From assembly GCF_040409805.1 (NCBI RefSeq), contig NZ_CP099572.1, positions 620,001 through 684,000 on the forward strand: a stretch of DNA of 64,000 bases, read 5' to 3'. Positions 1 through 64,000 of the stretch are shown one piece after another (position 1 is the first letter of the stretch; each line of letters opens with the position of its first letter). A program made the translations under genes and the position numbers. Below the pieces are notes generated by a model. The model was not told the DNA's origin and made no database searches. It saw nothing but the letters and a program-made list of their open reading frames with translations. The DNA is from Polynucleobacter sp. MWH-UH23A (GTDB lineage: Bacteria; Pseudomonadota; Gammaproteobacteria; Burkholderiales; Burkholderiaceae).

Positions 1-82
1 GTCGGATTACCTGACAAACCGAGTGGTCGACCTTACTTAAATCTGAAGTTAAGCTACAAGTGTCCGGAAACGCGACACTTGC
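1..82 (+). repeat. Double-hairpin repeat, copy 1 (cut by window edge)
   Basis: Starts at the window edge inside a palindrome GTCGGATTACCTGAC, followed after about 40 extra bases by AAGTGTC...GACACTT (58-80). Four other copies are at 4981, 10148, 13120 and 14228, all in the same orientation. This copy carries an insertion between its two hairpins. It lies about 150 bp left of a tRNA-Lys fragment, a spacing also seen for copy 3. Confidence 0.7.
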
Positions 83-191
83 AAGTCTCTTGAGATACTC
101 ACGGTCAACCAGCGTCCGCCATCCTAATCCATAACGATTCACAAGATCATCTATTGTCGTCAGCAGTCACCACTTTTGCCGAACCCAAAAG

Positions 192-224
192 AAAAAGCCC
201 CTAGATTACTCAAGGGGCTTTTTT
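192..224 (-). terminator. Rho-independent terminator beside tRNA-Lys fragment 1
   Basis: The arms AAAAAGCCCCT and AGGGGCTTTTT enclose a 10-base loop, with T runs on both strands. On the minus strand it follows the tRNA 3' end. An almost identical hairpin sits at the same place beside fragment 2 (5961-5989), so it was probably the original terminator of the tRNA-Lys transcript, carried along by duplication. Confidence 0.75.
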
Positions 225-229
225 ATAAC

Positions 230-274
230 TGGTGGGTCGGGCGAGATTCGAACTCGCGACCAACGGATTAAAAG
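230..274 (-). repeat. tRNA-Lys 3' fragment, copy 1 (att core)
   Basis: Identical over 45 bases to the end of the complete tRNA-Lys at 39748-39823, from the CCA end through the TTT anticodon. The 5' half is absent. A displaced tRNA 3' end is the usual footprint of tyrosine-recombinase integration. Similarity stops exactly after the anticodon loop. Confidence 0.85.
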
Positions 275-636
275 AAGTCGTGGGTCTTCAAAACCTCATA
301 TAAATCAATAGTTTGTAGGGTCAAAAAGTCACTGTGCGATTGAGTGTGCGATTGCATTTTGGTGCAAAGTTCGAATCTGTAGGTCGGATTTTGAACTTTT
401 TGGTGTTACCTTATGGATCAGTTGGGTTTACCTGCTTGACTCTTAGAGTGGTAAAAGATCGCATTAATCAATTCGTCAAGCAATACAAGGGTTAAGAGTG
501 ATTTCGGTGGGCGTGTGATACGGTGTTGGCTTAAACGACACTAATTTCACCATTTAAATCTCATGGAAGATTTTCTTATAGAAATCAAAATTAAAAGCGT
601 AGAATTAAAAATTAACCTAAATAAATTGGCAATTAA

Positions 637-1938
637 ATGTACGTATCAGTAAGACTTAAATTCGCAATCGCCTTGATTTTTTCATTGAGCTGGATGGGGT
701 TGTCAATTTGGTTCTCTCTGCCCTGGTACTCCGATCTAGCGGATCAAATAGGTGGGATATATGCGTATTTTCTGATTACGATGATCGCAATTGTTCCAGG
801 CTTTATGAATGCTTTTGTTTTTATTTCTTTACTTCTGGATAAGCGTCCGCCAGTAATTGCTGATCAGCGGTATATACCGGTAACAATATTAATAGCTGCT
901 TATAACGAAGTTAATTCGATTGAAGATACTCTGGCGAGCTTAATGAAACAAGAATACCCAGAGAAGATAAAAATCATCGTAATAAGTGATGGCTCAATAG
1001 ATGGGACAGTTGATAAAGTTCGCAGTATTGCTGCAAATAACTCAAATATTGAATTAATTTATTTACAGCATAATGGAGGAAAGGCTTCTGCACTTAATCA
1101 CGGCCTGAGTCATGCAACTACAGATATAGTTATTACGATTGATGCTGACGGTTATGTATTCAAAGATGGAATTCGCAACCTAGTTGGGCGATATTTGTCC
1201 GATCCCTCTGATACAAAAGCAGTAGCCGGTGAAATACTGATACGAAATTCACGTGAAAATTGGATCACAAAGGCGCAAGAATGGGATTATTTCTTAGGCA
1301 TTGCTAGCGTTAAAAGAATTCAATCTTTATTTCAAGGCACATTGGTCGCGCAGGGGGCTTTTTCTCTCTATGACAGAAAAGTCTTATTAGAGCTTGGTGG
1401 TTGGCCGGAGATGGTTGGCGAAGACATTGTATTAACCTGGAAGATGCTTAATCGTGGTTATCGGATTGGTCACGCCGAGGATGCACTTGTATTTACGGAT
1501 TGCCCTAACACCCTTAAGAAGTTTGTTAAACAGCGACAGCGTTGGTCCAGAGGGTTGATTGAGGCATTTAAGGAAAATCCGTTATTGTTGTTTAGGCTTC
1601 GATTAACCACCTTATATGTTTGGTGGAATACGATGTTCCCATTGATGGATATTGCCTATACCTTTGGATTTATTCCAGGGCTGATTTTGGCGTGTTTTGG
1701 AATTTATTGGATAGTTGGTCCCATGACCTTGTTCTTGCTGCCAATGGCTGCATCATTAAATTGGCTCATGTACATCAGAGGCAAAAAGATGTTTGAGAGT
1801 GAGCATCTTCATATTCGAACCAATTGGTTTGGATTTATATTTTATGTATTTGCTTACGGCTTAATACTTCAGCCTGCATGTGTGTATGGATACTTCTCTG
1901 AATTTTTTAATCTTAAAAAATCATGGGGCACGAAATGA
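637..1938 (+). CDS. Membrane glycosyltransferase family 2, PgaC-like polysaccharide synthase
   Basis: A processive beta-glycosyltransferase of the inner membrane, probably building an extracellular polysaccharide from a UDP-sugar. Two N-terminal membrane segments precede a GT2 domain starting near residue 82 (AAYNE 86-91), with the nucleotide-sugar motifs SDGS (117-120) and DADG (169-172), the acceptor motif GED (261-263) and the processivity motif QRQRW (299-303). Several C-terminal membrane segments follow. At 433 residues it matches PgaC/IcaA and hyaluronan-synthase-like enzymes. The next gene overlaps it by four bases and encodes an outer-membrane barrel, so the pair may make and export a polymer. 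The sugar cannot be told from sequence. No clear Shine-Dalgarno precedes the start. Confidence 0.85.
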   Translation: MYVSVRLKFAIALIFSLSWMGLSIWFSLPWYSDLADQIGGIYAYFLITMIAIVPGFMNAFVFISLLLDKRPPVIADQRYIPVTILIAAYNEVNSIEDTLASLMKQEYPEKIKIIVISDGSIDGTVDKVRSIAANNSNIELIYLQHNGGKASALNHGLSHATTDIVITIDADGYVFKDGIRNLVGRYLSDPSDTKAVAGEILIRNSRENWITKAQEWDYFLGIASVKRIQSLFQGTLVAQGAFSLYDRKVLLELGGWPEMVGEDIVLTWKMLNRGYRIGHAEDALVFTDCPNTLKKFVKQRQRWSRGLIEAFKENPLLLFRLRLTTLYVWWNTMFPLMDIAYTFGFIPGLILACFGIYWIVGPMTLFLLPMAASLNWLMYIRGKKMFESEHLHIRTNWFGFIFYVFAYGLILQPACVYGYFSEFFNLKKSWGTK

Positions 1939-2876
1939 GCCGCGTCCTGAAAAGTTTTACATATTTTTTCCTTAGCTTGGCAAGTGGATCTGTCCTAGCA
2001 CAACAAAGTACTCCAACGCAGGCGATTTCAATTCCTAATGCATATATAGCATCGGATAGTGAGGGATTTTCGACTTATAAATATCGCGCTGGATATATGC
2101 CTTTGTATAGTAATGGTGAAAAATATACCGGCATTAACTATCAACATAATTACTTTACGCAAGGATCTTGGGATTCTTCGGCAGAAGTTTATACATTGCT
2201 AACTAAAGCAATTGATTCTAAAAATGGATTGGGCTATAACGCGAACATTAGCTATAACCTCCAAAATGGCCATAAGTTACTTGCAACTGATAGCTCATAT
2301 AGTCTGCAGGCAACAAGTACGACAATCGTGGAGGCTTTGTTATTTAGGGATCGAGTTGAAACTCAAAACTCGCTGAATAATGGGATTTATTACACTTTTC
2401 CCGCTATCAGCATTGAGCAAAAAATCATTGATCGTCTGTCGGTGGTGCTGATGGGTGGGAATATGTATTTTTCAGATACTAATACCAGGCCAACTGCTAA
2501 AGCTAAATTAATCTATGATTTAGTTCCTGAGTATGGGCTTACGGCTCAATTGCGTTACAGGCAGTATCGAGATACGAATACTGCCGTACCAAACAACTAT
2601 TTCAATCCATCCGAATATAGCGAAACTATGATCGCTTTTGGCTTTAGGAAGCGTTACGAAGGGTGGATGATTAATGGCACGGCTGGAGTTGGCCGTCAAA
2701 CTGTCAATCAAGACCCAAGTACCACGACTCAGCTCTATGAGTTGGCGGCCACAAGCCCTGTAGCATCAAATGATTATTACTTTAAAACTCGTGCCGGCTA
2801 TGGAAAATCAGCAGGATTTTTGGGTCCCAATTATTTCTATCGCTATGTGATGGAAGAGTTAGTTATTCCCTTTTAA
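1935..2876 (+). CDS. Predicted outer-membrane beta-barrel protein (YaiO-like)
   Basis: I chose the ATG at 1935 because it forms an ATGA overlap with the upstream stop and starts directly with a signal peptide (about 24 residues, cut near VLA-QQ). A start at 1923 is possible. The mature protein of about 290 residues is rich in alternating Tyr/Thr/Asn strands and Arg-Tyr pairs, typical of a small barrel, and its last residues are aromatic and hydrophobic. Translational coupling to the glycosyltransferase suggests export or anchoring of its product. The YaiO resemblance is an impression from length and composition. Confidence 0.65.
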   Translation: MSRVLKSFTYFFLSLASGSVLAQQSTPTQAISIPNAYIASDSEGFSTYKYRAGYMPLYSNGEKYTGINYQHNYFTQGSWDSSAEVYTLLTKAIDSKNGLGYNANISYNLQNGHKLLATDSSYSLQATSTTIVEALLFRDRVETQNSLNNGIYYTFPAISIEQKIIDRLSVVLMGGNMYFSDTNTRPTAKAKLIYDLVPEYGLTAQLRYRQYRDTNTAVPNNYFNPSEYSETMIAFGFRKRYEGWMINGTAGVGRQTVNQDPSTTTQLYELAATSPVASNDYYFKTRAGYGKSAGFLGPNYFYRYVMEELVIPF

Positions 2877-2882
2877 CCTGCA

Positions 2883-3713
2883 CTAAAAGGCAACTTGATT
2901 TCTGCCGTTATTTTTTGCCCTATACATTGCCTCATCTGCTTGCTTTATAAGAACTTTGCAAAAATCATTAATAGCAGTAATCGACCCAGTTATTTCAGCA
3001 ATGCATATGCCAATGCTAATGGTCAGCTGAATTGGCTTAACGCTTGATAGGCTATAGTCAACTTTTCTCTCAACCTGCTCTCTAATACGCTCTGCGATTA
3101 TCTTGGCTTGCTGCTCGTCAGTATCGGGAAGAATAATAATGAACTCCTCTCCACCCACACGCCCAAAGTGATCATTACTGCGCAATAGACTTCTAATATA
3201 AGTAGCCAATGAGTGAAGTACTTCGTCGCCGATATTGTGGCCGTGTTCATCATTGATAAGCTTAAAGTGGTCGATATCTAACTCAAGTACAGCGAAAGGT
3301 TTTTTTGTTCTCTGGGATCTCTTAATTTCATTAGATAACTGGTATAAAGTTTCTGTACGACTTAAGCAATTGGTTAGTGGATCAAGTTGAGAGAGGATCG
3401 ACATTAATTGATTCTCAGTGTTTACTTGAGACATTAGTTTGTGAATGCCAATAGTTCCAATTAAAAGCGAGGCTGAGATTGTCAAGGAAAGAATGGCATC
3501 TGTCATATTGAAGTGATTAGTTTCTAATATGGAAAAAATAGGGCTAATTCTTCGCCCTAACATTAAAGTTAAACCAAGGCATAGAAAAAGCCAGCCCCAC
3601 TTGTACCTTGTCGGCGATTTGATTGCTAGCAAAAAGGAAAAGAAAGCTGTTCCTGCTTGCGTTATAAAAGATAGAGAATATAAAAATAAAGCAAATATGC
3701 CCATAAAGCCCAT
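2883..3713 (-). CDS. Diguanylate cyclase (membrane-anchored GGDEF)
   Basis: Makes cyclic di-GMP from two GTP. Three or four N-terminal membrane helices (residues 5-90) lead to a GGDEF domain (about 105-276) with the active-site motif GGEEF at 187-191. An RSND I-site (178-181) lies exactly five residues upstream, so product inhibition should be intact. The gene faces an HD-GYP gene across 92 bp and ends six bases from the convergent barrel gene, which places it in a synthesis/degradation/polysaccharide cluster. No sensory domain is recognisable beyond the membrane part. Confidence 0.9.
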   Translation of the reverse strand: MGFMGIFALFLYSLSFITQAGTAFFSFLLAIKSPTRYKWGWLFLCLGLTLMLGRRISPIFSILETNHFNMTDAILSLTISASLLIGTIGIHKLMSQVNTENQLMSILSQLDPLTNCLSRTETLYQLSNEIKRSQRTKKPFAVLELDIDHFKLINDEHGHNIGDEVLHSLATYIRSLLRSNDHFGRVGGEEFIIILPDTDEQQAKIIAERIREQVERKVDYSLSSVKPIQLTISIGICIAEITGSITAINDFCKVLIKQADEAMYRAKNNGRNQVAF

Positions 3714-3805
3714 GTAATGATTGATTTAATTTAATTTCTCACAGTAGACTCTAGCCGTCAATCAAAATCCCGTCATTGAGTAAATTTATCGGCTAATATT
3801 AAAAA

Positions 3806-4981
3806 ATGAATGATCATCGATTGGTAAAACAAGTTTGGGCCTTAGCAGCTTATTCAAATGCAATTAAAGTTTTGCTCAGGGCAAAGACGCAGCTAGAGCT
3901 AGTTCAGGGTGTTTGTGAAGGAATTACGAATCAATTTCCTTACGTAGTTTCTTGGGTAGGATTGATTAAGGAAAATCACACTAAGGATCTACTAGTAGCA
4001 GGTGTATCGGGTTCTGCAAGCGCTTACTCTGATGGAATTATGGTGAGCTGGGATGAGAATATGCCCAGTGGTAGAGGTCCTTTGGGTGCCGCAATCCGAA
4101 CTCAAAAACCGTCTATAGTTGATGATTGTGATATTGACCCAAATTTTTTGCCGTGGAGAGATCGAGCACAAAAATTTGGAATTAAAAGCTGTGTTGCTGT
4201 GCCGTTACATGGAGGGGAAAAGGTTATAGGTGGCTTAATAGTCTATGCAAGCATTGCTAATGCATTTTCGTTGCCTGAAATCCATTTATTTGAAGGTCTT
4301 GCTGATGAAATTGCTTTTGGTATAGAGGGTTTGCAAAATCAAGCAATCATAGAACAAGATAAGTTACGCCAAGAAGAGTCTCAAAAACTACTGATTAAAT
4401 CATTAGAGTCAATGGTTAGTGCAATGTCTACAACTATGGAATTGCGCGACCCATATACTGCAGGACATCAATATCGTGTAGCCGTTATTTCAGAAGCTAT
4501 TGCCAAGGAGATGGGTTGCAGTCCAGATCAAATTCATGGACTGAAATTAGCCGCTTTAGTTCATGACATCGGAAAAATATCTATTCCTGCAGAAATATTG
4601 ATGAAGCCCGTTGCGCTGACTGACCATGAACATGCAATTTTAAGAGACCATGTCAATAATGGATATAAGGTGCTTAAGGAAGTTCCTTTTGTATGGCCAA
4701 TCGCCGAGATAGTCAGGCAGCATCATGAGAGGATTGATGGCTCTGGTTACCCGCTGGGGCTAAAAGGCGATCAAATATTACTAGAGTCAAAGATACTGGC
4801 TGTTGCTGACACGCTAGAATCAATGTCGACATTTAGACCATATCGCCCTGCATTGGGTATTGATAAAGCAATGGAATTGGTACTAGGTGAGTCGGGCAAT
4901 CAATTAGACCCATTACCAGTTCAGGCGGCAAAAAAGTTGTATGACCAAGGGGCTCTTAATATGCTTAATAGTCGCAAGTAG
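3806..4981 (+). CDS. GAF-HD-GYP cyclic-di-GMP phosphodiesterase
   Basis: A probable cytoplasmic phosphodiesterase. A GAF domain (about residues 25-175) precedes a short helical linker and an HD-GYP domain (about 200-385). The metal-binding HD pair is H253-D254 within HDIGK, and HHERIDGSGYP (306-316) carries the GYP signature. No transmembrane segment is seen. It is divergent from the cyclase gene, and together they could set local c-di-GMP for the glycosyltransferase at 637. Its stop codon overlaps the palindromic repeat at 4981, which may serve as terminator. Confidence 0.9.
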   Translation: MNDHRLVKQVWALAAYSNAIKVLLRAKTQLELVQGVCEGITNQFPYVVSWVGLIKENHTKDLLVAGVSGSASAYSDGIMVSWDENMPSGRGPLGAAIRTQKPSIVDDCDIDPNFLPWRDRAQKFGIKSCVAVPLHGGEKVIGGLIVYASIANAFSLPEIHLFEGLADEIAFGIEGLQNQAIIEQDKLRQEESQKLLIKSLESMVSAMSTTMELRDPYTAGHQYRVAVISEAIAKEMGCSPDQIHGLKLAALVHDIGKISIPAEILMKPVALTDHEHAILRDHVNNGYKVLKEVPFVWPIAEIVRQHHERIDGSGYPLGLKGDQILLESKILAVADTLESMSTFRPYRPALGIDKAMELVLGESGNQLDPLPVQAAKKLYDQGALNMLNSRK

Positions 4982-5035
4982 TTTGTCGGGTTACCCGACA
5001 AACTATGCGCCAAAGTGCCTCGAAACGCGACACTT
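4981..5035. repeat. Double-hairpin repeat, copy 2
   Basis: GTTTGTCGGG-TTA-CCCGACAAAC is a 10-bp perfect stem (4981-5003), followed by a second inverted repeat ending in GACACTT (5029-5035). It sits exactly between the convergent HD-GYP and tautomerase genes, a good position for a bidirectional terminator. Confidence 0.8.
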
Positions 5036-5037
5036 GT

Positions 5038-5427
5038 TTAGTGGTGATAGCGATACTCCTGAGTCTTTCCGCCATAGCCATAGCTAGCAGCCCTAACATC
5101 TTGAACGTAGATATAGCTTTCCTCATGAAGGTTGCCTAAGATGCGCTCAAAACCCTCAAATGCTTCTTTAATGTACTGAGCTTTTTCATCTTTGGTGTTG
5201 GTTTCATCGGTAATCTTGATGTCAAAGTAAAAGCTATTCTTGCCTTGTTCGCTTAATAGCTTGCCGCCTACCATCCAGCACTCTGGATCAGCATAATCAA
5301 TCGATATAGCAGTTACTTCCTTTTTCTTACCCAGAATACGATGGGTGAGGTCTAGCAATAGTTCATGAATAGCCTTGGTAGTGGCAATATTCTTTTGTCC
5401 GCTGACTTTGACGTTCAAGATTGGCAT
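5038..5427 (-). CDS. Tautomerase family protein (4-oxalocrotonate tautomerase-like)
   Basis: A small enol/keto isomerase. After removal of Met the catalytic Pro would be N-terminal (MPILNVKVSG), the hallmark of the superfamily. At 129 residues it is of the longer type, closer to a fused two-repeat tautomerase than to the 62-residue enzymes. The substrate is unknown. It lies downstream of a MarR gene on the same strand, and both carry the same 16-base candidate operator, so it is probably induced by an aromatic or electrophilic compound. A decayed copy of its last 19 codons is at 14283-14342. Confidence 0.85.
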   Translation of the reverse strand: MPILNVKVSGQKNIATTKAIHELLLDLTHRILGKKKEVTAISIDYADPECWMVGGKLLSEQGKNSFYFDIKITDETNTKDEKAQYIKEAFEGFERILGNLHEESYIYVQDVRAASYGYGGKTQEYRYHH

Positions 5428-5458
5428 GTAATTCTCCTTAGTTAATTGATAAAATAAG

Positions 5459-5474
5459 TTAGCTATGCAACTAT
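5459..5474 (-). promoter_or_regulatory. Candidate MarR operator, tautomerase promoter
   Basis: The minus-strand sequence ATAGTTGCATAGCTAA lies 32-47 bases before the tautomerase start. The same 16 bases precede marR at 5935-5950. With the next bases it forms the inverted repeat AGTT-N8-AACT, fitting a dimeric winged-helix regulator. Confidence 0.6.
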
Positions 5475-5494
5475 TTTTGAAATAAAAAAGATCC

Positions 5495-5911
5495 CTACTT
5501 CAGGGCAGAGCTAATAACTCGAAGTTGTCCGACAACATCCTCAAAGTGGTTGGTGCCAAGTACTTTTTTCAGACGCTTGGTTATGGCGCCGCTGGCTGCG
5601 TTAATGGCATCCTTCATATCAACAGCCCTCTTAGTGGGATGGATCTCCTGTTCGCGACCATCTTTCTCAGAAGTAAGGCGCTTAATTAGTCCCAATTTCT
5701 CTAACCCATCCAATCCTCTAGTAGCAGTAGGGCGACTGATATTCATCTCTAACGCCAGCTCACTTTGTAATAGTGGAGCTTTATCTAAAACTACTCTGAG
5801 CATGAAGGCTTGTGATGGGGTGAGGCCAAAAGGCTTAAATGCGTTAGTCCATTCACGCTCTAGCTGGCGAGCTAGGCTGGTGGTATTGAAATAGAGGCAT
5901 TGTTCAAACAT
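5495..5911 (-). CDS. MarR-family transcriptional regulator
   Basis: A 138-residue winged-helix repressor. The central helix-turn-helix and wing run about residues 45-100 (EMNISRPTATRGLDGLEKLG, then the DGRE wing tip), flanked by dimerisation helices. Its position directly upstream of the tautomerase and the shared 16-base site before both genes suggest autoregulation and ligand-dependent control of the tautomerase. The inducer is unknown. The pair sits between a hairpin repeat and a tRNA fragment, whereas those two lie only about 200 bp apart at the other loci. Confidence 0.88.
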   Translation of the reverse strand: MFEQCLYFNTTSLARQLEREWTNAFKPFGLTPSQAFMLRVVLDKAPLLQSELALEMNISRPTATRGLDGLEKLGLIKRLTSEKDGREQEIHPTKRAVDMKDAINAASGAITKRLKKVLGTNHFEDVVGQLRVISSALK

Positions 5912-5934
5912 GGGGATAGTGTAATCGATATTAA

Positions 5935-5950
5935 TTAGCTATGCAACTAT
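5935..5950 (-). promoter_or_regulatory. Candidate MarR operator, marR promoter
   Basis: A second exact copy of ATAGTTGCATAGCTAA, 24-39 bases before the marR start. The inverted half-site is one base weaker (AGTT-N8-AATT) than at 5459. Confidence 0.6.
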
Positions 5951-5960
5951 ATTGAAATGA

Positions 5961-5989
5961 AAAAGCCCCTAGATTTCTCAAGGGGCTTT
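5961..5989 (-). terminator. Rho-independent terminator beside tRNA-Lys fragment 2
   Basis: The arms AAAAGCCCCT and AGGGGCTTT nearly match the hairpin at 192-224. A T run follows on the minus strand, where transcription from the tRNA fragment side would end. Confidence 0.7.
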
Positions 5990-5996
5990 GTATAAC

Positions 5997-6041
5997 TGGT
6001 GGGTCTGGCGAGATTCGAACTCGCGACCAACGGATTAAAAG
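5997..6041 (-). repeat. tRNA-Lys 3' fragment, copy 2 (att core)
   Basis: 45 bases from CCA end to TTT anticodon, with one mismatch to the intact tRNA-Lys at 39748 (position 6006, in the acceptor stem). Confidence 0.85.
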
Positions 6042-6312
6042 AAGTCGTGGCTCTTCAAAAACCTATACAGCATAGGGCTTTGAGCGACCAAATATGACCG
6101 TGCGATTGACTGTGCGATTGCATTTTGGTGCAAAGTTCGAATCTGCGGGGCGGATTTTGAACTTTTGAGGGTTACTTTAAGTAGCTCTGAGGCTTATTTG
6201 ATCTCGCTCGGAGTAGTAATAGATCGTACTAATACTTGCCCCAAGTAATGCATGGGTCTATAGTGAATCTAAGTAAGTGTGTAACAGAGTGTCGTTTAAA
6301 ACGACAAATAGC

Positions 6313-6960
6313 TTAATTTATATCCTTGGCTAACTTGGTGATTGCACTTTCATATTGCTGACAATACTTGATTAGTTCTCCAAGAGTATTAAGTTCTAGT
6401 TTATCTCTCAAATTTGCTCGATACATCTTTACCGTTCTCTGTGAAATGCCCAATACTTGTGCCACCTCAGACTGTTGCTGACCGCTTCCAAGAAGCAGCA
6501 GAACTTCAGCCTCACGTTTAGTAATGGGAATATGGATATGCTCCCTGGTATCTGAAAATGTTTGCTTTGAGATTGATTGAGAAAGAGTGTTAAATTGTTT
6601 TTCTAGTACATCCCTCACTTGATCTGGAGTGAAGGGCTTAAGGATAAAGTCAACAGCACCGCCTCGCCATGCATCAATAATGTCAGATTGCTGGGCATTA
6701 CCACTCATAAAAACAATGGGAAATTGAGCATTCATTGATTTGAGATTTTTCTGTAGCTCAACACCATTCATTCCAGGCATCTGAAAATCAAGCAGAATGC
6801 AGGTTGGTACGCCATCCTCAAATTCGAATTGCTTGTAGGCCTCCAAGAATGATTGCGCAGAATCAAAAGCGATAATTTTGTAGTTACGTGACAACCAATT
6901 CTCCAGTCCAGCGCGAACAATGGGTTCATCATCAACAATAATTACCTTGGCGTTCATCAT
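6313..6960 (-). CDS. FixJ/NarL-type response regulator
   Basis: Receiver domain (residues 4-120) with acidic pocket D10-D11, phospho-acceptor D58 and the conserved Lys of KPF near 108, then a LuxR-type helix-turn-helix (about 150-205, ITKREAEVLLLL). A strong AGGAGG lies inside the end of the upstream kinase gene, ten bases before the start, with a three-base gap, so the pair is translationally coupled. It should bind DNA when phosphorylated by the adjacent kinase. A likely target is the divergent barrel-protein gene at 8634, though no operator is evident. Confidence 0.92.
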   Translation of the reverse strand: MMNAKVIIVDDEPIVRAGLENWLSRNYKIIAFDSAQSFLEAYKQFEFEDGVPTCILLDFQMPGMNGVELQKNLKSMNAQFPIVFMSGNAQQSDIIDAWRGGAVDFILKPFTPDQVRDVLEKQFNTLSQSISKQTFSDTREHIHIPITKREAEVLLLLGSGQQQSEVAQVLGISQRTVKMYRANLRDKLELNTLGELIKYCQQYESAITKLAKDIN

Positions 6961-6963
6961 GAA

Positions 6964-8403
6964 TTAATTATCCTCCTGCAATTCTTCTGCTAACGGAAGA
7001 TGGATTTCGAATATTGCCCCGCCTGTTGGAAGATTTAAGGCGGTAATACTGCCATGATGTTTATCGATAATCGTTTTACAAAGCCACAATCCAATACCAA
7101 GACCTTCTGGTTTTGTGCTCTGATAAAGCTCGAACATGTTTGAGGCAATATTGTCAGATATGCCGCTGCCAGTATCTTTTATGGCAATGACTGCAGAGGA
7201 TTCAGTTTGAAAAATGCTCAAATCAATTTCTTGGCGCTGCGTTTTGGCATTTTCAATAGCATCTATTGCGTTATTAAAAATATTAATAAGCACTTGTTGT
7301 ATTTGAATTGGGTTGCCAACAATGATTGGGCTGCCTGTATAAGAAACCTTAAGAGTAATGTTTTTTGATTGAAGTGTTGGTTTGATTATCTCCAACACCT
7401 CATTGCAGGCGCCCTGAATGTTAAATCTTTTAAATTCAGGTTCTTTAGCGCCAAATAGCTTTCGTAGATTGGTAACTAGGCCAGATACCTTACCAAGTTG
7501 CTCCGTTACGGTGTTCAGAATTTGGACTGACTTTTCTTGATCACCTTGATCGATCAGATCACGTTTTACAGATTCAGTTTGCAAGAGGATCCCGGTGATG
7601 GGTTGACTTAATTGGTGCGCCAATGAATTTGCTAGGGCGCTGATTCCTAGAGCTCTATTTGAGGATATTAAGCCTTGCAAGAACTGCTCTTTTTCATTGG
7701 TCAATTTGACTAAATTCTGATTTAAAGGGTTGTCATTGCTAGTTCTAGGATCTACCCAACTGACTCTTAAAGCAAGATAGGAAAAGTATCGAACTAGGTT
7801 AATGGAGAACCAAATGGAGAAAAATATTATTGCCAATGGCACGGGATTAAATGGCGTCATCGGAGCGCCCGTGAAAAAACTGGAAAAGCGCAATACATGA
7901 ACAACGGTTAGGCCTAATTCTGCATAGAGGATCCACTTGATAAAAAGATTGGATTCAAGCCCATTGCTATTGGTTCGTTTGCAGGCGATGTAGGTAATTG
8001 AGGTAACGCAGATTGAAAAAGATGAGAAAAAGAGCAATGGGAATCGAGGTCCGAAAGCTCCACGAAAATATTCAATAAACCCACAATAAGCGGTTACAAA
8101 AATAATCCAATAAATAAATTCCCGAATCTGAATCTTTTTAGTTAGGGCTTTGATGCTCAGTAATATCGCTATCTCGGAGAGGAGGGTGACGACCGACAGA
8201 ACGAAGAAAGATGGATGACTTATAAGGTTGGGTAGAACATTGAGCACAATAACGATTAACAATGCCAGCAGCCAAAGAAATTCTGATAGCAAGAAATAGC
8301 GCCCTGATGTATCTACTCTGCCTTTAAATGAGAAATACAGCGTGCTTGCTGACACGATCGTGAGCATGGCAGGAATAACCAAGACTAAAACAAAAGTATT
8401 CAT
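6964..8403 (-). CDS. Membrane sensor histidine kinase
   Basis: About seven N-terminal membrane segments (residues 1-215), a short coiled coil, a dimerisation/phospho-acceptor helix with H263 in AHQLSQP, and a C-terminal ATPase domain with N box (NIFNNAIDAIENA), G1 (DTGSGI) and G2 (GLGIGLWLC) motifs. The membrane part resembles integral-membrane sensors but matches no family I can name. It forms an operon with the response regulator and is divergent from the surface-protein gene at 8634. Confidence 0.9.
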   Translation of the reverse strand: MNTFVLVLVIPAMLTIVSASTLYFSFKGRVDTSGRYFLLSEFLWLLALLIVIVLNVLPNLISHPSFFVLSVVTLLSEIAILLSIKALTKKIQIREFIYWIIFVTAYCGFIEYFRGAFGPRFPLLFFSSFSICVTSITYIACKRTNSNGLESNLFIKWILYAELGLTVVHVLRFSSFFTGAPMTPFNPVPLAIIFFSIWFSINLVRYFSYLALRVSWVDPRTSNDNPLNQNLVKLTNEKEQFLQGLISSNRALGISALANSLAHQLSQPITGILLQTESVKRDLIDQGDQEKSVQILNTVTEQLGKVSGLVTNLRKLFGAKEPEFKRFNIQGACNEVLEIIKPTLQSKNITLKVSYTGSPIIVGNPIQIQQVLINIFNNAIDAIENAKTQRQEIDLSIFQTESSAVIAIKDTGSGISDNIASNMFELYQSTKPEGLGIGLWLCKTIIDKHHGSITALNLPTGGAIFEIHLPLAEELQEDN

Positions 8404-8501
8404 GAGTGATCGCTATTGCTGTTAGTGAATGCTTTTATTTTATGGTGATCTAGGCCCTAGATTGCGTTTTAACCATTCAAACAACGCAAATAATCTAGAA
8501 T

Positions 8502-8550
8502 TGTCCAAAAGGACACTGTACTTTAGGGCATAGCCATTATGGGCAGTGTC
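8502..8550 (+). other. Overlapping alternative hairpins upstream of the barrel protein gene
   Basis: TGTCC-AAAA-GGACA (8502-8515) overlaps a second inverted repeat GACACTG...CAGTGTC (8512-8518 with 8544-8550). The central bases can pair either way but not both. The site lies in the 230-bp divergent intergenic region, 84-130 bases before the start at 8634. It could be a DNA operator or an RNA switch. Confidence 0.45.
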
Positions 8551-8633
8551 TTACAGGGCGTATTTTTAACTTAACAAATTAGGGAGAATCCATGCATCAC
8601 ATTTAACCAGCAGTTTATGCAGAGAGTTATCAA

Positions 8634-10088
8634 ATGAAAGTATTGAACATTAAAAAAATTGCATTTGCTTCGGCTTTAGTTGCGAGCAGTTTATTTTCCG
8701 TTAATGCTAATGCTCAAACAAACCTAATCAATGGCTTCACCATTATTTATACTGGATCCAATACTGGGCTAGATGTTAATTCAGGTACAAGTGGATCATT
8801 GCCACCAACCAATGAAATTAGCTTTAAAACAAATATTTTTTCTATTGCCTCAGGGCATGATTACTCTCTGAGCTTTACTTTAAGCAGTGCGATATCTACA
8901 GCCCCTCCAGCTGGTCAAAATATTTTGCTAAAGATAGGTGGGGGTACTACTTTAACGATTTTGAGTGGTGCTTCTACAAGTAGCCTTACATCAGGAAATC
9001 ATGTGTACAGTCTGAGCGCATCGACATTGGCAAGTTATACTGGAAATCGATATATACAGATCGGTTTTAGCAATGATAGCGCCCCATTCATGCTGACTAA
9101 TCTCTCGTTTGTGGATGGCAGCACTCCTACCCCAACACCAACCCCATCTGTGTCCACGGCCGATACTCAAGCATCCCTTCAAAACACTGCTGGCGCATTG
9201 CATGGTATTTACACCCTCCAAAATTCTGTATTAGCCAATAGCTTTACCTATGACTGCGCTGTATTTGATAAGAATGGTGTTTGCGTTTCTGCTGGTGGTC
9301 GTAATACGGCGGTATCAGCTGCTAATGGTTTAAATAACACCAGCGGTCTATTGATTGGTGGTTACCGAATTAATGGCAACTATCGTGTTGGCGCTTATGT
9401 TGACCAGAACTTATCTGTAAACAATGCGGGTTCAACGGTTAACCTTGGCAACAACACGCCTTTGATTGGTTTGTTTGGTGCTTGGAACGAGCGTCAAGAC
9501 GGCGCAGGCACTGAAGTCAAAGTATCTGTCGCTTATGGTCAAAAGAACACCACGATTACTCGTGCTGTAGTAGGCACCAGTGAAGCTGGCTCGGGCGGTT
9601 CACAGTTAAACAGTCAAGGTGCACAAGCAGTAGCTAAGTATGGTTTTGGTGTAGCCAAAGATGTGATCGTGTCACCATATGCTGGTATTCGTTACACCCA
9701 AAACAATATGGGTGGCTATACAGAAGCTGCAACCGGTACTGTAACTGCACCATTAACTTATTCTGCTCTTAATACCAACGCTACTACAGTATTAGCTGGC
9801 GTTGGTGCTTCCTACAAGTTTGTGCCACAAGCTGCTGTATTTGCTAGCGCTGGCGTAGAGAGTGATACGAATACAAGTAATGGGGCATTAAGTGCTACTG
9901 GTGTTTCTAACTTAACCCCAGTGAACTTCAATAGCAATCCAGTGAAAACCAGAGCGACTGCTACTGTTGGAGCTTACTATGATGTTGAGAAAAATCAACG
10001 TATTGGTGTAACTGGAATCTACCGCCAAGAGCCATATCAAGCTGTTTCAACAGCGACTGTAATGGCGACATACACAGTTGGTTTGTAA
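8634..10088 (+). CDS. Autotransporter-like surface protein with C-terminal beta-barrel
   Basis: Signal peptide of about 27 residues (cut NANA-QT), a beta-rich Thr/Ser/Gly domain (about 28-165), a PTPTPTPS hinge near residue 167 and a C-terminal region of about 290 residues with alternating strands typical of an outer-membrane barrel. The last residues end in a hydrophobic strand (ATYTVGL). An AGAGAG Shine-Dalgarno precedes the start. It may expose the N-terminal domain on the cell surface. The function is unknown; regulation by the divergent two-component system is plausible. It is followed by a strong terminator. Confidence 0.7.
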   Translation: MKVLNIKKIAFASALVASSLFSVNANAQTNLINGFTIIYTGSNTGLDVNSGTSGSLPPTNEISFKTNIFSIASGHDYSLSFTLSSAISTAPPAGQNILLKIGGGTTLTILSGASTSSLTSGNHVYSLSASTLASYTGNRYIQIGFSNDSAPFMLTNLSFVDGSTPTPTPTPSVSTADTQASLQNTAGALHGIYTLQNSVLANSFTYDCAVFDKNGVCVSAGGRNTAVSAANGLNNTSGLLIGGYRINGNYRVGAYVDQNLSVNNAGSTVNLGNNTPLIGLFGAWNERQDGAGTEVKVSVAYGQKNTTITRAVVGTSEAGSGGSQLNSQGAQAVAKYGFGVAKDVIVSPYAGIRYTQNNMGGYTEAATGTVTAPLTYSALNTNATTVLAGVGASYKFVPQAAVFASAGVESDTNTSNGALSATGVSNLTPVNFNSNPVKTRATATVGAYYDVEKNQRIGVTGIYRQEPYQAVSTATVMATYTVGL

Positions 10089-10110
10089 ATTATCTACGTA
10101 TTAAACAATC

Positions 10111-10132
10111 AACCCGCTTCGGCGGGTTTTTT
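10111..10132 (+). terminator. Rho-independent terminator of the surface-protein gene
   Basis: AACCCGC-TTC-GGCGGGTT followed by six T, 23 bases after the stop codon. Confidence 0.9.
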
Positions 10133-10147
10133 GTTGCCCATAATTAC

Positions 10148-10201
10148 GTTTGTCGGGTTAACCGACAAACCATGTTCAAAGTGTCTCGAAACACGACACT
10201 T
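10148..10201. repeat. Double-hairpin repeat, copy 3
   Basis: GTTTGTCGG-GTTAA-CCGACAAAC (10148-10170), then AAGTGTC...GACACTT (10179-10201). It is about 160 bp left of tRNA fragment 3. The DNA between holds no gene I can recognise. Confidence 0.8.
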
Positions 10202-10325
10202 TCTAACCAAATCTTCCAATAGTCGCCTAGTCTCAATCAAGCGTAGCCCATCCCCACCTATTAACGTCTACAAGATCCCATATTGAGTCCACACAGTAAC
10301 AACATATTCCATTTAAGTGAAAGAA

Positions 10326-10351
10326 AAGGGACCACATTACTGTGATCCCTT
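10326..10351 (-). terminator. Terminator-like hairpin beside tRNA-Lys fragment 3
   Basis: GGGACCACA-TTAC-TGTGATCCC with one mismatch, and TTTTCTTTC following on the minus strand. It occupies the same position as the hairpins beside fragments 1 and 2 but differs in sequence. Confidence 0.55.
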
Positions 10352-10531
10352 CGTATAACTGGTGGGTCGGGCGAGATTCGAACTCGCGACCAACGGATTA
10401 AAAGAAGTCGTGGGTCTTCAAAACCCTATATAGCATAAGGCTATGAGCGACCAAAAAGTCACTGTGCGATTGACTGTGCGATTGCATTTTGGTGCAAAGT
10501 TCGAATCTGTAGACCGGATTTTGAACTTTTC
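10352..10531. repeat. Element-end repeat unit, copy 3 (att region)
   Basis: tRNA fragment, TGTGCGATTG direct repeats (10463-10472 and 10475-10484), inverted AGTTCGAATCT and the shared hairpin ending in GAACTTTT. Similarity ends near 10531. Beyond it GGCCCAA-TTG-TTGGGCC (10565-10581) is a separate hairpin just before the next gene. Confidence 0.7.
10360..10404 (-). repeat. tRNA-Lys 3' fragment, copy 3 (att core)
   Basis: 45 bases identical to the 3' part of the intact tRNA-Lys. If the intact tRNA at 39748 marks one end, this copy marks the far end of the island that occupies 10.4-39.7 kb. Confidence 0.85.
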
Positions 10532-10623
10532 AGGCCCAAATATATCTAGGTCGATTCCACACCGGGCCCAATTGTTGGGCCAATTTAATTTCTATTGTTG
10601 ATCCTTGGTGTTAAAAAGCGGTT

Positions 10624-11172
10624 ATGAATACCGTTATCCAAAACTTCAAATTATTAATAGTACTTACTTTTGGGTATGGCATCTTTTACTTTGCCAATAA
10701 CCTTTGTACTGATTTCTTGTATTTGACCCCCGGGGCACATTTAGTTCATCTGCCAAGCGGCATCAAAATACTGATGACCCTCATTGCTGGACCGATTGGA
10801 GCATTAGCCATCTTTATTGTTTCCAACGTTTGGGGTGTGATGTATCCCTTTCCAGGTCAATTTGGCTTGGTGTTTATTTTATCTATCGGAAGCGCTGGAG
10901 TGCCTTGGCTTGTTTGTAAGATCTGTTCGGACAAGCTTGAATTAGATGGTGAGTTATCAAACTTAACCTTATCCGCATTAGTGGCCATTTCTCTGAGCTA
11001 TGCGACATTAAACAGCTTAGTCACGCAATCTATTCTTTACTTGGCTGGTAATTCTCAAGATTTGTGGAGTGGGGTTGGCGTGATGTTCTTGGGAGATATC
11101 ACGGGGATTCTGTTAGTTGTTTCAATAGCAAGATGGATCGCTGGTATGCGCAGGATTAAACTAGAGGGATGA
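10624..11172 (+). CDS. Small integral membrane protein, MASE1-like
   Basis: 182 residues with five or six predicted membrane helices and few charged loops. The pattern (TPGAHLVHLPSGIKILMTLI near residue 35-55, then a GDxxGILLV segment near the end) recalls the MASE1 membrane sensor domain, here without any attached output domain. The next gene, a winged-helix protein, overlaps it by four bases, so the two may act together as membrane sensor and regulator. The family assignment is from pattern recognition only. Confidence 0.6.
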   Translation: MNTVIQNFKLLIVLTFGYGIFYFANNLCTDFLYLTPGAHLVHLPSGIKILMTLIAGPIGALAIFIVSNVWGVMYPFPGQFGLVFILSIGSAGVPWLVCKICSDKLELDGELSNLTLSALVAISLSYATLNSLVTQSILYLAGNSQDLWSGVGVMFLGDITGILLVVSIARWIAGMRRIKLEG

Positions 11173-11510
11173 GTAATTTATATATTCGCTTTTTAAATAC
11201 GATTGATGTTTTAGAAAGATCAAATCCTGGCAGGCTTTTAGATTCAACCGAAATCCAGTTGCTTGAATACATGCTCTTGGCAACAGATAAAGGTCAAACT
11301 TTATTAGTGGGCGATTTGATTCATTTGAGCCAATTTGGTTCTCAAGCTACTCTACATGGCAGAGTTAAAAACCTTGCTGTGCTCGGTTATGTCAAGTTGG
11401 TTGCTGATAAGGCAGACGGGCGTAAAAAGTCTGTAGTTCCCACAAAACTAGCCCACAAATATGTGCAATTCTTATCTGAATGTATTGAAGCAAGTCTGAA
11501 GAAGTCTTAG
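11169..11510 (+). CDS. Small winged-helix regulator, MarR-like
   Basis: 113 residues, ATGA overlap with the upstream membrane gene. A helix-turn-helix lies about 47-72 (LIHLSQFGSQATLHGRVKNL) and a wing with KADGRKK near 81-87, as in MarR proteins, but the dimerisation helices are short. It could regulate its own operon with the membrane partner as sensor. No operator is evident. Confidence 0.65.
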   Translation: MSNLYIRFLNTIDVLERSNPGRLLDSTEIQLLEYMLLATDKGQTLLVGDLIHLSQFGSQATLHGRVKNLAVLGYVKLVADKADGRKKSVVPTKLAHKYVQFLSECIEASLKKS

Positions 11511-11561
11511 ATTGAAGCAAGCAGCTCGTTTTTTAGTAGAGCAAATTTATTCAGCGTCTAG

Positions 11562-11828
11562 TTATTGGACGGTTAAAGATTTTTCAATAATTTCTAAAGC
11601 TTGAGCTGCTGTCTTGGCAGGCTTCCCGTTTCCAGACTTTCCAATTACAAAATGCTTATCTTTATGCACATAGATATGAAGATATTGCTCATTTTTATGA
11701 GTGCCAATCACCACTTGTAACACGGGTTCATGACTTGCTCTATCAAAAGATTCAGTAAAGCTGGTGTAATCGAGCTCGTTTGGATGGCTTTGAGCTATTT
11801 CACGAATAAGATTGCTAATACTTTCCAC
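11562..11828 (-). CDS. Hypothetical small protein, possibly frameshifted
   Basis: 88 residues if read from a GTG at 11828, with no family I recognise. The composition is soluble, with a beta-rich centre (VLQVVIGTHKNEQYLHIYVHK). A better start, an ATG at 11911, lies three bases after the upstream stop but is in another frame and runs 38 codons to a stop near 11795. The two frames overlap between 11860 and 11795, so the true gene may be 11562-11911 with a frameshift. It follows the 65-residue gene on the same strand. Confidence 0.5.
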   Translation of the reverse strand: MESISNLIREIAQSHPNELDYTSFTESFDRASHEPVLQVVIGTHKNEQYLHIYVHKDKHFVIGKSGNGKPAKTAAQALEIIEKSLTVQ

Positions 11829-11914
11829 AAGTTTGCAGTATTCCCAGTGAAATTTGGATCAGAATGCCTAAGCTCTTCAATCGCAATCGCGTGTAGCGCG
11901 CTATTAGCCATCGT

Positions 11915-12112
11915 CTATTTCAAGATCTCTATATGAACATGGGCATCTAAATCCTCAAGGGCGCCACGACCATCAATGCCTGCAAGAGTCAAAGCCTCCT
12001 CTTTAAAGTCTTCAAGACTAGGATGTGTGCCATCGCCACCTAGGCTGACGATGTAAGTCCAAATCACTTGACCTCGTTGGTCTTTACGGTAGATATCGAC
12101 AATGCGCCTCAT
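11915..12112 (-). CDS. Hypothetical 65-residue protein, paralogue of 21468-21674
   Basis: Begins MRRIVDIYRKDQRGQVIWTY and resembles the 68-residue protein at 21468 (shared RIVDI...D...VVWTYI and a C-terminal EAL stretch). An AGGAGG lies just before the start. No known domain. The paralogue sits in the low-oxygen operon beside DUF2789, Ohr and YceI genes, which suggests a stress role for this one too. Tightly coupled to the possible frameshifted gene downstream. Confidence 0.7.
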   Translation of the reverse strand: MRRIVDIYRKDQRGQVIWTYIVSLGGDGTHPSLEDFKEEALTLAGIDGRGALEDLDAHVHIEILK

Positions 12113-12243
12113 AGTCCACCTCCTCTAAATTGACTATACGCCCAGATTGCCTAAATAGTTATAGTTTTTAATAGTGCAGCGCCGCAATTTAGTGTAGATG
12201 GAGCGTATTGAATCCTCTTTTCTAAACGGCATAATTTCGAGGG

Positions 12244-12264
12244 GGCATCTAGTTGCTAGGTGCC
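12244..12264 (+). other. Hairpin before the cation transporter gene
   Basis: GGCATCTAG-TTG-CTAGGTGCC forms a 9-bp stem with one wobble pair, 25-45 bases upstream of the start at 12289. It could be a metal-regulator operator or leader hairpin. Confidence 0.4.
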
Positions 12265-12288
12265 GTAATTCAGCTACAGTATTGAGGT

Positions 12289-13110
12289 ATGAGTTCTGAT
12301 CAGATCTTTGCCGTTACCGAAACTACTTTTTTAGTACCGGCGATGGATTGCCCATCTGAGGAGCAAATGATTCGTATGGCATTAAGCTCATTGGTAATCT
12401 ACTCAATGAGTTTTGACATTCCTAATCGCAAAGTAGTTATTTGCCATTCAGAAGATCCTAATCAAGTTTTAGAAAAGCTTTTGCCTTTAAATTTTGGCGC
12501 AAGTATTCAGAGCAATAGATCCATTGATTCGGTGCCTACTCAAGTTCAAGATAAAGAAAAGATGGCTAGAGAGCGCTCAGTTTTAATTTGGCTATTGGTA
12601 CTTAATGGTGCTATGTTCTTTGTAGAGATCATTACTGGTTGGCTGGCGCAATCTGCTGGATTAATTGCTGATGCTCTTGATATGTTTGCTGATGCAGCAG
12701 TCTATGGCGTTGCTTTATATGCTGTTGGAAATGTCGCCCATAATAAATTAAAAGCCGCGAAATTAGCAGGCGTTGTTGAGTTATTTTTAGCTGTAGGTAC
12801 TATTTGGCGAGCCAGCTATCAAATTTATACTGGGGCGCAGCCCGAAGCCAATATGATGATTTGGATTTCTGTGTTGGCGTTAGCAGTAAATGTGATCTGC
12901 TTGTTCTTAATCTCTAAACGCAAGAACGACGGGGTTCATATGCGGGCAAGTTATATCTTTTCTGCAAACGATGTGCTTGCTAATATCGGCGTTATTGTTG
13001 CCGGCATATTGGTAGCTTGGTTTAACAGCCCAATTCCTGATTGGTTTATTGGCCTAGCAATTGGATTCTTAGTGTTGAGTGGGGCAATTCGGATATTGAG
13101 ATTGAAGTAG
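12289..13110 (+). CDS. Cation diffusion facilitator with N-terminal HMA-like domain
   Basis: 273 residues. An N-terminal ferredoxin-like domain (about 10-75) has MDCPSEE where metal-binding HMA domains have a CxxC, so only one Cys remains. The membrane part (about 95-273, five or six helices) is CDF-type: SAGLIADALDMFADA matches transmembrane helix 2, and SANDVLANIGVI helix 5. The usual metal-binding His residues are replaced by Asp/Asn, so the transported ion is uncertain. It has no cytoplasmic C-terminal CDF domain. GAGGT lies very close to the start codon, so the start is not certain. Confidence 0.75.
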   Translation: MSSDQIFAVTETTFLVPAMDCPSEEQMIRMALSSLVIYSMSFDIPNRKVVICHSEDPNQVLEKLLPLNFGASIQSNRSIDSVPTQVQDKEKMARERSVLIWLLVLNGAMFFVEIITGWLAQSAGLIADALDMFADAAVYGVALYAVGNVAHNKLKAAKLAGVVELFLAVGTIWRASYQIYTGAQPEANMMIWISVLALAVNVICLFLISKRKNDGVHMRASYIFSANDVLANIGVIVAGILVAWFNSPIPDWFIGLAIGFLVLSGAIRILRLK

Positions 13111-13119
13111 GTGGAATGT

Positions 13120-13172
13120 GTGTCGGGTAACCCGAAAAACCATGTGCCAAAGTGTCTGAAATCGCGACACTT
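13120..13172. repeat. Double-hairpin repeat, copy 4
   Basis: TGTCGGG-TAA-CCCGA with a damaged right arm, then AAGTGTC...GACACTT (13149-13172), starting ten bases after the transporter stop. A short reading frame across it is not a gene. Confidence 0.75.
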
Positions 13173-13212
13173 ACAAGTCTTTTTAGATGCTTATAAGGCA
13201 GTCAAATTACTG

Positions 13213-13293
13213 CTGGTTATGCGCTTATTTTTAATGAGTGAGGCTAATGAAGTGATATTGCATAGCAGCATTCCTGTCCTGGTGCTTAATTAA
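13213..13293 (+). pseudogene. C-terminal remnant of a universal stress protein gene
   Basis: The last 19 codons (MSEANEVILHSSIPVLVLN) closely match the end of the Usp gene at 36038-36478 (MRSEAQEVILHSKIPVLVLG). DNA similarity extends a little further upstream to about 13213, then stops. The rest of the gene is gone, apparently lost by a deletion next to the hairpin repeat. Confidence 0.75.
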
Positions 13294-13395
13294 GGCGATT
13301 AGCCCTAACTTTACCCATCAGCAAAGTTTTGTTTGATATAGTCAGACTCATAACAAGTCCAACCCAATGTTTTCGGGAGTTGGGGGAGACGCTAA

Positions 13396-13415
13396 GCCAC
13401 CTTCGGGTGGTTTTT
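13396..13415 (+). terminator. Rho-independent terminator
   Basis: GCCACC-TTCG-GGTGG followed by TTTTT, about 100 bases after the Usp remnant. It probably ended that transcript. Confidence 0.8.
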
Positions 13416-13502
13416 CTATGGCAGGCACCAAATGTTTAATTCAGTATTTACAGGCTACGCAGATACCATCAAATTGCTAAGGCAGTTTGAAAGACCGATT
13501 TT

Positions 13503-13691
13503 GCTCCGGTTATTGAAGTAGGGTTTGGATCAAGAACTTTCTTAGATCCACTTCTAAAAGATGGATTTTTAAACCTAACTGCCGTTGATAATTCACAAAA
13601 AGCACTGGCAGCAGCTAAAGAGCAATACCCTGGTTATGAGCCCCTCTTTCGGTGGCCTGCAAGATCTGAACTTGCTGCTAACAGAATTTAA
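13503..13691 (+). pseudogene. Fragment of a class I SAM-dependent methyltransferase
   Basis: An open frame of 62 codons without a start reads APVIEVGFGSRTFLDPLL, then NLTAVDNSQKAL. These look like motif I and the acidic post-I strand of a Rossmann methyltransferase. A separate short frame upstream from 13436 (MFNSVFTGYADTIKLL) could be its displaced N-terminus. The fragment stops after about 60 residues, so it cannot be active. Confidence 0.6.
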
Positions 13692-14095
13692 GATTGTTTT
13701 TCGATTTTAGGTAGATCTTTAAGCTCGTGTAACCATGGCATAGCAGAGCGGTGCCAGATCTGTTTTGTCGGGGTAAGTTGCGCTCTTTGCTTAAGAGTAC
13801 CAACACGAAGACCAAATATTTCTTGGTCAAACTCGCTAGTGGCGTAAATAGGAGAGCTGCAATCAGGGCAAAATGCTTGAATGCGACGATTACCGCTATC
13901 AGATATTTTCAAGTAAGTTTTAGGCTGGCCTTGTAGTAATCTGAAATGCTCTTTAAGAGCTGGAACTACAACCCTAAATGGTGCGCCGGCCATTGCTTGG
14001 CAATCCGTACAATGACAGATAACGACTTTGGCTGGATCAATTTCTGCCTCAAACTTAATTTTTTCACAGTGACAAGCCCCATCAACATGCATCAT
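13688..14095 (-). CDS. GFA/CENP-V domain protein (zinc, glutathione-adduct type)
   Basis: 135 residues. The family's Cys clusters are present: CHCEK near 9-11, CHCTDC near 28-33 and CPDC near 76-79, binding two zinc ions. Relatives act on S-hydroxymethylglutathione or are of unknown role, so the reaction cannot be fixed. Start is at one of two adjacent ATGs. No obvious operon partner; its end abuts the methyltransferase fragment. Confidence 0.85.
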   Translation of the reverse strand: MMHVDGACHCEKIKFEAEIDPAKVVICHCTDCQAMAGAPFRVVVPALKEHFRLLQGQPKTYLKISDSGNRRIQAFCPDCSSPIYATSEFDQEIFGLRVGTLKQRAQLTPTKQIWHRSAMPWLHELKDLPKIEKQS

Positions 14096-14227
14096 ACGAT
14101 TTCCTTTGTTTGAATGTAGTCAATTTAGCACGGCCAATGTTCATTTGCTTAATTAAATGATTATTTATGAAATCCACTTATGAAAGGTGGCTATTGGCAA
14201 TTAACTTTCGGCTAGCCAAATATGAAA

Positions 14228-14280
14228 TGTCGGGTAACCCGACAAACCATGTGCCATAAGTATCCAAAATCGCGACACCT
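14228..14280. repeat. Double-hairpin repeat, copy 5 (decayed)
   Basis: TGTCGGG-TAA-CCCGACA is intact; the second hairpin is degraded (GCGACACC). It is followed directly by the tautomerase remnant, the same arrangement as copy 2 and the intact tautomerase. Confidence 0.75.
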
Positions 14281-14282
14281 GT

Positions 14283-14342
14283 CTTGTGGTGACATCGATA
14301 TTCTTGAGCCTTTCTGCCATATCCATAGCTAGTAGCCCTCAT
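14283..14342 (-). pseudogene. Tautomerase C-terminal remnant
   Basis: The minus strand reads RATSYGYGRKAQEYRCHH, against RAASYGYGGKTQEYRYHH at the end of the intact tautomerase (5038-5427). The stop codon is lost. It shows that the repeat-plus-tautomerase unit once existed twice here. Confidence 0.8.
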
Positions 14343-14374
14343 CAGAAATGATGATGTTTTTAATTAAGTGCTGG

Positions 14375-14592
14375 AAAGTGTGCGATTGTACTTTGACGAA
14401 AAGTTTGAATCTGTAGGTAGGATTTCGAACGTTTCAACCCTCGATAGAGCTAATCTGATCCCGCCCTAGGATGCCAGAATAGTAAACCCTCATCAGCAAT
14501 GGTGGGGTTTTTGTCTTTTGGGTGTTGCCAAAGCAACGGTTAGGTTTTCCTGTTTGATGCTCTGAGTGCCAATAGATGACGCTAATATTTCT
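14375..14592. repeat. Element-end repeat unit, copy 4 (decayed, no tRNA core)
   Basis: One TGTGCGATTG (14379-14388), then AGTTTGAATCTGTAGGTAGG and further similarity to copies 1 and 2 up to about 14592. The tRNA fragment is missing. The remaining part of 14096-14686 shows no gene. Confidence 0.6.
14484..14512 (+). terminator. Terminator-like hairpin
   Basis: AAACCC...GGGTTT with a T run on the plus strand and a 15-base loop. No plus-strand gene ends just before it, so it may be a relic. Confidence 0.4.
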
Positions 14593-14686
14593 ATGGGCTA
14601 TATAAGGTTGTAAGGCCGATTTAAGTGGTATTTAAAGCGAGAGTAAGTGAATTGTTATGCCCCATCGATTGATGGGGCAAATTTAA

Positions 14687-14938
14687 TTAGTACTTATTCT
14701 TTCTACGGTCTCCCTTGTTGCCTTCGCCACCACCTTGTAATGGCATAACGCCGTCTTTATTTTGTTGTCCAGGTGCAAATTGTTTTGCAGATTGACCTGA
14801 GCCTTTCTCTTGTCCTGGTGCAAATTGTTTTGCAGATTGACCAGATGCTTTTTCCTTGCCGGGCGCATAACTACTATTGCCCTGAGCAAAGGCGATAAAA
14901 GGAAGCGTTAGAAGAATAGCTATTAATATACGTTTCAT
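14687..14938 (-). CDS. Small secreted protein with 15-residue tandem repeats
   Basis: 83 residues: a signal peptide of about 18, then repeats of the type APGxEKxSGQSAKQF (two full and one partial, residues about 25-60) and a charged Gly/Lys tail. AAGGAG precedes the ATG. The repeat unit is 45 bp at the DNA level and nearly identical, so it may vary in number. No function known. It is the last of three small exported-protein genes on this strand. Confidence 0.75.
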   Translation of the reverse strand: MKRILIAILLTLPFIAFAQGNSSYAPGKEKASGQSAKQFAPGQEKGSGQSAKQFAPGQQNKDGVMPLQGGGEGNKGDRRKNKY

Positions 14939-15048
14939 TTAAATCTCCTTATGGAATATTTTATTTCAATGTCTAAAAAGCTGTCTGATTTCGATTGCGT
15001 GAATTTAATACTCACTTGATATTAGGATATTGTTATATTGACACTGCA

Positions 15049-15102
15049 AGAAGAAAAACATAAGCTGGCAGAGAGCGATTAAGCAATATAGACCTCTGCC
15101 GG
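15049..15102 (-). terminator. Probable terminator of the lipoprotein gene
   Basis: CTGGCAGAG...CTCTGCCGG forms a 9-bp stem with a 20-base loop, and GTTTTTCTT follows on the minus strand. Confidence 0.5.
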
Positions 15103-15113
15103 TAATAGTCTTT

Positions 15114-15404
15114 CTAATTCGCAGAAGTCGATCCACCTGACGAGGTTCCTTTTCCTGGCTTAGTTCCGCCACTAGCTTGAGGCTTCTTGTGCGATTGGTC
15201 TATTGCATAGCCAGCTATAGCTCCAACTGCTGCGCCGCCAACAGCGCCCCAAATAGGATTTCCATTAAAGATAAGTGCTCCAGCAGTTCCTGCCGCAGCG
15301 CCAATAGCTCCGCCCGATAGTGTACTCTGTTGGCTACTATTCATATTTGAACAAGCCGTAATGCTGGCAGTGATTAGCAAAGTAGCAATTAATTTATTGT
15401 TCAT
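15114..15404 (-). CDS. Glycine-zipper lipoprotein
   Basis: 96 residues from the ATG at 15404, which has a good AGGAGA; the frame is open further upstream. Lipoprotein signal with the lipobox ITAC (Cys at 18), then a glycine-zipper pair of hydrophobic segments (GGAIGAAAGTAGALIF, GAVGGAAVGAIAGYAI) as in small envelope lipoproteins of the OsmB/SlyB kind, and a Gly/Ser/Lys tail. Likely anchored in the outer membrane. It lies nine bases after the Rap1a-like gene. Confidence 0.8.
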   Translation of the reverse strand: MNNKLIATLLITASITACSNMNSSQQSTLSGGAIGAAAGTAGALIFNGNPIWGAVGGAAVGAIAGYAIDQSHKKPQASGGTKPGKGTSSGGSTSAN

Positions 15405-15412
15405 GTTATCTC

Positions 15413-15790
15413 CTATCTTTTTACGCTTTTCTTGCAAGGGAAACGTTCAGAAAAGAAGCGCAAAATATTGCCTGCAGCTGGTTCCATTGCGTATTCCGGA
15501 TGCTTGTCTGACCATTTGGTAAGGTCTGCAATAACCTCATCTCTAGTAGAGGCAGGCTGATTCATGCAGATAAGGGATTCAACCTTTTTTGGCTTGCGTG
15601 AAACCATGTATGAGTCGTAGACCGCAGTCACATACCCGATACAAAAACTTCTCGATTCAGGGCTTGAGGGCGTTTTACAAGTACTTATAACTTCTTGAGT
15701 GCTTGGTACCCGTATTTTTTCCTGCGCTACTGCTTGCGCAGTTGCCATCACGTAAAGGCTAGATGCCAAAATATATAAACGATATTTCAT
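15413..15790 (-). CDS. Rap1a/Tai-like small periplasmic protein
   Basis: 125 residues, signal peptide of about 22, AGGAGG before the start. The pattern FCIGYVTAVYD...CMNQPAS...V...L..W...HPE...A...I..FF...FPC fits the Rap1a/Tai fold, whose characterised members are periplasmic immunity proteins against type VI amidase effectors. Three or four Cys likely form disulphides. No effector or secretion gene is visible nearby, so this may be an orphan immunity protein or a member with another role. Confidence 0.65.
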   Translation of the reverse strand: MKYRLYILASSLYVMATAQAVAQEKIRVPSTQEVISTCKTPSSPESRSFCIGYVTAVYDSYMVSRKPKKVESLICMNQPASTRDEVIADLTKWSDKHPEYAMEPAAGNILRFFSERFPCKKSVKR

Positions 15791-15923
15791 TTAATCCTCC
15801 TATTTCATTGCCCTAAATTCACTCTTAACAATATGCGTTAAAAATTAAAGCCAGGACACATGTCCAGTTAACTCCGTAAATATATGCACGGCAAGTAGGC
15901 GATAGAGATTTATAAGCAATAAA

Positions 15924-15937
15924 TTGATTTATCTCAA
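15924..15937 (+). promoter_or_regulatory. FNR-like box (9 of 10)
   Basis: TTGATTTATCTCAA differs at one base from TTGAT-N4-ATCAA. It lies 88 bases before the secreted-protein gene at 16025. No good -10 element was found at class II distance. The remainder of 15791-16024 holds only a short inverted repeat, GGACA-CA-TGTCC, at 15854-15865. Confidence 0.45.
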
Positions 15938-16024
15938 AATAAGAGAAAAATAATTTAATAGACTCAAATCATCAAATCAACAAGGTAAAGAATGAAATTG
16001 TGAAACTTTTAAGGGAGCTGGATC

Positions 16025-16435
16025 ATGAAGCTAGTAAAGTTTGTAGCATGCATATTGGTAGCGCTCTGCAGTAGCACACCATATGCGCAAATTCCTAAAG
16101 CGCAATATTCAGATGAGATCCCCTATATATCCGGAGGGATAGGTAGTGGTGAGTCTGAAGCAATTGAAGGGCAAGCAAAGCAGTGGCCCCTTATGCTGCA
16201 ATTTTCACAAATCGATGCAAAGGGATGGGGAAGTTGGATTTCAGGGGTCAAGGTACGAATTTTGAGTAACCAAAAAAACGAAATCTTCTCTTGCACGTGT
16301 GAAGGGCCGCTTTTATTGATCGACCTCAAATCTGGAGAGTACATGGTAGAGGCTTCATATAGCGGGGTATCTCAACAAAAGACTCTATTGGTTAAGAAGG
16401 GGCAGCCTGAAAAAGTATCCATTTACTGGAAATAG
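16025..16435 (+). CDS. Secreted protein of unknown function, possible Ig-like fold
   Basis: 136 residues, signal peptide of about 21 (PYAQ). The mature part is beta-rich with a CTC motif near residue 90 and looks like a carboxypeptidase-regulatory-type sandwich (GVKVRILSNQ, then SGEYMVEASYSG). GGGAG precedes the start. An imperfect FNR box lies 88 bases upstream. No family is firmly recognised. Confidence 0.6.
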   Translation: MKLVKFVACILVALCSSTPYAQIPKAQYSDEIPYISGGIGSGESEAIEGQAKQWPLMLQFSQIDAKGWGSWISGVKVRILSNQKNEIFSCTCEGPLLLIDLKSGEYMVEASYSGVSQQKTLLVKKGQPEKVSIYWK

Positions 16436-16478
16436 ACTGAATCTTTTTGCTAATTTACTCCATTGGTAATTTGATGGA

Positions 16479-17075
16479 TTAGTTTGTAAGGCAGTCAACC
16501 AGTCGTTCAAATTTCTTGGTATCAAAATTTAGATTGTCAAATCTAAATAGAGACGGATTTTCTGGGGGCTCGGTTCTACGTACCCTATATTGCTCCCAAT
16601 GAGCAAGTTTCCATTCATCACGTGCATTAGCGCGATTTTCTATTCTGCGTTTTGCTTCATTCTCAATCAGGTCTATCCATGCTAAACGAATAATTGTGTT
16701 CGTTGGTATACCTAAAGCAGCTGGACTAAACATTTTGCCGCTTTTGATTTCGGATGAAAATGGAGCATCTAAGATGATGTTGACTCCAAGCATAAGATTT
16801 TCTCGAGCAATATCGACAATTCCAGAGTATTCCCAGTCTCGTAAGTTCTTCAGAAAATAAGGGCTATCTCGATCATTTGGATTATTGGTTGTTAATTCCA
16901 TGACATGAGCGCTATAAGCTCCAAAAACAGTATCTTTGTCGAGGAGGAAAAAAGCTTCGCCCGTTTTCTCAATAATTAAGGGTAAGGCTTTTTTGGCTAA
17001 AGTAGACTTGCCCGTACCTGAATGACCAGCAAAAACAATTAGGCGCGGCGCTGATGGAGATAAATTGCAGCCCAT
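16479..17075 (-). CDS. P-loop nucleotide kinase-like protein
   Basis: 198 residues. Walker A GHSGTGKST at 17-25, a hydrophobic strand with LLDKD near 47 and an Arg-rich lid region (RRIENRANARDEW) near 146, as in small kinases of the gluconate/shikimate/zeta-toxin type. The substrate is unknown and no antitoxin gene is adjacent. The start at 17075 gives a standard length. It is transcribed away from the fnr-like gene. Confidence 0.7.
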   Translation of the reverse strand: MGCNLSPSAPRLIVFAGHSGTGKSTLAKKALPLIIEKTGEAFFLLDKDTVFGAYSAHVMELTTNNPNDRDSPYFLKNLRDWEYSGIVDIARENLMLGVNIILDAPFSSEIKSGKMFSPAALGIPTNTIIRLAWIDLIENEAKRRIENRANARDEWKLAHWEQYRVRRTEPPENPSLFRFDNLNFDTKKFERLVDCLTN

Positions 17076-17209
17076 TTCATATCAGTCTGGCATACATTCA
17101 AATAAATGACCAGTTAAAAACGTAATTAGATACAAATATATTTTTATTGCTATTCCGCTTTTTAAGACTTATAAAGAAATATGTAATTTCGCATTTATCG
17201 ATTGACAAT

Positions 17210-18016
17210 ATGCATACCAAGGGTCGTACAGCAATACACTCAGACTCTAGCGCGCCATGTTCAACTTGTGCGCAACGCACTAGATGTGTCATTAATAAGA
17301 TATCCACAAAAGAAGTAGGGATTCTTTCATCTTCTTATATATCTCGAAAATCACTTCAGGAGGGGCAGTACGTTTATAGAAGAGATGGTTTATTTACAAA
17401 TGCCTATTCACTAAGGTTTGGCGCTGTGAAAAGTGAACTAGTTTTTCGTGATGGAATACCTCAGGTAACTCATTTTTCAGTGCCCGGTGAAGTGCTTGGA
17501 TTAGATGGCCTTAGTAGCGGAAAATATCAGCTAGATGCGATCTGTTTGGGCTCCGTGGAGGTTTGTTCTATTCCCATAGCAGACGTCAAGGCTATGATCC
17601 AAAGCTATCCAGAGTTTATGAGTGAGCTGGCAAATGCACTTAGTGACTTGCTCAATATTTCATATGCTCACAATTACGATTTAATGAACTTGAGTTCATT
17701 GGAGAGGGTTGCCGACTTTCTAATTAATTACTCCAACAGGTTGAGCACGGTTGGGTATGATCGCGATCACTTTATATTGCCCATGTCACGACCTGACTTG
17801 GCTAATTATTTGGGTATTACTGTTGAAACCTTAAGCAGATCTCTATCGCATTTAGAGAAAATAAATGTCATTAAATCCAAAAATCGCGAAATTACGTTTA
17901 TATCTAGATCGCCAATCTTTGAAATGCCAAACTCAATAACACTAAGAGAGCGCCATGAGCTGACAAAAAGTGGAGCTCATTCATATCCCCCCATAAAAGA
18001 GAGAAGAAAGCCATGA
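17210..18016 (+). CDS. fnr: FNR-type oxygen-sensing transcription regulator
   Basis: 268 residues from the ATG at 17210; a start at 17147 would add 21 residues upstream of the family's usual N-terminus. C17, C20 and C26 have the Cys-x2-Cys-x5-Cys spacing of FNR's [4Fe-4S] ligands, and C119 in VEVC corresponds to the fourth. A cyclic-nucleotide-type beta-roll follows, then a helix-turn-helix (193-216) with E206, S209 and R210 in VETLSR, the residues that read TTGAT half-sites. Perfect boxes of that type occur from 18.4 to 30.1 kb, so it probably drives this island when oxygen is low. The symbol denotes the family; a second chromosomal FNR may exist. Confidence 0.9.
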   Translation: MHTKGRTAIHSDSSAPCSTCAQRTRCVINKISTKEVGILSSSYISRKSLQEGQYVYRRDGLFTNAYSLRFGAVKSELVFRDGIPQVTHFSVPGEVLGLDGLSSGKYQLDAICLGSVEVCSIPIADVKAMIQSYPEFMSELANALSDLLNISYAHNYDLMNLSSLERVADFLINYSNRLSTVGYDRDHFILPMSRPDLANYLGITVETLSRSLSHLEKINVIKSKNREITFISRSPIFEMPNSITLRERHELTKSGAHSYPPIKERRKP

Positions 18017-18045
18017 GGAATTAGTGTGCCTGGTGTCTTTGTGGG

Positions 18046-18222
18046 CTAGTCCGCTGTATCGGTAGTATCTTTATGACGCTCATAGCTTTGCAATATCTTC
18101 TCTCTAAAAGTTAGATCTTCAAAAATTAGCTTTTCTAGTTCCTCGGCATGTCTTTTTGATGTTTCACCAGGCTGTTCAGTAAGCCAATCATATATGTCGA
18201 TAATTTTTTTCATATTAAACAT
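18046..18222 (-). CDS. Small acidic protein (58 residues), unknown
   Basis: Begins MFNMKKIIDIYDWLTE and ends KDTTDTAD. Soluble, strongly helical and charged, with no known domain. AGGAGA lies ten bases before the ATG, and the frame is clean, which supports a real gene although it is short. Upstream on the same strand are a tRNA-Gly-like sequence (18268-18340) and an FNR box (18466-18479) with a TATAAA at a proper distance, so it is probably expressed at low oxygen from a leader of about 210 bases. Confidence 0.65.
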   Translation of the reverse strand: MFNMKKIIDIYDWLTEQPGETSKRHAEELEKLIFEDLTFREKILQSYERHKDTTDTAD

Positions 18223-18267
18223 GTGATAAATCTCCTAACTTACTCCGAACATCGCCATTAATAGAAC

Positions 18268-18340
18268 GATGGGTGAGAGGATTTGAACCCCTATGACACT
18301 CCTATTGAGATTGCCGTTCTACCATTGAACTACACCCACC
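18268..18340 (-). tRNA. tRNA-Gly-like sequence, degenerate anticodon arm
   Basis: Read on the minus strand, it has a tRNA-Gly D-arm (GTTCAATGGTAGAAC), a T-arm (AGGGG-TTCAAAT-CCTCT) and a paired acceptor (GTGGGTG with CACCCAT). The anticodon stem does not pair in the usual register; GGCA...TGTC and CTC-AATAG-GAG can form a longer irregular hairpin instead. No CCA is encoded. In normal alignment the anticodon would be CAA. It is probably a tRNA relic or a tRNA-like leader element and not a working tRNA. Confidence 0.55.
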
Positions 18341-18465
18341 TTAAAGGGCATGGCCTAGATATTGTTACCGCGCTAGTAAAAGATTTCGATCTATTCCCTT
18401 TGTCATAAATCGAACTACATATCACCGTCCACAGCTACTTTATAAGTCAGCTAGTGATTTAAATT

Positions 18466-18479
18466 TTGATCCGCATCAA
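18466..18479. promoter_or_regulatory. FNR box 1
   Basis: TTGATCCGCATCAA, perfect consensus. A minus-strand TATAAA at 18439-18444 is centred 31 bases away, right for a class II promoter driving the tRNA-like/58-residue transcript. A weaker plus-strand TAGAGT lies at 18505. Confidence 0.75.
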
Positions 18480-18575
18480 ATTTTCTTCAATTTTTCAAGT
18501 TGTCTAGAGTGTATCGATAGGCTGAAGAAATTGGCAAAGATCCAATGTTCAATATTTAGAAATATTTTAAATATT

Positions 18576-18589
18576 TTGATTTATATCAA
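18576..18589 (+). promoter_or_regulatory. FNR box 2, usp promoter
   Basis: TTGATTTATATCAA, perfect consensus. TATAAA at 18609-18614 gives a predicted transcript start near 18621-18624, placing the box close to -40, the class II activator position. The usp start codon follows at 18661. Confidence 0.8.
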
Positions 18590-18660
18590 ACATGACGGTA
18601 TTGATGGATATAAATTGAAGACGTCTAAACAAATATATGAATGAATAAGGACGCACTTGT

Positions 18661-19113
18661 ATGTATAAAAAAATTCTAGTAGCAGTTGATGGTAGTGACA
18701 CCAGTAAATTAGCTCTTAAAGAGGCAATGAATCTGGCTGGAGATTGTGGATCAATATTGCGGATTGTTTATGTAGTTGATATCTACAACATGTATGCAGA
18801 AGCTGAGTATATGAATTACAAGGAAGTACAAAAATCCCTAGAGCGCGAAGGAGAAATGGTTTTGGAGAGAGCAAAGCGTAGCTTGAAGCAGTCGGGTATT
18901 TCATTTAGCCAGCATCTGATAAAGACCAGCTCGAGGAAGCCAAGAGTTGCCGAGACAATTGTGGCTGATGCAGATAAATGGAAGGCCGACCTGATAGTCG
19001 TTGGTACGCACGGTAGGCGTGGATTTAGTCGCTTTTTACTGGGAAGTGTTGCTGAGTCTATTGCGAGAGTGGCTACTAAGCCAGTGTTATTAATTCGCGG
19101 CAAGGGCAATTAG
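18661..19113 (+). CDS. Universal stress protein
   Basis: 150 residues, one UspA domain, beginning with the typical YKKILVAVDGSDTS. The ATP-binding signature G-2x-G-9x-G(S) is intact (GTHGRRGFSRFLLGS, about 119-133). First gene of a plus-strand set (18661-19971) behind a class II FNR promoter. USPs of this kind are strongly induced in anoxia in related betaproteobacteria. A second, degenerate Usp is at 36038 and a remnant at 13213. Confidence 0.93.
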   Translation: MYKKILVAVDGSDTSKLALKEAMNLAGDCGSILRIVYVVDIYNMYAEAEYMNYKEVQKSLEREGEMVLERAKRSLKQSGISFSQHLIKTSSRKPRVAETIVADADKWKADLIVVGTHGRRGFSRFLLGSVAESIARVATKPVLLIRGKGN

Positions 19114-19135
19114 AGATCTCGTCAAGTAGGTTGTT

Positions 19136-19258
19136 ATGAATCAAATGATGGATGGTTTTATGTTGAGTGGGATGGGCATCATTGGAATTCTTGTAGTAGT
19201 GGCGCTGATTCTGTCGGTGGCGGCATTGTGTAAATACCTGTTTTCGAATGAGAAGTAG
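19136..19258 (+). CDS. Small single-span membrane protein (40 residues)
   Basis: MNQMMDGFMLSGMGIIGILV begins a peptide with one hydrophobic helix (about 12-33) and the tail CKYLFSNEK. It lies 22 bases after the usp stop and before the HMA-like gene, all on one strand. A weak AGG precedes the ATG. Short envelope peptides of this type are common in stress operons; the partner is unknown. Confidence 0.55.
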   Translation: MNQMMDGFMLSGMGIIGILVVVALILSVAALCKYLFSNEK

Positions 19259-19288
19259 GTGGATGCGGATTTAATTAAGAACTATTGT

Positions 19289-19516
19289 ATGAAAACAATT
19301 AATTTAAATGTACAAGGCATATCTTCAGCAGCATCAATCAAGATTATTGAGCAAGCATTAAAAGCAATCGAAGACATATCTAGCATTCATGTTGATTGGG
19401 AGTCTGGCAGGATTCAGATTCAACGCGAGATGTCACAATCGGATGACATTATTCATGCCTTAAATGTCGCAGGTTGTCTAGCAAGTCTAGACCTTGATGA
19501 ACAGGACTCTACTTAG
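19289..19516 (+). CDS. HMA-like small protein without metal-binding cysteines
   Basis: 75 residues from the ATG at 19289; a GTG at 19259 would give 85. The fold pattern (MKTINLNVQGISSAAS, helix, strand, GRIQIQ, helix, GC) matches a heavy-metal-associated domain, but the CxxC is replaced by SSAAS, so copper binding in the normal way is unlikely. It lies in the usp transcript. Confidence 0.65.
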   Translation: MKTINLNVQGISSAASIKIIEQALKAIEDISSIHVDWESGRIQIQREMSQSDDIIHALNVAGCLASLDLDEQDST

Positions 19517-19527
19517 GAGAGTACAAA

Positions 19528-19971
19528 ATGAAAACGATGTTACATGCTAGCGCAGGAATATTTGCGATATTTTGTTTATTGGCATTTTTATCAGCAATTC
19601 TTGTCTCTGAGATTTACTATGCGCCACAGGATGTAATAGCCGTTCAGAAGACAATTTTGCAGGCTATGTGGGCTTATATACCTCTAATCTTATTTGCTGG
19701 AGCAATTGGTTATGAATTGGGTAATGAAAGAAAAGGCAATATTGTTCAAGCCAAAAAGAGGCGAATGACTGCAATTTGTCTAATCAGCATCTTTCTTTTA
19801 TTTCCAAGCGTATTTGTATTAGCAACTCAGTCCGCTGACGATATTAGAAATACGGTGTTTTATGGATTGGAAGCTTTTGAGCTAGTTCTCATGGCTTTTG
19901 TGGTTATCTTACTAGCCTTGAATGCCCGAGATGGAAGTAGGCTAACTGCCGATAGACCAACGCAACCCTAA
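19528..19971 (+). CDS. Four-helix membrane protein, unknown
   Basis: 147 residues with four predicted membrane helices (about 8-28, 45-65, 80-100, 115-135). TAGGAG precedes the ATG by a normal distance. No family recognised. Last gene of the usp set; its end overlaps the convergent SemiSWEET gene by four bases. Confidence 0.65.
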   Translation: MKTMLHASAGIFAIFCLLAFLSAILVSEIYYAPQDVIAVQKTILQAMWAYIPLILFAGAIGYELGNERKGNIVQAKKRRMTAICLISIFLLFPSVFVLATQSADDIRNTVFYGLEAFELVLMAFVVILLALNARDGSRLTADRPTQP

Positions 19972-20243
19972 CGATTGGATTCGGATCGAATTTTTAACGT
20001 CAAGATGCTACCAGCTAAAAGTAGACTCAAGGAGTTGGATAAGATGAGCGGCCATTTATGAATCAATATCCCGTATAAAAGCCATGTTGCAGCGCCGGCT
20101 GTAAAGAGTGAGTACACAAAGATTGAAATGCAATGAAAGTTTTGGCTTTTCCAAATCTGGTGGGCTTGCGGAATGAGGGCGACACCGGTAATCGCTGCCG
20201 CGAGAAAGCCTATATATTCAATGATCTGCGCTGAATCTAGCAT
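19968..20243 (-). CDS. SemiSWEET-type PQ-loop transporter
   Basis: 91 residues with three membrane helices and the PQ motif at 25-26 (ALIPQAHQIWKS), the size and layout of bacterial SemiSWEET sugar carriers, which work as dimers. Last gene of the seven-gene minus-strand set starting at 22496. The substrate is unknown. Confidence 0.85.
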   Translation of the reverse strand: MLDSAQIIEYIGFLAAAITGVALIPQAHQIWKSQNFHCISIFVYSLFTAGAATWLLYGILIHKWPLILSNSLSLLLAGSILTLKIRSESNR

Positions 20244-20266
20244 GTCATTCCATCAATAACTTGCTA

Positions 20267-20689
20267 CTATCCCATCGCTTGGTCGATAAATTGATTCAAT
20301 TGAGTAGATTGAAGGGCGCCGCTAACTCTATTGATCTCTTTACCATTCTTAAATAGCGCAAGAGTGGGAATGGAGCGAATGTTAAATTTCGCACCTATTG
20401 CAGGGTATTTTTCAGTATCAATTTTTACGTGAGCTATCTTATTGGAGCGTGCGGCGGCGCTTGCTTCAAATGTGGGCGCAAACATCTTGCAGGGGCCACA
20501 CCAAGGAGCCCAAAAATCAACAATGACAGGCAGGCTAGAGTCCTTCATTAGCTCCTCAAAGGCTAGTTCATCGGGGGAGATTGGAAGAGCTAGAAGATCT
20601 TTTTTGCACGCACCACATGTAGGTGCGCTAGCAATTTTTTCAATTGGGAAACGATTTCCTTTGCTGCAGTGTGGGCATGAAACAATCAT
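20267..20689 (-). CDS. trxC: Thioredoxin 2 (TrxC-type, zinc-binding)
   Basis: 140 residues from the ATG at 20689, which follows AAGGAG; the frame is open further upstream without a better start. An N-terminal zinc ribbon (C5, C8, C25, C28) precedes a thioredoxin fold with WCGPC at 63-67 and the cis-Pro in RSIPT. TrxC is an oxidative-stress disulphide reductase with zinc-modulated redox potential. It sits next to ohr, consistent with peroxide defence. Confidence 0.92.
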   Translation of the reverse strand: MIVSCPHCSKGNRFPIEKIASAPTCGACKKDLLALPISPDELAFEELMKDSSLPVIVDFWAPWCGPCKMFAPTFEASAAARSNKIAHVKIDTEKYPAIGAKFNIRSIPTLALFKNGKEINRVSGALQSTQLNQFIDQAMG

Positions 20690-20708
20690 TTTTTCACTCC
20701 TTAGGTGA

Positions 20709-21137
20709 TCAAAGCAAAATAAGCTCAACAGGAATATTCCCCCTGGTGGCATTTGAATAAGGACAAACCTTATGGGCCTCATCAATGATTTTCTGTGCGA
20801 GACTTCTTTCAACCCCAGGCAAAGAGATGCTTAATTTCACAGCAATTCCAAAGCCTAAAGGAGTTGGCCCAATATCAACACTCGCGTCGATGAAGGTATC
20901 GCTAGGTACATTCACTTCCATCGGGCCCGCCACAAACCGCATTGCGCCAAGAAAGCATGCAGAATAGCCAACAGCAAATAGTTGCTCTGGGTTGGTGCCA
21001 GTACCAGAGCCACCCATTTCCTTGGGTGGCGTAAGCACTACATCTACATGCCCATCATCTGTGCGTGAGTGACCGTCTCTACCCCCGGTGGTGTGAGCAT
21101 GAGCGGTATAAACAACTTTATCTAGTTTGGTAAGCAT
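20709..21137 (-). CDS. ohr: Organic hydroperoxide resistance protein (Ohr/OsmC family)
   Basis: 142 residues. The reactive cysteines are C61 (YSACFLG) and C125 (HKVCPYSNATRGN), spaced as in Ohr, which reduces organic hydroperoxides with lipoyl-type dithiols. GGAGC precedes the start. It lies between trxC and a DUF2789 gene in the FNR-linked minus operon. Ohr is normally controlled by the MarR protein OhrR, which is not adjacent here. Confidence 0.92.
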   Translation of the reverse strand: MLTKLDKVVYTAHAHTTGGRDGHSRTDDGHVDVVLTPPKEMGGSGTGTNPEQLFAVGYSACFLGAMRFVAGPMEVNVPSDTFIDASVDIGPTPLGFGIAVKLSISLPGVERSLAQKIIDEAHKVCPYSNATRGNIPVELILL

Positions 21138-21171
21138 ATAAGCTCCTTTATTGACCCTGTGGGTAAATGTC

Positions 21172-21402
21172 TTATCTCAGTAGGCTATTTAAAAGATCTA
21201 CCGTCTCAGCCCAGTCAGCATTTTTCGAGCATTCATCACGTAGAAAAGCAGCTTGACTTGGTTTCCAGAAGGGTGCATTAGATAGCAAAATCCCATTACC
21301 CAGAGGAGAGTGAGTTTTAATAAATTCGTTAATTGAGTTTGAATCAGAAGCTAATCCTAGTTGATTAAATAATTCTTTAAGAGGATGGTTTGGCGATTCC
21401 AT
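21172..21402 (-). CDS. DUF2789 family protein
   Basis: 76 residues with the family pattern FNQLGL...I..FI..H.PL...ILLS.APFW...Q..FLRDE...DADWAE.VDLLN.LLR. The role is unknown. A paralogue is at 30461-30700 in the same island. AAGGAG precedes the ATG. Confidence 0.85.
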   Translation of the reverse strand: MESPNHPLKELFNQLGLASDSNSINEFIKTHSPLGNGILLSNAPFWKPSQAAFLRDECSKNADWAETVDLLNSLLR

Positions 21403-21467
21403 AAGTTTTTCTCCTTAGTGAGAATTTATATTTCAGACTATTTGTTGTTTTACCAGGCCCACAAGGA

Positions 21468-21674
21468 CTATTCCCTTACTTTGGCAATCAAATTTTCTTT
21501 GTATCCACAACCATCTTCAATTGCCAAACGAAGTGCTTCAAGTTCAAAAGCGCTTGCATCTACCTCATTTTGATTTAACTGCATCGAATTAGTATTGCCT
21601 TCTAGATTAATGATGTAAGTCCAGACAACTTCAGGAGACCAGTCCCTAGTGAAAATATCGACAATTCGTTTCAT
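21468..21674 (-). CDS. Hypothetical 68-residue protein, paralogue of 11915-12112
   Basis: Begins MKRIVDIFTRDWSPEVVWTY and shares its N-terminal 20 residues and an acidic middle with the protein at 11915. Soluble, no known domain. Part of the minus-strand stress operon. Confidence 0.7.
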   Translation of the reverse strand: MKRIVDIFTRDWSPEVVWTYIINLEGNTNSMQLNQNEVDASAFELEALRLAIEDGCGYKENLIAKVRE

Positions 21675-21727
21675 GATTTAGCCCTTGTTGATTTATCGGA
21701 TAAATATTGGATTCCGCAACAACACAC

Positions 21728-22249
21728 TTATTCGCCTTTGGACGCCTCAATTGCTACTTTGATGACAACTTCATCGCTAATCTGTGGCGAATATTTACCC
21801 ATGTTGAAGTCTGATCTTTGGATTACCGCTACGGCATTTGCGCCAAAGTGCTCTTTTCCAGTAATTGGGTGCTTTCCGTATTCAAAATGGATTACTTCCA
21901 GTGTGACGTGTTCGCAGATATCTTTTATTGTTAAGACACCATGAACTGCCGTGACCTTTGAGCCCTCGAATTCAACTTTATCCGAGACAAATGTGGCCTT
22001 CGGATACTCTGAGGTATTGAGAAACTCAATGCCCTGAATATGGGAGTTGAATAATTCAGAGCCAGTATTGACGGATCTTGTGTCAATCTCAATATTCACA
22101 GACCCGTTTTGTGATTTCAAATTGAGCTTGATAACCCCGCTAAGCTTGTCAAATCGGCTAATTTGCCTTGAGAAGCCAAAATGGCAATACTCGAAATAAG
22201 CAAAGGTGTGGCCAGGATCTAATACAAATAGTTGATTAGTTTTTGTCAT
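21728..22249 (-). CDS. YceI family protein, cytoplasmic form
   Basis: 173 residues, lipocalin-like beta-barrel with typical YceI features (FVLDPGHTFAYFEYCHFGFS at the start, then KLNLKSQNGSV, and a C-terminal strand with ISDEVVIKVAIEA). YceI proteins bind isoprenoid-type lipids and respond to pH or stress. No signal peptide is present, unlike E. coli YceI. GGAGTC lies before the start. Confidence 0.88.
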   Translation of the reverse strand: MTKTNQLFVLDPGHTFAYFEYCHFGFSRQISRFDKLSGVIKLNLKSQNGSVNIEIDTRSVNTGSELFNSHIQGIEFLNTSEYPKATFVSDKVEFEGSKVTAVHGVLTIKDICEHVTLEVIHFEYGKHPITGKEHFGANAVAVIQRSDFNMGKYSPQISDEVVIKVAIEASKGE

Positions 22250-22277
22250 ATATGACTCCTTAATAATTGATGCAAAA

Positions 22278-22496
22278 TTAAATTGCGGTAACTACTAGTA
22301 CGCCTAAGGTAATTTTTTCCTCAAACTGTTCACGTTTAAGGTAAGCGGCCTCACCGGTTGATTTAAGGATCGAAAGGCCAGTGCTTGAATCAAAACTGGC
22401 TTCATAGTCGCCCGGTGCAATGGGTGAGAATCCAATATCAGTGCCATCAAAAGCATGTCTACGTCCTAAAAATCCTTGATTTACATGTACTTGCAT
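22278..22496 (-). CDS. Hypothetical 72-residue protein
   Basis: First gene of the minus-strand operon behind the paired FNR boxes. It begins MQVHVNQGFLGRRHAFDGTD; compact and soluble, with a hydrophobic end (GVLVVTAI). No family recognised. GGAGCC precedes the ATG. Confidence 0.65.
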   Translation of the reverse strand: MQVHVNQGFLGRRHAFDGTDIGFSPIAPGDYEASFDSSTGLSILKSTGEAAYLKREQFEEKITLGVLVVTAI

Positions 22497-22596
22497 AGTG
22501 AGGCTCCTTCAGGGTCAATAAAGCGGTTAATTTCTTTTATTTGACATTCATTACCAATTCTTTAAGTCAATGATCTCGTTGGCTTCAAAAAATTTC

Positions 22597-22610
22597 TTGA
22601 TATGTATCAA
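22597..22610. promoter_or_regulatory. FNR box 3 (divergent promoter)
   Basis: TTGATATGTATCAA, perfect consensus, nearer the minus-strand operon, 100 bases before the start at 22496. The -10 for that direction is weak. Confidence 0.75.
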
Positions 22611-22637
22611 AAATATTCGAGAGATTCTTTGAATTAA

Positions 22638-22651
22638 TTGATACGTATCAA
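22638..22651. promoter_or_regulatory. FNR box 4 (divergent promoter)
   Basis: TTGATACGTATCAA, a complete 14-base palindrome, centred 41 bases from box 3. TATCTT at 22673-22678 lies at class II distance for the plus-strand operon starting at 22736. The boxes are about four helical turns apart, so two FNR dimers could bind one face of the DNA. Confidence 0.78.
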
Positions 22652-22735
22652 AATAATTTTTTCCTTGAGTTTTATCTTGGTTCATACACCAATTGGTGTT
22701 TATGAAAATTCATATAGGTAAACGAGGAGATGTAA

Positions 22736-23092
22736 ATGAACAAAATTATTCAAAAAATCATGGTGGCTACTTTTGGGGTTGCATTGACTTCGGGTGTCTA
22801 TGCGGCTGATATGGGGAGGATTACGATTTTGTCGCCCAAAAATGATGCAATCGTAAATGCTCGATCCGTTGTAAAACTTTCTTATAAGGTGGCCTTAGGC
22901 CCCGAAGGAAACCACCTTCACGTCTATGTTGATGATCAAAAGCCAATTGTTGATCGCAATGTGAGTGGCTGCCCATGCACTGTTGATTTGCCAGCACTAT
23001 CACCTGGTATGCATGTGGTGGTTGTAAAAGAGGCACGCGCCGATCATAGTTTGACTGGCGTTGAGGCATCAACCATTGTTACTGCTAAATAA
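22736..23092 (+). CDS. Secreted protein with an Ig-like/DUF4399-type domain
   Basis: 118 residues, signal peptide of about 23 (VYAAD). The mature beta-sandwich carries GNHLHVYVDDQKPI and a CPC motif near residue 80, with His residues that could bind metal or haem. First gene of the long plus-strand operon behind FNR box 4. CGAGGAG precedes the ATG. The DUF4399 resemblance is from the NHLHVYVD pattern only. Confidence 0.65.
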   Translation: MNKIIQKIMVATFGVALTSGVYAADMGRITILSPKNDAIVNARSVVKLSYKVALGPEGNHLHVYVDDQKPIVDRNVSGCPCTVDLPALSPGMHVVVVKEARADHSLTGVEASTIVTAK

Positions 23093-23096
23093 AGAT

Positions 23097-23498
23097 ATGC
23101 AATCGCTACTCTACGCCCTTATTCAGGCAATTCATAACATTGGCGCTGTAGTCATTGTCGGAGTAGGGGCGTATGGTTTATTTTTTGCGATAGGCGAATA
23201 TAGGCGTTTATTGGCTGGGGTGCAAGCATTTGCCTGGGTTATACAAGGAATTACTGGCGGAGCATTTGGTCTAACCACCTTTCATTATTACCACCAGCTA
23301 CCGGACATCCATGGCACAGCTATTGCGGTGCTGCTAATCAAAATTGCTTGCGTGATATTGGGTTTCATATTCTCCGCAACATATGTGATTTATTGCACTC
23401 GCTTTTCAAAAACGATTGAAAAGATTTATTGGTGGCCTATGTTTATGTTTGGTGTTCTAGCACTTATTTCTGCTGCATTTTTGAGATGGTTTTCATAA
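23097..23498 (+). CDS. Four-helix membrane protein, unknown
   Basis: 133 residues from the ATG at 23097, four bases after the upstream stop; the frame is open to a TTG at 23061. Four membrane helices with His residues (near 10, 60 and 63) that recall haem-binding small membrane proteins such as the CopD family, but the match is loose. It is likely co-transcribed with the secreted protein and sodB. Confidence 0.6.
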
Positions 23499-23550
23499 GT
23501 TCAAAGCAAATTATTGCACTTGGTTACTTGGATATTTAAAAGGAATTCAC

Positions 23551-24129
23551 ATGGAACATAAATTACCGGTCTTACCATACGGGCTTGATGCGTTAGAACC
23601 ATATATCTCCAAGGAGACTATGGAATATCACTATGGCAAGCATCACCAGGCTTATGTCAACAATCTCAATGCCCTAATTGTGGGAACAGGATTTGAAAAT
23701 TTAAGCCTCGAAGAAATTATTAAAAATGCATCTGGCCCCATTTTTAATAATGCCGCTCAAGTTTGGAATCATACGTTTTATTGGATGTGCATGGAGCCCT
23801 CTACCCCGGAAGTTCCCTTTGGAAAGCTAGGCAAAGCAATCAATGCAAAGTGGGGCTCATATGACGCATTTGTTGAAGAATTTTCCAAAATTGCAGTTGG
23901 AACTTTTGGTTCTGGCTGGGCATGGTTGGTTAAGAAAGCTGATGGATCATTAGAGATTGAATCAACCAGTAATGCTGGTACGCCACTTACCTCGGGATCA
24001 AAGCCATTATTGGTCTGCGATGTCTGGGAGCATGCATATTACATCGACTATAGAAATGCGCGACCTCATTATTTGCATAGTTTTTGGCGGTTAGTGAACT
24101 GGGAATTTGTTGAGAAGAATTTTGAATAA
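23551..24129 (+). CDS. sodB: Iron superoxide dismutase
   Basis: 192 residues. Metal ligands H27, the His of WNHTFYW (near 74), and the Asp and His of DVWEHAYY near 157-161. The run [11 protein letters not shown] indicates the iron form. It converts superoxide to oxygen and peroxide in the cytoplasm. AAGGA precedes the ATG. Its place in a low-oxygen operon suggests preparation for re-oxygenation. Confidence 0.95.
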
Positions 24130-24155
24130 AAAGAATTGATATCGAGGTGCTGCAA

Positions 24156-25493
24156 ATGGTTGATCTAACTGTAATTGATGCATCAGCCAAGATTTTGGAT
24201 GGTAAAGACGGGGATTATGACGCCCTAATGAAGCAAATCGGGGGCTCCAGAATCGTGTTGTTAGGCGAGGCATCGCATGGGACTGCTGAGTTTTATCGCG
24301 AAAGAATTCGAATTACACAAAGATTGATTGTCGAAAAAGGCTTTACAGCTGTTGTTATAGAAGGGGATTGGCCTGACGCATATAGAGTAAATCGATACGT
24401 TCGCAGCCAAAGCAACGATAGTTCTGCAGATGAAGCTTTATCAGGATTTAAGAGATTTCCTACATGGATGTGGCGAAATACTGAAGTTCTGAGATTTGTG
24501 GAGTGGCTACATAGACATAATGACTCAGTAATTTTTGATCGAGATAAAGTTGGCTTTTTCGGAATTGATCTTTATAGCTTATTCACATCCATTGATGAGG
24601 TGCTTAAGTACTTAGATAAAGTTGATCCACCTGCTGCAATCGCTGCTAGAGAGCGGTATGCCTGCTTTGACCACTTTGATAGAAGCAGTGAGCTGTATGG
24701 GTATTCTCAAAGTGTTAAAGGTGCCGCCGCTTCATGCGAGCCTCAAGTGGTGGCTCAATTGGTCGAACTTTATAGAAAAAGTGATCAATATCTTGCTCAT
24801 AAAGGTGCAGAAGAAACAGATGCTCTGTTCTATGCTCAGCAAAATGCAAGGTTGATCAAAAATGCGGAAGAGTATTACCGCAATATGTTTAATCGTAGTG
24901 TTTCATCGTGGAATATGCGTGACCAACATATGGCTGAGATCTTAGTAAATCTAGATAGGCACATCACAGATATACGAAGTGAACCATCCAAAATCATAGT
25001 GTGGGCACATAACTCACATCTTGGCGATGCGCGTGCTACAGAGATGGGTGAGCGCGGTGAATTAAACGTCGGTCAGCTAATGCGCCAGACTTATGGGCGG
25101 GAAGTCTATTCGGTTGGCTTTACAACTTACCATGGAACTGTGACGGCGGCATCAGATTGGGGTGCTCCAGTCCAGAGGAAAAGGGTTCGCCAAGCACTTC
25201 ATGCGAGTTATGAAAATTATTTCCACCAGGTAGGCATCAATACGTTCTATTTGCCTATTAAAAATAACTACCTACTGCATGAAACACTTTCGTATGAGGC
25301 TCACCTAGAAAGGGCTATTGGGGTGATTTACTCTCCAAATACTGAGCGCCATAGTCACTATTTTCATGCAAACCTATCCAAGCAATTTGATTCAATCATT
25401 CACATAGATGAGTCACATGCTTTAAAGCCTCTGGAGTTAACAAGCCACTGGATAAATGGTGAATCTCCAGAAACATATCCAAGGGGTTTATAG
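24156..25493 (+). CDS. Erythromycin-esterase-like hydrolase
   Basis: 445 residues from the ATG at 24156 with GAGGTG upstream; a GTG at 24147 is also in frame. Family motifs: GEASHGTAEFY with the catalytic His, VVIEGDWPDA with the acidic residue, and WAHNSHLGDARA. Members include EreA/EreB macrolide esterases, but many chromosomal ones lie in stress clusters and have no shown antibiotic activity. In this operon a role in stress or metabolite hydrolysis is more likely than resistance. Confidence 0.88.
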   Translation: MVDLTVIDASAKILDGKDGDYDALMKQIGGSRIVLLGEASHGTAEFYRERIRITQRLIVEKGFTAVVIEGDWPDAYRVNRYVRSQSNDSSADEALSGFKRFPTWMWRNTEVLRFVEWLHRHNDSVIFDRDKVGFFGIDLYSLFTSIDEVLKYLDKVDPPAAIAARERYACFDHFDRSSELYGYSQSVKGAAASCEPQVVAQLVELYRKSDQYLAHKGAEETDALFYAQQNARLIKNAEEYYRNMFNRSVSSWNMRDQHMAEILVNLDRHITDIRSEPSKIIVWAHNSHLGDARATEMGERGELNVGQLMRQTYGREVYSVGFTTYHGTVTAASDWGAPVQRKRVRQALHASYENYFHQVGINTFYLPIKNNYLLHETLSYEAHLERAIGVIYSPNTERHSHYFHANLSKQFDSIIHIDESHALKPLELTSHWINGESPETYPRGL

Positions 25494-25514
25494 AACAGAG
25501 CATAAAGAACTGAT

Positions 25515-27059
25515 ATGAGTAATACACACCTAACTCTTCGCTCTGTGGCAATTGATACCTATCGGGAAAACGTCGCTTATTTGCATCGTGATTGCTGTGT
25601 TTATCACGCAGAAGGGTTTCAGGCTCTATCTAAGATTGCTGTAAAGGCTGGTGAAAGTCAAATACTGGCGACCTTAAACGTCGTTGATGATCTTTCAATT
25701 GTTGGAGATACCGAAATTGGATTATCTGAGGATGCATTCAAGCAATTAGGCGTTGAAAGTGGACACGCAGTTTCGGTTTCGCAAGCGGAGCCACCCGCAT
25801 CAATGGGATCTTTATTTCGAAAAATAAATGGCGAACGCCTTGATGCAGGGAGTTTCTTGCAGATAGTTAAGGACATTTCAAGACGGCTGTATTCCAAGAT
25901 TGAGCTTACGGCATTTGTAGTGGCCACCAATCGCGGGGAGATGGATCGTGAGGAGGCTTACTTTTTAACTAAAGCGATGATTGAGTGTGGGCGTCGCCTA
26001 TCTTGGAATCAGCAGATTGTGGTTGATAAGCACTGCATCGGAGGCATTCCCGGCAATCGGACATCTATGTTGGTCATACCCATCTTAGCAGCTCATGGAA
26101 TGCTGTGCCCAAAAACATCATCGCGAGCTATTACTTCGCCGGCTGGTACTGCCGACACCATGGAAGTCTTAGCCAAGGTAGACCTTTCCTATGAAAAAGT
26201 CTTGGAGATTGCTTTAAAAAATCATGCCTGCCTAGTCTGGGGAGGTGCCTCTGATCTATCGCCGGCTGATGATGTATTGATTTCTGTAGAGCGGCCATTG
26301 GCTCTTGATTCTCCTGGTCAAATGGTTGCCTCGATTCTTTCTAAAAAAATCGCAGCAGGTTCAACTTACCTGCTGTTAGATATTCCGCTTGGGCCTACCG
26401 CCAAAGTGAGCTTGATGCAGGAAGCTCAAAACTTAAGGCGTCTATTTGAATATGTCGCTTCTCGGCTGAATCTCTCATTAGACGTGGTTATTACTGATGG
26501 TCGTCAGCCAATTGGTTTTGGTGTAGGCCCAGCTCTAGAGGCAAGAGATGTCATGCGGGTTCTGGAAAACGATCCAAAGGCACCAAATGATTTGCGCCAG
26601 AAAGCCCTGAGGTTGGCCGGTCGACTCTTAGAGCAAGATCCCGATATAAGGGGAGGAGATGGTTTTGCCGTAGCAAGAGATATTTTGGATTCTGGTAGGG
26701 CATTAGCAAAGATGAATGCCATCATTGAGGCACAGGGCTCAAATCATTTTGATTATAAAAATCCTCCTTTAGGAAAGCTGACATTTGAAGTCCTCTCTCC
26801 AGATTCTGGCGTTATTGCCTCGATAGACAACTTGCAAATATCACGTATTGCAAGATTAGCTGGAGCCCCAAAAATACAAGGAGCAGGCGTCGATCTGATT
26901 TACAAATTGGGTGATAAGGTCAATAAGGGGGATGCTTTGTATCGTATTCATTCTGGAATTGAGGCTGATCTTGTATTTGCGAAAGCACTATGTAGTAAAT
27001 CAATTGGTTACAAAATTGGCCTCGCAGAAGAAATTTCTCATGTATTTGTGGAATTCTGA
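25515..27059 (+). CDS. Type-2 thymidine phosphorylase / AMP phosphorylase-like
   Basis: 514 residues, longer than E. coli DeoA (about 440) because of an extra N-terminal domain of about 85 residues, as in archaeal AMP phosphorylase. Phosphate/nucleoside motifs [12 protein letters not shown] (171-182) and [14 protein letters not shown] (202-215). It cleaves a nucleoside or NMP with phosphate to free the base and a ribose phosphate. The substrate cannot be settled: family enzymes use thymidine in some annotations and AMP in archaea. It overlaps the PRPP synthetase start by one base and so is translationally coupled to it. Confidence 0.88.
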
Positions 27060-27949
27060 TGAATAGTGCTGATCTAATTTACTTCCAAAGCCAAACAATG
27101 TCTGCATTATTTTTGGCTAAATTAATGCATCTTGAGTCAGGTCCTATTTTGCGACATGATTTTCTAGATGGTGAGTTTAAATTGCAACTGCCAGAAAACT
27201 TATCAAGTAGTGTTTACATTTACTACACCCTGGATCATCCAAGTGATAAGTTTCTTGAATTATTATTTGCCGCCCGAACTGCTAGGCATATGGGCGTTCA
27301 GAACCTAACCCTAATTGCCCCATATTTGTCTTATATGCGGCAAGATGCTGCATTTCATCCTGGTGAGGTTATTAGTCAGCGAATCATTGGGGACTTATTG
27401 GCATCATTATTTGATGTTGTCATTACTGTAGATCCTCACTTACATCGAATTACAAAATTGGAGGAGGCTATACCAGTAGAGCATGCCCTTGTAGTAAGTG
27501 CTGCACCTCTATTAGGTCAATTCGCAGCACTAAAGAGGGCTAATCCATTATTAATAGGCCCTGACTCTGAGTCTATTCAATGGATAGAGCAGGCGGCTTT
27601 AGCAAATCAACTAGATTATGCGGTAGCCAAAAAGATTCGACACAGCGATGAAAAGGTGGAGATCAAGCTCCCTAAAACTAAAGTGAAAGATCGCCATGTT
27701 GTTTTGCTAGATGATATTGCTAGTAGTGGGCATACCTTAGCGAGTGCTGTCGATCTCATATTGAGAAAAGGGGCTAAAACAGTAGATGTTGCTGTGACTC
27801 ATGCCTTAATCAATGCCGATACCTATGATCTCTTAAAACTCTCTGGCATAGAAAACATCTGGAGTACAGATTCAGTAATTCACTCAACCAATGTAGTGAG
27901 CATCCTGCCTGATATTGCCAGAGCATTAATGAGTCTCAATAAAGATTAG
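27059..27949 (+). CDS. Ribose-phosphate pyrophosphokinase (PRPP synthetase), short form
   Basis: 296 residues, against about 315 for housekeeping PrsA. YMRQD (92-96) corresponds to the ATP loop, DPH (125-127) to the metal site, and LLDDIASSGHT (216-226) to the PRPP-binding loop. It makes PRPP from ribose-5-phosphate and ATP. The core genome should carry its own prs, so this is a second, divergent copy, resembling archaeal class enzymes. It is coupled to the phosphorylase upstream and two phosphoribosyltransferases downstream. Confidence 0.9.
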   Translation: MNSADLIYFQSQTMSALFLAKLMHLESGPILRHDFLDGEFKLQLPENLSSSVYIYYTLDHPSDKFLELLFAARTARHMGVQNLTLIAPYLSYMRQDAAFHPGEVISQRIIGDLLASLFDVVITVDPHLHRITKLEEAIPVEHALVVSAAPLLGQFAALKRANPLLIGPDSESIQWIEQAALANQLDYAVAKKIRHSDEKVEIKLPKTKVKDRHVVLLDDIASSGHTLASAVDLILRKGAKTVDVAVTHALINADTYDLLKLSGIENIWSTDSVIHSTNVVSILPDIARALMSLNKD

Positions 27950-27979
27950 TTCATATGTATTCAATATCAGGAGATGAAC

Positions 27980-28561
27980 ATGAATAGCTTACCAGTTGGA
28001 AATCGCACTTGTTTATACGAAACTCATCAAATGGTTGAGGTCATTGATCGTATGTCATCAAAAGCAGCTGCTCTGGTTCGTAACACTAAAAGATTAGCTG
28101 TTATAGGAGTGCTTCGCCGTGGAGCCCCGTTGGCAGATATGCTTACAGAGCGCCTGATAAATGATTATCAAATGCCAGCGCCCCTCAGATTTGATTTATT
28201 AGTAAAGCGTTATGGAGATGATTTAACGCTCATCCATGCTGAGACGCATTTGCAGTCTAATGAGACTTTGGAATCAACAGACTTAACTGACTGCACATTG
28301 CTCATCGTTGATGATGTTCTTTATACCGGACATTCATTGCTAAGGGTGGTTGATTATTTGATGAAGAAAACCCCCGCAAGAATTCTGATTGCCTGCCTTG
28401 TCGATAGAAAAGTAAATGTATTGCCAATCAAGGCCGAGATTGTAGGTGTTGATATTCAAATTGCGGCTGGTGATGTTGTTGAATGCCATGTGCCGCCGTA
28501 TGAGCCTACATTTGGCATCCAGCTATTACAGCTTAAATCTAAAAATAATGAAAGTTTATGA
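27980..28561 (+). CDS. Phosphoribosyltransferase, PyrR/Hpt-like
   Basis: 193 residues. I chose the ATG at 27980 because AGGAG abuts the alternative ATG at 27974 too closely. The PRPP loop is IVDDVLYTGHSL (near 112-123), and VLRRGAPLAD (near 48-57) resembles the PyrR substrate loop. It uses PRPP and a base, probably uracil or a purine. The base specificity is not visible. Its stop overlaps the next gene's start (ATGA). Confidence 0.85.
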   Translation: MNSLPVGNRTCLYETHQMVEVIDRMSSKAAALVRNTKRLAVIGVLRRGAPLADMLTERLINDYQMPAPLRFDLLVKRYGDDLTLIHAETHLQSNETLESTDLTDCTLLIVDDVLYTGHSLLRVVDYLMKKTPARILIACLVDRKVNVLPIKAEIVGVDIQIAAGDVVECHVPPYEPTFGIQLLQLKSKNNESL

Positions 28562-29196
28562 TGAACTTCAAGAATAGAGTGCAAGCCGCTCATCTGCTTG
28601 CACGAAGCCTATCTCAATACATAGGATTTAATCCACTAGTGCTCGCGATTCCACGTGGAGGCGTACCACTAGGAAGAGTTATTGCTGATATTTTGGGTGG
28701 CGAACTGGATGTTTTGATGGTTCGAAAACTGGGTGCGCCAATGGATTCAGAATTGGCTATTGGCGCTGTTACTGAAGAGGGTGAAGTTTTTGTTTCATCT
28801 TTGGCTGAAAAGGTTGGTGCTACCGATGAATACATAGAGTCCGAAGTTTGTCGGCAGATTTATTTGATGCACCGTCGAAGGGCTTTATATACGCCAGTGA
28901 GAGCTCCAATTAGCCCCCGAGACCGGATTGTTATTGTGGTGGATGATGGACTTGCAACTGGTGCAACAATGGCAGCAGGACTTAGGGAACTCAGAAACCA
29001 GATGCCGCGAAGATTAATTTGCGCTGTTCCAGTAGCAGCTGAAAACTCTATTGAGCTGGTTAGAACTTATTGTGATGAATTTATATGTTTGCTACAAGAA
29101 ATTAGATTTACTGGTGTTGGCGCCTACTACGAGGATTTTTCACAAGTAGAAGATAGTGAGGTGATAGCGCTTTTAGCTGGTGCTCAAGAGATCTAA
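28558..29196 (+). CDS. Putative type I phosphoribosyltransferase
   Basis: 212 residues with a PRPP-binding loop IVVDDGLATGATM (near 125-137) and an early IPRGGVPLG (about 32-40). This subfamily occurs widely in stress islands beside Usp and dienelactone-hydrolase genes; its substrate is unknown. It differs from the upstream PyrR-like copy, so the two are not recent duplicates. ATGA overlap with it. Confidence 0.85.
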   Translation: MMNFKNRVQAAHLLARSLSQYIGFNPLVLAIPRGGVPLGRVIADILGGELDVLMVRKLGAPMDSELAIGAVTEEGEVFVSSLAEKVGATDEYIESEVCRQIYLMHRRRALYTPVRAPISPRDRIVIVVDDGLATGATMAAGLRELRNQMPRRLICAVPVAAENSIELVRTYCDEFICLLQEIRFTGVGAYYEDFSQVEDSEVIALLAGAQEI

Positions 29197-29198
29197 AA

Positions 29199-30053
29199 AT
29201 GCCAGTACTGCGCAAATCAATCAAAAATTTATTATTAACTTGCTTACTAATAATTGGGGGGACGCCGTTTATTGCGATAGCTGATAAGGGGTTGAGTGAC
29301 TCGTCAGCAATAACGCAGCAAGAACTATCAAAAGAATTTTCAGTTTTAGTGACGCCGTATTTGGATACCCCTGAGTCAGTCTCGGCTGAATATGCGGCTC
29401 ATTTAGAGAGGGCGCTCAAAGGCGCCAATATTTGGCTTGAACATCAGCAATTTGTAATTCTAGTTGACCGAAATCCTAATATTCAGGCTGCATTTCTTTA
29501 CCTGGGATCTGAAAAGGAGGGCTGGTCGCTTTTGGGGGTTGCGCCCATTTCCTCTGGCTTGCCAGGCAAATTTGAGCACTTTTTAACGCCTATTGGTGTA
29601 TTTGAGCATTCATTAGATAACCCTGACTTTCGTGCATTAGGTACAAAGAATGAGCTGGGCTTTCGGGGTTATGGTGAAAAGGGGATGCGCGTATATGACT
29701 TTGGTTGGATTGCCGCACAAAGAACCTGGGGTAAAAAAGAGATAGGTGTGTTGAGGTTGCAGATGCATGCAACCGATCCGGAGTTGGCTGAGAATCTACT
29801 TGGAACACCCCGCTCAGAAGGTTGTATTCGTATACCAGCCACATTGAATCAATATATTGATCATTATGGCGTGCTTGATGCTCAATATGATAAGGCAGCA
29901 TCTCAGGGCTCTCGTTTTTGGGTGTTGGCTAAAAATCGCACCGTCACTCCATTTTCAGGAAAGTATTTGGTGGTGATTGATACAAATCAAAATAGCAAGC
30001 CCGAATGGTCTAAACCACTAAAAAAGAAAGCAAATCATCAATTCATCCGCTGA
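29199..30053 (+). CDS. L,D-transpeptidase-type (YkuD) exported protein
   Basis: 284 residues with an N-terminal signal or anchor of about 27. The catalytic domain (about 85-255) has H190, C209 and R211 in RSEGCIR; the usual SHGC is SEGC here, so the first His is Glu. Such enzymes make 3-3 cross-links in peptidoglycan or attach lipoproteins. It is last in the plus-strand operon. A perfect FNR box lies inside its 3' end (29977). Confidence 0.85.
   Translation: MPVLRKSIKNLLLTCLLIIGGTPFIAIADKGLSDSSAITQQELSKEFSVLVTPYLDTPESVSAEYAAHLERALKGANIWLEHQQFVILVDRNPNIQAAFLYLGSEKEGWSLLGVAPISSGLPGKFEHFLTPIGVFEHSLDNPDFRALGTKNELGFRGYGEKGMRVYDFGWIAAQRTWGKKEIGVLRLQMHATDPELAENLLGTPRSEGCIRIPATLNQYIDHYGVLDAQYDKAASQGSRFWVLAKNRTVTPFSGKYLVVIDTNQNSKPEWSKPLKKKANHQFIR
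29977..29990. promoter_or_regulatory. FNR box 5, inside the L,D-transpeptidase gene
   Basis: TTGATACAAATCAA, perfect consensus, 64 bases before the gene's end and 120 bases (about 11 helical turns) before box 6. It may help control the gene at 30201 or be chance. Confidence 0.45.
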
Positions 30054-30096
30054 AATTACATAAATCTTCCAGGGATACAGCAATTTATTCAATATT

Positions 30097-30110
30097 TTGA
30101 TTTGCATCAA
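30097..30110 (+). promoter_or_regulatory. FNR box 6, promoter of the 84-residue protein gene
   Basis: TTGATTTGCATCAA, perfect. TAAGAT at 30132-30137 is centred 31 bases downstream, giving a class II promoter with a start near 30144. Confidence 0.8.
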
Positions 30111-30200
30111 AAATTAAACTCCTCGCCTAAATAAGATGAATAAAGGAGCTTAAAGATTTGAATTTTTCAAATATTGACTGGCTCATTTGCGGAGGAGTAA

Positions 30201-30455
30201 GTGAGTAAAACATCAAGAAAGCATTTGGCAATTGAGGAAATTCCATCAGCTGACCAATTTGTTGATGCAATTCATCATGTGGATGATGATTTTTCTGGCA
30301 GTGATTTGCTTCAATCTACGCCAAAAGGACTTATTTACAGTCTTCTAGAGACATTGGGTTCAATTGCGGGTGACCCAGATCTACCAAGTCATCTTAGATC
30401 GGGATATGAGGGTGCAATAGAACTGGCTCGAGATGTAGAGGCAAGGATTGAGTAG
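30201..30455 (+). CDS. Hypothetical 84-residue protein
   Basis: A GTG start with GGAGGAG just upstream; begins MSKTSRKHLAIEEIPSADQF, is acidic and helical, and has no known domain. It has its own class II FNR promoter, which suggests a specific role at low oxygen. It is followed by a convergent DUF2789 gene after six bases. Confidence 0.65.
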   Translation: MSKTSRKHLAIEEIPSADQFVDAIHHVDDDFSGSDLLQSTPKGLIYSLLETLGSIAGDPDLPSHLRSGYEGAIELARDVEARIE

Positions 30456-30460
30456 ATCGG

Positions 30461-30700
30461 CTAGGGCAATTGTCTAACCAGATTATTTAATAAATCAATA
30501 GGCTCAGCCCAATCTGCATCTTTTAATAATTCATCTCTTAAAAAATCTTTTTGAACAGGACTCCACCATTGTGCATCAGCCAAAAGAATCGATTTATCTA
30601 GCGGAGCATGAGACTTTATGAATAGTTCAATGTCGGAGCATTTATTAGGTAGGCCTAACTGCATGAAAAGATCTTGCAGTGATTCAAATGGTTTATTCAT
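30461..30700 (-). CDS. DUF2789 family protein, second copy
   Basis: 79 residues; same pattern as 21172-21402 (LFMQLGLP, FIKSHAPLD, ILLADAQWW, FLRDE, DADWAEPIDLLNNLVR). GGAGAT precedes the ATG. About half of the residues match the other copy, so the duplication is old. Confidence 0.85.
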   Translation of the reverse strand: MNKPFESLQDLFMQLGLPNKCSDIELFIKSHAPLDKSILLADAQWWSPVQKDFLRDELLKDADWAEPIDLLNNLVRQLP

Positions 30701-30790
30701 GGCATCTCCTTCTCAATGCCTTAGTTATACGCCTTTAAAAAATAATTCACAAGAGCGTGAAGTAGTGCTCATAAATGAAATAAGAAGGTC

Positions 30791-32182
30791 ATGATGGATA
30801 CCAGAATTGAGCATGATTCTATGGGGGATATAGAGGTCTCTAATGAGAACTTATGGGGATCTCAAACCCAGCGCGCCTTAATGCATTTTGATATTTCAAC
30901 TGAAAAGATACCACTAGAATTTCTTTGGGCGTTAGCGCAAGTGAAGCGTGCCTGCATCTTGGCAAATATTAAGCTTGGTTTGTTTTCAATGCGCAAAGGT
31001 GAGCCATTGTTACTCGCCGTTGAAGAGGTACTTATGAAGTTACATTGGGCAGACTTTCCGCTGTCTTTGTGGCAAACAGGGTCGGCCACTCAAACTAATA
31101 TGAATATGAATGAGGTTATAGCCAATCTTGCCTCTAGGTTCATGGGTGGTGAGATGGGCGCGAAACGTCTCATTCATCCAAATGATGATGTAAATGCAGG
31201 CCAATCTTCAAATGATGTCATTCCAACAGCAATACATGTTGCAGGTGTCTGGGCGATTAAAAAGAATCTACTGCCCATATTGGGCGATTTGATTGCAACC
31301 TTTTCAAGAAAGGCAAAGGATTTTTCTGAAATTACGAAAGTTGGTAGAACGCATCTTCAAGATGCGGTGCCATTGACATTGGGGCAGGAATTCTCTGGTT
31401 ACGTTACCCAGTTAGAGATGGCTCGCTGGGCCATTCAGCTTGAGCTACAAGGACTATCTGAACTAGCAATAGGTGGCACTGCAGTAGGCACTGGAATTAA
31501 TTCATCGCAGCAATTTGCCAAATTAGTAGTAGAGAATTTGACTCTAGGAACAGAGATTTCATTTACTGAAGCAACAAATAAGTTTGCTGCATTAGCAGGT
31601 AGCGATTCGGTCGTGCTGATGCATGGTGCCCTTAAAGCTCTTGCAACGGCATTAATGAAGATATCTACGGACATCAGGTGGATGGCTTCGGGTCCTAGGG
31701 CGGGATTGGGAGAAATTAGGATTCCAGAAAATGAACCTGGTAGCTCAATCATGCCTGGAAAAGTAAACCCAACTCAGTGCGAGATGTTAGCCATGGTTTG
31801 CTATCAAGTCATGGGAAATGATGTGACCATTGCTATGGGTGCCGCATCCGGAAATTTTGAGCTTAATGCATTTAGGCCACTCATACTACATAACTTTTTA
31901 CAAAGCATTCGAATTCTTTCTGACGGCATGAATTCATTTAATCAATACTGCGCCAAAGGGGTAGAGCCAAATCTTGAGCGTATCAACGATTTAATGAATT
32001 CCTCGTTGATGCTGGCTACAGCATTGTCTCCCCATATAGGCTATGACAAAGCGTCAACTATTGCTAAAACCGCTCATGAGAAAGGAGTCGGCTTAAGAGA
32101 TGCTGCGATTGCAAGTGGACTTGTATCAGAGTCGAATTTCGATAGATGGGTTGTACCCGAAAAGTTAACCAAAAGTAATTAG
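30791..32182 (+). CDS. fumC: Class II fumarate hydratase
   Basis: 463 residues. The signature GSSIMPGKVNP with the catalytic Ser lies near 317-327. TGSATQTNMNMNEVIANLA and HPNDDVNAGQSSND fit fumarase better than aspartase. It interconverts fumarate and malate. FumC is oxygen-stable and lacks the Fe-S cluster, useful during oxidative stress. Two adjacent ATGs (30791, 30794) are possible starts. Not in an evident operon with the gene before it. Confidence 0.9.
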   Translation: MMDTRIEHDSMGDIEVSNENLWGSQTQRALMHFDISTEKIPLEFLWALAQVKRACILANIKLGLFSMRKGEPLLLAVEEVLMKLHWADFPLSLWQTGSATQTNMNMNEVIANLASRFMGGEMGAKRLIHPNDDVNAGQSSNDVIPTAIHVAGVWAIKKNLLPILGDLIATFSRKAKDFSEITKVGRTHLQDAVPLTLGQEFSGYVTQLEMARWAIQLELQGLSELAIGGTAVGTGINSSQQFAKLVVENLTLGTEISFTEATNKFAALAGSDSVVLMHGALKALATALMKISTDIRWMASGPRAGLGEIRIPENEPGSSIMPGKVNPTQCEMLAMVCYQVMGNDVTIAMGAASGNFELNAFRPLILHNFLQSIRILSDGMNSFNQYCAKGVEPNLERINDLMNSSLMLATALSPHIGYDKASTIAKTAHEKGVGLRDAAIASGLVSESNFDRWVVPEKLTKSN

Positions 32183-32263
32183 AGGTGAGTGAGGTAATAG
32201 TTATCTTTTCAAGGACATGTTGAAAGGTAAGTATTTTTATTGATGTGATTTAAGGAGATAAGC

Positions 32264-32749
32264 ATGGATAACATGAACAATCAAATTGCAGTGGATTCAT
32301 TAAATAGAATCATGGAGCTAGAGCTAGCTGGGGTGGTTAAATATACTCACTACTCTTTAATGGTCTACGGGTACAACCGAATTCCAATTGTGGAATGGCT
32401 CAAGGGTAACGCAACTGAGAGTCTAGATCATGCCCATAGAGCGGGGGAGCTTGTAACTTTATTGGGCGGTCACCCATCATTAAAAATTGGCCCCTTGCTA
32501 GAGACAGAAAAGCATGACATTGGCGATATTTTGCGTGAGAGTTTGGAGCATGAAACGATTGCTCTGGCTGCCTACTATGACTTATTAAAAATTGCCACAC
32601 GCACGCATCCAGAAACTAGTGGAGTGCAATCAGTATTGCTCGATGAGTATGCAAGAGAGCTAATTGTCCAGGAGGAAATGCATCTAGATGAAGTCAATAA
32701 GATGCTTAGAAAGCCAGGAGAAATTAATTCCTTTTGCCATAAAACTTAA
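32264..32749 (+). CDS. Ferritin-like diiron protein (bacterioferritin/Dps-type)
   Basis: 161 residues, a four-helix bundle with two Glu-x-x-His pairs: ESLDHAH (E51, H54) and EEMHLDE near the C-terminus, plus Glu in ELELAGVVKYTHY and in LEHETIAL. It has no clear haem Met. It probably stores or oxidises iron. AAGGAGAT precedes the ATG. A degenerate FNR-like TTGATGTGATTTAA lies at 32238-32251. Confidence 0.82.
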   Translation: MDNMNNQIAVDSLNRIMELELAGVVKYTHYSLMVYGYNRIPIVEWLKGNATESLDHAHRAGELVTLLGGHPSLKIGPLLETEKHDIGDILRESLEHETIALAAYYDLLKIATRTHPETSGVQSVLLDEYARELIVQEEMHLDEVNKMLRKPGEINSFCHKT

Positions 32750-32760
32750 GGAGGGGTGAA

Positions 32761-33315
32761 ATGAAAACCCTGCAAATTGCCATCATTGTTGGAAGTCTAC
32801 GAAAAGAGTCTATTAATCGCCAACTGGCTAATGCCATTGTATGTATGGCAACCACTAACGTTAGTTTTCATTTTGTTGAAATTGGGGATCTACCCCTTTA
32901 CAACCAGGATGAGGATGATCATCAATCTAATTCAGTATTGCGAATGAAATCAGAAATTGAGAATAGCGATGGCGTTTTATTTGTAACGCCAGAGTACAAC
33001 CGATCAATACCAGGTGTACTTAAAAATGCACTAGATCATGGTTCACGTCCATATGGTCAGAATTCCTGGGATAAAAAGCCTGCCGCCATTATTGGTATTT
33101 CACCAAGCCCTGTAGGCACAGCGCTTGCCCAGCAACATTTACGCGGAGTGCTTGCAACCTTAAATATGCCGACTTTATGTCAGCCTGAAATGTTTATACA
33201 AATGAAGGAGGGCTTTTTTGATAAGTCTGGAAATATCTCCGAAGCAAGCGAGAAATTTATCGAACGCTGGATTGCCGTAATGCTTGAGTGGATGTCCCTT
33301 AATCAGCACCCCTAA
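32761..33315 (+). CDS. NADPH-dependent FMN reductase (ChrR/YieF-like)
   Basis: 184 residues, flavodoxin-like fold. GSLRKESINR (12-21) binds FMN phosphate and TPEYNRSIPGVLKNALD (near 76-92) is the family loop. Relatives reduce quinones and chromate or protect from oxidants. It starts twelve bases after the ferritin-like gene with AAGGAGGGG before the ATG, so one operon. Confidence 0.88.
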   Translation: MKTLQIAIIVGSLRKESINRQLANAIVCMATTNVSFHFVEIGDLPLYNQDEDDHQSNSVLRMKSEIENSDGVLFVTPEYNRSIPGVLKNALDHGSRPYGQNSWDKKPAAIIGISPSPVGTALAQQHLRGVLATLNMPTLCQPEMFIQMKEGFFDKSGNISEASEKFIERWIAVMLEWMSLNQHP

Positions 33316-33326
33316 AGATTGTTTTC

Positions 33327-34814
33327 ATGAAATTCAACATTGAACTAAAGGATTCTCAAAACAATCGTGAAGAGCTTATTCGGATTGCTATTGGGGTCAT
33401 GATTGTTCGCGGCCTAGAGCCAGAGTTCTCAGTTGATGCCTTGAAGGAATTGGAGGAAATAGATGGTCCATTTGATAAGTTTGGAGACGCTTTTCGAGAT
33501 TTGAGAGATCTTTTATGGTGCTCTATAGATAACGATGATTCACGTGATTTAGACCAGTTAACAGTAGCTGAGAGGCTTGATGATGGGTCTATCAAACTGC
33601 TAGTTGCAATTGCTGATGTGGATTCCATTGTGAAAAGAAATAGCTCAATTGATAGTCATGCATATATCAATACTCGTTCGGTCTATACGTCGGCTCGAAT
33701 TTTTCCAATGTTGCCTTTAAGGTTATCAAATGATCTAACGTCATTAAATCCAGGCCAAGATCGCCCTGCAATGATCTGTGAAATGCATTTTTCTCAAGAG
33801 GGAGAGTTGCTCAGGGATTCGATTTATCTAGCGCAGGTTAGAAATAAAGCCCAGCTTGCTTACGATTCAGTTTCGGCATGGCTCGATAGTAAAGATCATA
33901 TGCCTAGAACGATCAAGGCTGTGAAGGGCCTAGATGAGCAGCTTCGCATACAGGATGAGCTTGCACAAAAGCTAAGAATCAAAAGACACGACAAAGGTTC
34001 GCTTGAATTTGACATCTTTCAACCAAGGGCCACCTTTATTGATGACAAAATTTCAGAGATTTCGCAGCAAGCTCATAATCGTGCTCGCCAACTGATAGAA
34101 GAATTCATGATCGCAACAAATGGGTGCACTTCGCGCTTTCTTGCGGATGCAGGCATCTTCTCGATGAGGCGGGTAGTCAGATCTCCTGAGAGGTGGTTGC
34201 GAATTGTGCAAGTTGCAGCAGATCTTGGTTATAAGCTTCCAAATGAGGCTGATTCACAAGCCCTAGAAGAATTCTTGGCCAAGCAGCATCACAAGGATCC
34301 AATACGTTTTCCAGACTTATCTTTAGTTATTGTGAAGTTGATGGGTTCTGGCGAATATATTGTTGAAAAGCCCAGCGGTAAGGCGGTTGGCCATTTTGGC
34401 TTGGCTGTAACTGACTATATGCACTCAACAGCGCCTAATCGGCGTTACCCCGATTTAATTACTTTACGACTTATTAAATCGGTGCTCGCCAGTATAAAGC
34501 CTCCTTATTCAATTGATGAATTAAAGGAATTGGCGCTACATTGCACATTGCAAGAAGATATCAGTAAGCGGGTAGAGCGCCAAGTTAGAAAGTCGGAGGC
34601 CGCTTTGCTGCTCAGTTCTCGTATTGGCCAATACTTTGATGGCATTGTTTCTGGAGTGAATGATAAAGGGGTTTGGGTGCGGATATTTAATCCTCCAGTG
34701 GAGGGGAAGATTGTGAGTAGCCCAGGTGAATTTAAGGTTGGCCACCTCATGAGGGTCAAGCTTATCTCAACTAATGTTGAGCGAGGCTTCATTGATTTTG
34801 TAGTTACTGGCTAG
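33327..34814 (+). CDS. Short RNB-domain exoribonuclease (RNase II/R family)
   Basis: 495 residues, well short of RNase II (about 640) and RNase R (about 800). It starts almost directly with the RNB domain: the catalytic Asp cluster SIDNDDSRDLDQ is at 66-77. The last 70 residues look like an S1 domain (FDGIVSGVNDKGVWV). The N-terminal cold-shock domains are missing. It likely degrades RNA 3' to 5' under stress. The gap to the reductase gene is 11 bases. Confidence 0.85.
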   Translation: MKFNIELKDSQNNREELIRIAIGVMIVRGLEPEFSVDALKELEEIDGPFDKFGDAFRDLRDLLWCSIDNDDSRDLDQLTVAERLDDGSIKLLVAIADVDSIVKRNSSIDSHAYINTRSVYTSARIFPMLPLRLSNDLTSLNPGQDRPAMICEMHFSQEGELLRDSIYLAQVRNKAQLAYDSVSAWLDSKDHMPRTIKAVKGLDEQLRIQDELAQKLRIKRHDKGSLEFDIFQPRATFIDDKISEISQQAHNRARQLIEEFMIATNGCTSRFLADAGIFSMRRVVRSPERWLRIVQVAADLGYKLPNEADSQALEEFLAKQHHKDPIRFPDLSLVIVKLMGSGEYIVEKPSGKAVGHFGLAVTDYMHSTAPNRRYPDLITLRLIKSVLASIKPPYSIDELKELALHCTLQEDISKRVERQVRKSEAALLLSSRIGQYFDGIVSGVNDKGVWVRIFNPPVEGKIVSSPGEFKVGHLMRVKLISTNVERGFIDFVVTG

Positions 34815-34819
34815 TTGAC

Positions 34820-36010
34820 ATGTTCCAATTTCTAGCGGCTATTCGTGATTTGCCAAAAACAGTTTGGTTAATTGGTCTAATTAGTCTTGTAAATGATTCA
34901 GCTAGCGAGATGCTTTATCCATTACTGCCGCTTTACTTAACCTCTGTATTGATGGCTGGGCCAAAAGTACTGGGTTTGATAGAAGGAATTGCGGAATCTA
35001 CCTCCAGCCTGCTTAAGCTTGTTTCTGGGGTTGTTGTTGATAAAACCAAAAAAACTAAACCTTGGATAGTTGTCGGTTATTTTTTGGCGGGAGTTGGTCG
35101 GCCGTTAATTGCTTTTATTAATTCCTGGGAGTGGTTACTCCTCATTCGATTTACTGATCGAATTGGTAAGGGTTTACGTAGTTCACCCAGAGATGCTCTA
35201 TTGGCTGAAAGTGCAGCTAAAGATCAAAGGGGTCTGGTTTTTGGCTTTCATAGGTCTATGGATAATGCCGGCGCTGTTTTTGGGCCGCTGATTGCAGCAT
35301 ATCTCTTATATCTACAAGTACCCCTGCGAGACATATTCCTTTGGGCAATCATTCCAGCATTGGTAACGCTTGGTTTAGCTCTATCTTTGAATGAGCCGCG
35401 CAAAAGAGAGCAAATTCAAACCCCTGTATTTCAGTGGAGTCTAGAGGGCCTCCCGACTGAATTCAAGCGCTACCTATTGGTGGCTGGAATATTTACCCTG
35501 GGTAATTCGTCTGATATGTTTTTACTTTTAAGAGCTCGCGAGATTGGCGTTCCTCAGGCGCAAATACCATTGCTATGGGCTGGCGTTTCGTTGGTCATCA
35601 CATTATTTGGTGCTCCATTGTCGGCAATATCTGATCGATATGGACGAAAGCGATTCATATTGATTTCATGGGCAAGTTTTGTCGTTTTTTATTTTGGTAT
35701 GGGCCTTCCATCGCTATCAGTCTTCAGTCTTTATGCGCTATTTGGACTATATGGATTATTCAAGGCAGCTTCAGAGGGCGTAGAGAAGGCATTAGTAGCA
35801 GATTTGGCGCCTATTGGTAGGGCGGGTGCAGCATTTGGTTGGTTCAATTTAGTCAATGGCGTGATGGTTCTCCCGGCATCGCTAATTTTTGGTGAAATAT
35901 ATGAATCGATTAGTGCAAGTTATGCATTTATTTTTTCAGGTACATGTGCAGTTATATCAATTGGACTATTGAAAGTTTGGGTATTCAAGAGCAAGATGAA
36001 CAGAGAGTAA
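34820..36010 (+). CDS. MFS transporter
   Basis: 396 residues with 12 predicted membrane helices and the loop 2-3 motif region near DRIGKGLRSSPRDALL (about 112-127), as in MFS proteins of the YfcJ/YcaD kind. The substrate is unknown. It follows the RNB gene after five bases and precedes a Usp gene. Confidence 0.85.
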   Translation: MFQFLAAIRDLPKTVWLIGLISLVNDSASEMLYPLLPLYLTSVLMAGPKVLGLIEGIAESTSSLLKLVSGVVVDKTKKTKPWIVVGYFLAGVGRPLIAFINSWEWLLLIRFTDRIGKGLRSSPRDALLAESAAKDQRGLVFGFHRSMDNAGAVFGPLIAAYLLYLQVPLRDIFLWAIIPALVTLGLALSLNEPRKREQIQTPVFQWSLEGLPTEFKRYLLVAGIFTLGNSSDMFLLLRAREIGVPQAQIPLLWAGVSLVITLFGAPLSAISDRYGRKRFILISWASFVVFYFGMGLPSLSVFSLYALFGLYGLFKAASEGVEKALVADLAPIGRAGAAFGWFNLVNGVMVLPASLIFGEIYESISASYAFIFSGTCAVISIGLLKVWVFKSKMNRE

Positions 36011-36037
36011 AGAAATAGGCACTTAAAAGGAGTGATC

Positions 36038-36478
36038 ATGTTTAAAAATCTATTGGTTCCTGTAAGCCCAGAGTCAATCACCAAAAAAGAACTAAAAGCG
36101 GCTATTAAATTAGCCAAGGCGGATGATGCCAAGATTAGTTTGGTTTATGTTACGGATCCCGTTATTCCTTACTCCTCATCCGAAGTTCAGTCGGCACTCT
36201 CACTATCGTCAATTGAATATAAAAAGGTGAGCGCAGAATTTGCTAAACGAGTGTTAGCTAAAGCAAAGGCAGCCATTGGTTCCGACATTAGGGTGGGCGA
36301 GTTTCATATTTATCACCCTAATATCTCGGATGGAATTATTGAGGCCGCTAAAAAAGCTAAAGCTGATGTAATTGTGATGGCTTCGCATAAAAGAACTGGG
36401 TTGCGTGGAATATTTATGAGAAGCGAAGCTCAAGAAGTTATCTTGCATAGCAAAATTCCCGTTCTTGTATTGGGTTAA
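36038..36478 (+). CDS. Universal stress protein with degenerate nucleotide motif
   Basis: 146 residues from the ATG at 36038, which has AAGGAG; a GTG at 36032 is in frame. UspA fold, but the ATP motif reads MASHKRTGLRGIFMRSEAQ, lacking several of the glycines of G-2x-G-9x-G. It probably binds nucleotide poorly, like the UspA subclass. Its C-terminus matches the remnant at 13234-13293. Confidence 0.88.
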   Translation: MFKNLLVPVSPESITKKELKAAIKLAKADDAKISLVYVTDPVIPYSSSEVQSALSLSSIEYKKVSAEFAKRVLAKAKAAIGSDIRVGEFHIYHPNISDGIIEAAKKAKADVIVMASHKRTGLRGIFMRSEAQEVILHSKIPVLVLG

Positions 36479-36522
36479 CAGGGCTACAAGATAACGTACC
36501 GCCCGTCAATTAATAAAAAATT

Positions 36523-38010
36523 ATGCATAAGTCACAATATCAGAGCATCAAATTCAAAATAAAAACTGGATTTTGTTTTGCAATTCTGATTATTTTCAGC
36601 GCAACGGCTTATCAGATTTATTTGATGTGGCAGGACAACTTGAGACTTGCATCGTTAGAAATTTCTCATACTGTAAAGATGGCTAATGTCCTTATTGAAG
36701 ATGCTCTTATTGACGGCACCAAGCTATTAGATATTGCCAAGTTGGATTTGATGGCTAGCAAAGGAAAAGAAAAATATAGTAGTCAATATATTGAGGAGTC
36801 TCTTAAAAAATCTGTAGCAAAATTTCAAGTAAGTAGCTGGTTTAATGTCTATGGAAATTTATTGTTTGTAGATGCCGACGGAAATGTCTTGGCACAAACT
36901 GATGGACCACTCAAGAAAGATATCAATGTAGCGGATCGCTATTACTTCCAGACTTTGAAGGATAAGCGTCAGGAATCAATTGCCATCAGTCCTGAGGTTA
37001 CCGGTAAATCAAATGGGAAAAGAGTCTTTCATCTGGCCAGCTCCATTGTTGATGAGAAGGGAGTTTTTACAGGGCTATTGGTAATACAGGTTGATGCACA
37101 AAGATTTAAGGATGACTTGGTTGTTGCTTTGGGTGATGGCTATGAGTCTATGGGACTCTATCTTGCAAATGGGAAACCAATATTCTCTCTTAGCGAGCAG
37201 GGAGCCGGCATATCTGAATCCATAATTCGCAGGATTGAATCTGATAAAACTCATGGCCAATCTATGTTGCTCTCTAGTAAGCAAGCTCTAGGTTTGGGGG
37301 AAATTATTGCCAACTCAGAGCTTTCTAAGCTTGGTGCATATACAATTGCCGAAACCTCAACCAGAGCGGTATGGGTGCAGACTATTAGCTCAGGCTTAAG
37401 ATTTTTAACATTGGTTCTAATTAGCTGTTTGCTAGTGGGGTATTTTGTATACCACCTACTTAAATCTATCTCAAAAATTGAAGCTGAAAATCATCTTGCC
37501 ATTCATGATGCTTTGACGCATTTGCCAAATCGGCGCTATTTTGATGAGATGTTCCCCAAAATTCAAGGCGACTGCAGAAGATCACATAAGCCGCTTAGTG
37601 TACTTTTTATTGATATTGATAAATTCAAAGAATTTAACGATGTTTATGGTCATGAGTGCGGTGATAAGGTATTAAAAGTGGTTGCTCGTTCAATTATGAG
37701 TATTAAGAAAAGACCATTAGATTTCTTTTGTCGCTATGGTGGTGAGGAGTTTTTATTTGTTTTGCCAGATACCGACGAACAAGGATCAGTCCATTATGCC
37801 CAGGAAATTCTAGATGTCATTAGATGTCAGGATATAACAGTTAAAAATAGTGATGTGGTTAATGTCACTGTGAGCATTGGTATTGCAACAGATCCAGATG
37901 GCACAAATAATTTAAGTGATGATCTTATAAAGAGTGCTGATATTGCTATGTATGTTGCAAAGCAATCGGGCAGAGATAGATATGAAATATTTCGAAATGA
38001 ATTTGTGTAA
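36523..38010 (+). CDS. Cache-domain diguanylate cyclase
   Basis: 495 residues. Membrane helix (about 12-32), an extracytoplasmic Cache-type sensor (about 40-280), a second helix (about 287-307) and a GGDEF domain. The active site is GGEEF in FCRYGGEEFLF, and RPLD five residues before it forms the inhibitory I-site. It makes c-di-GMP in response to an unknown small ligand. The HD-GYP gene follows after 40 bases. Confidence 0.92.
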   Translation: MHKSQYQSIKFKIKTGFCFAILIIFSATAYQIYLMWQDNLRLASLEISHTVKMANVLIEDALIDGTKLLDIAKLDLMASKGKEKYSSQYIEESLKKSVAKFQVSSWFNVYGNLLFVDADGNVLAQTDGPLKKDINVADRYYFQTLKDKRQESIAISPEVTGKSNGKRVFHLASSIVDEKGVFTGLLVIQVDAQRFKDDLVVALGDGYESMGLYLANGKPIFSLSEQGAGISESIIRRIESDKTHGQSMLLSSKQALGLGEIIANSELSKLGAYTIAETSTRAVWVQTISSGLRFLTLVLISCLLVGYFVYHLLKSISKIEAENHLAIHDALTHLPNRRYFDEMFPKIQGDCRRSHKPLSVLFIDIDKFKEFNDVYGHECGDKVLKVVARSIMSIKKRPLDFFCRYGGEEFLFVLPDTDEQGSVHYAQEILDVIRCQDITVKNSDVVNVTVSIGIATDPDGTNNLSDDLIKSADIAMYVAKQSGRDRYEIFRNEFV

Positions 38011-38050
38011 CAGGAGGGATGAGCCAATATAGACCATTGACCCTATTAAA

Positions 38051-39367
38051 ATGAATTTAACAGTTGAGCCGCTTTATTTGATTTCCATCATCGTTAATTT
38101 AACGGTGGGGATATTTGTAATATATCTATTTAGAGGTCAGGACGATAGATCAGCCCGGTACTGGTTTTTAGGTGCTTTTACCCTATCTCTAGGCGTTGCA
38201 TTAATTCTGTTTCGCTCATACCTGCCGGCAGTACTCAGCTATTCAGCAGCCCATTTTCTCTCAACATCCTCTTCGATTCTATTTGGGTTTAGTTTAATTC
38301 TGATTGGCAATCGAAAGGCTAAGTTTCCAGCTATATCTTTGCTTATATGCCTGGGTTATAGTGCGCTGCTTTTCTATTTGGTGCAATCTGGTAGAAGTGA
38401 TGCAGTTCCAATGATTATTGCTGGAGCCTGGAGTATTTCGCTGGTTGTAGCGGGCTTAATGTCTTTTATGGCAAATAAAGAATTAAAGAACACCTATATA
38501 GATTTGATGACATGGTTATTTGCTGTGTCGGCAATTCTTTGGTTGATTCGGATCCCCCCCTTGGTTGCTGGTTTTACTGTCAATCTTGCTGACCCAGGCC
38601 TAATAAACAGCGTAACCCTCGTGGCAATTATTGTTTTGGGAATATTACGTGAAATGGTCTATATGGGAATTAGGTTATCAGAGGCATTTAAAGGGTCCCT
38701 TAGAAGCGAGATTATTAAAACTGGGGAAACTGAGGAGGCATTGCTTACCAGCTTAATAGCTTTAGCCTCAAAGAGAGATAATGAAACCGGCAATCATATT
38801 GTTCGTACTGCAAATTATGTAAAGATCATTGCATTAAGACTTAGAGCTATGGGCCACTATGTAGATTTTTTAACCGATTCCCGAATACAGGATTTTTATC
38901 GAGCAGCGCCATTGCATGATATTGGTAAAGTTGGTATTCCTGACTCTATTTTGAAAAATCCAGGCAGTTTGAATGCTGATGAGCGCGAAATTATGAAGAC
39001 TCATGCCTCAATTGGCGAATCAATTTTGTTAACTGTTAAAGAAAAGTTTTCCCACTCCCCAGGATTCCTTGATCATGCTATCGAAATTTCTGGCGGGCAT
39101 CATGAGAGATGGGATGGCAAAGGATACCCAAGGGGTTTGCGTGGCTCTGATATACCCCTAGCTGCCCGCATCATGACTGTGGCCGATGTTTATGACGCCT
39201 TAGTGAGTCGTCGAATCTACAAAGAACCTTGGGCCCACTTTGACGCCTGTGAGGAGATTGCGAAATTGAGTGGCACTAAGTTTGAGCCAATAATTGTTGA
39301 GGCTTTAATGCAAGAAAAGGAGGCGCTAGATCGAATTCAGGCTACTTATCAAGATGGGTTGATGTAA
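38051..39367 (+). CDS. Membrane HD-GYP phosphodiesterase
   Basis: 438 residues: about seven N-terminal membrane helices (5-200), a short linker and an HD-GYP domain (about 228-425) with H289-D290 in HDIGK and HHERWDGKGYP at 350-360. It degrades c-di-GMP and partners the cyclase before it. The layout mirrors the pair at 2883-4981, but the sensor parts differ. Confidence 0.9.
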   Translation: MNLTVEPLYLISIIVNLTVGIFVIYLFRGQDDRSARYWFLGAFTLSLGVALILFRSYLPAVLSYSAAHFLSTSSSILFGFSLILIGNRKAKFPAISLLICLGYSALLFYLVQSGRSDAVPMIIAGAWSISLVVAGLMSFMANKELKNTYIDLMTWLFAVSAILWLIRIPPLVAGFTVNLADPGLINSVTLVAIIVLGILREMVYMGIRLSEAFKGSLRSEIIKTGETEEALLTSLIALASKRDNETGNHIVRTANYVKIIALRLRAMGHYVDFLTDSRIQDFYRAAPLHDIGKVGIPDSILKNPGSLNADEREIMKTHASIGESILLTVKEKFSHSPGFLDHAIEISGGHHERWDGKGYPRGLRGSDIPLAARIMTVADVYDALVSRRIYKEPWAHFDACEEIAKLSGTKFEPIIVEALMQEKEALDRIQATYQDGLM

Positions 39368-39747
39368 ACATTGCCTATAAACACTTGGCTTTCAGTAACA
39401 CCACACTTTACTTTTTAATGTATGCATTTATTAGGATCAAACCATCAAGCCTAGTTGCTGAGCATTGCTAAGGGTAACTTTTATCGCCTGAGTTCACTGC
39501 TCGCAAACTGTAAACTCCTTTCTTAGGGATCGCTATTCTGACCTGCTGCTCTAATAATCCATTGGTCTCAGGTTTTATTCTAAGTGGGCCCACCAGAAAA
39601 CAAACCTTTATTGGCAACAGTAGATTTTTATTAAATATTGAAAAGTGTGCGATTGAATCGCCAACAGCAAACCCTTGTGTAGTAAGGGTCGTAATTTTTG
39701 AGATTTTGTTGAGCTGAGGCGAATCGCCCGCAAATTCTTATTCTATA
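39368..39747. other. Intergenic region flanking tRNA-Lys, probable left arm of the att site
   Basis: No gene. TGTGCGATTGA occurs at 39646-39656, about 95 bp from the tRNA 3' end, preceded by GAAAAG as in copy 4 at 14375. A short GGCG-AAT-CGCC hairpin lies at 39719-39729. The complete tRNA lacks the terminator that accompanies fragments 1 and 2, as expected if insertion moved it away. Confidence 0.55.
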
Positions 39748-39823
39748 TGGTGGGTCGGGCGAGATTCGAACTCGCGACCAACGGATTAAAAGTCCGCTGC
39801 TCTACCGACTGAGCTACCGACCC
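39748..39823 (-). tRNA. tRNA-Lys (TTT anticodon), complete
   Basis: 76 bases with encoded CCA. Acceptor GGGTCGG/CCGACCC, D-arm GCTC...GAGC, anticodon stem GCGGA/TCCGT around CTTTTAA, T-arm GCGAG-TTCGAAT-CTCGC. All stems pair apart from ordinary wobble positions. It is the likely insertion target for the island DNA at lower coordinates. Confidence 0.97.
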
Positions 39824-39836
39824 AGTTAAGCCATAA

Positions 39837-39845
39837 ATTATAGCA
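39837..39845 (-). promoter_or_regulatory. Extended -10 promoter of tRNA-Lys
   Basis: The minus strand reads TGCTATAAT, a perfect -10 with the TGn extension, 14 bases before the tRNA 5' end. No good -35 is seen, which an extended -10 does not need. Confidence 0.7.
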
Positions 39846-39910
39846 AGAAGTTCTTGGCTCTTCCTCGGTCTTGGGGTGTCTGCCCTTGAGCCCTTGTGGT
39901 TACAAGATCG

Positions 39911-41263
39911 CTATGCGTTGCTACGTCTAGCAACGGGTGGATTCTTCGCAAAATAGTCCTTAATTCCCTTCAAAATGGCATCCGCAATTCGGTCTTGGTA
40001 GCCATCATCATTTAATTTGGATTCTTCTTGAGGATTGCTGATAAACGCAGTCTCCACGAGGATGGATGGCACGTCTGGTGCTTTCAGAACAGCAAAACCA
40101 GCTTGTTCAACCTTACCTTTATGTAAGGGTGCAAATCCACCTATTTGTTTTAAAACAGAATTGCCTACTTGCAATGAATCTTTAATTTGAGCGGTAGTGG
40201 ACATATCTAATAGTAGGTTAGCCACTTGTCGATCTTGGACTTTGATATTGATACCACCAATCAAATCTGAGGCATTTTCTTTATTAGCCATCCAGCGCGC
40301 CATGGTGCTACTAGCTCCCATCTGCGAGAGAGCAAAAACCGATGCGCCTTTTGCATGCGGCTGAATAAATGCATCTGCATGTATTGATACAAATAAGTCA
40401 GCTTCAACTCTTCTGGCTTTCTGCACACGAGTATGAAGAGGCACAAAGTAATCGCCATCTCGAGTTAAGAAGGGGCGCATATAAGATTCGTTTTCAATCT
40501 TGTCGCGTAAACGCTTTGCAATCGATAAAACGACATGCTTCTCTTTAGATCCTAAAGAGCCAATAGCCCCAGGATCTTCGCCGCCATGACCAGGGTCGAT
40601 AGCAATCGTAATTAAACGCTTGTATTTGGGAGCCGCTGGCGCTTCTTTAGTCTCTGGGATGGCTTGCACAACTGGACCTGATAGCCCCTTAGCAACTTCT
40701 TTATCTTTCTTGGTAGCAAATTGCGCAATCAAATCGACTTCTTCATTCGATTTGGCTAAAGCAGTTTCCTTGCGAGCGCTATTTTTAACCAACTCCATCA
40801 GTGGATCGAGCGGGGTGCTTGGGTATAAGTCAAACACCATACGGTAGTTGTATTCACCAACGGGATCCAATGTAAAGAGCTGTGGCTTGATAGGTTCTTT
40901 TAAGTCAAATACCAAACGTACAATGCCCGGCTGAAATTGACCAACTCGGATTTGCGAGACATAGGGATCGTTTGGTTTGACTTTAGCAACGAGATCTTTG
41001 AGTGTGGGGTTGAGTTCCAAACCTTGTACGTCTACTACCAAGCGATCAGGATTAGTCAGAATCTGCTGCGTGATGGGTAGGGGGGTATCAGACTCAAGCG
41101 TAATACGCGTGTAGTCTTCAGAAGGCCAAACCCGTACCCCTAGAATCTTGGCTCCCCAAGCAAGATCAAGTTCGCCAAGTAGAAGCACAAAGCCCAGCGC
41201 TTTCAGAGAGGACTTAAGGTGACGCCTTCTAGCAATACTTGTTTGTGTCTTTGGCTTATTCAT
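39911..41263 (-). CDS. amiC: N-acetylmuramoyl-L-alanine amidase, AmiC type
   Basis: 450 residues. An N-terminal export signal, an AMIN domain (about 35-150) for septal targeting, a linker and an Amidase_3 zinc hydrolase domain (about 218-440) with IDPGHGG, SIHADAF and VETAFISN carrying zinc ligands and the catalytic Glu. It cleaves septal peptidoglycan during daughter-cell separation. It lies seven bases after tsaE, a common arrangement in Burkholderiales. Confidence 0.93.
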   Translation of the reverse strand: MNKPKTQTSIARRRHLKSSLKALGFVLLLGELDLAWGAKILGVRVWPSEDYTRITLESDTPLPITQQILTNPDRLVVDVQGLELNPTLKDLVAKVKPNDPYVSQIRVGQFQPGIVRLVFDLKEPIKPQLFTLDPVGEYNYRMVFDLYPSTPLDPLMELVKNSARKETALAKSNEEVDLIAQFATKKDKEVAKGLSGPVVQAIPETKEAPAAPKYKRLITIAIDPGHGGEDPGAIGSLGSKEKHVVLSIAKRLRDKIENESYMRPFLTRDGDYFVPLHTRVQKARRVEADLFVSIHADAFIQPHAKGASVFALSQMGASSTMARWMANKENASDLIGGINIKVQDRQVANLLLDMSTTAQIKDSLQVGNSVLKQIGGFAPLHKGKVEQAGFAVLKAPDVPSILVETAFISNPQEESKLNDDGYQDRIADAILKGIKDYFAKNPPVARRSNA

Positions 41264-41270
41264 GGATTAA

Positions 41271-41792
41271 TTAGGCAATACTCTTCAAGATACTGACACC
41301 TTGCTTTGATAAAGCGCTAATCTTGATGGATCGCTCATTCTCATTTGCGCCAGCCTCAAGCGCAATCTCAATATCAAATGGGGGCAAGCTACCTTCTGCT
41401 TTCTCTGGCCACTCAATTAAGCAAAACCCGGGTGCATCAAAGTATTCTACAAACCCTGCTTCTTGCCACTCAAGTGGATCGCGCATGCGATAGAGATCAA
41501 AGTGATGTGCAGAATATTGGGTGGCGTCAGCTTGAAGTGAGTAGGGCTCGCATAGGGTGTAGGTGGGACTCTTTACTTTGCCTAGATAACCTAAACCCTG
41601 AATGAGATATCGAGCAAAGGTAGTTTTGCCTGCCCCTAAGTCTCCTTCAAGAGCAATATTGAGATGGCTTTTGGGGTTTTGCTCAAGCCCTTTACGAATG
41701 CTGGTGGCAAATCGCTGGGCAAGCTGAGCGGTATCCGCTTCCTGCCTACAATAATGTGTAATGAAGTCCAGTGGTTCTGGTATTTTGGCCAT
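41271..41792 (-). CDS. tsaE: tRNA threonylcarbamoyladenosine biosynthesis ATPase
   Basis: 173 residues. Walker A GDLGAGKTTFAR (near 50-61), then SPTYTLCEPY and HHFDLYRM as in TsaE. It assists TsaB-TsaD in making t6A37 of ANN-decoding tRNAs, which includes the tRNA-Lys encoded nearby. A divergent queG start lies 42 bases away. Confidence 0.95.
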   Translation of the reverse strand: MAKIPEPLDFITHYCRQEADTAQLAQRFATSIRKGLEQNPKSHLNIALEGDLGAGKTTFARYLIQGLGYLGKVKSPTYTLCEPYSLQADATQYSAHHFDLYRMRDPLEWQEAGFVEYFDAPGFCLIEWPEKAEGSLPPFDIEIALEAGANENERSIKISALSKQGVSILKSIA

Positions 41793-41834
41793 TGTTCTAG
41801 TTTATTCAATTATTCGGCTACATTCTTTATTTAT

Positions 41835-42965
41835 ATGTCTTTATCTGCCCCTTCTTCGGACCAAGCTTCAGGTAAAGATGCGGCTACACTGCGCGCTTGG
41901 CTGGGAGTAAAGGCGACAGAGTTGGGCTTTGATGATCTGCGGATTACCGATACCGTATTGGGTGATGCCAGCCAAAAGCTCCAAGAGTGGTTGGCAGAAG
42001 GGCGCCATGGACACATGGACTACATGCAGCGTCATGCGAATATACGAGCAAATACTGGACTGCTAGTACCAGGAGCCCTCAGAGTAATCTGCGTTTCCAT
42101 GAACTACCTTTCGCCTGACATCGATCTCGATGCAGAGTGGCAAGGCATAAAGACCCCAACAAAAGCTTCCGTCTCGATCTATGCTCGGGGCCGCGATTAT
42201 CACAAGGTCTTGCGCAATCGTTTGCAGGAGTTTGCAAAAGCTATCGAAGAAAAGATTGGGCCATTTGGTTATCGCGTGTTTACAGATTCAGCGCCGTTGA
42301 TGGAGGTGGAGCTTGCGCGCAAAGCTGGACTTGGTTGGCGCGGTAAGCACACGCTATTACTTAATCGAGAATCAGGATCCACCTTTTTCTTGGGCGAGAT
42401 CTTAGTCGACATTCCCTTGCCGGTGGATGAACCTCAGGAAGCGCATTGCGGTACTTGTCAATCCTGTATCGATATCTGCCCAACACAAGCGATTACCGCG
42501 CCATATCAGTTAGATGCGCGACGGTGTATTTCTTATTTGACGATTGAAAACCCTGAGGCGATTCCAATAGAGTTTCGCAGGGCGATGGGTAATCGTGTCT
42601 ACGGTTGTGATGATTGTCAGCTCATTTGCCCATGGAATAAATTTGCGAAACGTTCTCAGCTTCCTGATTTTGCACAGCGTCATGGTTTGGGTCAAGCTAG
42701 CTTACTAGAGCTCTGGTCATGGACTGAAACAGAATTTAATCAACGCCACGAAGGCAGCGCGATTCGTCGCATTGGCTACTCTCGTTGGCGCCGTAATCTT
42801 GCTGTTGGCTTGGGTAATGCCTTGGCTAGCCCACAAGTAAGCGATGAGGATAGGCAATCTATACAACAAGCTTTGAGAAATGCAATTGCTAGTGCAGATG
42901 CTTTGGTAGCTGAGCATATTAATTGGGCTCTTTCTATAAATGCAAGTGTAGACAGCAAAGATTGA
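41835..42965 (+). CDS. queG: Epoxyqueuosine reductase
   Basis: 376 residues from the ATG at 41835; the open frame extends upstream across tsaE but has no reason to start there. Two [4Fe-4S] motifs, CGTCQSCIDICP and CDDCQLICP, flank the cobalamin-binding core. It performs the last step of queuosine synthesis in tRNA. Divergent from tsaE, a pairing kept in many proteobacteria. Confidence 0.93.
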   Translation: MSLSAPSSDQASGKDAATLRAWLGVKATELGFDDLRITDTVLGDASQKLQEWLAEGRHGHMDYMQRHANIRANTGLLVPGALRVICVSMNYLSPDIDLDAEWQGIKTPTKASVSIYARGRDYHKVLRNRLQEFAKAIEEKIGPFGYRVFTDSAPLMEVELARKAGLGWRGKHTLLLNRESGSTFFLGEILVDIPLPVDEPQEAHCGTCQSCIDICPTQAITAPYQLDARRCISYLTIENPEAIPIEFRRAMGNRVYGCDDCQLICPWNKFAKRSQLPDFAQRHGLGQASLLELWSWTETEFNQRHEGSAIRRIGYSRWRRNLAVGLGNALASPQVSDEDRQSIQQALRNAIASADALVAEHINWALSINASVDSKD

Positions 42966-42987
42966 GCCTAGCTTTTACAATCACGTC

Positions 42988-43737
42988 ATGTCCTCCAACG
43001 AAACTTCTATAGTGCAACGCTTTCAAAATCGTAGCGATGCATTTTGGTCGGGCATACGTGATGCAGCTGGTGCCCCAGCAATGGTTCTATTTGCAGGCAT
43101 GGTGGGTTTTGGTGCGATGGGCAAGACCAACGGTTTTGATGTTTGGTTTACCACTTTCACGACATTTTTTATGTTTGCCTTGCCAGGTCAAGTTGTTCTT
43201 CTAGAGATGGCTATTACTGGCTCCTCAGTTTTAGCAATTGCCTTAGCAGTTACGTTAACCTCAACTCGTTTTGTCACGATGACGGTGACACTCTTTCCTC
43301 AGTTTCATCAAAAAGATCGTAATCGTAATTTATATGCTTCAGTGCACTTATTGGCGATGACCGCATGGGCCATCTCCATGAAGGAGTTTCATTCGATTGA
43401 GGCGAAACATCGCTTAAGTTATTTTGTAGGTCTAGGATTGCTTTGCTGGTTGATTTCAATTCCAGGTACGATTCTGGGTTTTTATTTGGCAGGCATGGTT
43501 CCACCAGCAGTAACTTTGGGTTTAGTGTTTATCAACCCGCTGTTCTTCTTACTAACCTTTACTGAAGTCAAGCCCTGGATTAATCGTATTGCCATTTTGA
43601 TGGGATGCATCTTAGGGCCTATCTTTTTTATTATTGACCGTGATACCAGTCTATTAACAGCTGGCGTCATTGGCGGCACTTTGGCTTACTTCATCGACCG
43701 CAAGTTCTTGCGTAAGAGAGCAGGGGTGATCGGCTAA
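42988..43737 (+). CDS. azlC: AzlC family branched-chain amino acid exporter, large subunit
   Basis: 249 residues, about five or six membrane helices. The first helix region FWSGIRDAAGAPAM and the loop ALPGQVVLLEM fit AzlC. Works with AzlD to export branched-chain amino acids and analogues. Its stop overlaps the azlD start (TAATG). Confidence 0.9.
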   Translation: MSSNETSIVQRFQNRSDAFWSGIRDAAGAPAMVLFAGMVGFGAMGKTNGFDVWFTTFTTFFMFALPGQVVLLEMAITGSSVLAIALAVTLTSTRFVTMTVTLFPQFHQKDRNRNLYASVHLLAMTAWAISMKEFHSIEAKHRLSYFVGLGLLCWLISIPGTILGFYLAGMVPPAVTLGLVFINPLFFLLTFTEVKPWINRIAILMGCILGPIFFIIDRDTSLLTAGVIGGTLAYFIDRKFLRKRAGVIG

Positions 43738-44096
43738 TGAATGTAATACATAACATGGCTGATGCTCTCTCGGGATGGGGTCTCTGGATCGCCCTAGTAG
43801 GCGCCTGTCTTGGTACTTACTTCTGTAGAGCAATTGGAGTCTTACTCTCTAATAGCATCAACCAAGATAGCGAAATCTTTCGTTGGCTCTCTGCAGTGAC
43901 TTATGCGATGGTTGCCGCTTTAACCATTCGATTGATCGTGATGCCCTTGGGATTGATGGCTACAGTACCTTTATGGATACGTATACTCATTTGCGCTCTG
44001 AGTATTGGCGTGATGGTATCCAAACCCACTAAGCGCTTAGTACCAGCTTTATTGACTGGCACGCTGCTCATGGTGGGTTACGGAGTAATGCACTAA
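43737..44096 (+). CDS. azlD: AzlD family small membrane subunit
   Basis: 119 residues with four membrane helices, including GTYFCRAIGVLLSN near 30. Partner of AzlC, overlapping it by one base. It converges on the long oxidoreductase gene with 15 bases between. Confidence 0.9.
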   Translation: MNVIHNMADALSGWGLWIALVGACLGTYFCRAIGVLLSNSINQDSEIFRWLSAVTYAMVAALTIRLIVMPLGLMATVPLWIRILICALSIGVMVSKPTKRLVPALLTGTLLMVGYGVMH

Positions 44097-44111
44097 GCTT
44101 ACTGAAGGTTT

Positions 44112-47100
44112 TTACTGCAGATGTGCTGCCAATATTTTGGCGATATGCACTGCTTCTCTATTGGTGCCATCTGCAATCTGATGGCGACAACTGGTGCCGT
44201 CGGCAACCACCCAGCTATCTGGTGATTTACGAATATTAGGCAATAAGCTAGCTTCAGCCATTTGCTTAGATACCTCAATATGTTCGGCTTCATAACCAAA
44301 GCTGCCTGCCATACCGCAACATGATGATTCAATCAGTTTGGGCTGCGCATTAGGAATGAGTTTGAGTAATTCCAATGCGGGCGTCACTGCTGCAAACGAC
44401 TTTTGATGACAGTGCCCATGAAAGAGTACTTCTTGCTTTGCTGCTTTTAGGTTTAGTTTGAGATTTCCGGCTTTGGCCTCATTTGCTAAAAATTCTTCTA
44501 GTAGTTGCGCTTGTTTAGATACATTTACCGCTAACTCACCAAGACCCATGACGAGTGCTTCATCTTTTAAGGTGAAAAGACAAGAGGGCTCTAGGCCAAT
44601 AATCGGAATGTTTTGCTCTGCGTAGGGTGCCAAGTGATCAACTAACTCGCCCAATGTCGCTTTTGCTTGATCAACCATGCCTGCAGCTAAATACGTTCTG
44701 CCACAGCAAAATTCTTTAGAACAAGTGTTTTGAGTTGTTGGGTTGTTTTTACTTTTACAGGGAATATGTACTCTGTAGCCACCCGCCTCCAGAACTTTGA
44801 TGGCTGCCTGAAGATTTTCATCCTCAAAGTAGGTATTAAAGGTGTCTGCTAGCAATACAACCCCTTTACCTCCATTACTCTGGCTAGCTAATTGCGCTGG
44901 GGTGTATTGGTAAGCATGTGCAGTCTTCTGTTTCCAAAAATGATTGCTCTTCCATATAGGCAAACTGCGCTGTGCGGAGATGCCCATTACCCATTCTTGT
45001 AGCTTAGCGATAGGCGTAATGCGATTGCGCAGGTTGAGTAATGATGGCAGCAAAGGAATGCTGCTAATTGTGGATGCATATTTGGGTAGATAAGCCACAG
45101 CTAAATCACGCAATGAGTGACCTACCCGTTTTTTGTAGGCTGACAAGAACTCAATTTTCATCTTCGCCATATCAACCCCAGTAGGGCATTCACGGCGACA
45201 GGCTTTACAACTAACGCAAAGCTCCATGACCTCTTTAATAGCGTCACTGCCTAAAGGTGAGCTCTCATCTTGCAGATCGAGTTGATTGGATAGCGCTAAA
45301 CGTAAGGTATTAGCTCTTCCTCGTGTCAGGTGTTTCTCATCACGAGTCACGCGATAACTAGGGCACATCACCTCTGCATCGAACTTGCGGCAATGGCCAT
45401 TGTTATTGCACATCTCAACTGCTTTGGCTAAACCTTGCGCAGGGTCGCCACCCGTACCGGGTGCGGTGGTTTCTTCTGTGACGGGATTATTTTGAACATT
45501 CCAGGCAGACCAATCTAAAGCGGGCTGCAACGGAATAACCCTATAACTTGGTGGAAAGCGGAAGTTGCTTGCATCATCCATCTTAGGTGGATCAACGATC
45601 TTGCCGGGATTAAATAATCCCTTTGGATCGAAAGCCTGTTTGATTTGCGCAAGTGCTTCGGTAATCTTCGGTCCAAATTGCCAATAGATCCATTCACCAC
45701 GACAGAGTCCATCACCATGCTCACCGCTGTATGCACCTTTATATTTGCGCACCAAGGCTGAAGCTTCTTCCGCAATCGCGCGCATCTTCTGTGCGCCATC
45801 ACGACGCATATCCAAAATAGGGCGCACATGTAGCGTGCCAACAGATGCATGGGCATACCAAGTGCCGCGCGATCCATATTTAGAGAAGACATCTGTTAAA
45901 GTCTGGGTATATTCAGCTAAGCTCTCTAGGGGAACGGCGCAGTCTTCAATAAAGCTCACGGGTTTGCCGTCACCTTTCAGACTCATCATGATGTTGAGAC
46001 CAGCCTTACGTACTTCCCAGAGATTTTTTTGCAAACTGGCATCTGGCATGGCAACAACAGAGCCAGGCAAACCTAAGTCACCCATGAGCTCTTGAAGGGC
46101 TTTGAGTTTCTCAAGTAAGGGGGCGTGGGCTTCGCCAGAAAACTCTACCAAGAGAATGGCTTCAGGAGTTGGCGCAGCAGGATCAATGAGTGCAGTCTCA
46201 ATCGTCTTCTTAAAGCTAGGATTGCTGCGTGCCAAATCAATCATCGTGCGATCGACAAGCTCAACTGCAGTTGGTCCGAGTTTGACGATATGCTGGGCAC
46301 TATCCATCGCTTTATAAAAGCTGGCAAAGTTCACGATGCCAAGCACTTTGTGCTTTGGTAATGGCGCTAGCTTGAGCTTTAAGGATTTGAAATACGCTAA
46401 TGTACCTTCGCTACCCACTAAGAGATGTGCGAGATTGACGCTGCCATCTTGAGTGTAGGGAAGTTCACTTTGTGGGTGGAAGATATCGAGGTTGTAACCA
46501 GCAACTCGTCTGAGTACTTTAGGGAAGTGGGTCTCGATTTCAGGTTGTAGAGTATGGGCAAGACCTTTGACAAAATCACCCAGTTGCTTAGCTGCACCAG
46601 AACTATTGGCATAGTTGCCAAATTGCGCAACTTGACCATCTGCTAACCAAGCATCAATACCTAATACGTTATGCACCATATTGCCGTAGGCAATTGAACG
46701 ACTGCCGCAAGAGTTATTGCCAGCCATACCCCCAATAGTTGCTTGCGCAGCAGTAGAGACATCCACTGGATACCAAAGACCATATTGCTTCAGTGAAGCA
46801 TTTAAATGGTCAAGCACTATGCCAGGCTCTATTTCTACATAGCCTTTATCAATATTAAGATTGAGAACATTGCGAAAGTACTTGGTGTTATCAATCACCA
46901 ATGAAGCGCCAGTAGTTTGGCCACATTGACTAGTACCACCACCGCGAGGCAGCACGGGTACTTTCATTTCTGCTGCAATTTGTATTGCGCTAGCGATATC
47001 TTCTGCGGTCTTTGGTATGAAAACCGCAATTGGCATGGCTTGATATATAGACGCATCGGTCGCATAACGACCACGACTTGCGCTATCGGTCATGACTTCG

Positions 47101-47177
47101 CCAGAGGTCTCCTGGCGCAAGCGCTTAGCCAACAGAGCAGTATCCATCAGGAGTTCTTTATGGAGGGGTTTATTCAT
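44112..47177 (-). CDS. FAD-linked oxidase / Fe-S oxidoreductase, YdiJ-like D-2-hydroxyacid dehydrogenase
   Basis: 1021 residues, close to E. coli YdiJ (1018). An N-terminal FAD-binding PCMH domain (about 40-270, VLPRGGGTSQCGQ), an FAD-oxidase C domain (to about 540), a [4Fe-4S] pair (CVSCKACRRECP near 655) and C-terminal cysteine-rich CCG motifs (SSCCGMAGSFGY near 960). It probably oxidises D-lactate, D-2-hydroxyglutarate or glycolate. The ATGA overlap with the GntR gene makes one operon. Confidence 0.88.
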   Translation of the reverse strand: MNKPLHKELLMDTALLAKRLRQETSGEVMTDSASRGRYATDASIYQAMPIAVFIPKTAEDIASAIQIAAEMKVPVLPRGGGTSQCGQTTGASLVIDNTKYFRNVLNLNIDKGYVEIEPGIVLDHLNASLKQYGLWYPVDVSTAAQATIGGMAGNNSCGSRSIAYGNMVHNVLGIDAWLADGQVAQFGNYANSSGAAKQLGDFVKGLAHTLQPEIETHFPKVLRRVAGYNLDIFHPQSELPYTQDGSVNLAHLLVGSEGTLAYFKSLKLKLAPLPKHKVLGIVNFASFYKAMDSAQHIVKLGPTAVELVDRTMIDLARSNPSFKKTIETALIDPAAPTPEAILLVEFSGEAHAPLLEKLKALQELMGDLGLPGSVVAMPDASLQKNLWEVRKAGLNIMMSLKGDGKPVSFIEDCAVPLESLAEYTQTLTDVFSKYGSRGTWYAHASVGTLHVRPILDMRRDGAQKMRAIAEEASALVRKYKGAYSGEHGDGLCRGEWIYWQFGPKITEALAQIKQAFDPKGLFNPGKIVDPPKMDDASNFRFPPSYRVIPLQPALDWSAWNVQNNPVTEETTAPGTGGDPAQGLAKAVEMCNNNGHCRKFDAEVMCPSYRVTRDEKHLTRGRANTLRLALSNQLDLQDESSPLGSDAIKEVMELCVSCKACRRECPTGVDMAKMKIEFLSAYKKRVGHSLRDLAVAYLPKYASTISSIPLLPSLLNLRNRITPIAKLQEWVMGISAQRSLPIWKSNHFWKQKTAHAYQYTPAQLASQSNGGKGVVLLADTFNTYFEDENLQAAIKVLEAGGYRVHIPCKSKNNPTTQNTCSKEFCCGRTYLAAGMVDQAKATLGELVDHLAPYAEQNIPIIGLEPSCLFTLKDEALVMGLGELAVNVSKQAQLLEEFLANEAKAGNLKLNLKAAKQEVLFHGHCHQKSFAAVTPALELLKLIPNAQPKLIESSCCGMAGSFGYEAEHIEVSKQMAEASLLPNIRKSPDSWVVADGTSCRHQIADGTNREAVHIAKILAAHLQ

Positions 47178-47875
47178 GATTTGATTGCCTCGATTGACTC
47201 GCTTGCCTCTGTATGCATTTCTGATTTGAGTAATTGCACAACAACGTCGCGCTTGTTGTGAACGTGTTGCATCATGATCTTACGCATACGCTTACTATCT
47301 CTAGCCTTGAGTGCATCTAACATCTCTTGATGCTCTTCAACGGCTTTCTCCCACTTCACTCCATCTTGATTTGAGCGAAAACGTAAAGCCTCAATGCGGG
47401 CATTGACTTGGGTAAATAAGCGAGAGAGGACTGGATTATTCGCCGCTTGATTGATCAGATGATGAATGCGCAGATTGAGCTGGTAGTAGCTTGATAAATC
47501 TCTACGAGCATAGGAAGCCATCATTTCATATTGGAGGGCTTCTAATTCAGAGAGGGTGGCATCACTAATATTGTTGGCTGCCAATTCTCCAGAGAATCCT
47601 TCAAGATCGGCAATGACATCAAAGGTATGAATAACGTCTTCAAGAGAGAGTTGCACAGCAATGGCGCCACGATTGGCAATGAGCTCCACTAAACCATCTG
47701 CTGCTAGGCGACGAATTGCTTCCCGAATCGGTGTCCGAGAAACATTCAGACTTTCAGCCAATTCCCGTTCATTGAGTTTGCTGCCGGGCGCGATCTTGCC
47801 TTCCACTAATAAAGAGCGGAGCTTCTGGAAGGTGGCTTCGTGAAGATTCTGGGAATTTAGCGTGTCGTTTGCCAT
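47174..47875 (-). CDS. GntR-family regulator (FadR/FCD subfamily)
   Basis: 233 residues. Winged HTH (about 12-75, SKLNERELAESLNVSRTPIR) and an all-helical FCD ligand domain (about 85-220) whose Asp/His residues usually bind a metal and a carboxylic acid. It likely controls both its own operon and the divergent aminotransferase through two TTGTATACAA palindromes. A hydroxy- or keto-acid is the probable effector. Confidence 0.92.
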   Translation of the reverse strand: MANDTLNSQNLHEATFQKLRSLLVEGKIAPGSKLNERELAESLNVSRTPIREAIRRLAADGLVELIANRGAIAVQLSLEDVIHTFDVIADLEGFSGELAANNISDATLSELEALQYEMMASYARRDLSSYYQLNLRIHHLINQAANNPVLSRLFTQVNARIEALRFRSNQDGVKWEKAVEEHQEMLDALKARDSKRMRKIMMQHVHNKRDVVVQLLKSEMHTEASESIEAIKS

Positions 47876-47892
47876 GATTCTGGAATCCTAAA

Positions 47893-47904
47893 TTTGTATA
47901 CAAA
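47893..47904. promoter_or_regulatory. GntR operator 1
   Basis: TTTGTATACAAA, a perfect 12-base palindrome matching the FCD-GntR consensus TTGTATACAA, 18 bases before the gntR start and just upstream of the plus-strand -10 at 47918. Confidence 0.8.
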
Positions 47905-47917
47905 ATAGTCAATAAGC

Positions 47918-47923
47918 TATAAT
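47918..47923 (+). promoter_or_regulatory. -10 element of the aminotransferase promoter
   Basis: TATAAT between the two GntR operators. The predicted start near 47930 gives a leader of about 140 bases to the gene at 48069. Confidence 0.5.
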
Positions 47924-47964
47924 AAAGCATAAATAAGGCATATTTACGCATTTAAATTAAAATG

Positions 47965-47978
47965 TTTTGTATACAAAA
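47965..47978. promoter_or_regulatory. GntR operator 2
   Basis: TTTTGTATACAAAA, a perfect 14-base palindrome 73 bases centre-to-centre from operator 1, about seven helical turns, so a repression loop is possible. Confidence 0.8.
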
Positions 47979-48068
47979 TGGAAAATTCCTAAAAATTGGC
48001 ATACACTAGCGTCAAAGTTCCCTTTTAAGTTCTTAAACCCATAAAACTGATCAATAGCGAGACAAACC

Positions 48069-49253
48069 ATGTTGAAACTTGATAACCATGCATCAGGGCG
48101 CCATTTTTTACATATTCCTGGGCCAAGCCCTGTTCCATCCCGTGTACTGCGTTCCATTAGCTACCAAACCATCGACCATCGTGGCCCTGAATTTGGCGCA
48201 TTTGGTTTGCAGGTGCTAGAAGGCATCAAGAAAATTTTTAAAACTGAGCAACCCGTCATTATTTATTCCGCATCCGGAACTGGTTCATGGGAAGGTGCTT
48301 TAGTAAACGTTCTTAATCCTGGTGACAAGGTTCTTTTCTACGAGACTGGCCAATTTGCAAACCTATGGCGTGCATTAGCAAAACGTCTCGGCTTAGATGT
48401 TGAGGTAGTTGGTAAGCCAGGGCAAGATACTTGGCGTTGGGGTGTTGATGCTTCAGTGATCGAAGAGCGTTTACGTAAAGATACGCAACACGAGATTAAG
48501 GCCGTTTGCGTAGTACATAACGAAACCTCTACTGGTGTTACTTCTAATATTGCTGCTGTTCGCAAAGCGATTGATTCCGCTAAGCATCCTGCTCTATTGT
48601 TAGTGGATAGCGTGTCTGGCTTGGGTTCAGCAGATTATGAGCACGACAAGTGGGGCGCTGATGTGACGGTATCTGGATCTCAGAAGGGTTTGATGTTGCC
48701 GCCTGGCATTGGCTTTAACGCATTATCACCAAAGGCAATTGAGGCAAGTAAGCGCAACACTTTTCCAAAGTCCTATTGGGCTTGGGATGAAATTCTAGAG
48801 TCCAATAAAAATGGTTATTGGCCAACTACTCCAAGCACCAATTTGATGTATGGCTTACATGAAGCCATGGACATGATGATGGCTGAAGGCTTAGATAATA
48901 TCTTTGCACGTCATCAACGCTTAGCTGCTGCATGTCGTGCAGCGGTAAATGCTTGGGGACTAGAAATTCAGTGTCAAGATAAAGATTGTTATTCACCTGT
49001 ATTAACTTGTATTGCTGTACCTGAAGGCATGGATGCGGATGTCTTACGTAAACATGCGCTTGAGAAATTCAATCTCTCTTTGGGTACCGGTCTTGGCAAG
49101 ATTAAAGGCAAAGCATTCCGTATTGGACACTTGGGTGATTGCAATGAGTTGAGCTTAATGGCCGCATTGAGTGGTGTGGAAATGAGCTTGGGCGCAATGG
49201 GCTACAAACCTAAGGCTAGTGGCGTAGTTGCTGCCCAGGAGTTCCTGAAGTAA
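48069..49253 (+). CDS. Alanine/serine-glyoxylate aminotransferase family protein
   Basis: 394 residues, class V PLP aminotransferase. The PLP lysine is in SGSQKGLMLPPG (near 203), and SVSGLGSADYEHDKWGAD holds the cofactor Asp. It probably transfers an amino group from serine or alanine to glyoxylate. The divergent GntR/2-hydroxyacid oxidase operon and the GlcG-like gene after it point to glyoxylate or glycolate metabolism. Confidence 0.9.
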   Translation: MLKLDNHASGRHFLHIPGPSPVPSRVLRSISYQTIDHRGPEFGAFGLQVLEGIKKIFKTEQPVIIYSASGTGSWEGALVNVLNPGDKVLFYETGQFANLWRALAKRLGLDVEVVGKPGQDTWRWGVDASVIEERLRKDTQHEIKAVCVVHNETSTGVTSNIAAVRKAIDSAKHPALLLVDSVSGLGSADYEHDKWGADVTVSGSQKGLMLPPGIGFNALSPKAIEASKRNTFPKSYWAWDEILESNKNGYWPTTPSTNLMYGLHEAMDMMMAEGLDNIFARHQRLAAACRAAVNAWGLEIQCQDKDCYSPVLTCIAVPEGMDADVLRKHALEKFNLSLGTGLGKIKGKAFRIGHLGDCNELSLMAALSGVEMSLGAMGYKPKASGVVAAQEFLK

Positions 49254-49397
49254 TCCATTTCAGGCTTGGGAATGGGGTGTAGCGGGGCTTGTAGATTTGA
49301 GTCTGGCTACACCCTTTATAATTCAAGCACTTGTAAAGATGATATTTTCATCAAATAAAACATATTCGAGACAAACGTATTTAAAAAAGGATTTAAC

Positions 49398-49805
49398 ATG
49401 TTGGCAACTAAACCTTACCTCACACAAGCAGATGTTCAAAAAATCTTGGACGCTGCGAATAAGCATGCAGCTGCGAATAACTGGGCAGTGACAATTGCGG
49501 TTTGTGATGATGGTGGCCATATGTTGGGCTTAATTCGTCGAGATGGATGTGCTCCTGTTTCTGCATATATTGCGCAAGAAAAAGCGCGTACAGCCGCAAT
49601 GGGTAAGCGCGAAAGCCGTGTTTACGAAGAAATCATTAACAATGGTCGTACTTCCTTCTTATCTGCACCGCATATTGCTGGCATGTTAGAGGGTGGGGTC
49701 AATATCGAGGTAAATGGGTTTACCATCGGCGCAGTCGGCGTTTCCGGCGTTAAATCGTCCGAAGATGCTGAGACTGCTAAGGCGGGCATCGCGGCCATTC
49801 TGTAA
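49398..49805 (+). CDS. GlcG/HbpS family protein
   Basis: 135 residues with the family pattern (LTQADVQKILDAA, then VCDDGGHMLGLIRRDGCAP, and a Gly-rich end GAVGVSG). Members bind haem or cob(I)alamin, or sit in glycolate oxidase operons as GlcG of unknown role. AAAGGA precedes the ATG. Likely co-expressed with the aminotransferase. Confidence 0.85.
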   Translation: MLATKPYLTQADVQKILDAANKHAAANNWAVTIAVCDDGGHMLGLIRRDGCAPVSAYIAQEKARTAAMGKRESRVYEEIINNGRTSFLSAPHIAGMLEGGVNIEVNGFTIGAVGVSGVKSSEDAETAKAGIAAIL

Positions 49806-49811
49806 GTTACC

Positions 49812-51215
49812 TTGACAAATACTACTACTGATATCAATTCATCAACAGGGTCTGGCGCAGCAACTGCTGCCAGCCCTACAGCAACAATCACTTTTGCTGA
49901 TTTTGGTTTAGATCCGCTGATTCAAAAAGCGGTAGCCGAACAGGGTTATAACAACCCAACACCGATTCAAGCGCAATCAATTCCCCACGTACTAGCGGGA
50001 AGTGATTTGATGGGCGCAGCTCAGACGGGAACGGGTAAGACAGCCGCCTTTGTATTGCCGATTATTCAAAAGATTTTGCGTCATGCGAGCAATAGTGCAT
50101 CACCAGCACGTCACCCCATTCGCGCATTAGTGCTAACACCAACACGTGAGTTGGCTGTTCAGGTGGCAGATAACGCTGCAAGTTATTCCAAACATACGGA
50201 TTTACGCACTGCCGTGGTCTATGGCGGCGTGGATATGAAAGATCAAGTGCAAGTCTTGCGTAATGGCGTAGAAATTTTGATCGCTACGCCAGGTCGCTTG
50301 CTAGATCACATCGGCTCCAAGGTGGCGAATTTGTCACAGGTAGAGTTATTGGTGCTAGATGAAGCAGATCGCATGCTCGACATGGGCTTCTTGCCTGACT
50401 TGCAGCGCATCATTAATTTGATTCCGGCGCAACGCCAAACTTTATTGTTTTCTGCAACCTTCTCACCAGAGATTAAGAAGTTGGCGCAAAGCTATTTGCG
50501 TTCACCCGTAACAGTAGAAGTGGCAAGACAAAACGCCGCAGCAGATACGGTGAAGCAGGTAGTACATTTAGTGTCTTCAATGGATAAGCAGCGTGCGATT
50601 GTGAAGGTTTTGGAGAATCGCACACGACAAGGCTTATCGCGTCAATGCATCATCTTTACTAATAGCCGTCTAGGTTGCGCTAAATTAGCACGTGCCCTAG
50701 AGCGTGATGGCATCAAGGCTGGCGCGATTCATGGTGATAAGAGTCAGGGTGAACGCACCTTAACTCTAGAGGCGTTTAAGTCGGGCGCAATTGAAGCTCT
50801 GGTAGCAACAGACGTTGCAGCACGTGGCTTGGATATTCCAGATATGCCATGCGTGATTAATCATGAGCTGCCATTTAATGCTGAAGATTTTATTCATCGC
50901 ATTGGTCGTACCGGTCGTGCTGGCAGTAAAGGTGATGCCATTGCTTTAGTGGATGACAGCGAGAAGCGTTTACTCGATGACATCGAGAAATTAATGAAAC
51001 GCAAACTGGAAGTAGCGCCACTGCCTGATGTGAAATCCACCCCGGGCCAAATCACCGACCCATTCTTCTACAAGCCTTATGAACCCGGCGGTGCACCAAA
51101 ATCTGCGAATGTAGATTCAGTACAAGCAGCTCAGTTGCCCGAAGCCAAAAGAGCAGGCATCACTCCTGCCAAGCCTGCGGTAGGCGCCTTGCTTGGCGGC
51201 TTTAAGAAAAAGTAA
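49812..51215 (+). CDS. rhlE: DEAD-box RNA helicase RhlE-type
   Basis: 467 residues from a TTG start at 49812; the next ATG lies after the Q motif, so TTG is needed. The motifs are in order: NPTPIQAQSIP (Q), AQTGTGKT (I), PTRELA (Ia), DEAD (II), SAT (III), RGLDIPD (V), HRIGRTGR (VI). A Pro/Ala/Lys-rich tail follows. It unwinds RNA in ribosome assembly or decay and may aid cold growth. Six bases after the GlcG-like gene. Confidence 0.92.
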   Translation: MTNTTTDINSSTGSGAATAASPTATITFADFGLDPLIQKAVAEQGYNNPTPIQAQSIPHVLAGSDLMGAAQTGTGKTAAFVLPIIQKILRHASNSASPARHPIRALVLTPTRELAVQVADNAASYSKHTDLRTAVVYGGVDMKDQVQVLRNGVEILIATPGRLLDHIGSKVANLSQVELLVLDEADRMLDMGFLPDLQRIINLIPAQRQTLLFSATFSPEIKKLAQSYLRSPVTVEVARQNAAADTVKQVVHLVSSMDKQRAIVKVLENRTRQGLSRQCIIFTNSRLGCAKLARALERDGIKAGAIHGDKSQGERTLTLEAFKSGAIEALVATDVAARGLDIPDMPCVINHELPFNAEDFIHRIGRTGRAGSKGDAIALVDDSEKRLLDDIEKLMKRKLEVAPLPDVKSTPGQITDPFFYKPYEPGGAPKSANVDSVQAAQLPEAKRAGITPAKPAVGALLGGFKKK

Positions 51216-51229
51216 CCCAGCCTTAAGAC

Positions 51230-52204
51230 CTAGTCTTTAGGCTGCGTGTTCGCTGTTACATCCCTCCAAGCTTTTGTAGCCGCTAACAACCACTCTGCAA
51301 TAGTGGTACCCCCATCAGGCAAGTCGCGCAAGCCAAGGTGTTCTCCGGCTTTGCGAAGTTCGGCAAGGACACTTTGATCGCTTTCAGTATTGATTGAACT
51401 GGCTAGCGTTTGTTTACTGAGCTTTTCACCATTTGCATCTAGCGCCAATGGAAGGTGGCGATAGCTTGGGGTTGGGTAGCCTAATTGATTTTGTAAATAA
51501 ATCTGCCTAGCGGTGTTGTTTAGTAAGTCTTGGCCACGAACAATATGGGTAATGCCTTGCTGCGCATCATCAACAACTACGGCAAGTTGATAGGTAAATA
51601 ATCCATCGTTTCTGCGCAAAACAAAATCACCCACTTCCTGACAGAGGTCTTGGCCTTGTATGCCGAGGGAAAGATCTTCAAACTGAATCTGGCAATTTTC
51701 AGGAAGGGCGATGCGCCATGCTTTTTTGGTTTCGCCTAAAAATTCATCTGAATTGGGTTTCATCTGAGATGGTCTACAGGTTCTTGGATAAACCATTTCT
51801 TGATTGCGTGGTGTATGAACACCTGCCGCTGCTAAGGTATTTGCAATCATTTGCCTTGAGCAGGAGCATGAATAAAGGCAGCCTAATGTATTAAGGCGTC
51901 TAAAAGCCGCTTGATAGTGTTCTTGTCGTCTAGATTGATAACTTGCTTCCTCATCCCAAAAAAGACCACAGGCATGCAATTGGGCTTGTATTTGCAAGTC
52001 AGCGCCTGGAACGCATCTTGGAGTGTCGATGTCTTCGATTCTGAGGAGCCATTGACCCCCATTTGCACGGGCATCTAACCAACTTCCTAAAGCCGCAACT
52101 AAGGATCCAGCGTGGAGTGGCCCTGTCGGCGATGGGGCAAATCGCCCGCGATAGCCGTCGGCTGGGGATGGGGGGTTTTTGAGCTTGGACACAGCTAAAA
52201 TCAT
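51230..52204 (-). CDS. gluQ: Glutamyl-Q tRNA(Asp) synthetase
   Basis: 324 residues, the catalytic part of a glutamyl-tRNA synthetase without the anticodon domain. APSPTGPLHAGSL is the HIGH region and GEKLSKQ the KMSKS region; a CxC...C zinc site (YSCSCSRQM) is present. It attaches glutamate to queuosine in tRNA-Asp, thus working after QueG. The divergent dnaE start is four bases away. Confidence 0.93.
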   Translation of the reverse strand: MILAVSKLKNPPSPADGYRGRFAPSPTGPLHAGSLVAALGSWLDARANGGQWLLRIEDIDTPRCVPGADLQIQAQLHACGLFWDEEASYQSRRQEHYQAAFRRLNTLGCLYSCSCSRQMIANTLAAAGVHTPRNQEMVYPRTCRPSQMKPNSDEFLGETKKAWRIALPENCQIQFEDLSLGIQGQDLCQEVGDFVLRRNDGLFTYQLAVVVDDAQQGITHIVRGQDLLNNTARQIYLQNQLGYPTPSYRHLPLALDANGEKLSKQTLASSINTESDQSVLAELRKAGEHLGLRDLPDGGTTIAEWLLAATKAWRDVTANTQPKD

Positions 52205-52207
52205 CTC

Positions 52208-55200
52208 ATGGCTTCACCCCGTTTTGTACATCTTCGCGTCCATTCTGAATTTTCCATTACGGATGGGACGGTGCGCATCGACGATGCGGTGGCTGCGGCG
52301 GTTAAAGATGAGATGGGCGCTCTGGCGATTACCGATCTGAGCAATCTATTTGGTTTGGTGCGTTTCTATACCGCTGCGCGTTCCGGAGGTATTAAGCCCA
52401 TCGCAGGTGCGGATGTATGGGTCAGTAATCCACAAGATCCAGATCAGCCTCATCGACTCCTTTTGCTGGTGCAAAATCATTCGGGATACTTAAATCTTTG
52501 TCAGCTTCTATCTCGAGCTTCTTTAGATAATCAAAATCGCGGTCGCGCTGAAGTTGATTTGTCATGGTTTAGTGAGCCTGCCGCAAAAGCAGAGGATAAG
52601 ACTGCGAAAAGAACACTTGCTTATGGATTGATCGCGCTTTCAGGTGCGCGCATGGGTGAAGTGGGTACGGCTTTATTGGCGGGTCAACAGGAGCAGGCTA
52701 AAAAAGCCATTAAGCGCTTTGAAAAAATCTTCCCCAGTGCTTTTTATCTTGAGGTGCAACGTGGTGGACACCCACAAGATGAAAGACAGTTGCAGTTAGC
52801 ATGCCAGTTAGCGAGTCAGTTGGATTTACCAGTCGTGGCGACGCACCCCGTGCAATTTATGCAAAAGAGTGATTTCATTGCGCATGAGGCTCGTGTCTGC
52901 ATTGCTGAAGGCGAGTTACTCGGTAATCCACGGCGTCAAAAAAAATTTAATGAAGAGCAGTATTTCTTGACGCAGGAAGAGATGGAAAAACGTTTCGCGG
53001 ATTTGCCGGTAGCGCTGGCAAATTCTGTTGAGATTGCGAAGCGTTGTAACTTATCGCTGGTTTTGGGTCAGCCACGATTGCCAGATTTTCCAACGCCTTC
53101 AGGTATTACCCTTGATGAATATCTTTTGGCGCAATCTGAGGCTGGTCTTGAGCGTCATATGGAGCGTAACTTCCCCGATCCAGAAGAACGTGCTAAAGAG
53201 ATGCCGCGCTATCGCGAGCGCCTGATATTTGAAGCGAAGACCATTTCGCAAATGGGATTCCCTGGCTACTTCTTGATTGTGGCCGACTTCATTAACTGGG
53301 CAAAAAATAACGGGGTACCAGTAGGTCCTGGTCGCGGTTCAGGCGCAGGATCTTTGGTGGCCTACTCATTGGGTATTACTGATCTAGACCCCTTGCGTTA
53401 CAACTTGCTCTTTGAGCGCTTTCTTAATCCTGAGCGCGTATCCATGCCTGACTTTGATATCGACTTCTGTCAGCATGGGCGCGATCGCGTGATTCAGTAC
53501 GTCAAAGATAAATACGGTAAAGATGCGGTAAGTCAGATTGCTACCTTCGGCACCATGGCTGCGCGTGCGGCGATTCGAGATGTGGGTCGAGTGTTAGAGC
53601 AGGGCTATAACTTCGTGGATGGTATTGCCAAGTTAGTGCCTAACAAGCCTGGTCAATACATGACGATTGACATGGCGAAGAAGGAAGAGAAGCAGCTGGC
53701 CGAGCGCGAAAAGAATGAAGATGAAGTGCGTCAGTTGCTTTCATTGGCGGAGCAATTAGAGGGTATGACCCGTAACGTCGGTATGCATGCAGGTGGTGTG
53801 TTGATTGCGCCTGGCCGCTTAACCGATTTTTGTCCACTCTATACACAAGAAACTAAAGATCAAGACAGTAGCTCCGTCATCAGTCAGTTTGATAAAGATG
53901 ATGTTGAAGCTATTGGCTTGGTGAAGTTTGATTTCTTGGGATTAACCACGCTGACCATCTTGGCAGCAGCAGAGCGTTGGATTAAAGCCTTACATGCCGA
54001 TCGTAAAGATTGGAGCATCAGCGATATTCCGCTTGATGATGAGAAGGCTTTTGAGGTTTTAAAGAAAGCGAATACCGTCGCTGTGTTCCAGCTTGAAAGT
54101 CGCGGCATGCAAGGCATGCTTCGTGAAGCTAAGCCAGACCGCTTTGAGGACATCATTGCTTTGGTGGCTTTATATCGTCCAGGCCCAATGGATTTGATCC
54201 CAGACTTTATTGAGCGTAAGCACGGTCGTCAAAAGGTAGAGTATCCAGATCCCCGTATTGAGCCTGTTTTGCGTGAGACCTACGGCATTATGGTTTACCA
54301 AGAGCAGGTCATGCAGATGGCGCAGATGATTGGTGGCTACTCTCTTGGCGGCGCCGATATGTTGCGCCGTGCGATGGGTAAGAAAAAGCCAGAAGAGATG
54401 GCCCAACATCGCAAAATCTTCAGTGAAGGTGCAAAAGCAGGTGGTATCTCTGAAGCTAAAGCCAATGAGATTTATGATTTGATGGAGCGTTTTGCAGGAT
54501 ATGGATTTAACAAGTCTCACGCCGCTGCTTATGCCTTACTGGCCTACCAAACTGCTTGGTTAAAAGCTTACTATCCCGCTGAATTTATGGCGGCCAACTT
54601 ATCACTCGCAATGGATGACACCGATAAGGTGAAGATTCTGTATGACGATTGCTTGGCAAATCAAATTCGGGTCTTCTCGCCAGACATCAATACTGGCGTT
54701 TATGAGTTCACCCCATTGCGTGCGCCAGATGCGGCACCAGATTCCCCAATTAGCCATATCCGATATGGCTTAGGGGCGGTGAGAGGTACGGGTGAAGCAG
54801 CCATTGAAGTGATTGTGAAGGCTCGTGAAGCTGGCGGCCCATTTAAGGATTTATTTGATTTTTGTGCCCGTGTAGATCGCAGACAAGTAAACCGTAGAGC
54901 GATTGAGGCTCTGATGCGTGCAGGTGCTTTTGATAGCCTCTATCGCGATCAGGTGCCTGCTGGCGGTAATCTCTATGACATCCGATCAACGCTATTGGCC
55001 TCCTTGGCTAGAGCAATTGAGGCGGCCGAGCAAGCGGAAGCGTCGATTCATCAGGTGAGCTTGTTTGAGGTAGCTGGCGAAGATCATCGCCATCTTCCAG
55101 AGCTAGTGCGCGAACCTATTTGGTCTGAAAAGAAGCGACTGCAAGAAGAAAAAACCGCTTTAGGACTTTGTCTTACCGGCCATATGTTTGATGCCTATCG

Positions 55201-55825
55201 TGAAGAAACGTCCCATTTCATTCGTCAGCCATTGGCAAAAATTACCGAAGGTAAAGATCAGTTGATTGCAGGAATCATTACTTCTGCACGCATGCTCACT
55301 GGTCAGCGTGGCCGCATGATGATCGCAACCATTGATGATGGAACGGCCGCCTCAGAGATCACCTTGTATAGCGAAGTCTATGAACCGAATCGCTCTTGGC
55401 TTAAAGAAGATGAGTTATTGATTGCCAAAGTGAACGTCACGCCAGATAAGTTCTCGGGTGGTATGCGTATTGTTTCGGAAGCAGTGATGGATATCACTGG
55501 TGCACGTATGCGATTTGCTCGCAATATTCATGTCAATCTTGACCCTGCGGTTGATGTTCGTATGCTGCGCAATCAAATTGGCCCGTACTTGATGTCTAAC
55601 CGCACGCGTGATCCAAAATTAGGCGCTCCGGGAGTCGCCAGTCCAAGTGCCAATGATGGTGTCAAAGGTCTGGTGTTAACTGCTGCGGTGACGACGAGTG
55701 GGGGTGCTTGCTTGGTGCAATTTCCGGAAGAGATGCGTATCTATCCTGATGACGCCTGCTTGCATAGCCTCAATCAACTATTGGGCGTCAAACAAAAAGA
55801 CCCTGTTCAGGTTCAGTATCACTGA
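52208..55825 (+). CDS. dnaE: DNA polymerase III subunit alpha
   Basis: 1205 residues. PHP domain (about 1-280), polymerase core with the catalytic Asp pair in PDFDIDFC (about 416-423), HhH and OB-fold domains to about 1120 and a tau-binding C-terminus. Replicative chain elongation. A somewhat longer protein than the 1160-residue E. coli version. Single-copy core gene. Confidence 0.97.
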   Translation: MASPRFVHLRVHSEFSITDGTVRIDDAVAAAVKDEMGALAITDLSNLFGLVRFYTAARSGGIKPIAGADVWVSNPQDPDQPHRLLLLVQNHSGYLNLCQLLSRASLDNQNRGRAEVDLSWFSEPAAKAEDKTAKRTLAYGLIALSGARMGEVGTALLAGQQEQAKKAIKRFEKIFPSAFYLEVQRGGHPQDERQLQLACQLASQLDLPVVATHPVQFMQKSDFIAHEARVCIAEGELLGNPRRQKKFNEEQYFLTQEEMEKRFADLPVALANSVEIAKRCNLSLVLGQPRLPDFPTPSGITLDEYLLAQSEAGLERHMERNFPDPEERAKEMPRYRERLIFEAKTISQMGFPGYFLIVADFINWAKNNGVPVGPGRGSGAGSLVAYSLGITDLDPLRYNLLFERFLNPERVSMPDFDIDFCQHGRDRVIQYVKDKYGKDAVSQIATFGTMAARAAIRDVGRVLEQGYNFVDGIAKLVPNKPGQYMTIDMAKKEEKQLAEREKNEDEVRQLLSLAEQLEGMTRNVGMHAGGVLIAPGRLTDFCPLYTQETKDQDSSSVISQFDKDDVEAIGLVKFDFLGLTTLTILAAAERWIKALHADRKDWSISDIPLDDEKAFEVLKKANTVAVFQLESRGMQGMLREAKPDRFEDIIALVALYRPGPMDLIPDFIERKHGRQKVEYPDPRIEPVLRETYGIMVYQEQVMQMAQMIGGYSLGGADMLRRAMGKKKPEEMAQHRKIFSEGAKAGGISEAKANEIYDLMERFAGYGFNKSHAAAYALLAYQTAWLKAYYPAEFMAANLSLAMDDTDKVKILYDDCLANQIRVFSPDINTGVYEFTPLRAPDAAPDSPISHIRYGLGAVRGTGEAAIEVIVKAREAGGPFKDLFDFCARVDRRQVNRRAIEALMRAGAFDSLYRDQVPAGGNLYDIRSTLLASLARAIEAAEQAEASIHQVSLFEVAGEDHRHLPELVREPIWSEKKRLQEEKTALGLCLTGHMFDAYREETSHFIRQPLAKITEGKDQLIAGIITSARMLTGQRGRMMIATIDDGTAASEITLYSEVYEPNRSWLKEDELLIAKVNVTPDKFSGGMRIVSEAVMDITGARMRFARNIHVNLDPAVDVRMLRNQIGPYLMSNRTRDPKLGAPGVASPSANDGVKGLVLTAAVTTSGGACLVQFPEEMRIYPDDACLHSLNQLLGVKQKDPVQVQYH

Positions 55826-55850
55826 GTCAAAATCACTAGGCTGAATTACT

Positions 55851-56996
55851 TTAACCTAAGATTTTTTCTACTGCGGCAATCACTTGATTGGGCTCTAGCA
55901 AGTCAAGACACTCACTATTGCTGTCAGCGCGATCTAAGCAACCTGCTTTACGACATGGAACGCATTCCCCGGGGCCTTGCAAGATCGTAATATTGCCAAC
56001 CGTTTGGGTGCGGGCACGTAATTGATAGGGTTGTTTGCCAATAAAGCCATTGGGCCAAGGGCCAAAGTTGGTGGGCGGTGTAGCCCCAAATAAGGTAATT
56101 GTGGGGATATTGCAAGCTGCAGCTAAATGGGTAATGGATGTATCAACCCCAATAAATAACACTGCATTTCTGAGTAGGGAGCCAGCTTGTGGGATGGAGA
56201 GCTTACCTGCGGTATCAATTACCTGAGTACGTACGTCATCGTTCAGCAAAGACAGAATATCGTGGTTGAGTTGTAAATCTTGTTTAGCAGGGGATGCACT
56301 AAGAACCACTTGAAGTCCACGCTGAACTAAATGAGTGATGAGTGCTTGCCAATGCGCCAGTGGCCAACGTTTATAGGCTGTCAGTGGGCCGGGATGCAAA
56401 ACTACATAGGATTGTGTGAGTTGACTGGTAATGACGGGGGTTAATGCTTCACCAACGGGTGGAGTGACATTAATGGGCTTTGAAAATAATTGAGATGGCT
56501 CCTTAACGAATGCTTCAAGCAAACGTAATTTTTCAGTAATGACATGTTGATTGAAATAATCGACATTAATCGTATGCATTGAAATAAATTTCTTCCAGGC
56601 ATTTTGTTGCTGGACTCTATCTCCAGATGCACTTTGCTTACCCTGAGGATGCCCTCCAAGGACGCCAACCCTACGAAAGGCTGCAACTAAGCCATATAGA
56701 TAGGCTCTATCGCTAGGTTGAGTAACAAATGCGAGGTCATAGCGTTGAAAAAGGCGATTAAATAATGAGAGATATTCGGCAAAGCCAGGGCGATCCGATG
56801 TCTCAATGATTTGCCCAATATCTGGATTGCCTTTAAGCATATCCATCTTGCCCTTGTAGCCCAGAAAATGAAACTCTGCCTCAGGCCAGAGCTCTCGTGC
56901 TTTGCTAATTAATGGGGTCGTGACAAGTACGTCACCAATTTGCCGAGTGGCAATAAATAATACTTTTTTCGGTTTGAAGTTAGAAAAGGACTTCAT
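55851..56996 (-). CDS. Glycosyltransferase family 9, LPS heptosyltransferase-like
   Basis: 381 residues with the two-Rossmann GT-B layout: ATRQIGDVLVTTPL at 17-30 and a C-terminal donor domain with FIGVDTSITHLAAA (near 283-296). It adds heptose to the LPS core or acts on a related sugar. A cluster of Cys residues near the C-terminus (CVPCRKAGC) is common in this family. Last gene of the three-gene glycosyltransferase operon. Confidence 0.88.
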   Translation of the reverse strand: MKSFSNFKPKKVLFIATRQIGDVLVTTPLISKARELWPEAEFHFLGYKGKMDMLKGNPDIGQIIETSDRPGFAEYLSLFNRLFQRYDLAFVTQPSDRAYLYGLVAAFRRVGVLGGHPQGKQSASGDRVQQQNAWKKFISMHTINVDYFNQHVITEKLRLLEAFVKEPSQLFSKPINVTPPVGEALTPVITSQLTQSYVVLHPGPLTAYKRWPLAHWQALITHLVQRGLQVVLSASPAKQDLQLNHDILSLLNDDVRTQVIDTAGKLSIPQAGSLLRNAVLFIGVDTSITHLAAACNIPTITLFGATPPTNFGPWPNGFIGKQPYQLRARTQTVGNITILQGPGECVPCRKAGCLDRADSNSECLDLLEPNQVIAAVEKILG

Positions 56997-57007
56997 AGCG
57001 TTTGTAT

Positions 57008-57787
57008 TCAGAGGGCCTTAGCAAGAATTTTTTCACGAACTCGACGGGCATTCTCAGCAGCATTACTTTGATCATGTATTTTGTGGAAGAGATGAAGCAC
57101 TTCTGTTGCCCATGATCCCGATTTTCTTTTGATATGGTTATGCTGCAAGCGGAAAACAAAGTCTGCGTCCTCATGACCCCAACCAGTCATGGTTTCATCA
57201 AAGCCGCCAATTGCCTGAGCATCAGCTTTCCAACAAGCCATATTGCAACCCTTAATACGTCGCCACACAAATTTTTTATAGATGCGCCAATGACCATCAC
57301 CCAGTTTAATTTTGAGCGGCCAGTATTTATTGATCTGACCAGCAAAGCGATATCGCAAAAGATGGGATTGGAATGCTTTGTAATTCCAGCTATCAGAATC
57401 TGTTAGCTCGCGCGTTAATTGCTCATTCAACAAAACCCGACTGCCGGTTACGAGAAATCCCTTTTGCGAAAGAGCGCGATGTTGCGCCACAAAGTCCGGT
57501 TGAACAATGCAGTCGCCATCCAAAAATACTAAGTAATCTCCCTTGGCATTTTCAATTGCTTGATTTAGGATTTTGGCTTTACGAAAACCCTGATCTTCTT
57601 GCCACAAATGGGTGATCGGAAGACTCGATTGCGCCTTAAAGGTATCGATAAGATCTTTGGTGCTACTGGTAGAGCCATCATCAGCAATGATGATTTCAAA
57701 ATCTCGATCTGTTTGAGTTTCTAGGGATTGGAGGCAAAGCTTTAGCGCTTGTGGCCAGTTGTAAGTGGCCAACAAAATCGAAATCAT
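57008..57787 (-). CDS. Glycosyltransferase family 2, LPS-associated
   Basis: 259 residues. GT2 domain with ILLATYNWPQAL near the start, DDGSTSST (35-42) and FLDGDC (near 93) as nucleotide-sugar motifs, then the galactosyltransferase-type GWGHEDADF near 219. A soluble or peripheral enzyme. It overlaps the upstream GT2 gene by four bases. Confidence 0.88.
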   Translation of the reverse strand: MISILLATYNWPQALKLCLQSLETQTDRDFEIIIADDGSTSSTKDLIDTFKAQSSLPITHLWQEDQGFRKAKILNQAIENAKGDYLVFLDGDCIVQPDFVAQHRALSQKGFLVTGSRVLLNEQLTRELTDSDSWNYKAFQSHLLRYRFAGQINKYWPLKIKLGDGHWRIYKKFVWRRIKGCNMACWKADAQAIGGFDETMTGWGHEDADFVFRLQHNHIKRKSGSWATEVLHLFHKIHDQSNAAENARRVREKILAKAL

Positions 57788-58545
57788 TTACGCGCTTCCT
57801 GATTGAGGTGCCACAGCTTGATATAGCGGTAGTAGGTGCCTTGGCTATTAGAGATAGCTAGTGCAAATCCCTGGCTACCATCTAAGAATCCAGCGCGAAT
57901 AAAGTAAGTGCGTATAAAAGCCCAAACACCATGCAATACCGCTTTTAAGGGGCTGCTAGTTTTGCCTTTGGCAAATGCTTGTTCGGCTGAGGCCGTTGAG
58001 TAACGATCCAGCTTTTGTAGTACTTGAGAGTAATTCATAAAGCTGTAATGCAGCATGGGGTTTTCTAATTTGGCAACTGAGCCATTCGGAATCAGTCTCT
58101 CATGGACTAAATCATCGGAAAAGCGAGCAGTCCCCCGTTTGAATAAACGGTCAACATAATCTGGCGACCACCCCGAGTGGCGTATAAATCGGCCACAATA
58201 CCAGGATAGTCTAGGGATGGCAAAGCAATCCACATGGGCGCTATGGTGAATAGCGGTCAAGATCTCCGATCTCAAGGCTGGCGTTAGGCGCTCATCGGCA
58301 TCTAGTGAGAGAATCCAGTCGCCCGTGGCTAAATCTAAGGCTCGGTTCTTTTGAGGACCAAAACCAGGCCAATCTGGGGGTTGGGCGATGGTAGCGCCGT
58401 GTTTTTGGGCGATTTCCAGGGTGCGGTCGGTGCTATTGGTGTCAAGCACCACGATCTGCTGGGCAATCCCATCCAGGGAGGCTAGACAGTCCTCTAAATT
58501 GGCCTCTTCGTTGCGGGTGATGAGTATGGCGGATAAGGTGGGCAT
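57784..58545 (-). CDS. Glycosyltransferase family 2, WaaE/KdtX-like
   Basis: 253 residues. Begins [18 protein letters not shown], with LDTNSTDRT (34-42) and SLDADERL (80-87). WaaE/KdtX proteins add glucose to the heptose of the LPS core. First gene of the minus-strand trio; msbA starts eleven bases away in the other direction, linking core sugar addition and lipid A export. Confidence 0.87.
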
Positions 58546-58555
58546 AATTCATTAT

Positions 58556-60319
58556 ATGAATGCTCAAGACCGTACCGCACTAAATCGCTTAATTACCTAC
58601 CTAAAACCCCATATTGGGCTGATTGTGGGTTCTTTACTGGCTATGGCGGTGGTTGCTGCTGCCGAGACATCTATACCCGCTCTGATGAAGCCCTTATTAG
58701 ACCGTGGCTTCACTGGTCAGCTCAACAGCAAGCTCTGGCAAGTGCCAGTGTTTTTGGTTGGATTGGCTTTGGTACGAAGTTTGGCGCAATTCTTATCAAA
58801 CTATTTGCTGACCCGCGTGATCAATGCGGTTCTCCTCAAACTCCGTGAACAAATGTTCCAGACATTGCTGCATGCCAGCACAACATTCTTTCAGAAAAAT
58901 TCTGCATCGAGCTTAATCAATGCAGTAGTGTTTGAAGTCAATAATGTGCTGTCAATTATGGGTGGCATGTTAATTAGTTTGGTACGAGACTCATTAACAG
59001 TGGTTGGTTTGATGGGATATCTGATTTATCTGAACTGGAAGTTAACACTTGTTGTCTTATTTATCTTCCCAGTCATTGCTTTCATTATGAGCAAGATTAA
59101 TCGACGCTTGAGATCGCTCAACCGAGAGCAACAAAACTTAACAAGCGAGTTGGCATACATCGTAGAAGAGTCTGCTGCTGGTTACAAAATTGTGAAGGTT
59201 CATGGTGCGCATGAATATGAAATGAATCGCTTTATGCAAAAGGCTGAGCGTTTACGTCAATTTGCTTTAAAGTCTGCAGTCGCAGGGGGTTTAAACCAGC
59301 CAATTACCCAGTTAATTGCCTCAATGGCCTTATCAATCGTTTTGGTGATCGCATTGATGCAGTCTGCCACAGAAGGGACTACCGTTGGTGGGTTCGCTGC
59401 CTTTATTACGGCGATGATGTTGGTGATTTCTCCTTTAAAGCATTTGGCAGATATCAATCAGCCATTGCAACGCGGGCTTACCGCAGCTGAGATGATTTTT
59501 GGTTTAATGGATCAGCCATTTGAAGAGGCGGAAGAGCGTCGCCTGAATATGCGTTCTTTAGATAAAGCTAAAGGCGCAATCCGATTTGAAAATGTAGGCT
59601 TCTCTTATCAACAAGAGCAAGGCCGCAAGGATGCCCTCAGTAACATTAATCTCGACATCAAGCCCGGTGAAATCGTCGCCTTTGTTGGACCCTCGGGTGG
59701 AGGCAAGTCAACCTTAGTCAATTTATTGCCACGCTTCTTTAAGCCCACTAGCGGGCATATTTATTTGGATGATCATCCTTTGGAAGATATCGTCCTTGCT
59801 GATGTCAGAAAACAAATGGCATTTGTAAGTCAGGATGTGATTTTGTTTAATGACACGATTGCGGCTAACGTAGCTTACGGCGCTACTAATGAAAAGGGCA
59901 TTGATCGTGGACGTGTCATGGAGGCTTTGGAGGCTGCCAATCTGAGTGCCATGATTCGTGAGCTTCCAGACGGTATTGATTCCTTGGTGGGGGATAACGG
60001 CAACCGCCTATCTGGCGGACAACGCCAGCGCCTAGCCATTGCTAGGGCAATCTATAAGAATGCGCCTATCTTGATTTTGGATGAGGCTACCTCTGCTTTA
60101 GACTCAGAGTCAGAGCGTCAGGTGCAAGATGCCTTAGAGCGCTTGATGGCAGGCAGAACTACTTTAGTGATTGCCCATCGACTTTCAACGATTGAGCATG
60201 CAGATCGTATCGTGGTACTTGAGCATGGACGTATTGTGGAGAATGGCTCACACGAAGAGTTGATCAAGCAAGACGGTTTATACGCTAATCTCCATCGCAT
60301 TCAGTTTGCGAACGCGTAA
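58556..60319 (+). CDS. msbA: Lipid A export ABC transporter MsbA
   Basis: 587 residues from the ATG at 58556; the open frame extends 56 codons further into the opposite gene without support. Six membrane helices (to about 330), then the ATPase domain: Walker [10 protein letters not shown], signature LSGGQRQR, Walker [11 protein letters not shown]-loop AHRLST. It flips lipid A-core across the inner membrane. Confidence 0.94.
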
Positions 60320-60331
60320 TACGTCATAGAA

Positions 60332-61795
60332 CTAACTCAGAACGATATCGTACTGTTCTTGGCGAAAGCTACCTTCTGCTTGGAGGGTGATTGGTTTGCC
60401 AATAAAGTCACCTAGCTGCGCTAAAAATTGATTTTCTTCTTCCAAGAAAAGATCAATCACATCGGGTGCGGCCACGATCCTAAATTCACGTGGATTAAAT
60501 TGCCGGTGCTCACGCACAATTTCTCGCAAAATCTCATAGCAGATCGTCTGCGCAGTTTTAATCTCGCCTTTGCCCGTGCAAGTGGGGCAGGGCTCGCAGG
60601 TAATATGAGCCAGTGACTCACGGGTGCGTTTGCGTGTCATCTCTACCAAACCTAAGGCAGAGAAATCGCTTACTGAGGTGCGGGCGTGGTCTCGCTCAAG
60701 ATTGCGTTTTAATTCATTTAGAACTGCTTCTTGATGATCTTTGCTGATCATGTCTATGAAGTCGATGATGATGATGCCGCCAAGGTTACGTAAGCGTAAT
60801 TGACGCGCAATTGCTTGGGCAGCCTCCAGATTGGTTTTAAAGACAGTGTCGTCTAAATTACGGGCGCCAACATAACTACCAGTATTCACATCAATCGTTG
60901 TCATGGACTCTGTCTGATCAATCATGAGGTAGCCGCCAGACTTGAGGTCCACTCTGCGACCAAGTGCTTTATTGATTTCAGCATCGACATCGAATAAATC
61001 AAAGAGGGCGCGTTCACCACGATGCAGAGTTAATTTACTCAAAAGGTTGGGCATATACAGATTGGCAAAGCCTTTGAGTTTTTCAAAATTCTCTGCTGAG
61101 TCCACCCGAATTTGAGTCGTTTCCTCGCCAGCAACATCGCGCAATACGCGTTCTGCAAGACTGAGATCTTGATATAAAAGACTTGGTGCAGCCTTGTGCT
61201 TCATGGCCTCACGAATGCTTTCCCAGGTAGTTCTGAGGTAATGCATATCGTGCTGTAATTCAGTATCGGTGGCATCTTGGGCGCTGGTGCGCACGATAAT
61301 TCCACCTTTTTCATCTTCTGCCATTAAACCTGCTAAACGCGCTTTGATTGCCTCGCGTTCCTCTGGTTGGTCGATACGTTGAGATACGCCAATATATTTC
61401 TCGGTGGCGACATCAGTGCCTGCTGGGGGCAGGTAAACGAGATTGCGACCAGCAATGCTCAGTTGGGTGGTTAGACGAGCACCCTTGGTGCCAAGTGGAT
61501 CTTTTAAGACTTGCACTAACAAGGTTTGACCTTCAAACAATAACTTCTCAATTTGAGCCTGCGGATTGTTTTGGGTGATGTCTGCCACATGCATAAACGC
61601 AGTGCGCTCAAGACCGATTTCGATAAAGGCAGATTGCATGCCTGGTAGAACTCGAACAACCTTCGCTAGATAGATATTGCCAACAATACCCCTTTGACGG
61701 GTGCGCTCAATCTGCAGTTCTTGAACCGCACCTTGTTGAATGAGTGCAACGCGCGTTTCTTGCGGGGTGATATTAATTAGAATTTCTTCATTCAT
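60332..61795 (-). CDS. rng: Ribonuclease G
   Basis: 487 residues, near the E. coli length of 489. S1 domain (about 38-125), RNase E/G catalytic region with the metal Asp in TIDVNTGSYVG (near 304) and FIDMIS (near 347), and the zinc-link CPTCTGKG (near 408). It matures the 16S rRNA 5' end. It overlaps maf by four bases. Confidence 0.94.
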   Translation of the reverse strand: MNEEILINITPQETRVALIQQGAVQELQIERTRQRGIVGNIYLAKVVRVLPGMQSAFIEIGLERTAFMHVADITQNNPQAQIEKLLFEGQTLLVQVLKDPLGTKGARLTTQLSIAGRNLVYLPPAGTDVATEKYIGVSQRIDQPEEREAIKARLAGLMAEDEKGGIIVRTSAQDATDTELQHDMHYLRTTWESIREAMKHKAAPSLLYQDLSLAERVLRDVAGEETTQIRVDSAENFEKLKGFANLYMPNLLSKLTLHRGERALFDLFDVDAEINKALGRRVDLKSGGYLMIDQTESMTTIDVNTGSYVGARNLDDTVFKTNLEAAQAIARQLRLRNLGGIIIIDFIDMISKDHQEAVLNELKRNLERDHARTSVSDFSALGLVEMTRKRTRESLAHITCEPCPTCTGKGEIKTAQTICYEILREIVREHRQFNPREFRIVAAPDVIDLFLEEENQFLAQLGDFIGKPITLQAEGSFRQEQYDIVLS

Positions 61796-62415
61796 ATACG
61801 GGTAATTCGCGCGTGATCTAGTAGTTGGGCGGTTTCATAGAGCGGAAGCCCCATGATACCGCTATAACTCCCATTGATCTTGGCGATAAATGCGCTAGAG
61901 CTGCCTTGGATGCCGTAGGCGCCAGCCTTGCCAAAAGGCTCTTGGCTGGCAATATAGGCATTAATTTGTGCCGAGGAGATATTCGCGAATTCCACTTCTG
62001 AAATCTGGACCACGCAATTTGGTGTTTCTTTTGGATTGCTGATGAGGGCAATAGCCGTTAATACTTCATGGGTTTTACCGCTCAGCATTTTTAGAATTCG
62101 GTAGGCATCATCCGCATTAATAGGTTTTCCTAAGATTTCACCATCAGGATGATTTGGCAGGCTCACCGTGGTATCGGCACAGAGAATAGGTGCCCAAGGT
62201 AAACCACTCTTTTTCCATCGTACGAGCGCTAATGAGGCTTTTGCTAATGTGACGCGTTTGACATAGTCACGTGCTTTTTCATGGGGCAGTGGAGTTTCAA
62301 TACTCTCGGAATCTTCATCAGGTGTGGGAAGCAACATTTCATAGCGCACCCCAATTTGCTTTAAGAGTTCTTGGCGTCTAGGGCTTTGTGAGGCGAGGTA
62401 GATAAAGTCACTCAA
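61792..62415 (-). CDS. maf: Maf-like nucleoside triphosphate pyrophosphatase
   Basis: 207 residues from a TTG at 62415, chosen because it lies five bases after the rlmH stop, has GAGAG upstream and starts right before the family motif (LASQSPRRQELL). An ATG at 62502 would add 29 residues and overlap rlmH by 83 bases. The motifs PHEKARDYV and ADTTV are typical. It hydrolyses dTTP/UTP or modified nucleotides. Confidence 0.85.
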   Translation of the reverse strand: MSDFIYLASQSPRRQELLKQIGVRYEMLLPTPDEDSESIETPLPHEKARDYVKRVTLAKASLALVRWKKSGLPWAPILCADTTVSLPNHPDGEILGKPINADDAYRILKMLSGKTHEVLTAIALISNPKETPNCVVQISEVEFANISSAQINAYIASQEPFGKAGAYGIQGSSSAFIAKINGSYSGIMGLPLYETAQLLDHARITRI

Positions 62416-62419
62416 AAAT

Positions 62420-62863
62420 TTACTCTCGATGGTAGGGGTGGCCTTGCAGAATGGTCCAGGCGCGATAGAGTTGTTCAACAAGGAGGACTCTTGCCATTGC
62501 ATGAGGCATTGTTAAGCTAGATAGTCTCCACATGGCTTGTGCGTTCTTTTTGAGGTCGGCATCTAAGCCATCGGCACCGCCAATCAGGAATGTGATGTCA
62601 AAACCTTCTTGGCGCCAATTGGCCAATTGAGTAGCTAAGTTCTGTGTAGTTTGATCTTTGCCCCGCTCATCTAAAGCTATGATGCGTGACCCCTTTGGAA
62701 TCGCCGCCATAATCTTTACGGCTTCTTTAGCAGGAGTGAGATCTGGTTTAATTTCTTTAATGTCAATACTGCAATCGGCGGGCATGCGTTTGATGTAATC
62801 CTGTGTTGCGGTAGCAACCCAGTCTGGCATTTTGTGACCAACAGAAACAATGTTTAAACGCAT
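62420..62863 (-). CDS. rlmH: 23S rRNA pseudouridine-1915 N3-methyltransferase
   Basis: 147 residues, SPOUT fold. FLIGGADGLD (near 93) and the C-terminal LLVEQLYRAWTILQGHPYHR are the family signature. It methylates pseudouridine 1915 in helix 69. Follows rsfS by 14 bases, a conserved order. Confidence 0.95.
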   Translation of the reverse strand: MRLNIVSVGHKMPDWVATATQDYIKRMPADCSIDIKEIKPDLTPAKEAVKIMAAIPKGSRIIALDERGKDQTTQNLATQLANWRQEGFDITFLIGGADGLDADLKKNAQAMWRLSSLTMPHAMARVLLVEQLYRAWTILQGHPYHRE

Positions 62864-62877
62864 TGGCAGGATGCAAA

Positions 62878-63264
62878 TTACTCTTCGTCAGGCTCGCTTG
62901 CTTTAACAAGACCTTTGTCACCAGCCAATTTCACACGCACGGGTTTGGCACCCCACATACCTTCCAGCTGATAGTAGGAGCGCAACATCGGTTGCAAAAT
63001 ATGTACTACGATATCGCCGCAATCCACCAATACCCATTCACCAGTCTCTAGGCCTTCAATCGAGATCACTTCGCCGCCTTTGGCATTCACCTCTTCTTTG
63101 ACAGACATGGCCAAAGATCGAGTTTGGCGATTGCTTGAACCGGTCGCAATAATGACGCGATCAAATAGTTCGCTCAGTTTGGTGGTGTCATATACGCGGA
63201 TATCTTGCGCCTTTACATCTTCTAAGGCATCAATGATCACGCGCTGTAATTTTTTTAAGTCCAT
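62878..63264 (-). CDS. rsfS: Ribosomal silencing factor RsfS
   Basis: 128 residues with the pattern DVKAQDIRVYDTTKLSELFD, IATGSSNRQ and WVLVDCGDIVVHI. It binds uL14 and blocks subunit joining when nutrients are low. Sits between nadD and rlmH as in most proteobacteria. Confidence 0.95.
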   Translation of the reverse strand: MDLKKLQRVIIDALEDVKAQDIRVYDTTKLSELFDRVIIATGSSNRQTRSLAMSVKEEVNAKGGEVISIEGLETGEWVLVDCGDIVVHILQPMLRSYYQLEGMWGAKPVRVKLAGDKGLVKASEPDEE

Positions 63265-63304
63265 ATCGTTAATTATTCTACTGTTGTGTGCGATCTTAGC
63301 TTGA

Positions 63305-64000
63305 TTACTGATACAAGCCTAAATTGTGAATGAGCTTGAGGGTTTGAGATGGAATGGCTTCAGCCTCAATCGAATTACGAGCAGTTTTAAGCTGTTCTCT
63401 CAGCTTGGTTGAAGAAAGATCTACTGCTAGTGTTTCATCAATATAGATGAGGCCAAATGCTTGGTTTTCAAGGGCACTCGGATCCATGGTTTGGTGATTG
63501 AGGAGCAATTCTTTTACTTTGGCGTTTCCATTTGTCTCGAGTTCATGATGGGGTCTGCTTGCCACAGCGAAATTCACATAATTTGGCAGCTCATTCCAAG
63601 AATTCCAGCTTGGGAGCGAATTTAGTGAATCGGCACCCATCAACCAAATGAGGCTGGCATCACTGCCAAATCGATCTCTTAATGCCTTGACAGTATCAAT
63701 CGCATAACTTGGCCCTACGCGATCGATTTCAATTCGATCAATCCCAATTTGAGTCGGAATCTTCAGATACAGAAATGCTCTCGCTAGATCGATGCCAGCG
63801 GCCTCAGTTAATTGATAGCGAGTCTGCGCAGAAGTAATGCCGGTACCTTTTTGCCACGGCTCTCCGCTAGGCACAAATAACAGAGCGTCAAGATGAAAAA
63901 GTTTTGCAAAATGCGTTGCAAGCTTTAAATGACCTACATGAGGCGGGTCAAAGGTACCACCCAAAATACCGATGCGTTTACGAGAACTGATTTCTGTAGT
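63305..64000 (-). CDS. nadD: Nicotinate-nucleotide adenylyltransferase (N-terminus beyond window)
   Basis: The frame is open to the window edge and no ATG occurs before ILGGTFDPPHVGHL, so the start lies to the right of 64000. The nucleotidyltransferase motif GGTFDPPHVGH and a C-terminal SSTKLR are present. It makes deamido-NAD from nicotinate mononucleotide and ATP. First gene of nadD-rsfS-rlmH-maf-rng within this view. Confidence 0.93.
   Translation of the reverse strand, partial: TTEISSRKRIGILGGTFDPPHVGHLKLATHFAKLFHLDALLFVPSGEPWQKGTGITSAQTRYQLTEAAGIDLARAFLYLKIPTQIGIDRIEIDRVGPSYAIDTVKALRDRFGSDASLIWLMGADSLNSLPSWNSWNELPNYVNFAVASRPHHELETNGNAKVKELLLNHQTMDPSALENQAFGLIYIDETLAVDLSSTKLREQLKTARNSIEAEAIPSQTLKLIHNLGLYQ

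Follow-up and report, generated by a model that had tools for sequence, protein, structure and literature searches.

Does an island at a tRNA gene of the freshwater bacterium Polynucleobacter sp. MWH-UH23A carry a low-oxygen regulon together with the regulator that serves it? A first-pass annotation of the window, the whole stretch of 64,000 nt analysed here, had proposed as much. Positions below are those of the window unless marked as genome positions; "own" refers to the genome of the window, and G-numbers denote the compared genomes.

The cassette and its borders

The locus lies in a cassette of 29.4 kb (10360-39748) that forms one unit of a tandem array and is bordered by exact 45-bp repeats of the 3' end of tRNA-Lys (Table 1). 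Five exact copies of this repeat occur between genome positions 583243 and 659748, and the genome has two more with one mismatch. A tyrosine integrase (stretch L203, 16797-17837) adjoins the att site at genome position 596548, inside the array and outside the cassette. The tRNA-Lys/amidase junction was found in all 12 congeners searched and seven of these have extra repeat copies (exact or 98%), indicating variable presence at a conserved site. With direct repeats, an integrase and this pattern of presence, the array is a tRNA-associated additive genomic island. The island first delimited at 17210..30455 is real and is larger than proposed, with att borders at 10360 and 39748 and conserved genes to ~38 kb; the mobile-type setting is borne out by the att repeats, the integrase in the array and a sporadic distribution in the genus.

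Table 1. Features of the cassette in window coordinates; promoter elements, the RNA and gene functions are predictions.
Feature	Position	Strand	Details
Left att repeat	10360..10404	+	45 bp identical to tRNA-Lys 3' end
Island FNR-type gene	17210..18016	+	268 aa, ATG at 17210; C-x2-C-x5-C and distal Cys; ETLSR recognition helix
58-aa ORF	18046..18222	-	Downstream of structured RNA; conserved in G090, G097, G101; no Pfam match
Structured RNA	18268..18438	-	Pseudoknotted 5' domain 18438-18341; tRNA-like 3' domain 18340-18268
Box, structured RNA	18466..18479	-	-10 TATAAA 18444-18439, spacer 21, leftward; TATAAA at 21 in own, G090, G097, G101
Box, universal stress protein (Usp) operon	18576..18589	+	Hexamer TAAATT 18611-18616, spacer 21; TAnATT at 21 in own, G090, G097
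Usp	18661..19113	+	
Leftward genes	20267..22249	-	Thioredoxin-2 type (TrxC-like), OsmC, YceI
72-aa ORF	22278..22496	-	First leftward ORF downstream of box 22597
Box, leftward YceI-OsmC-TrxC genes	22597..22610	-	GATCAT, spacer 21; GATCAT or GATGAT in own, G090, G097
Box, rightward operon	22638..22651	+	TATCTT, spacer 21; TATCTT or TATTGT in own, G090, G097
Two small ORFs and Fe/Mn superoxide dismutase	22736..24129	+	Present in G090 and G097
Module without counterpart in G090/G097	24147..30053	+	Erythromycin-esterase, AMP/thymidine phosphorylase and PRPP synthetase families; two phosphoribosyltransferases; L,D-transpeptidase-like ORF (label by eye, no Pfam match)
Box inside ORF 29199-30053	29977..29990	+	Perfect; ORF is last of the module absent from G090/G097; no hexamer at spacer 21
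Box, 84-aa ORF and following genes	30097..30110	+	TAAGAT 30132-30137, spacer 21; TATGAT in G090
84-aa ORF	30201-30455	+	Behind box 30097
Rest of conserved locus	30791..39367	+	Fumarase C, ferritin-like, FMN reductase, RNB exonuclease, MFS, second Usp, GGDEF; last gene HD domain
Intact tRNA-Lys	39748..39823	-	3' 45 bp (39748-39792) is right att

Synteny was followed with 32 query proteins, the identities of two (labelled TrxC and a placeholder "ParE30") being left out. The genomes G090 and G097 carry the locus without the nucleotide-salvage block at 24147..30053, and because of this absence salvage is not supported as part of its core, contrary to what had been supposed. For the last gene of the locus, the G097 contig has a homologue at another place, and the G090 stretches compared have none. 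The small ORFs before the superoxide dismutase (118 and 133 aa, the latter scanned from an earlier start) had no Pfam match.

The phosphorylase of the salvage block was tried as a marker of the locus and dropped. It matched in 8 of 186 genus genomes, the seven besides the own at only 40-45% identity, and in 93 of 369 genomes of the class. A PRPP synthetase homologue stands beside it in 38 of 40 class loci, together with few other window genes; because only five of these 40 loci have any perfect box, the boxes do not generally follow the phosphorylase. A search for plasmid carriers gave 172 records (best ~55% identity), and the two plasmid neighbourhoods compared share only a thioredoxin or an L,D-transpeptidase-type neighbour, with PRPP synthetase in one.

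FNR boxes and predicted promoters

A pattern scan recovered all six perfect TTGAT-N4-ATCAA boxes previously noted. Allowing one mismatch, the window holds 18 matches, whereas 100 shuffles averaged 5.28 and never exceeded 11, and the whole genome has 22 perfect boxes versus two for a reversed control pattern. The other 2.04 Mb outside the cassette contain 16 perfect boxes, of which 10 fall within ORFs of 80 aa or more and six are intergenic. Enrichment in the cassette is marked for all boxes (6 versus 16, Poisson P ~1e-6) and for intergenic ones (5 versus 6, Poisson P 7e-7), both values being post hoc because the region was chosen for its boxes. Equal frequency elsewhere, which the first-pass annotation had named as fatal to its reading, is not what the genome-wide count gave: box density is far higher in the cassette.

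Five of the six boxes, including two minus-strand ones, are intergenic, and each of the five has a -10-like hexamer (at least 4/6 to TATAAT) at a spacer of 21 nt, where only three had been credited with a -10 at class II distance. Two intergenic regions have two boxes each, one per direction. This box-to-hexamer geometry is that of FNR class II promoters, and on it rests our prediction of five promoters. The geometry is kept in related species: 14 of 15 boxes from own, G090 and G097 have such a hexamer at spacer 21, the runner-up among 32 spacers tested reaches 7 of 15, and none of the 10 coding boxes elsewhere in the genome has one at this distance. In this test the better of two directions was scored, and with three related genomes the 15 boxes do not count as independent; a G097 box (L108 13948) and the boxes of G101 and G077 were left out.

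For the Usp box at 18576, a TATAAA at spacer 19 in the own genome matches TATAAT better (5/6) than the hexamer at spacer 21; we replaced 19 by 21, the spacing common to the other promoters and to G090 and G097. The sixth box, at 29977, is probably a chance occurrence. In G097 no perfect box was seen before the fumarase gene, at the site corresponding to box 30097.

A predicted structured RNA with a tRNA-like 3' domain

The most unusual part of the locus, absent from the first-pass annotation, is a divergent structured RNA that appears to be driven by an FNR box. A search of the genus gave matches at E 0.001 in 150 of 186 genomes; from these we kept nine copies, all full-length and scoring 59 bits or more, which come from 8 of the 186 congeners. 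Matches at or below 48.5 bits, not each inspected, were taken as tRNA background and set aside because known tRNAs score in that range (the own tRNA-Lys at 25.7); a match in G158 (54 bits) was dropped as an ordinary tRNA-Gly by eye. The weakest copy kept, in G043 (59.5 bits), is near background and is supported by its promoter and pseudoknot.

In all nine copies an FNR-like box lies exactly 21 nt before TATAAA (six boxes perfect, one with one mismatch, two with two). Compensatory changes on both sides affect 32 of 55 base pairs, pairing is kept in 93.9% of alignment cells, and none of 500 shuffles was as high on any measure. The pseudoknot, which is absent from the model used for aligning the copies, was equalled in 4 of 20000 cross-pairings (1 of 720 for six representatives) and in none of 2000 shuffled tails. 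Taken in isolation, the own RNA folds no better than shuffles (z -0.96; -1.75 for the G097 copy), and a generic sigma-70 scan near the RNA gave two promoter-like sites versus a shuffle mean of 3.3, which is no excess.

It is known that tmRNA combines a tRNA-like domain with pseudoknots. Like tmRNA and canonical tRNA, the RNA has D-arm, T-arm and acceptor helix, whereas its tRNA-like domain is contiguous and not split. The arm in the anticodon position has a loop of 4-5 nt in eight of nine copies and a weak fold in G043, and the RNA as modelled does not have the 7-nt anticodon loop of a decoding tRNA. A tmRNA has a split tRNA-like domain and a tag ORF, and ARAGORN called none either in the window or in the loci with RNA copies. 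Against Rfam 15, the nine copies matched tRNA alone, through the 3' domain (34-45 bits), and their 5' domain had no match at or above the gathering score. Structured RNAs printed for the same genus (Polynucleobacter-1 RF01718, icd-II, carA and HRC-28-1) differ in neighbour genes and structure in the excerpts available (PMC8632094, PMC2864571).

Outside the genus, no copy was found among the matches inspected from a draw on the family (398 genomes, E up to 1e-7) and one on the order (399 genomes, E up to 1e-15), both run under tighter filtering, which may miss weak matches. The family-draw matches listed from beyond the genus reach at most 63 bits, and the 18 beyond-genus matches inspected (17 from the family draw and one from the order draw, G1159, 72 bits) were all ordinary tRNA-Gly (TCC). 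The RNA region had one 29-base match in plasmids and, as an exact pattern, no match in viral contigs. The titles and abstract starts listed from the open-licence literature pointed to no work on a tRNA-like RNA driven by FNR or on such a cassette, and the available parts of PMC4603805 and PMC6472365 added nothing on FNR boxes.

A same-strand ORF starts within ~70 nt of the RNA in own, G090, G097, G101, G019, G111 (copy a) and G043, and the own genome has no terminator-like site between RNA and ORF, nor anywhere in 17900-18700. The element might thus act purely in cis, as a leader of the small gene behind it, and not be a free RNA; we hold this reading to be somewhat improbable. Against it, the downstream ORF differs by lineage (a 58-aa family in four genomes, other ORFs in G019, G111a and G043), and in G168 and the second copy of G111 (G111b) no same-strand ORF of 60 aa or longer begins until ~190-230 nt past the RNA; the RNA is for these reasons the constant unit. 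We lean slightly towards a new class of bacterial RNA, which would be induced in anoxia from a strict FNR class II promoter and combine a pseudoknot-closed, branched 5' domain with a contiguous tRNA-like 3' domain with a short-looped hairpin in place of its anticodon arm. Enzymes that handle tRNA (RNase P, RNase Z, a synthetase, EF-Tu) or ribosomes may be the target of such an RNA, which would slow translation in oxygen starvation and travel with mobile low-oxygen cassettes. If it is transcribed, an oxygen switch would be tied directly to a bacterial tRNA mimic other than tmRNA, and a translation-level response to anoxia would become testable in a small-genome bacterium.

Regulators and the role of the cassette

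The island regulator has a cNMP-like domain and a Crp-type HTH with E..SR residues, which we take from E. coli FNR to be DNA contacts. The four cluster cysteines first reported, three N-terminal and one distal, are present. Cysteine spacing and recognition helix are as in the solved FNR-type regulators of Aliivibrio fischeri (PDB 5CVR, 5E44 and 8QTO) and in E. coli FNR. Unlike these solved regulators, the protein falls below the cut-off of NCBIfam PRK11161.1 Fnr (111.9 versus 228 bits), and its C-terminal tail is divergent; because of the score we call it FNR-type rather than an orthologous Fnr. It is a putative oxygen sensor of the [4Fe-4S] type. The 850 bp upstream of its gene contain no box, even with one mismatch allowed.

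A second FNR-type gene, at genome position 1561014, has the same four cysteines and E..SR, so that either protein could serve the boxes and the claim of a self-contained regulon was overstated. Throughout much of the genus there are FNR matches at the level of this gene (~33-37% identical to the island FNR), and at least 157 of 186 genus genomes have some match to the island FNR. The boxes may even be served mainly by the gene at 1561014, the island having been absorbed into the host regulon, with its own FNR left as a spare or in another role. RNA copies in G111 and G043, where the best listed FNR matches have 34-36% identity, point that way, as does the one in G168 (74% complete), a genome missing from the list of those with an FNR match. 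We nevertheless judge this unlikely, given that the island FNR gene lies directly beside the boxes in own, G090, G097 and G101 and that the cassette so far exceeds the genome in box density.

The reading we prefer, and consider probable, is that of an FNR-controlled low-oxygen and stress locus, with regulation predicted from sequence, carried as one cassette of the additive tandem island at tRNA-Lys in Polynucleobacter. With falling oxygen, FNR in its [4Fe-4S] form (the island protein, perhaps joined by the second one) would bind the boxes and activate five class II promoters. The first, at box 18466, would drive leftward the structured RNA, made under the same FNR switch, and then the 58-aa ORF; the second (18576) Usp; the third (22597), leftward, YceI-OsmC-TrxC; the fourth (22638) the superoxide dismutase and, in the own genome, not in G090 or G097, also the nucleoside/PRPP module; and the fifth (30097) the fumarase-ferritin-Usp2-GGDEF block. 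The products of the cassette would limit re-oxygenation damage and help persistence without growth. The tRNA-like end probably serves for processing of the transcript by RNase P or RNase Z, or for engaging tRNA-handling enzymes.

Superoxide dismutase, OsmC, TrxC, a ferritin-like protein and two Usp genes would also fit a general oxidative-stress locus, and the genome has five HTH_Crp_2 matches, four above the cut-off, so that the boxes might answer another signal of the CRP/FNR family (NO, redox) rather than anoxia. Considering the four cluster cysteines and the exact FNR consensus, this seems improbable. For the FNR-controlled locus, a role in anoxia survival is suggested by analogy with Burkholderia cenocepacia, in which, in strain H111, anr2 adjoins a uspA gene and a double anr mutant dies in anoxia, according to the available part of PMC9104464. 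The low-oxygen-activated (lxa) locus of that species comprises 50 genes (BCAM0275-BCAM0323), among them six Usps, a heat-shock protein and a BON-domain protein in the portion available (PMC6127331), compared with the cassette by protein names only. Common to both settings, as far as these excerpts go (PMC9104464, PMC6127331), are an FNR/Anr gene beside a Usp gene and stress genes; the parallel would extend to an aerobe's need for Anr to survive anoxia. The proposed lxa regulator, BCAM0049, is placed outside its locus, whereas here the regulator is inside the tRNA-Lys cassette, and the same excerpts mention no RNA of the type found in the cassette.

Flexible genomic islands of freshwater plankton are, like the cassette, variable and exchanged between species in the text available for Polynucleobacter (PMC5644125) and Methylophilaceae (PMC10872708); in the main text of PMC5644125 neither FNR nor tRNA occurs, whereas the cassette has its own regulator. 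The proposal of a transferable anoxia-survival system is supported in part: in its FNR-type gene, concentrated boxes, conserved geometry and mobile-type setting, and not in its self-containment or in salvage as part of its core. An oxygen-sensor-type gene, its sites and its targets appear to move jointly between plankton species, a compact case, and because they move together, the step from an isolated island to an integrated regulon is open to study.

Genomic islands often use tRNAs, the RNA 3' domain resembles tRNA-Gly, and ARAGORN gives it odd anticodons, yet a decayed tRNA-Gly or an integration scar is very improbable, since compensatory changes uphold the acceptor, T-arm, extra arm and 5' domain, the promoter layout is the same before all nine copies, and the att site, at a distance of 21 kb, belongs to tRNA-Lys. 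Promoters of the form box-N20-22-TATAAA also occur without the RNA: 26 matches were found in 21 of 186 congeners, just six of them before RNA copies, versus three for the control.

The FNR-type regulator and its putative binding sites

The island FNR is a protein of 268 aa carrying C-x2-C-x5-C, a distal cysteine and ETLSR, so the four cluster cysteines reported in the first-pass annotation are present. It aligns to solved FNR structures at E 1e-25 and is divergent, scoring below the NCBIfam Fnr cut-off. Some FNR match occurs in 157 of the 186 Polynucleobacter genomes searched (124 of the 144 of good quality), mostly at ~35% among the matches listed. FNRs of the island type (>250 bits) are found in nine of them: this genome, three at 82, 82 and 69%, and five at 47–51%. 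Relatives of this protein that are 82% and 69% identical to it carry Polynucleobacter names; one strain with an 82% identical FNR is MG-27-Goln-C1.

All six perfect boxes that had been claimed are likewise present. The whole genome, a single contig of 2.07 Mb in which the window spans 620001–684000, contains 22 perfect boxes, six of them within 12 kb, against two occurrences of the reversed control pattern. Ten of the 16 boxes elsewhere fall within ORFs with a length of 80 aa or more, and five of the 11 intergenic boxes genome-wide are in the cassette. Outside the island, two perfect boxes lie upstream of an OmpW-family gene (L123 ~3051–3123; genome 785650–785722), and a TrxC-like gene with its own perfect box is flanked by two further CRP-family genes (L124, genome 1083000–1093000).

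Hexamers were sought in both directions from every box, and a recurrent layout was observed: a 14-bp box, 21 nt and a hexamer. At spacer 21, at least four of six bases match TATAAT for 14 of the 15 boxes of this genome and the congeners G090 and G097 (better direction); the runner-up among 32 spacers reaches 7 of the 15. Outside the cassette, a hexamer at this spacing accompanies none of the 10 coding boxes and two of the six intergenic ones. Box 29977, which is inside an ORF, is the exception to this geometry, and G097 lacks a perfect box at the position equivalent to 30097. With the hexamer set at -13 to -8, the box centre falls at -41.5, the class II position.

The FNR-type gene, the clustered boxes, the kept geometry and the mobile-type setting lend partial support to the proposed FNR-regulon island. 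Its description as self-contained is overstated, because this genome encodes a further FNR-type protein (gene at genome 1561014), about one third identical to the island FNR, with the same four cysteines and recognition residues.

Features of the cassette and its borders (window positions; spacer, nt from box to -10-like hexamer)
Feature	Position	Strand	Hexamer and spacer	Genomes or remark
tRNA-Lys repeat, 45 bp	230-274			direct repeat
tRNA-Lys repeat, 45 bp	10360-10404			direct repeat
FNR gene	17210-18016	+		
RNA	18268-18438	-		
Box	18466	-	TATAAA, 21	this genome, G090, G097, G101
Box	18576		TAnATT, 21	this genome, G090, G097; here TATAAA at 19 is the better match
Box	22597	-	GATCAT or GATGAT, 21	this genome, G090, G097
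Box	22638		TATCTT or TATTGT, 21	this genome, G090, G097
Box	29977			
Box	30097		TAAGAT (this genome) or TATGAT (G090), 21	this genome, G090
tRNA-Lys repeat, 45 bp	39748-39792			direct repeat

A candidate structured RNA behind a putative FNR-type promoter

At the RNA, ARAGORN called a "tRNA-Ile (aat)" and Rfam matched tRNA with 42 bits; the 98 nt preceding this tRNA-like domain are strongly conserved in four genomes. A covariance model built from four copies (190–195 bits) and searched against the 186 genus genomes recovered five further copies with 118, 114, 94, 79, and 59.5 bits, in G019, G168, G111 (two, G111a and G111b), and G043. In total, eight of the 186 genomes carry the RNA, with nine copies between them (loci L106, L108, L110, and L245–L249, plus this genome). 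Matches taken as ordinary tRNAs score up to 48.5 bits, and an inspected tRNA-Gly of G158 scores 54. Outside the genus, no copy was found among the 18 matches inspected from draws of 398 family and 399 order genomes, all of them ordinary tRNA-Gly; both draws used stricter filters, which can lose weak matches.

The sequence TATAAA stands at the model start in all nine copies (one base earlier in G043), and an FNR-like box precedes it by exactly 21 nt in every case; six of these boxes are perfect, that of G168 has one mismatch, and those of G111a and G043 have two each. Across the congeners, there are 26 instances, spread over 21 of 186 genomes, of a perfect box with TATAAA 20–22 nt after it (control, 3); this genome has just one, before the RNA. 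Only 6 of the 26 precede RNA copies, and the promoter pattern is therefore not exclusive to the RNA. No terminator-like site was found around it.

The structure was tested on a covariance-model alignment of the nine copies, with a pseudoknot seen by eye added. In this alignment, which leans towards the helices of the model, 93.9% of cells pair and 32 of 55 pairs show changes on both sides. None of 500 shuffles reached any of five pairing measures, and slid registers pair at 41–50%; folding energy alone is unremarkable. The pseudoknot helix, between the loop of the long 5' hairpin and the strand immediately preceding the tRNA-like domain, was not part of the model used for alignment; 88% of its cells pair, and four of its six pairs show double changes. 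Its observed score was reached in 4 of 20,000 permutations swapping strands between sequences, in 1 of 720 arrangements when six divergent representatives were used, and in none of 2,000 trials with shuffled tails.

The tRNA-like domain keeps the D-arm, T-arm, and acceptor stem. Its anticodon arm has a 4–5 nt loop in eight of nine copies; in most of these, though not in G111a, the arm also contains a small internal loop. In G043 the arm folds weakly. The base that follows the acceptor stem differs among copies, which would argue against ordinary aminoacylation. Possibly the RNA belongs to a categorically new kind, and this is the reading most worth testing.

In G043 (L249), an erythromycin-esterase family gene, a PRTase, a Usp and an FNR lie in the same 18 kb as the RNA, with a baeRF-like protein (baeRF12/Host_attach) encoded just upstream; this is a second low-oxygen-type cluster with the RNA. 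G111b neighbors Usp and TauE, G111a has an FNR with a box ~4 kb away, and a second box is present in G019 along with a cyclopropane synthase; two neighbors tested in G168 gave no Pfam match. These neighbors suggest that the RNA tends to accompany low-oxygen and stress genes. The ORF downstream of the RNA is not constant between copies.

Island setting and gene content

The final 45 bp of tRNA-Lys recur exactly at genome 583243, 596548, 620230, 630360, and 659748 (the intact gene), and two extra copies have one base changed. One integrase was seen within this tandem array of ~76 kb, a tyrosine integrase adjoining the 596548 repeat; the rest of the genome has four more integrase matches. In 2-kb steps, GC is 0.383–0.433 in the cassette, as low in the window to its left, and 0.445–0.493 right of the tRNA. 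The G090 locus lies at the same tRNA-Lys and has a homologous right flank; the G097 and G101 contigs end before the site. The tRNA-Lys/amidase junction is present in all 12 complete congeners picked, at 77–90%, and seven (G060, G061, G062, G063, G075, G183, and G184) have extra exact or 98% repeat copies. The tRNA-Lys site is a hot spot of cassette accumulation. Homologues of a glycosyltransferase region that here occupies a neighboring cassette (window 637–2876) directly adjoin the FNR locus in G090 (L106) and G097 (L108), which shows that cassettes were reshuffled.

This genome, G090 and G097 share an AAA_33 P-loop protein, FNR, the RNA, Usp, OsmC, YceI, two small ORFs, SOD, fumarase C, a ferritin-like protein, FMN reductase, RNB, MFS, Usp2, and GGDEF. 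G101 shares FNR, with the fumarase-ferritin-FMN reductase part to its left, followed by the contig end. Nucleotide salvage, listed among the island's functions in the first-pass annotation, is not supported as part of the core: both G090 and G097 lack 24147–30053, the interval separating SOD from the following genes, and neither had a phosphorylase match in the search of 186 genus genomes. Metagenome phosphorylases P0005 and P0007 have the same longest-contig sizes (27809 and 20236) as metagenome FNRs P0130 and P0128, which suggests that each pair shares a contig and that a fuller form with phosphorylase exists elsewhere.

The locus falls within known kinds, an FNR/Anr persistence regulon and a tRNA-borne island. 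The nearest tested system, as far as the available text of the two sources describes it, is anr2-uspA/lxa of B. cenocepacia: anr2 adjoins uspA, a mutant lacking both anr genes did not survive anoxia (PMC9104464), and the lxa locus, with six Usps, has been connected with persistence under anoxia (PMC6127331). The analogy predicts that the cassette would promote survival rather than growth when oxygen is absent.

The phosphorylase exceeds the cut-off of subfamily NF003338; with the AMP phosphorylase model it reaches 492 bits, under the cut-off of 535. Recycling of nucleosides or nucleotides could be its role, together with the PRPP synthetase and the two PRTases. Of 40 loci from the taxonomic class (L154–L193), 38 have the AMP/thymidine phosphorylase next to a homologue of PRPP synthetase. 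Plasmid matches include MBL-fold proteins, with an annotated phnN on one Variovorax plasmid (H78).
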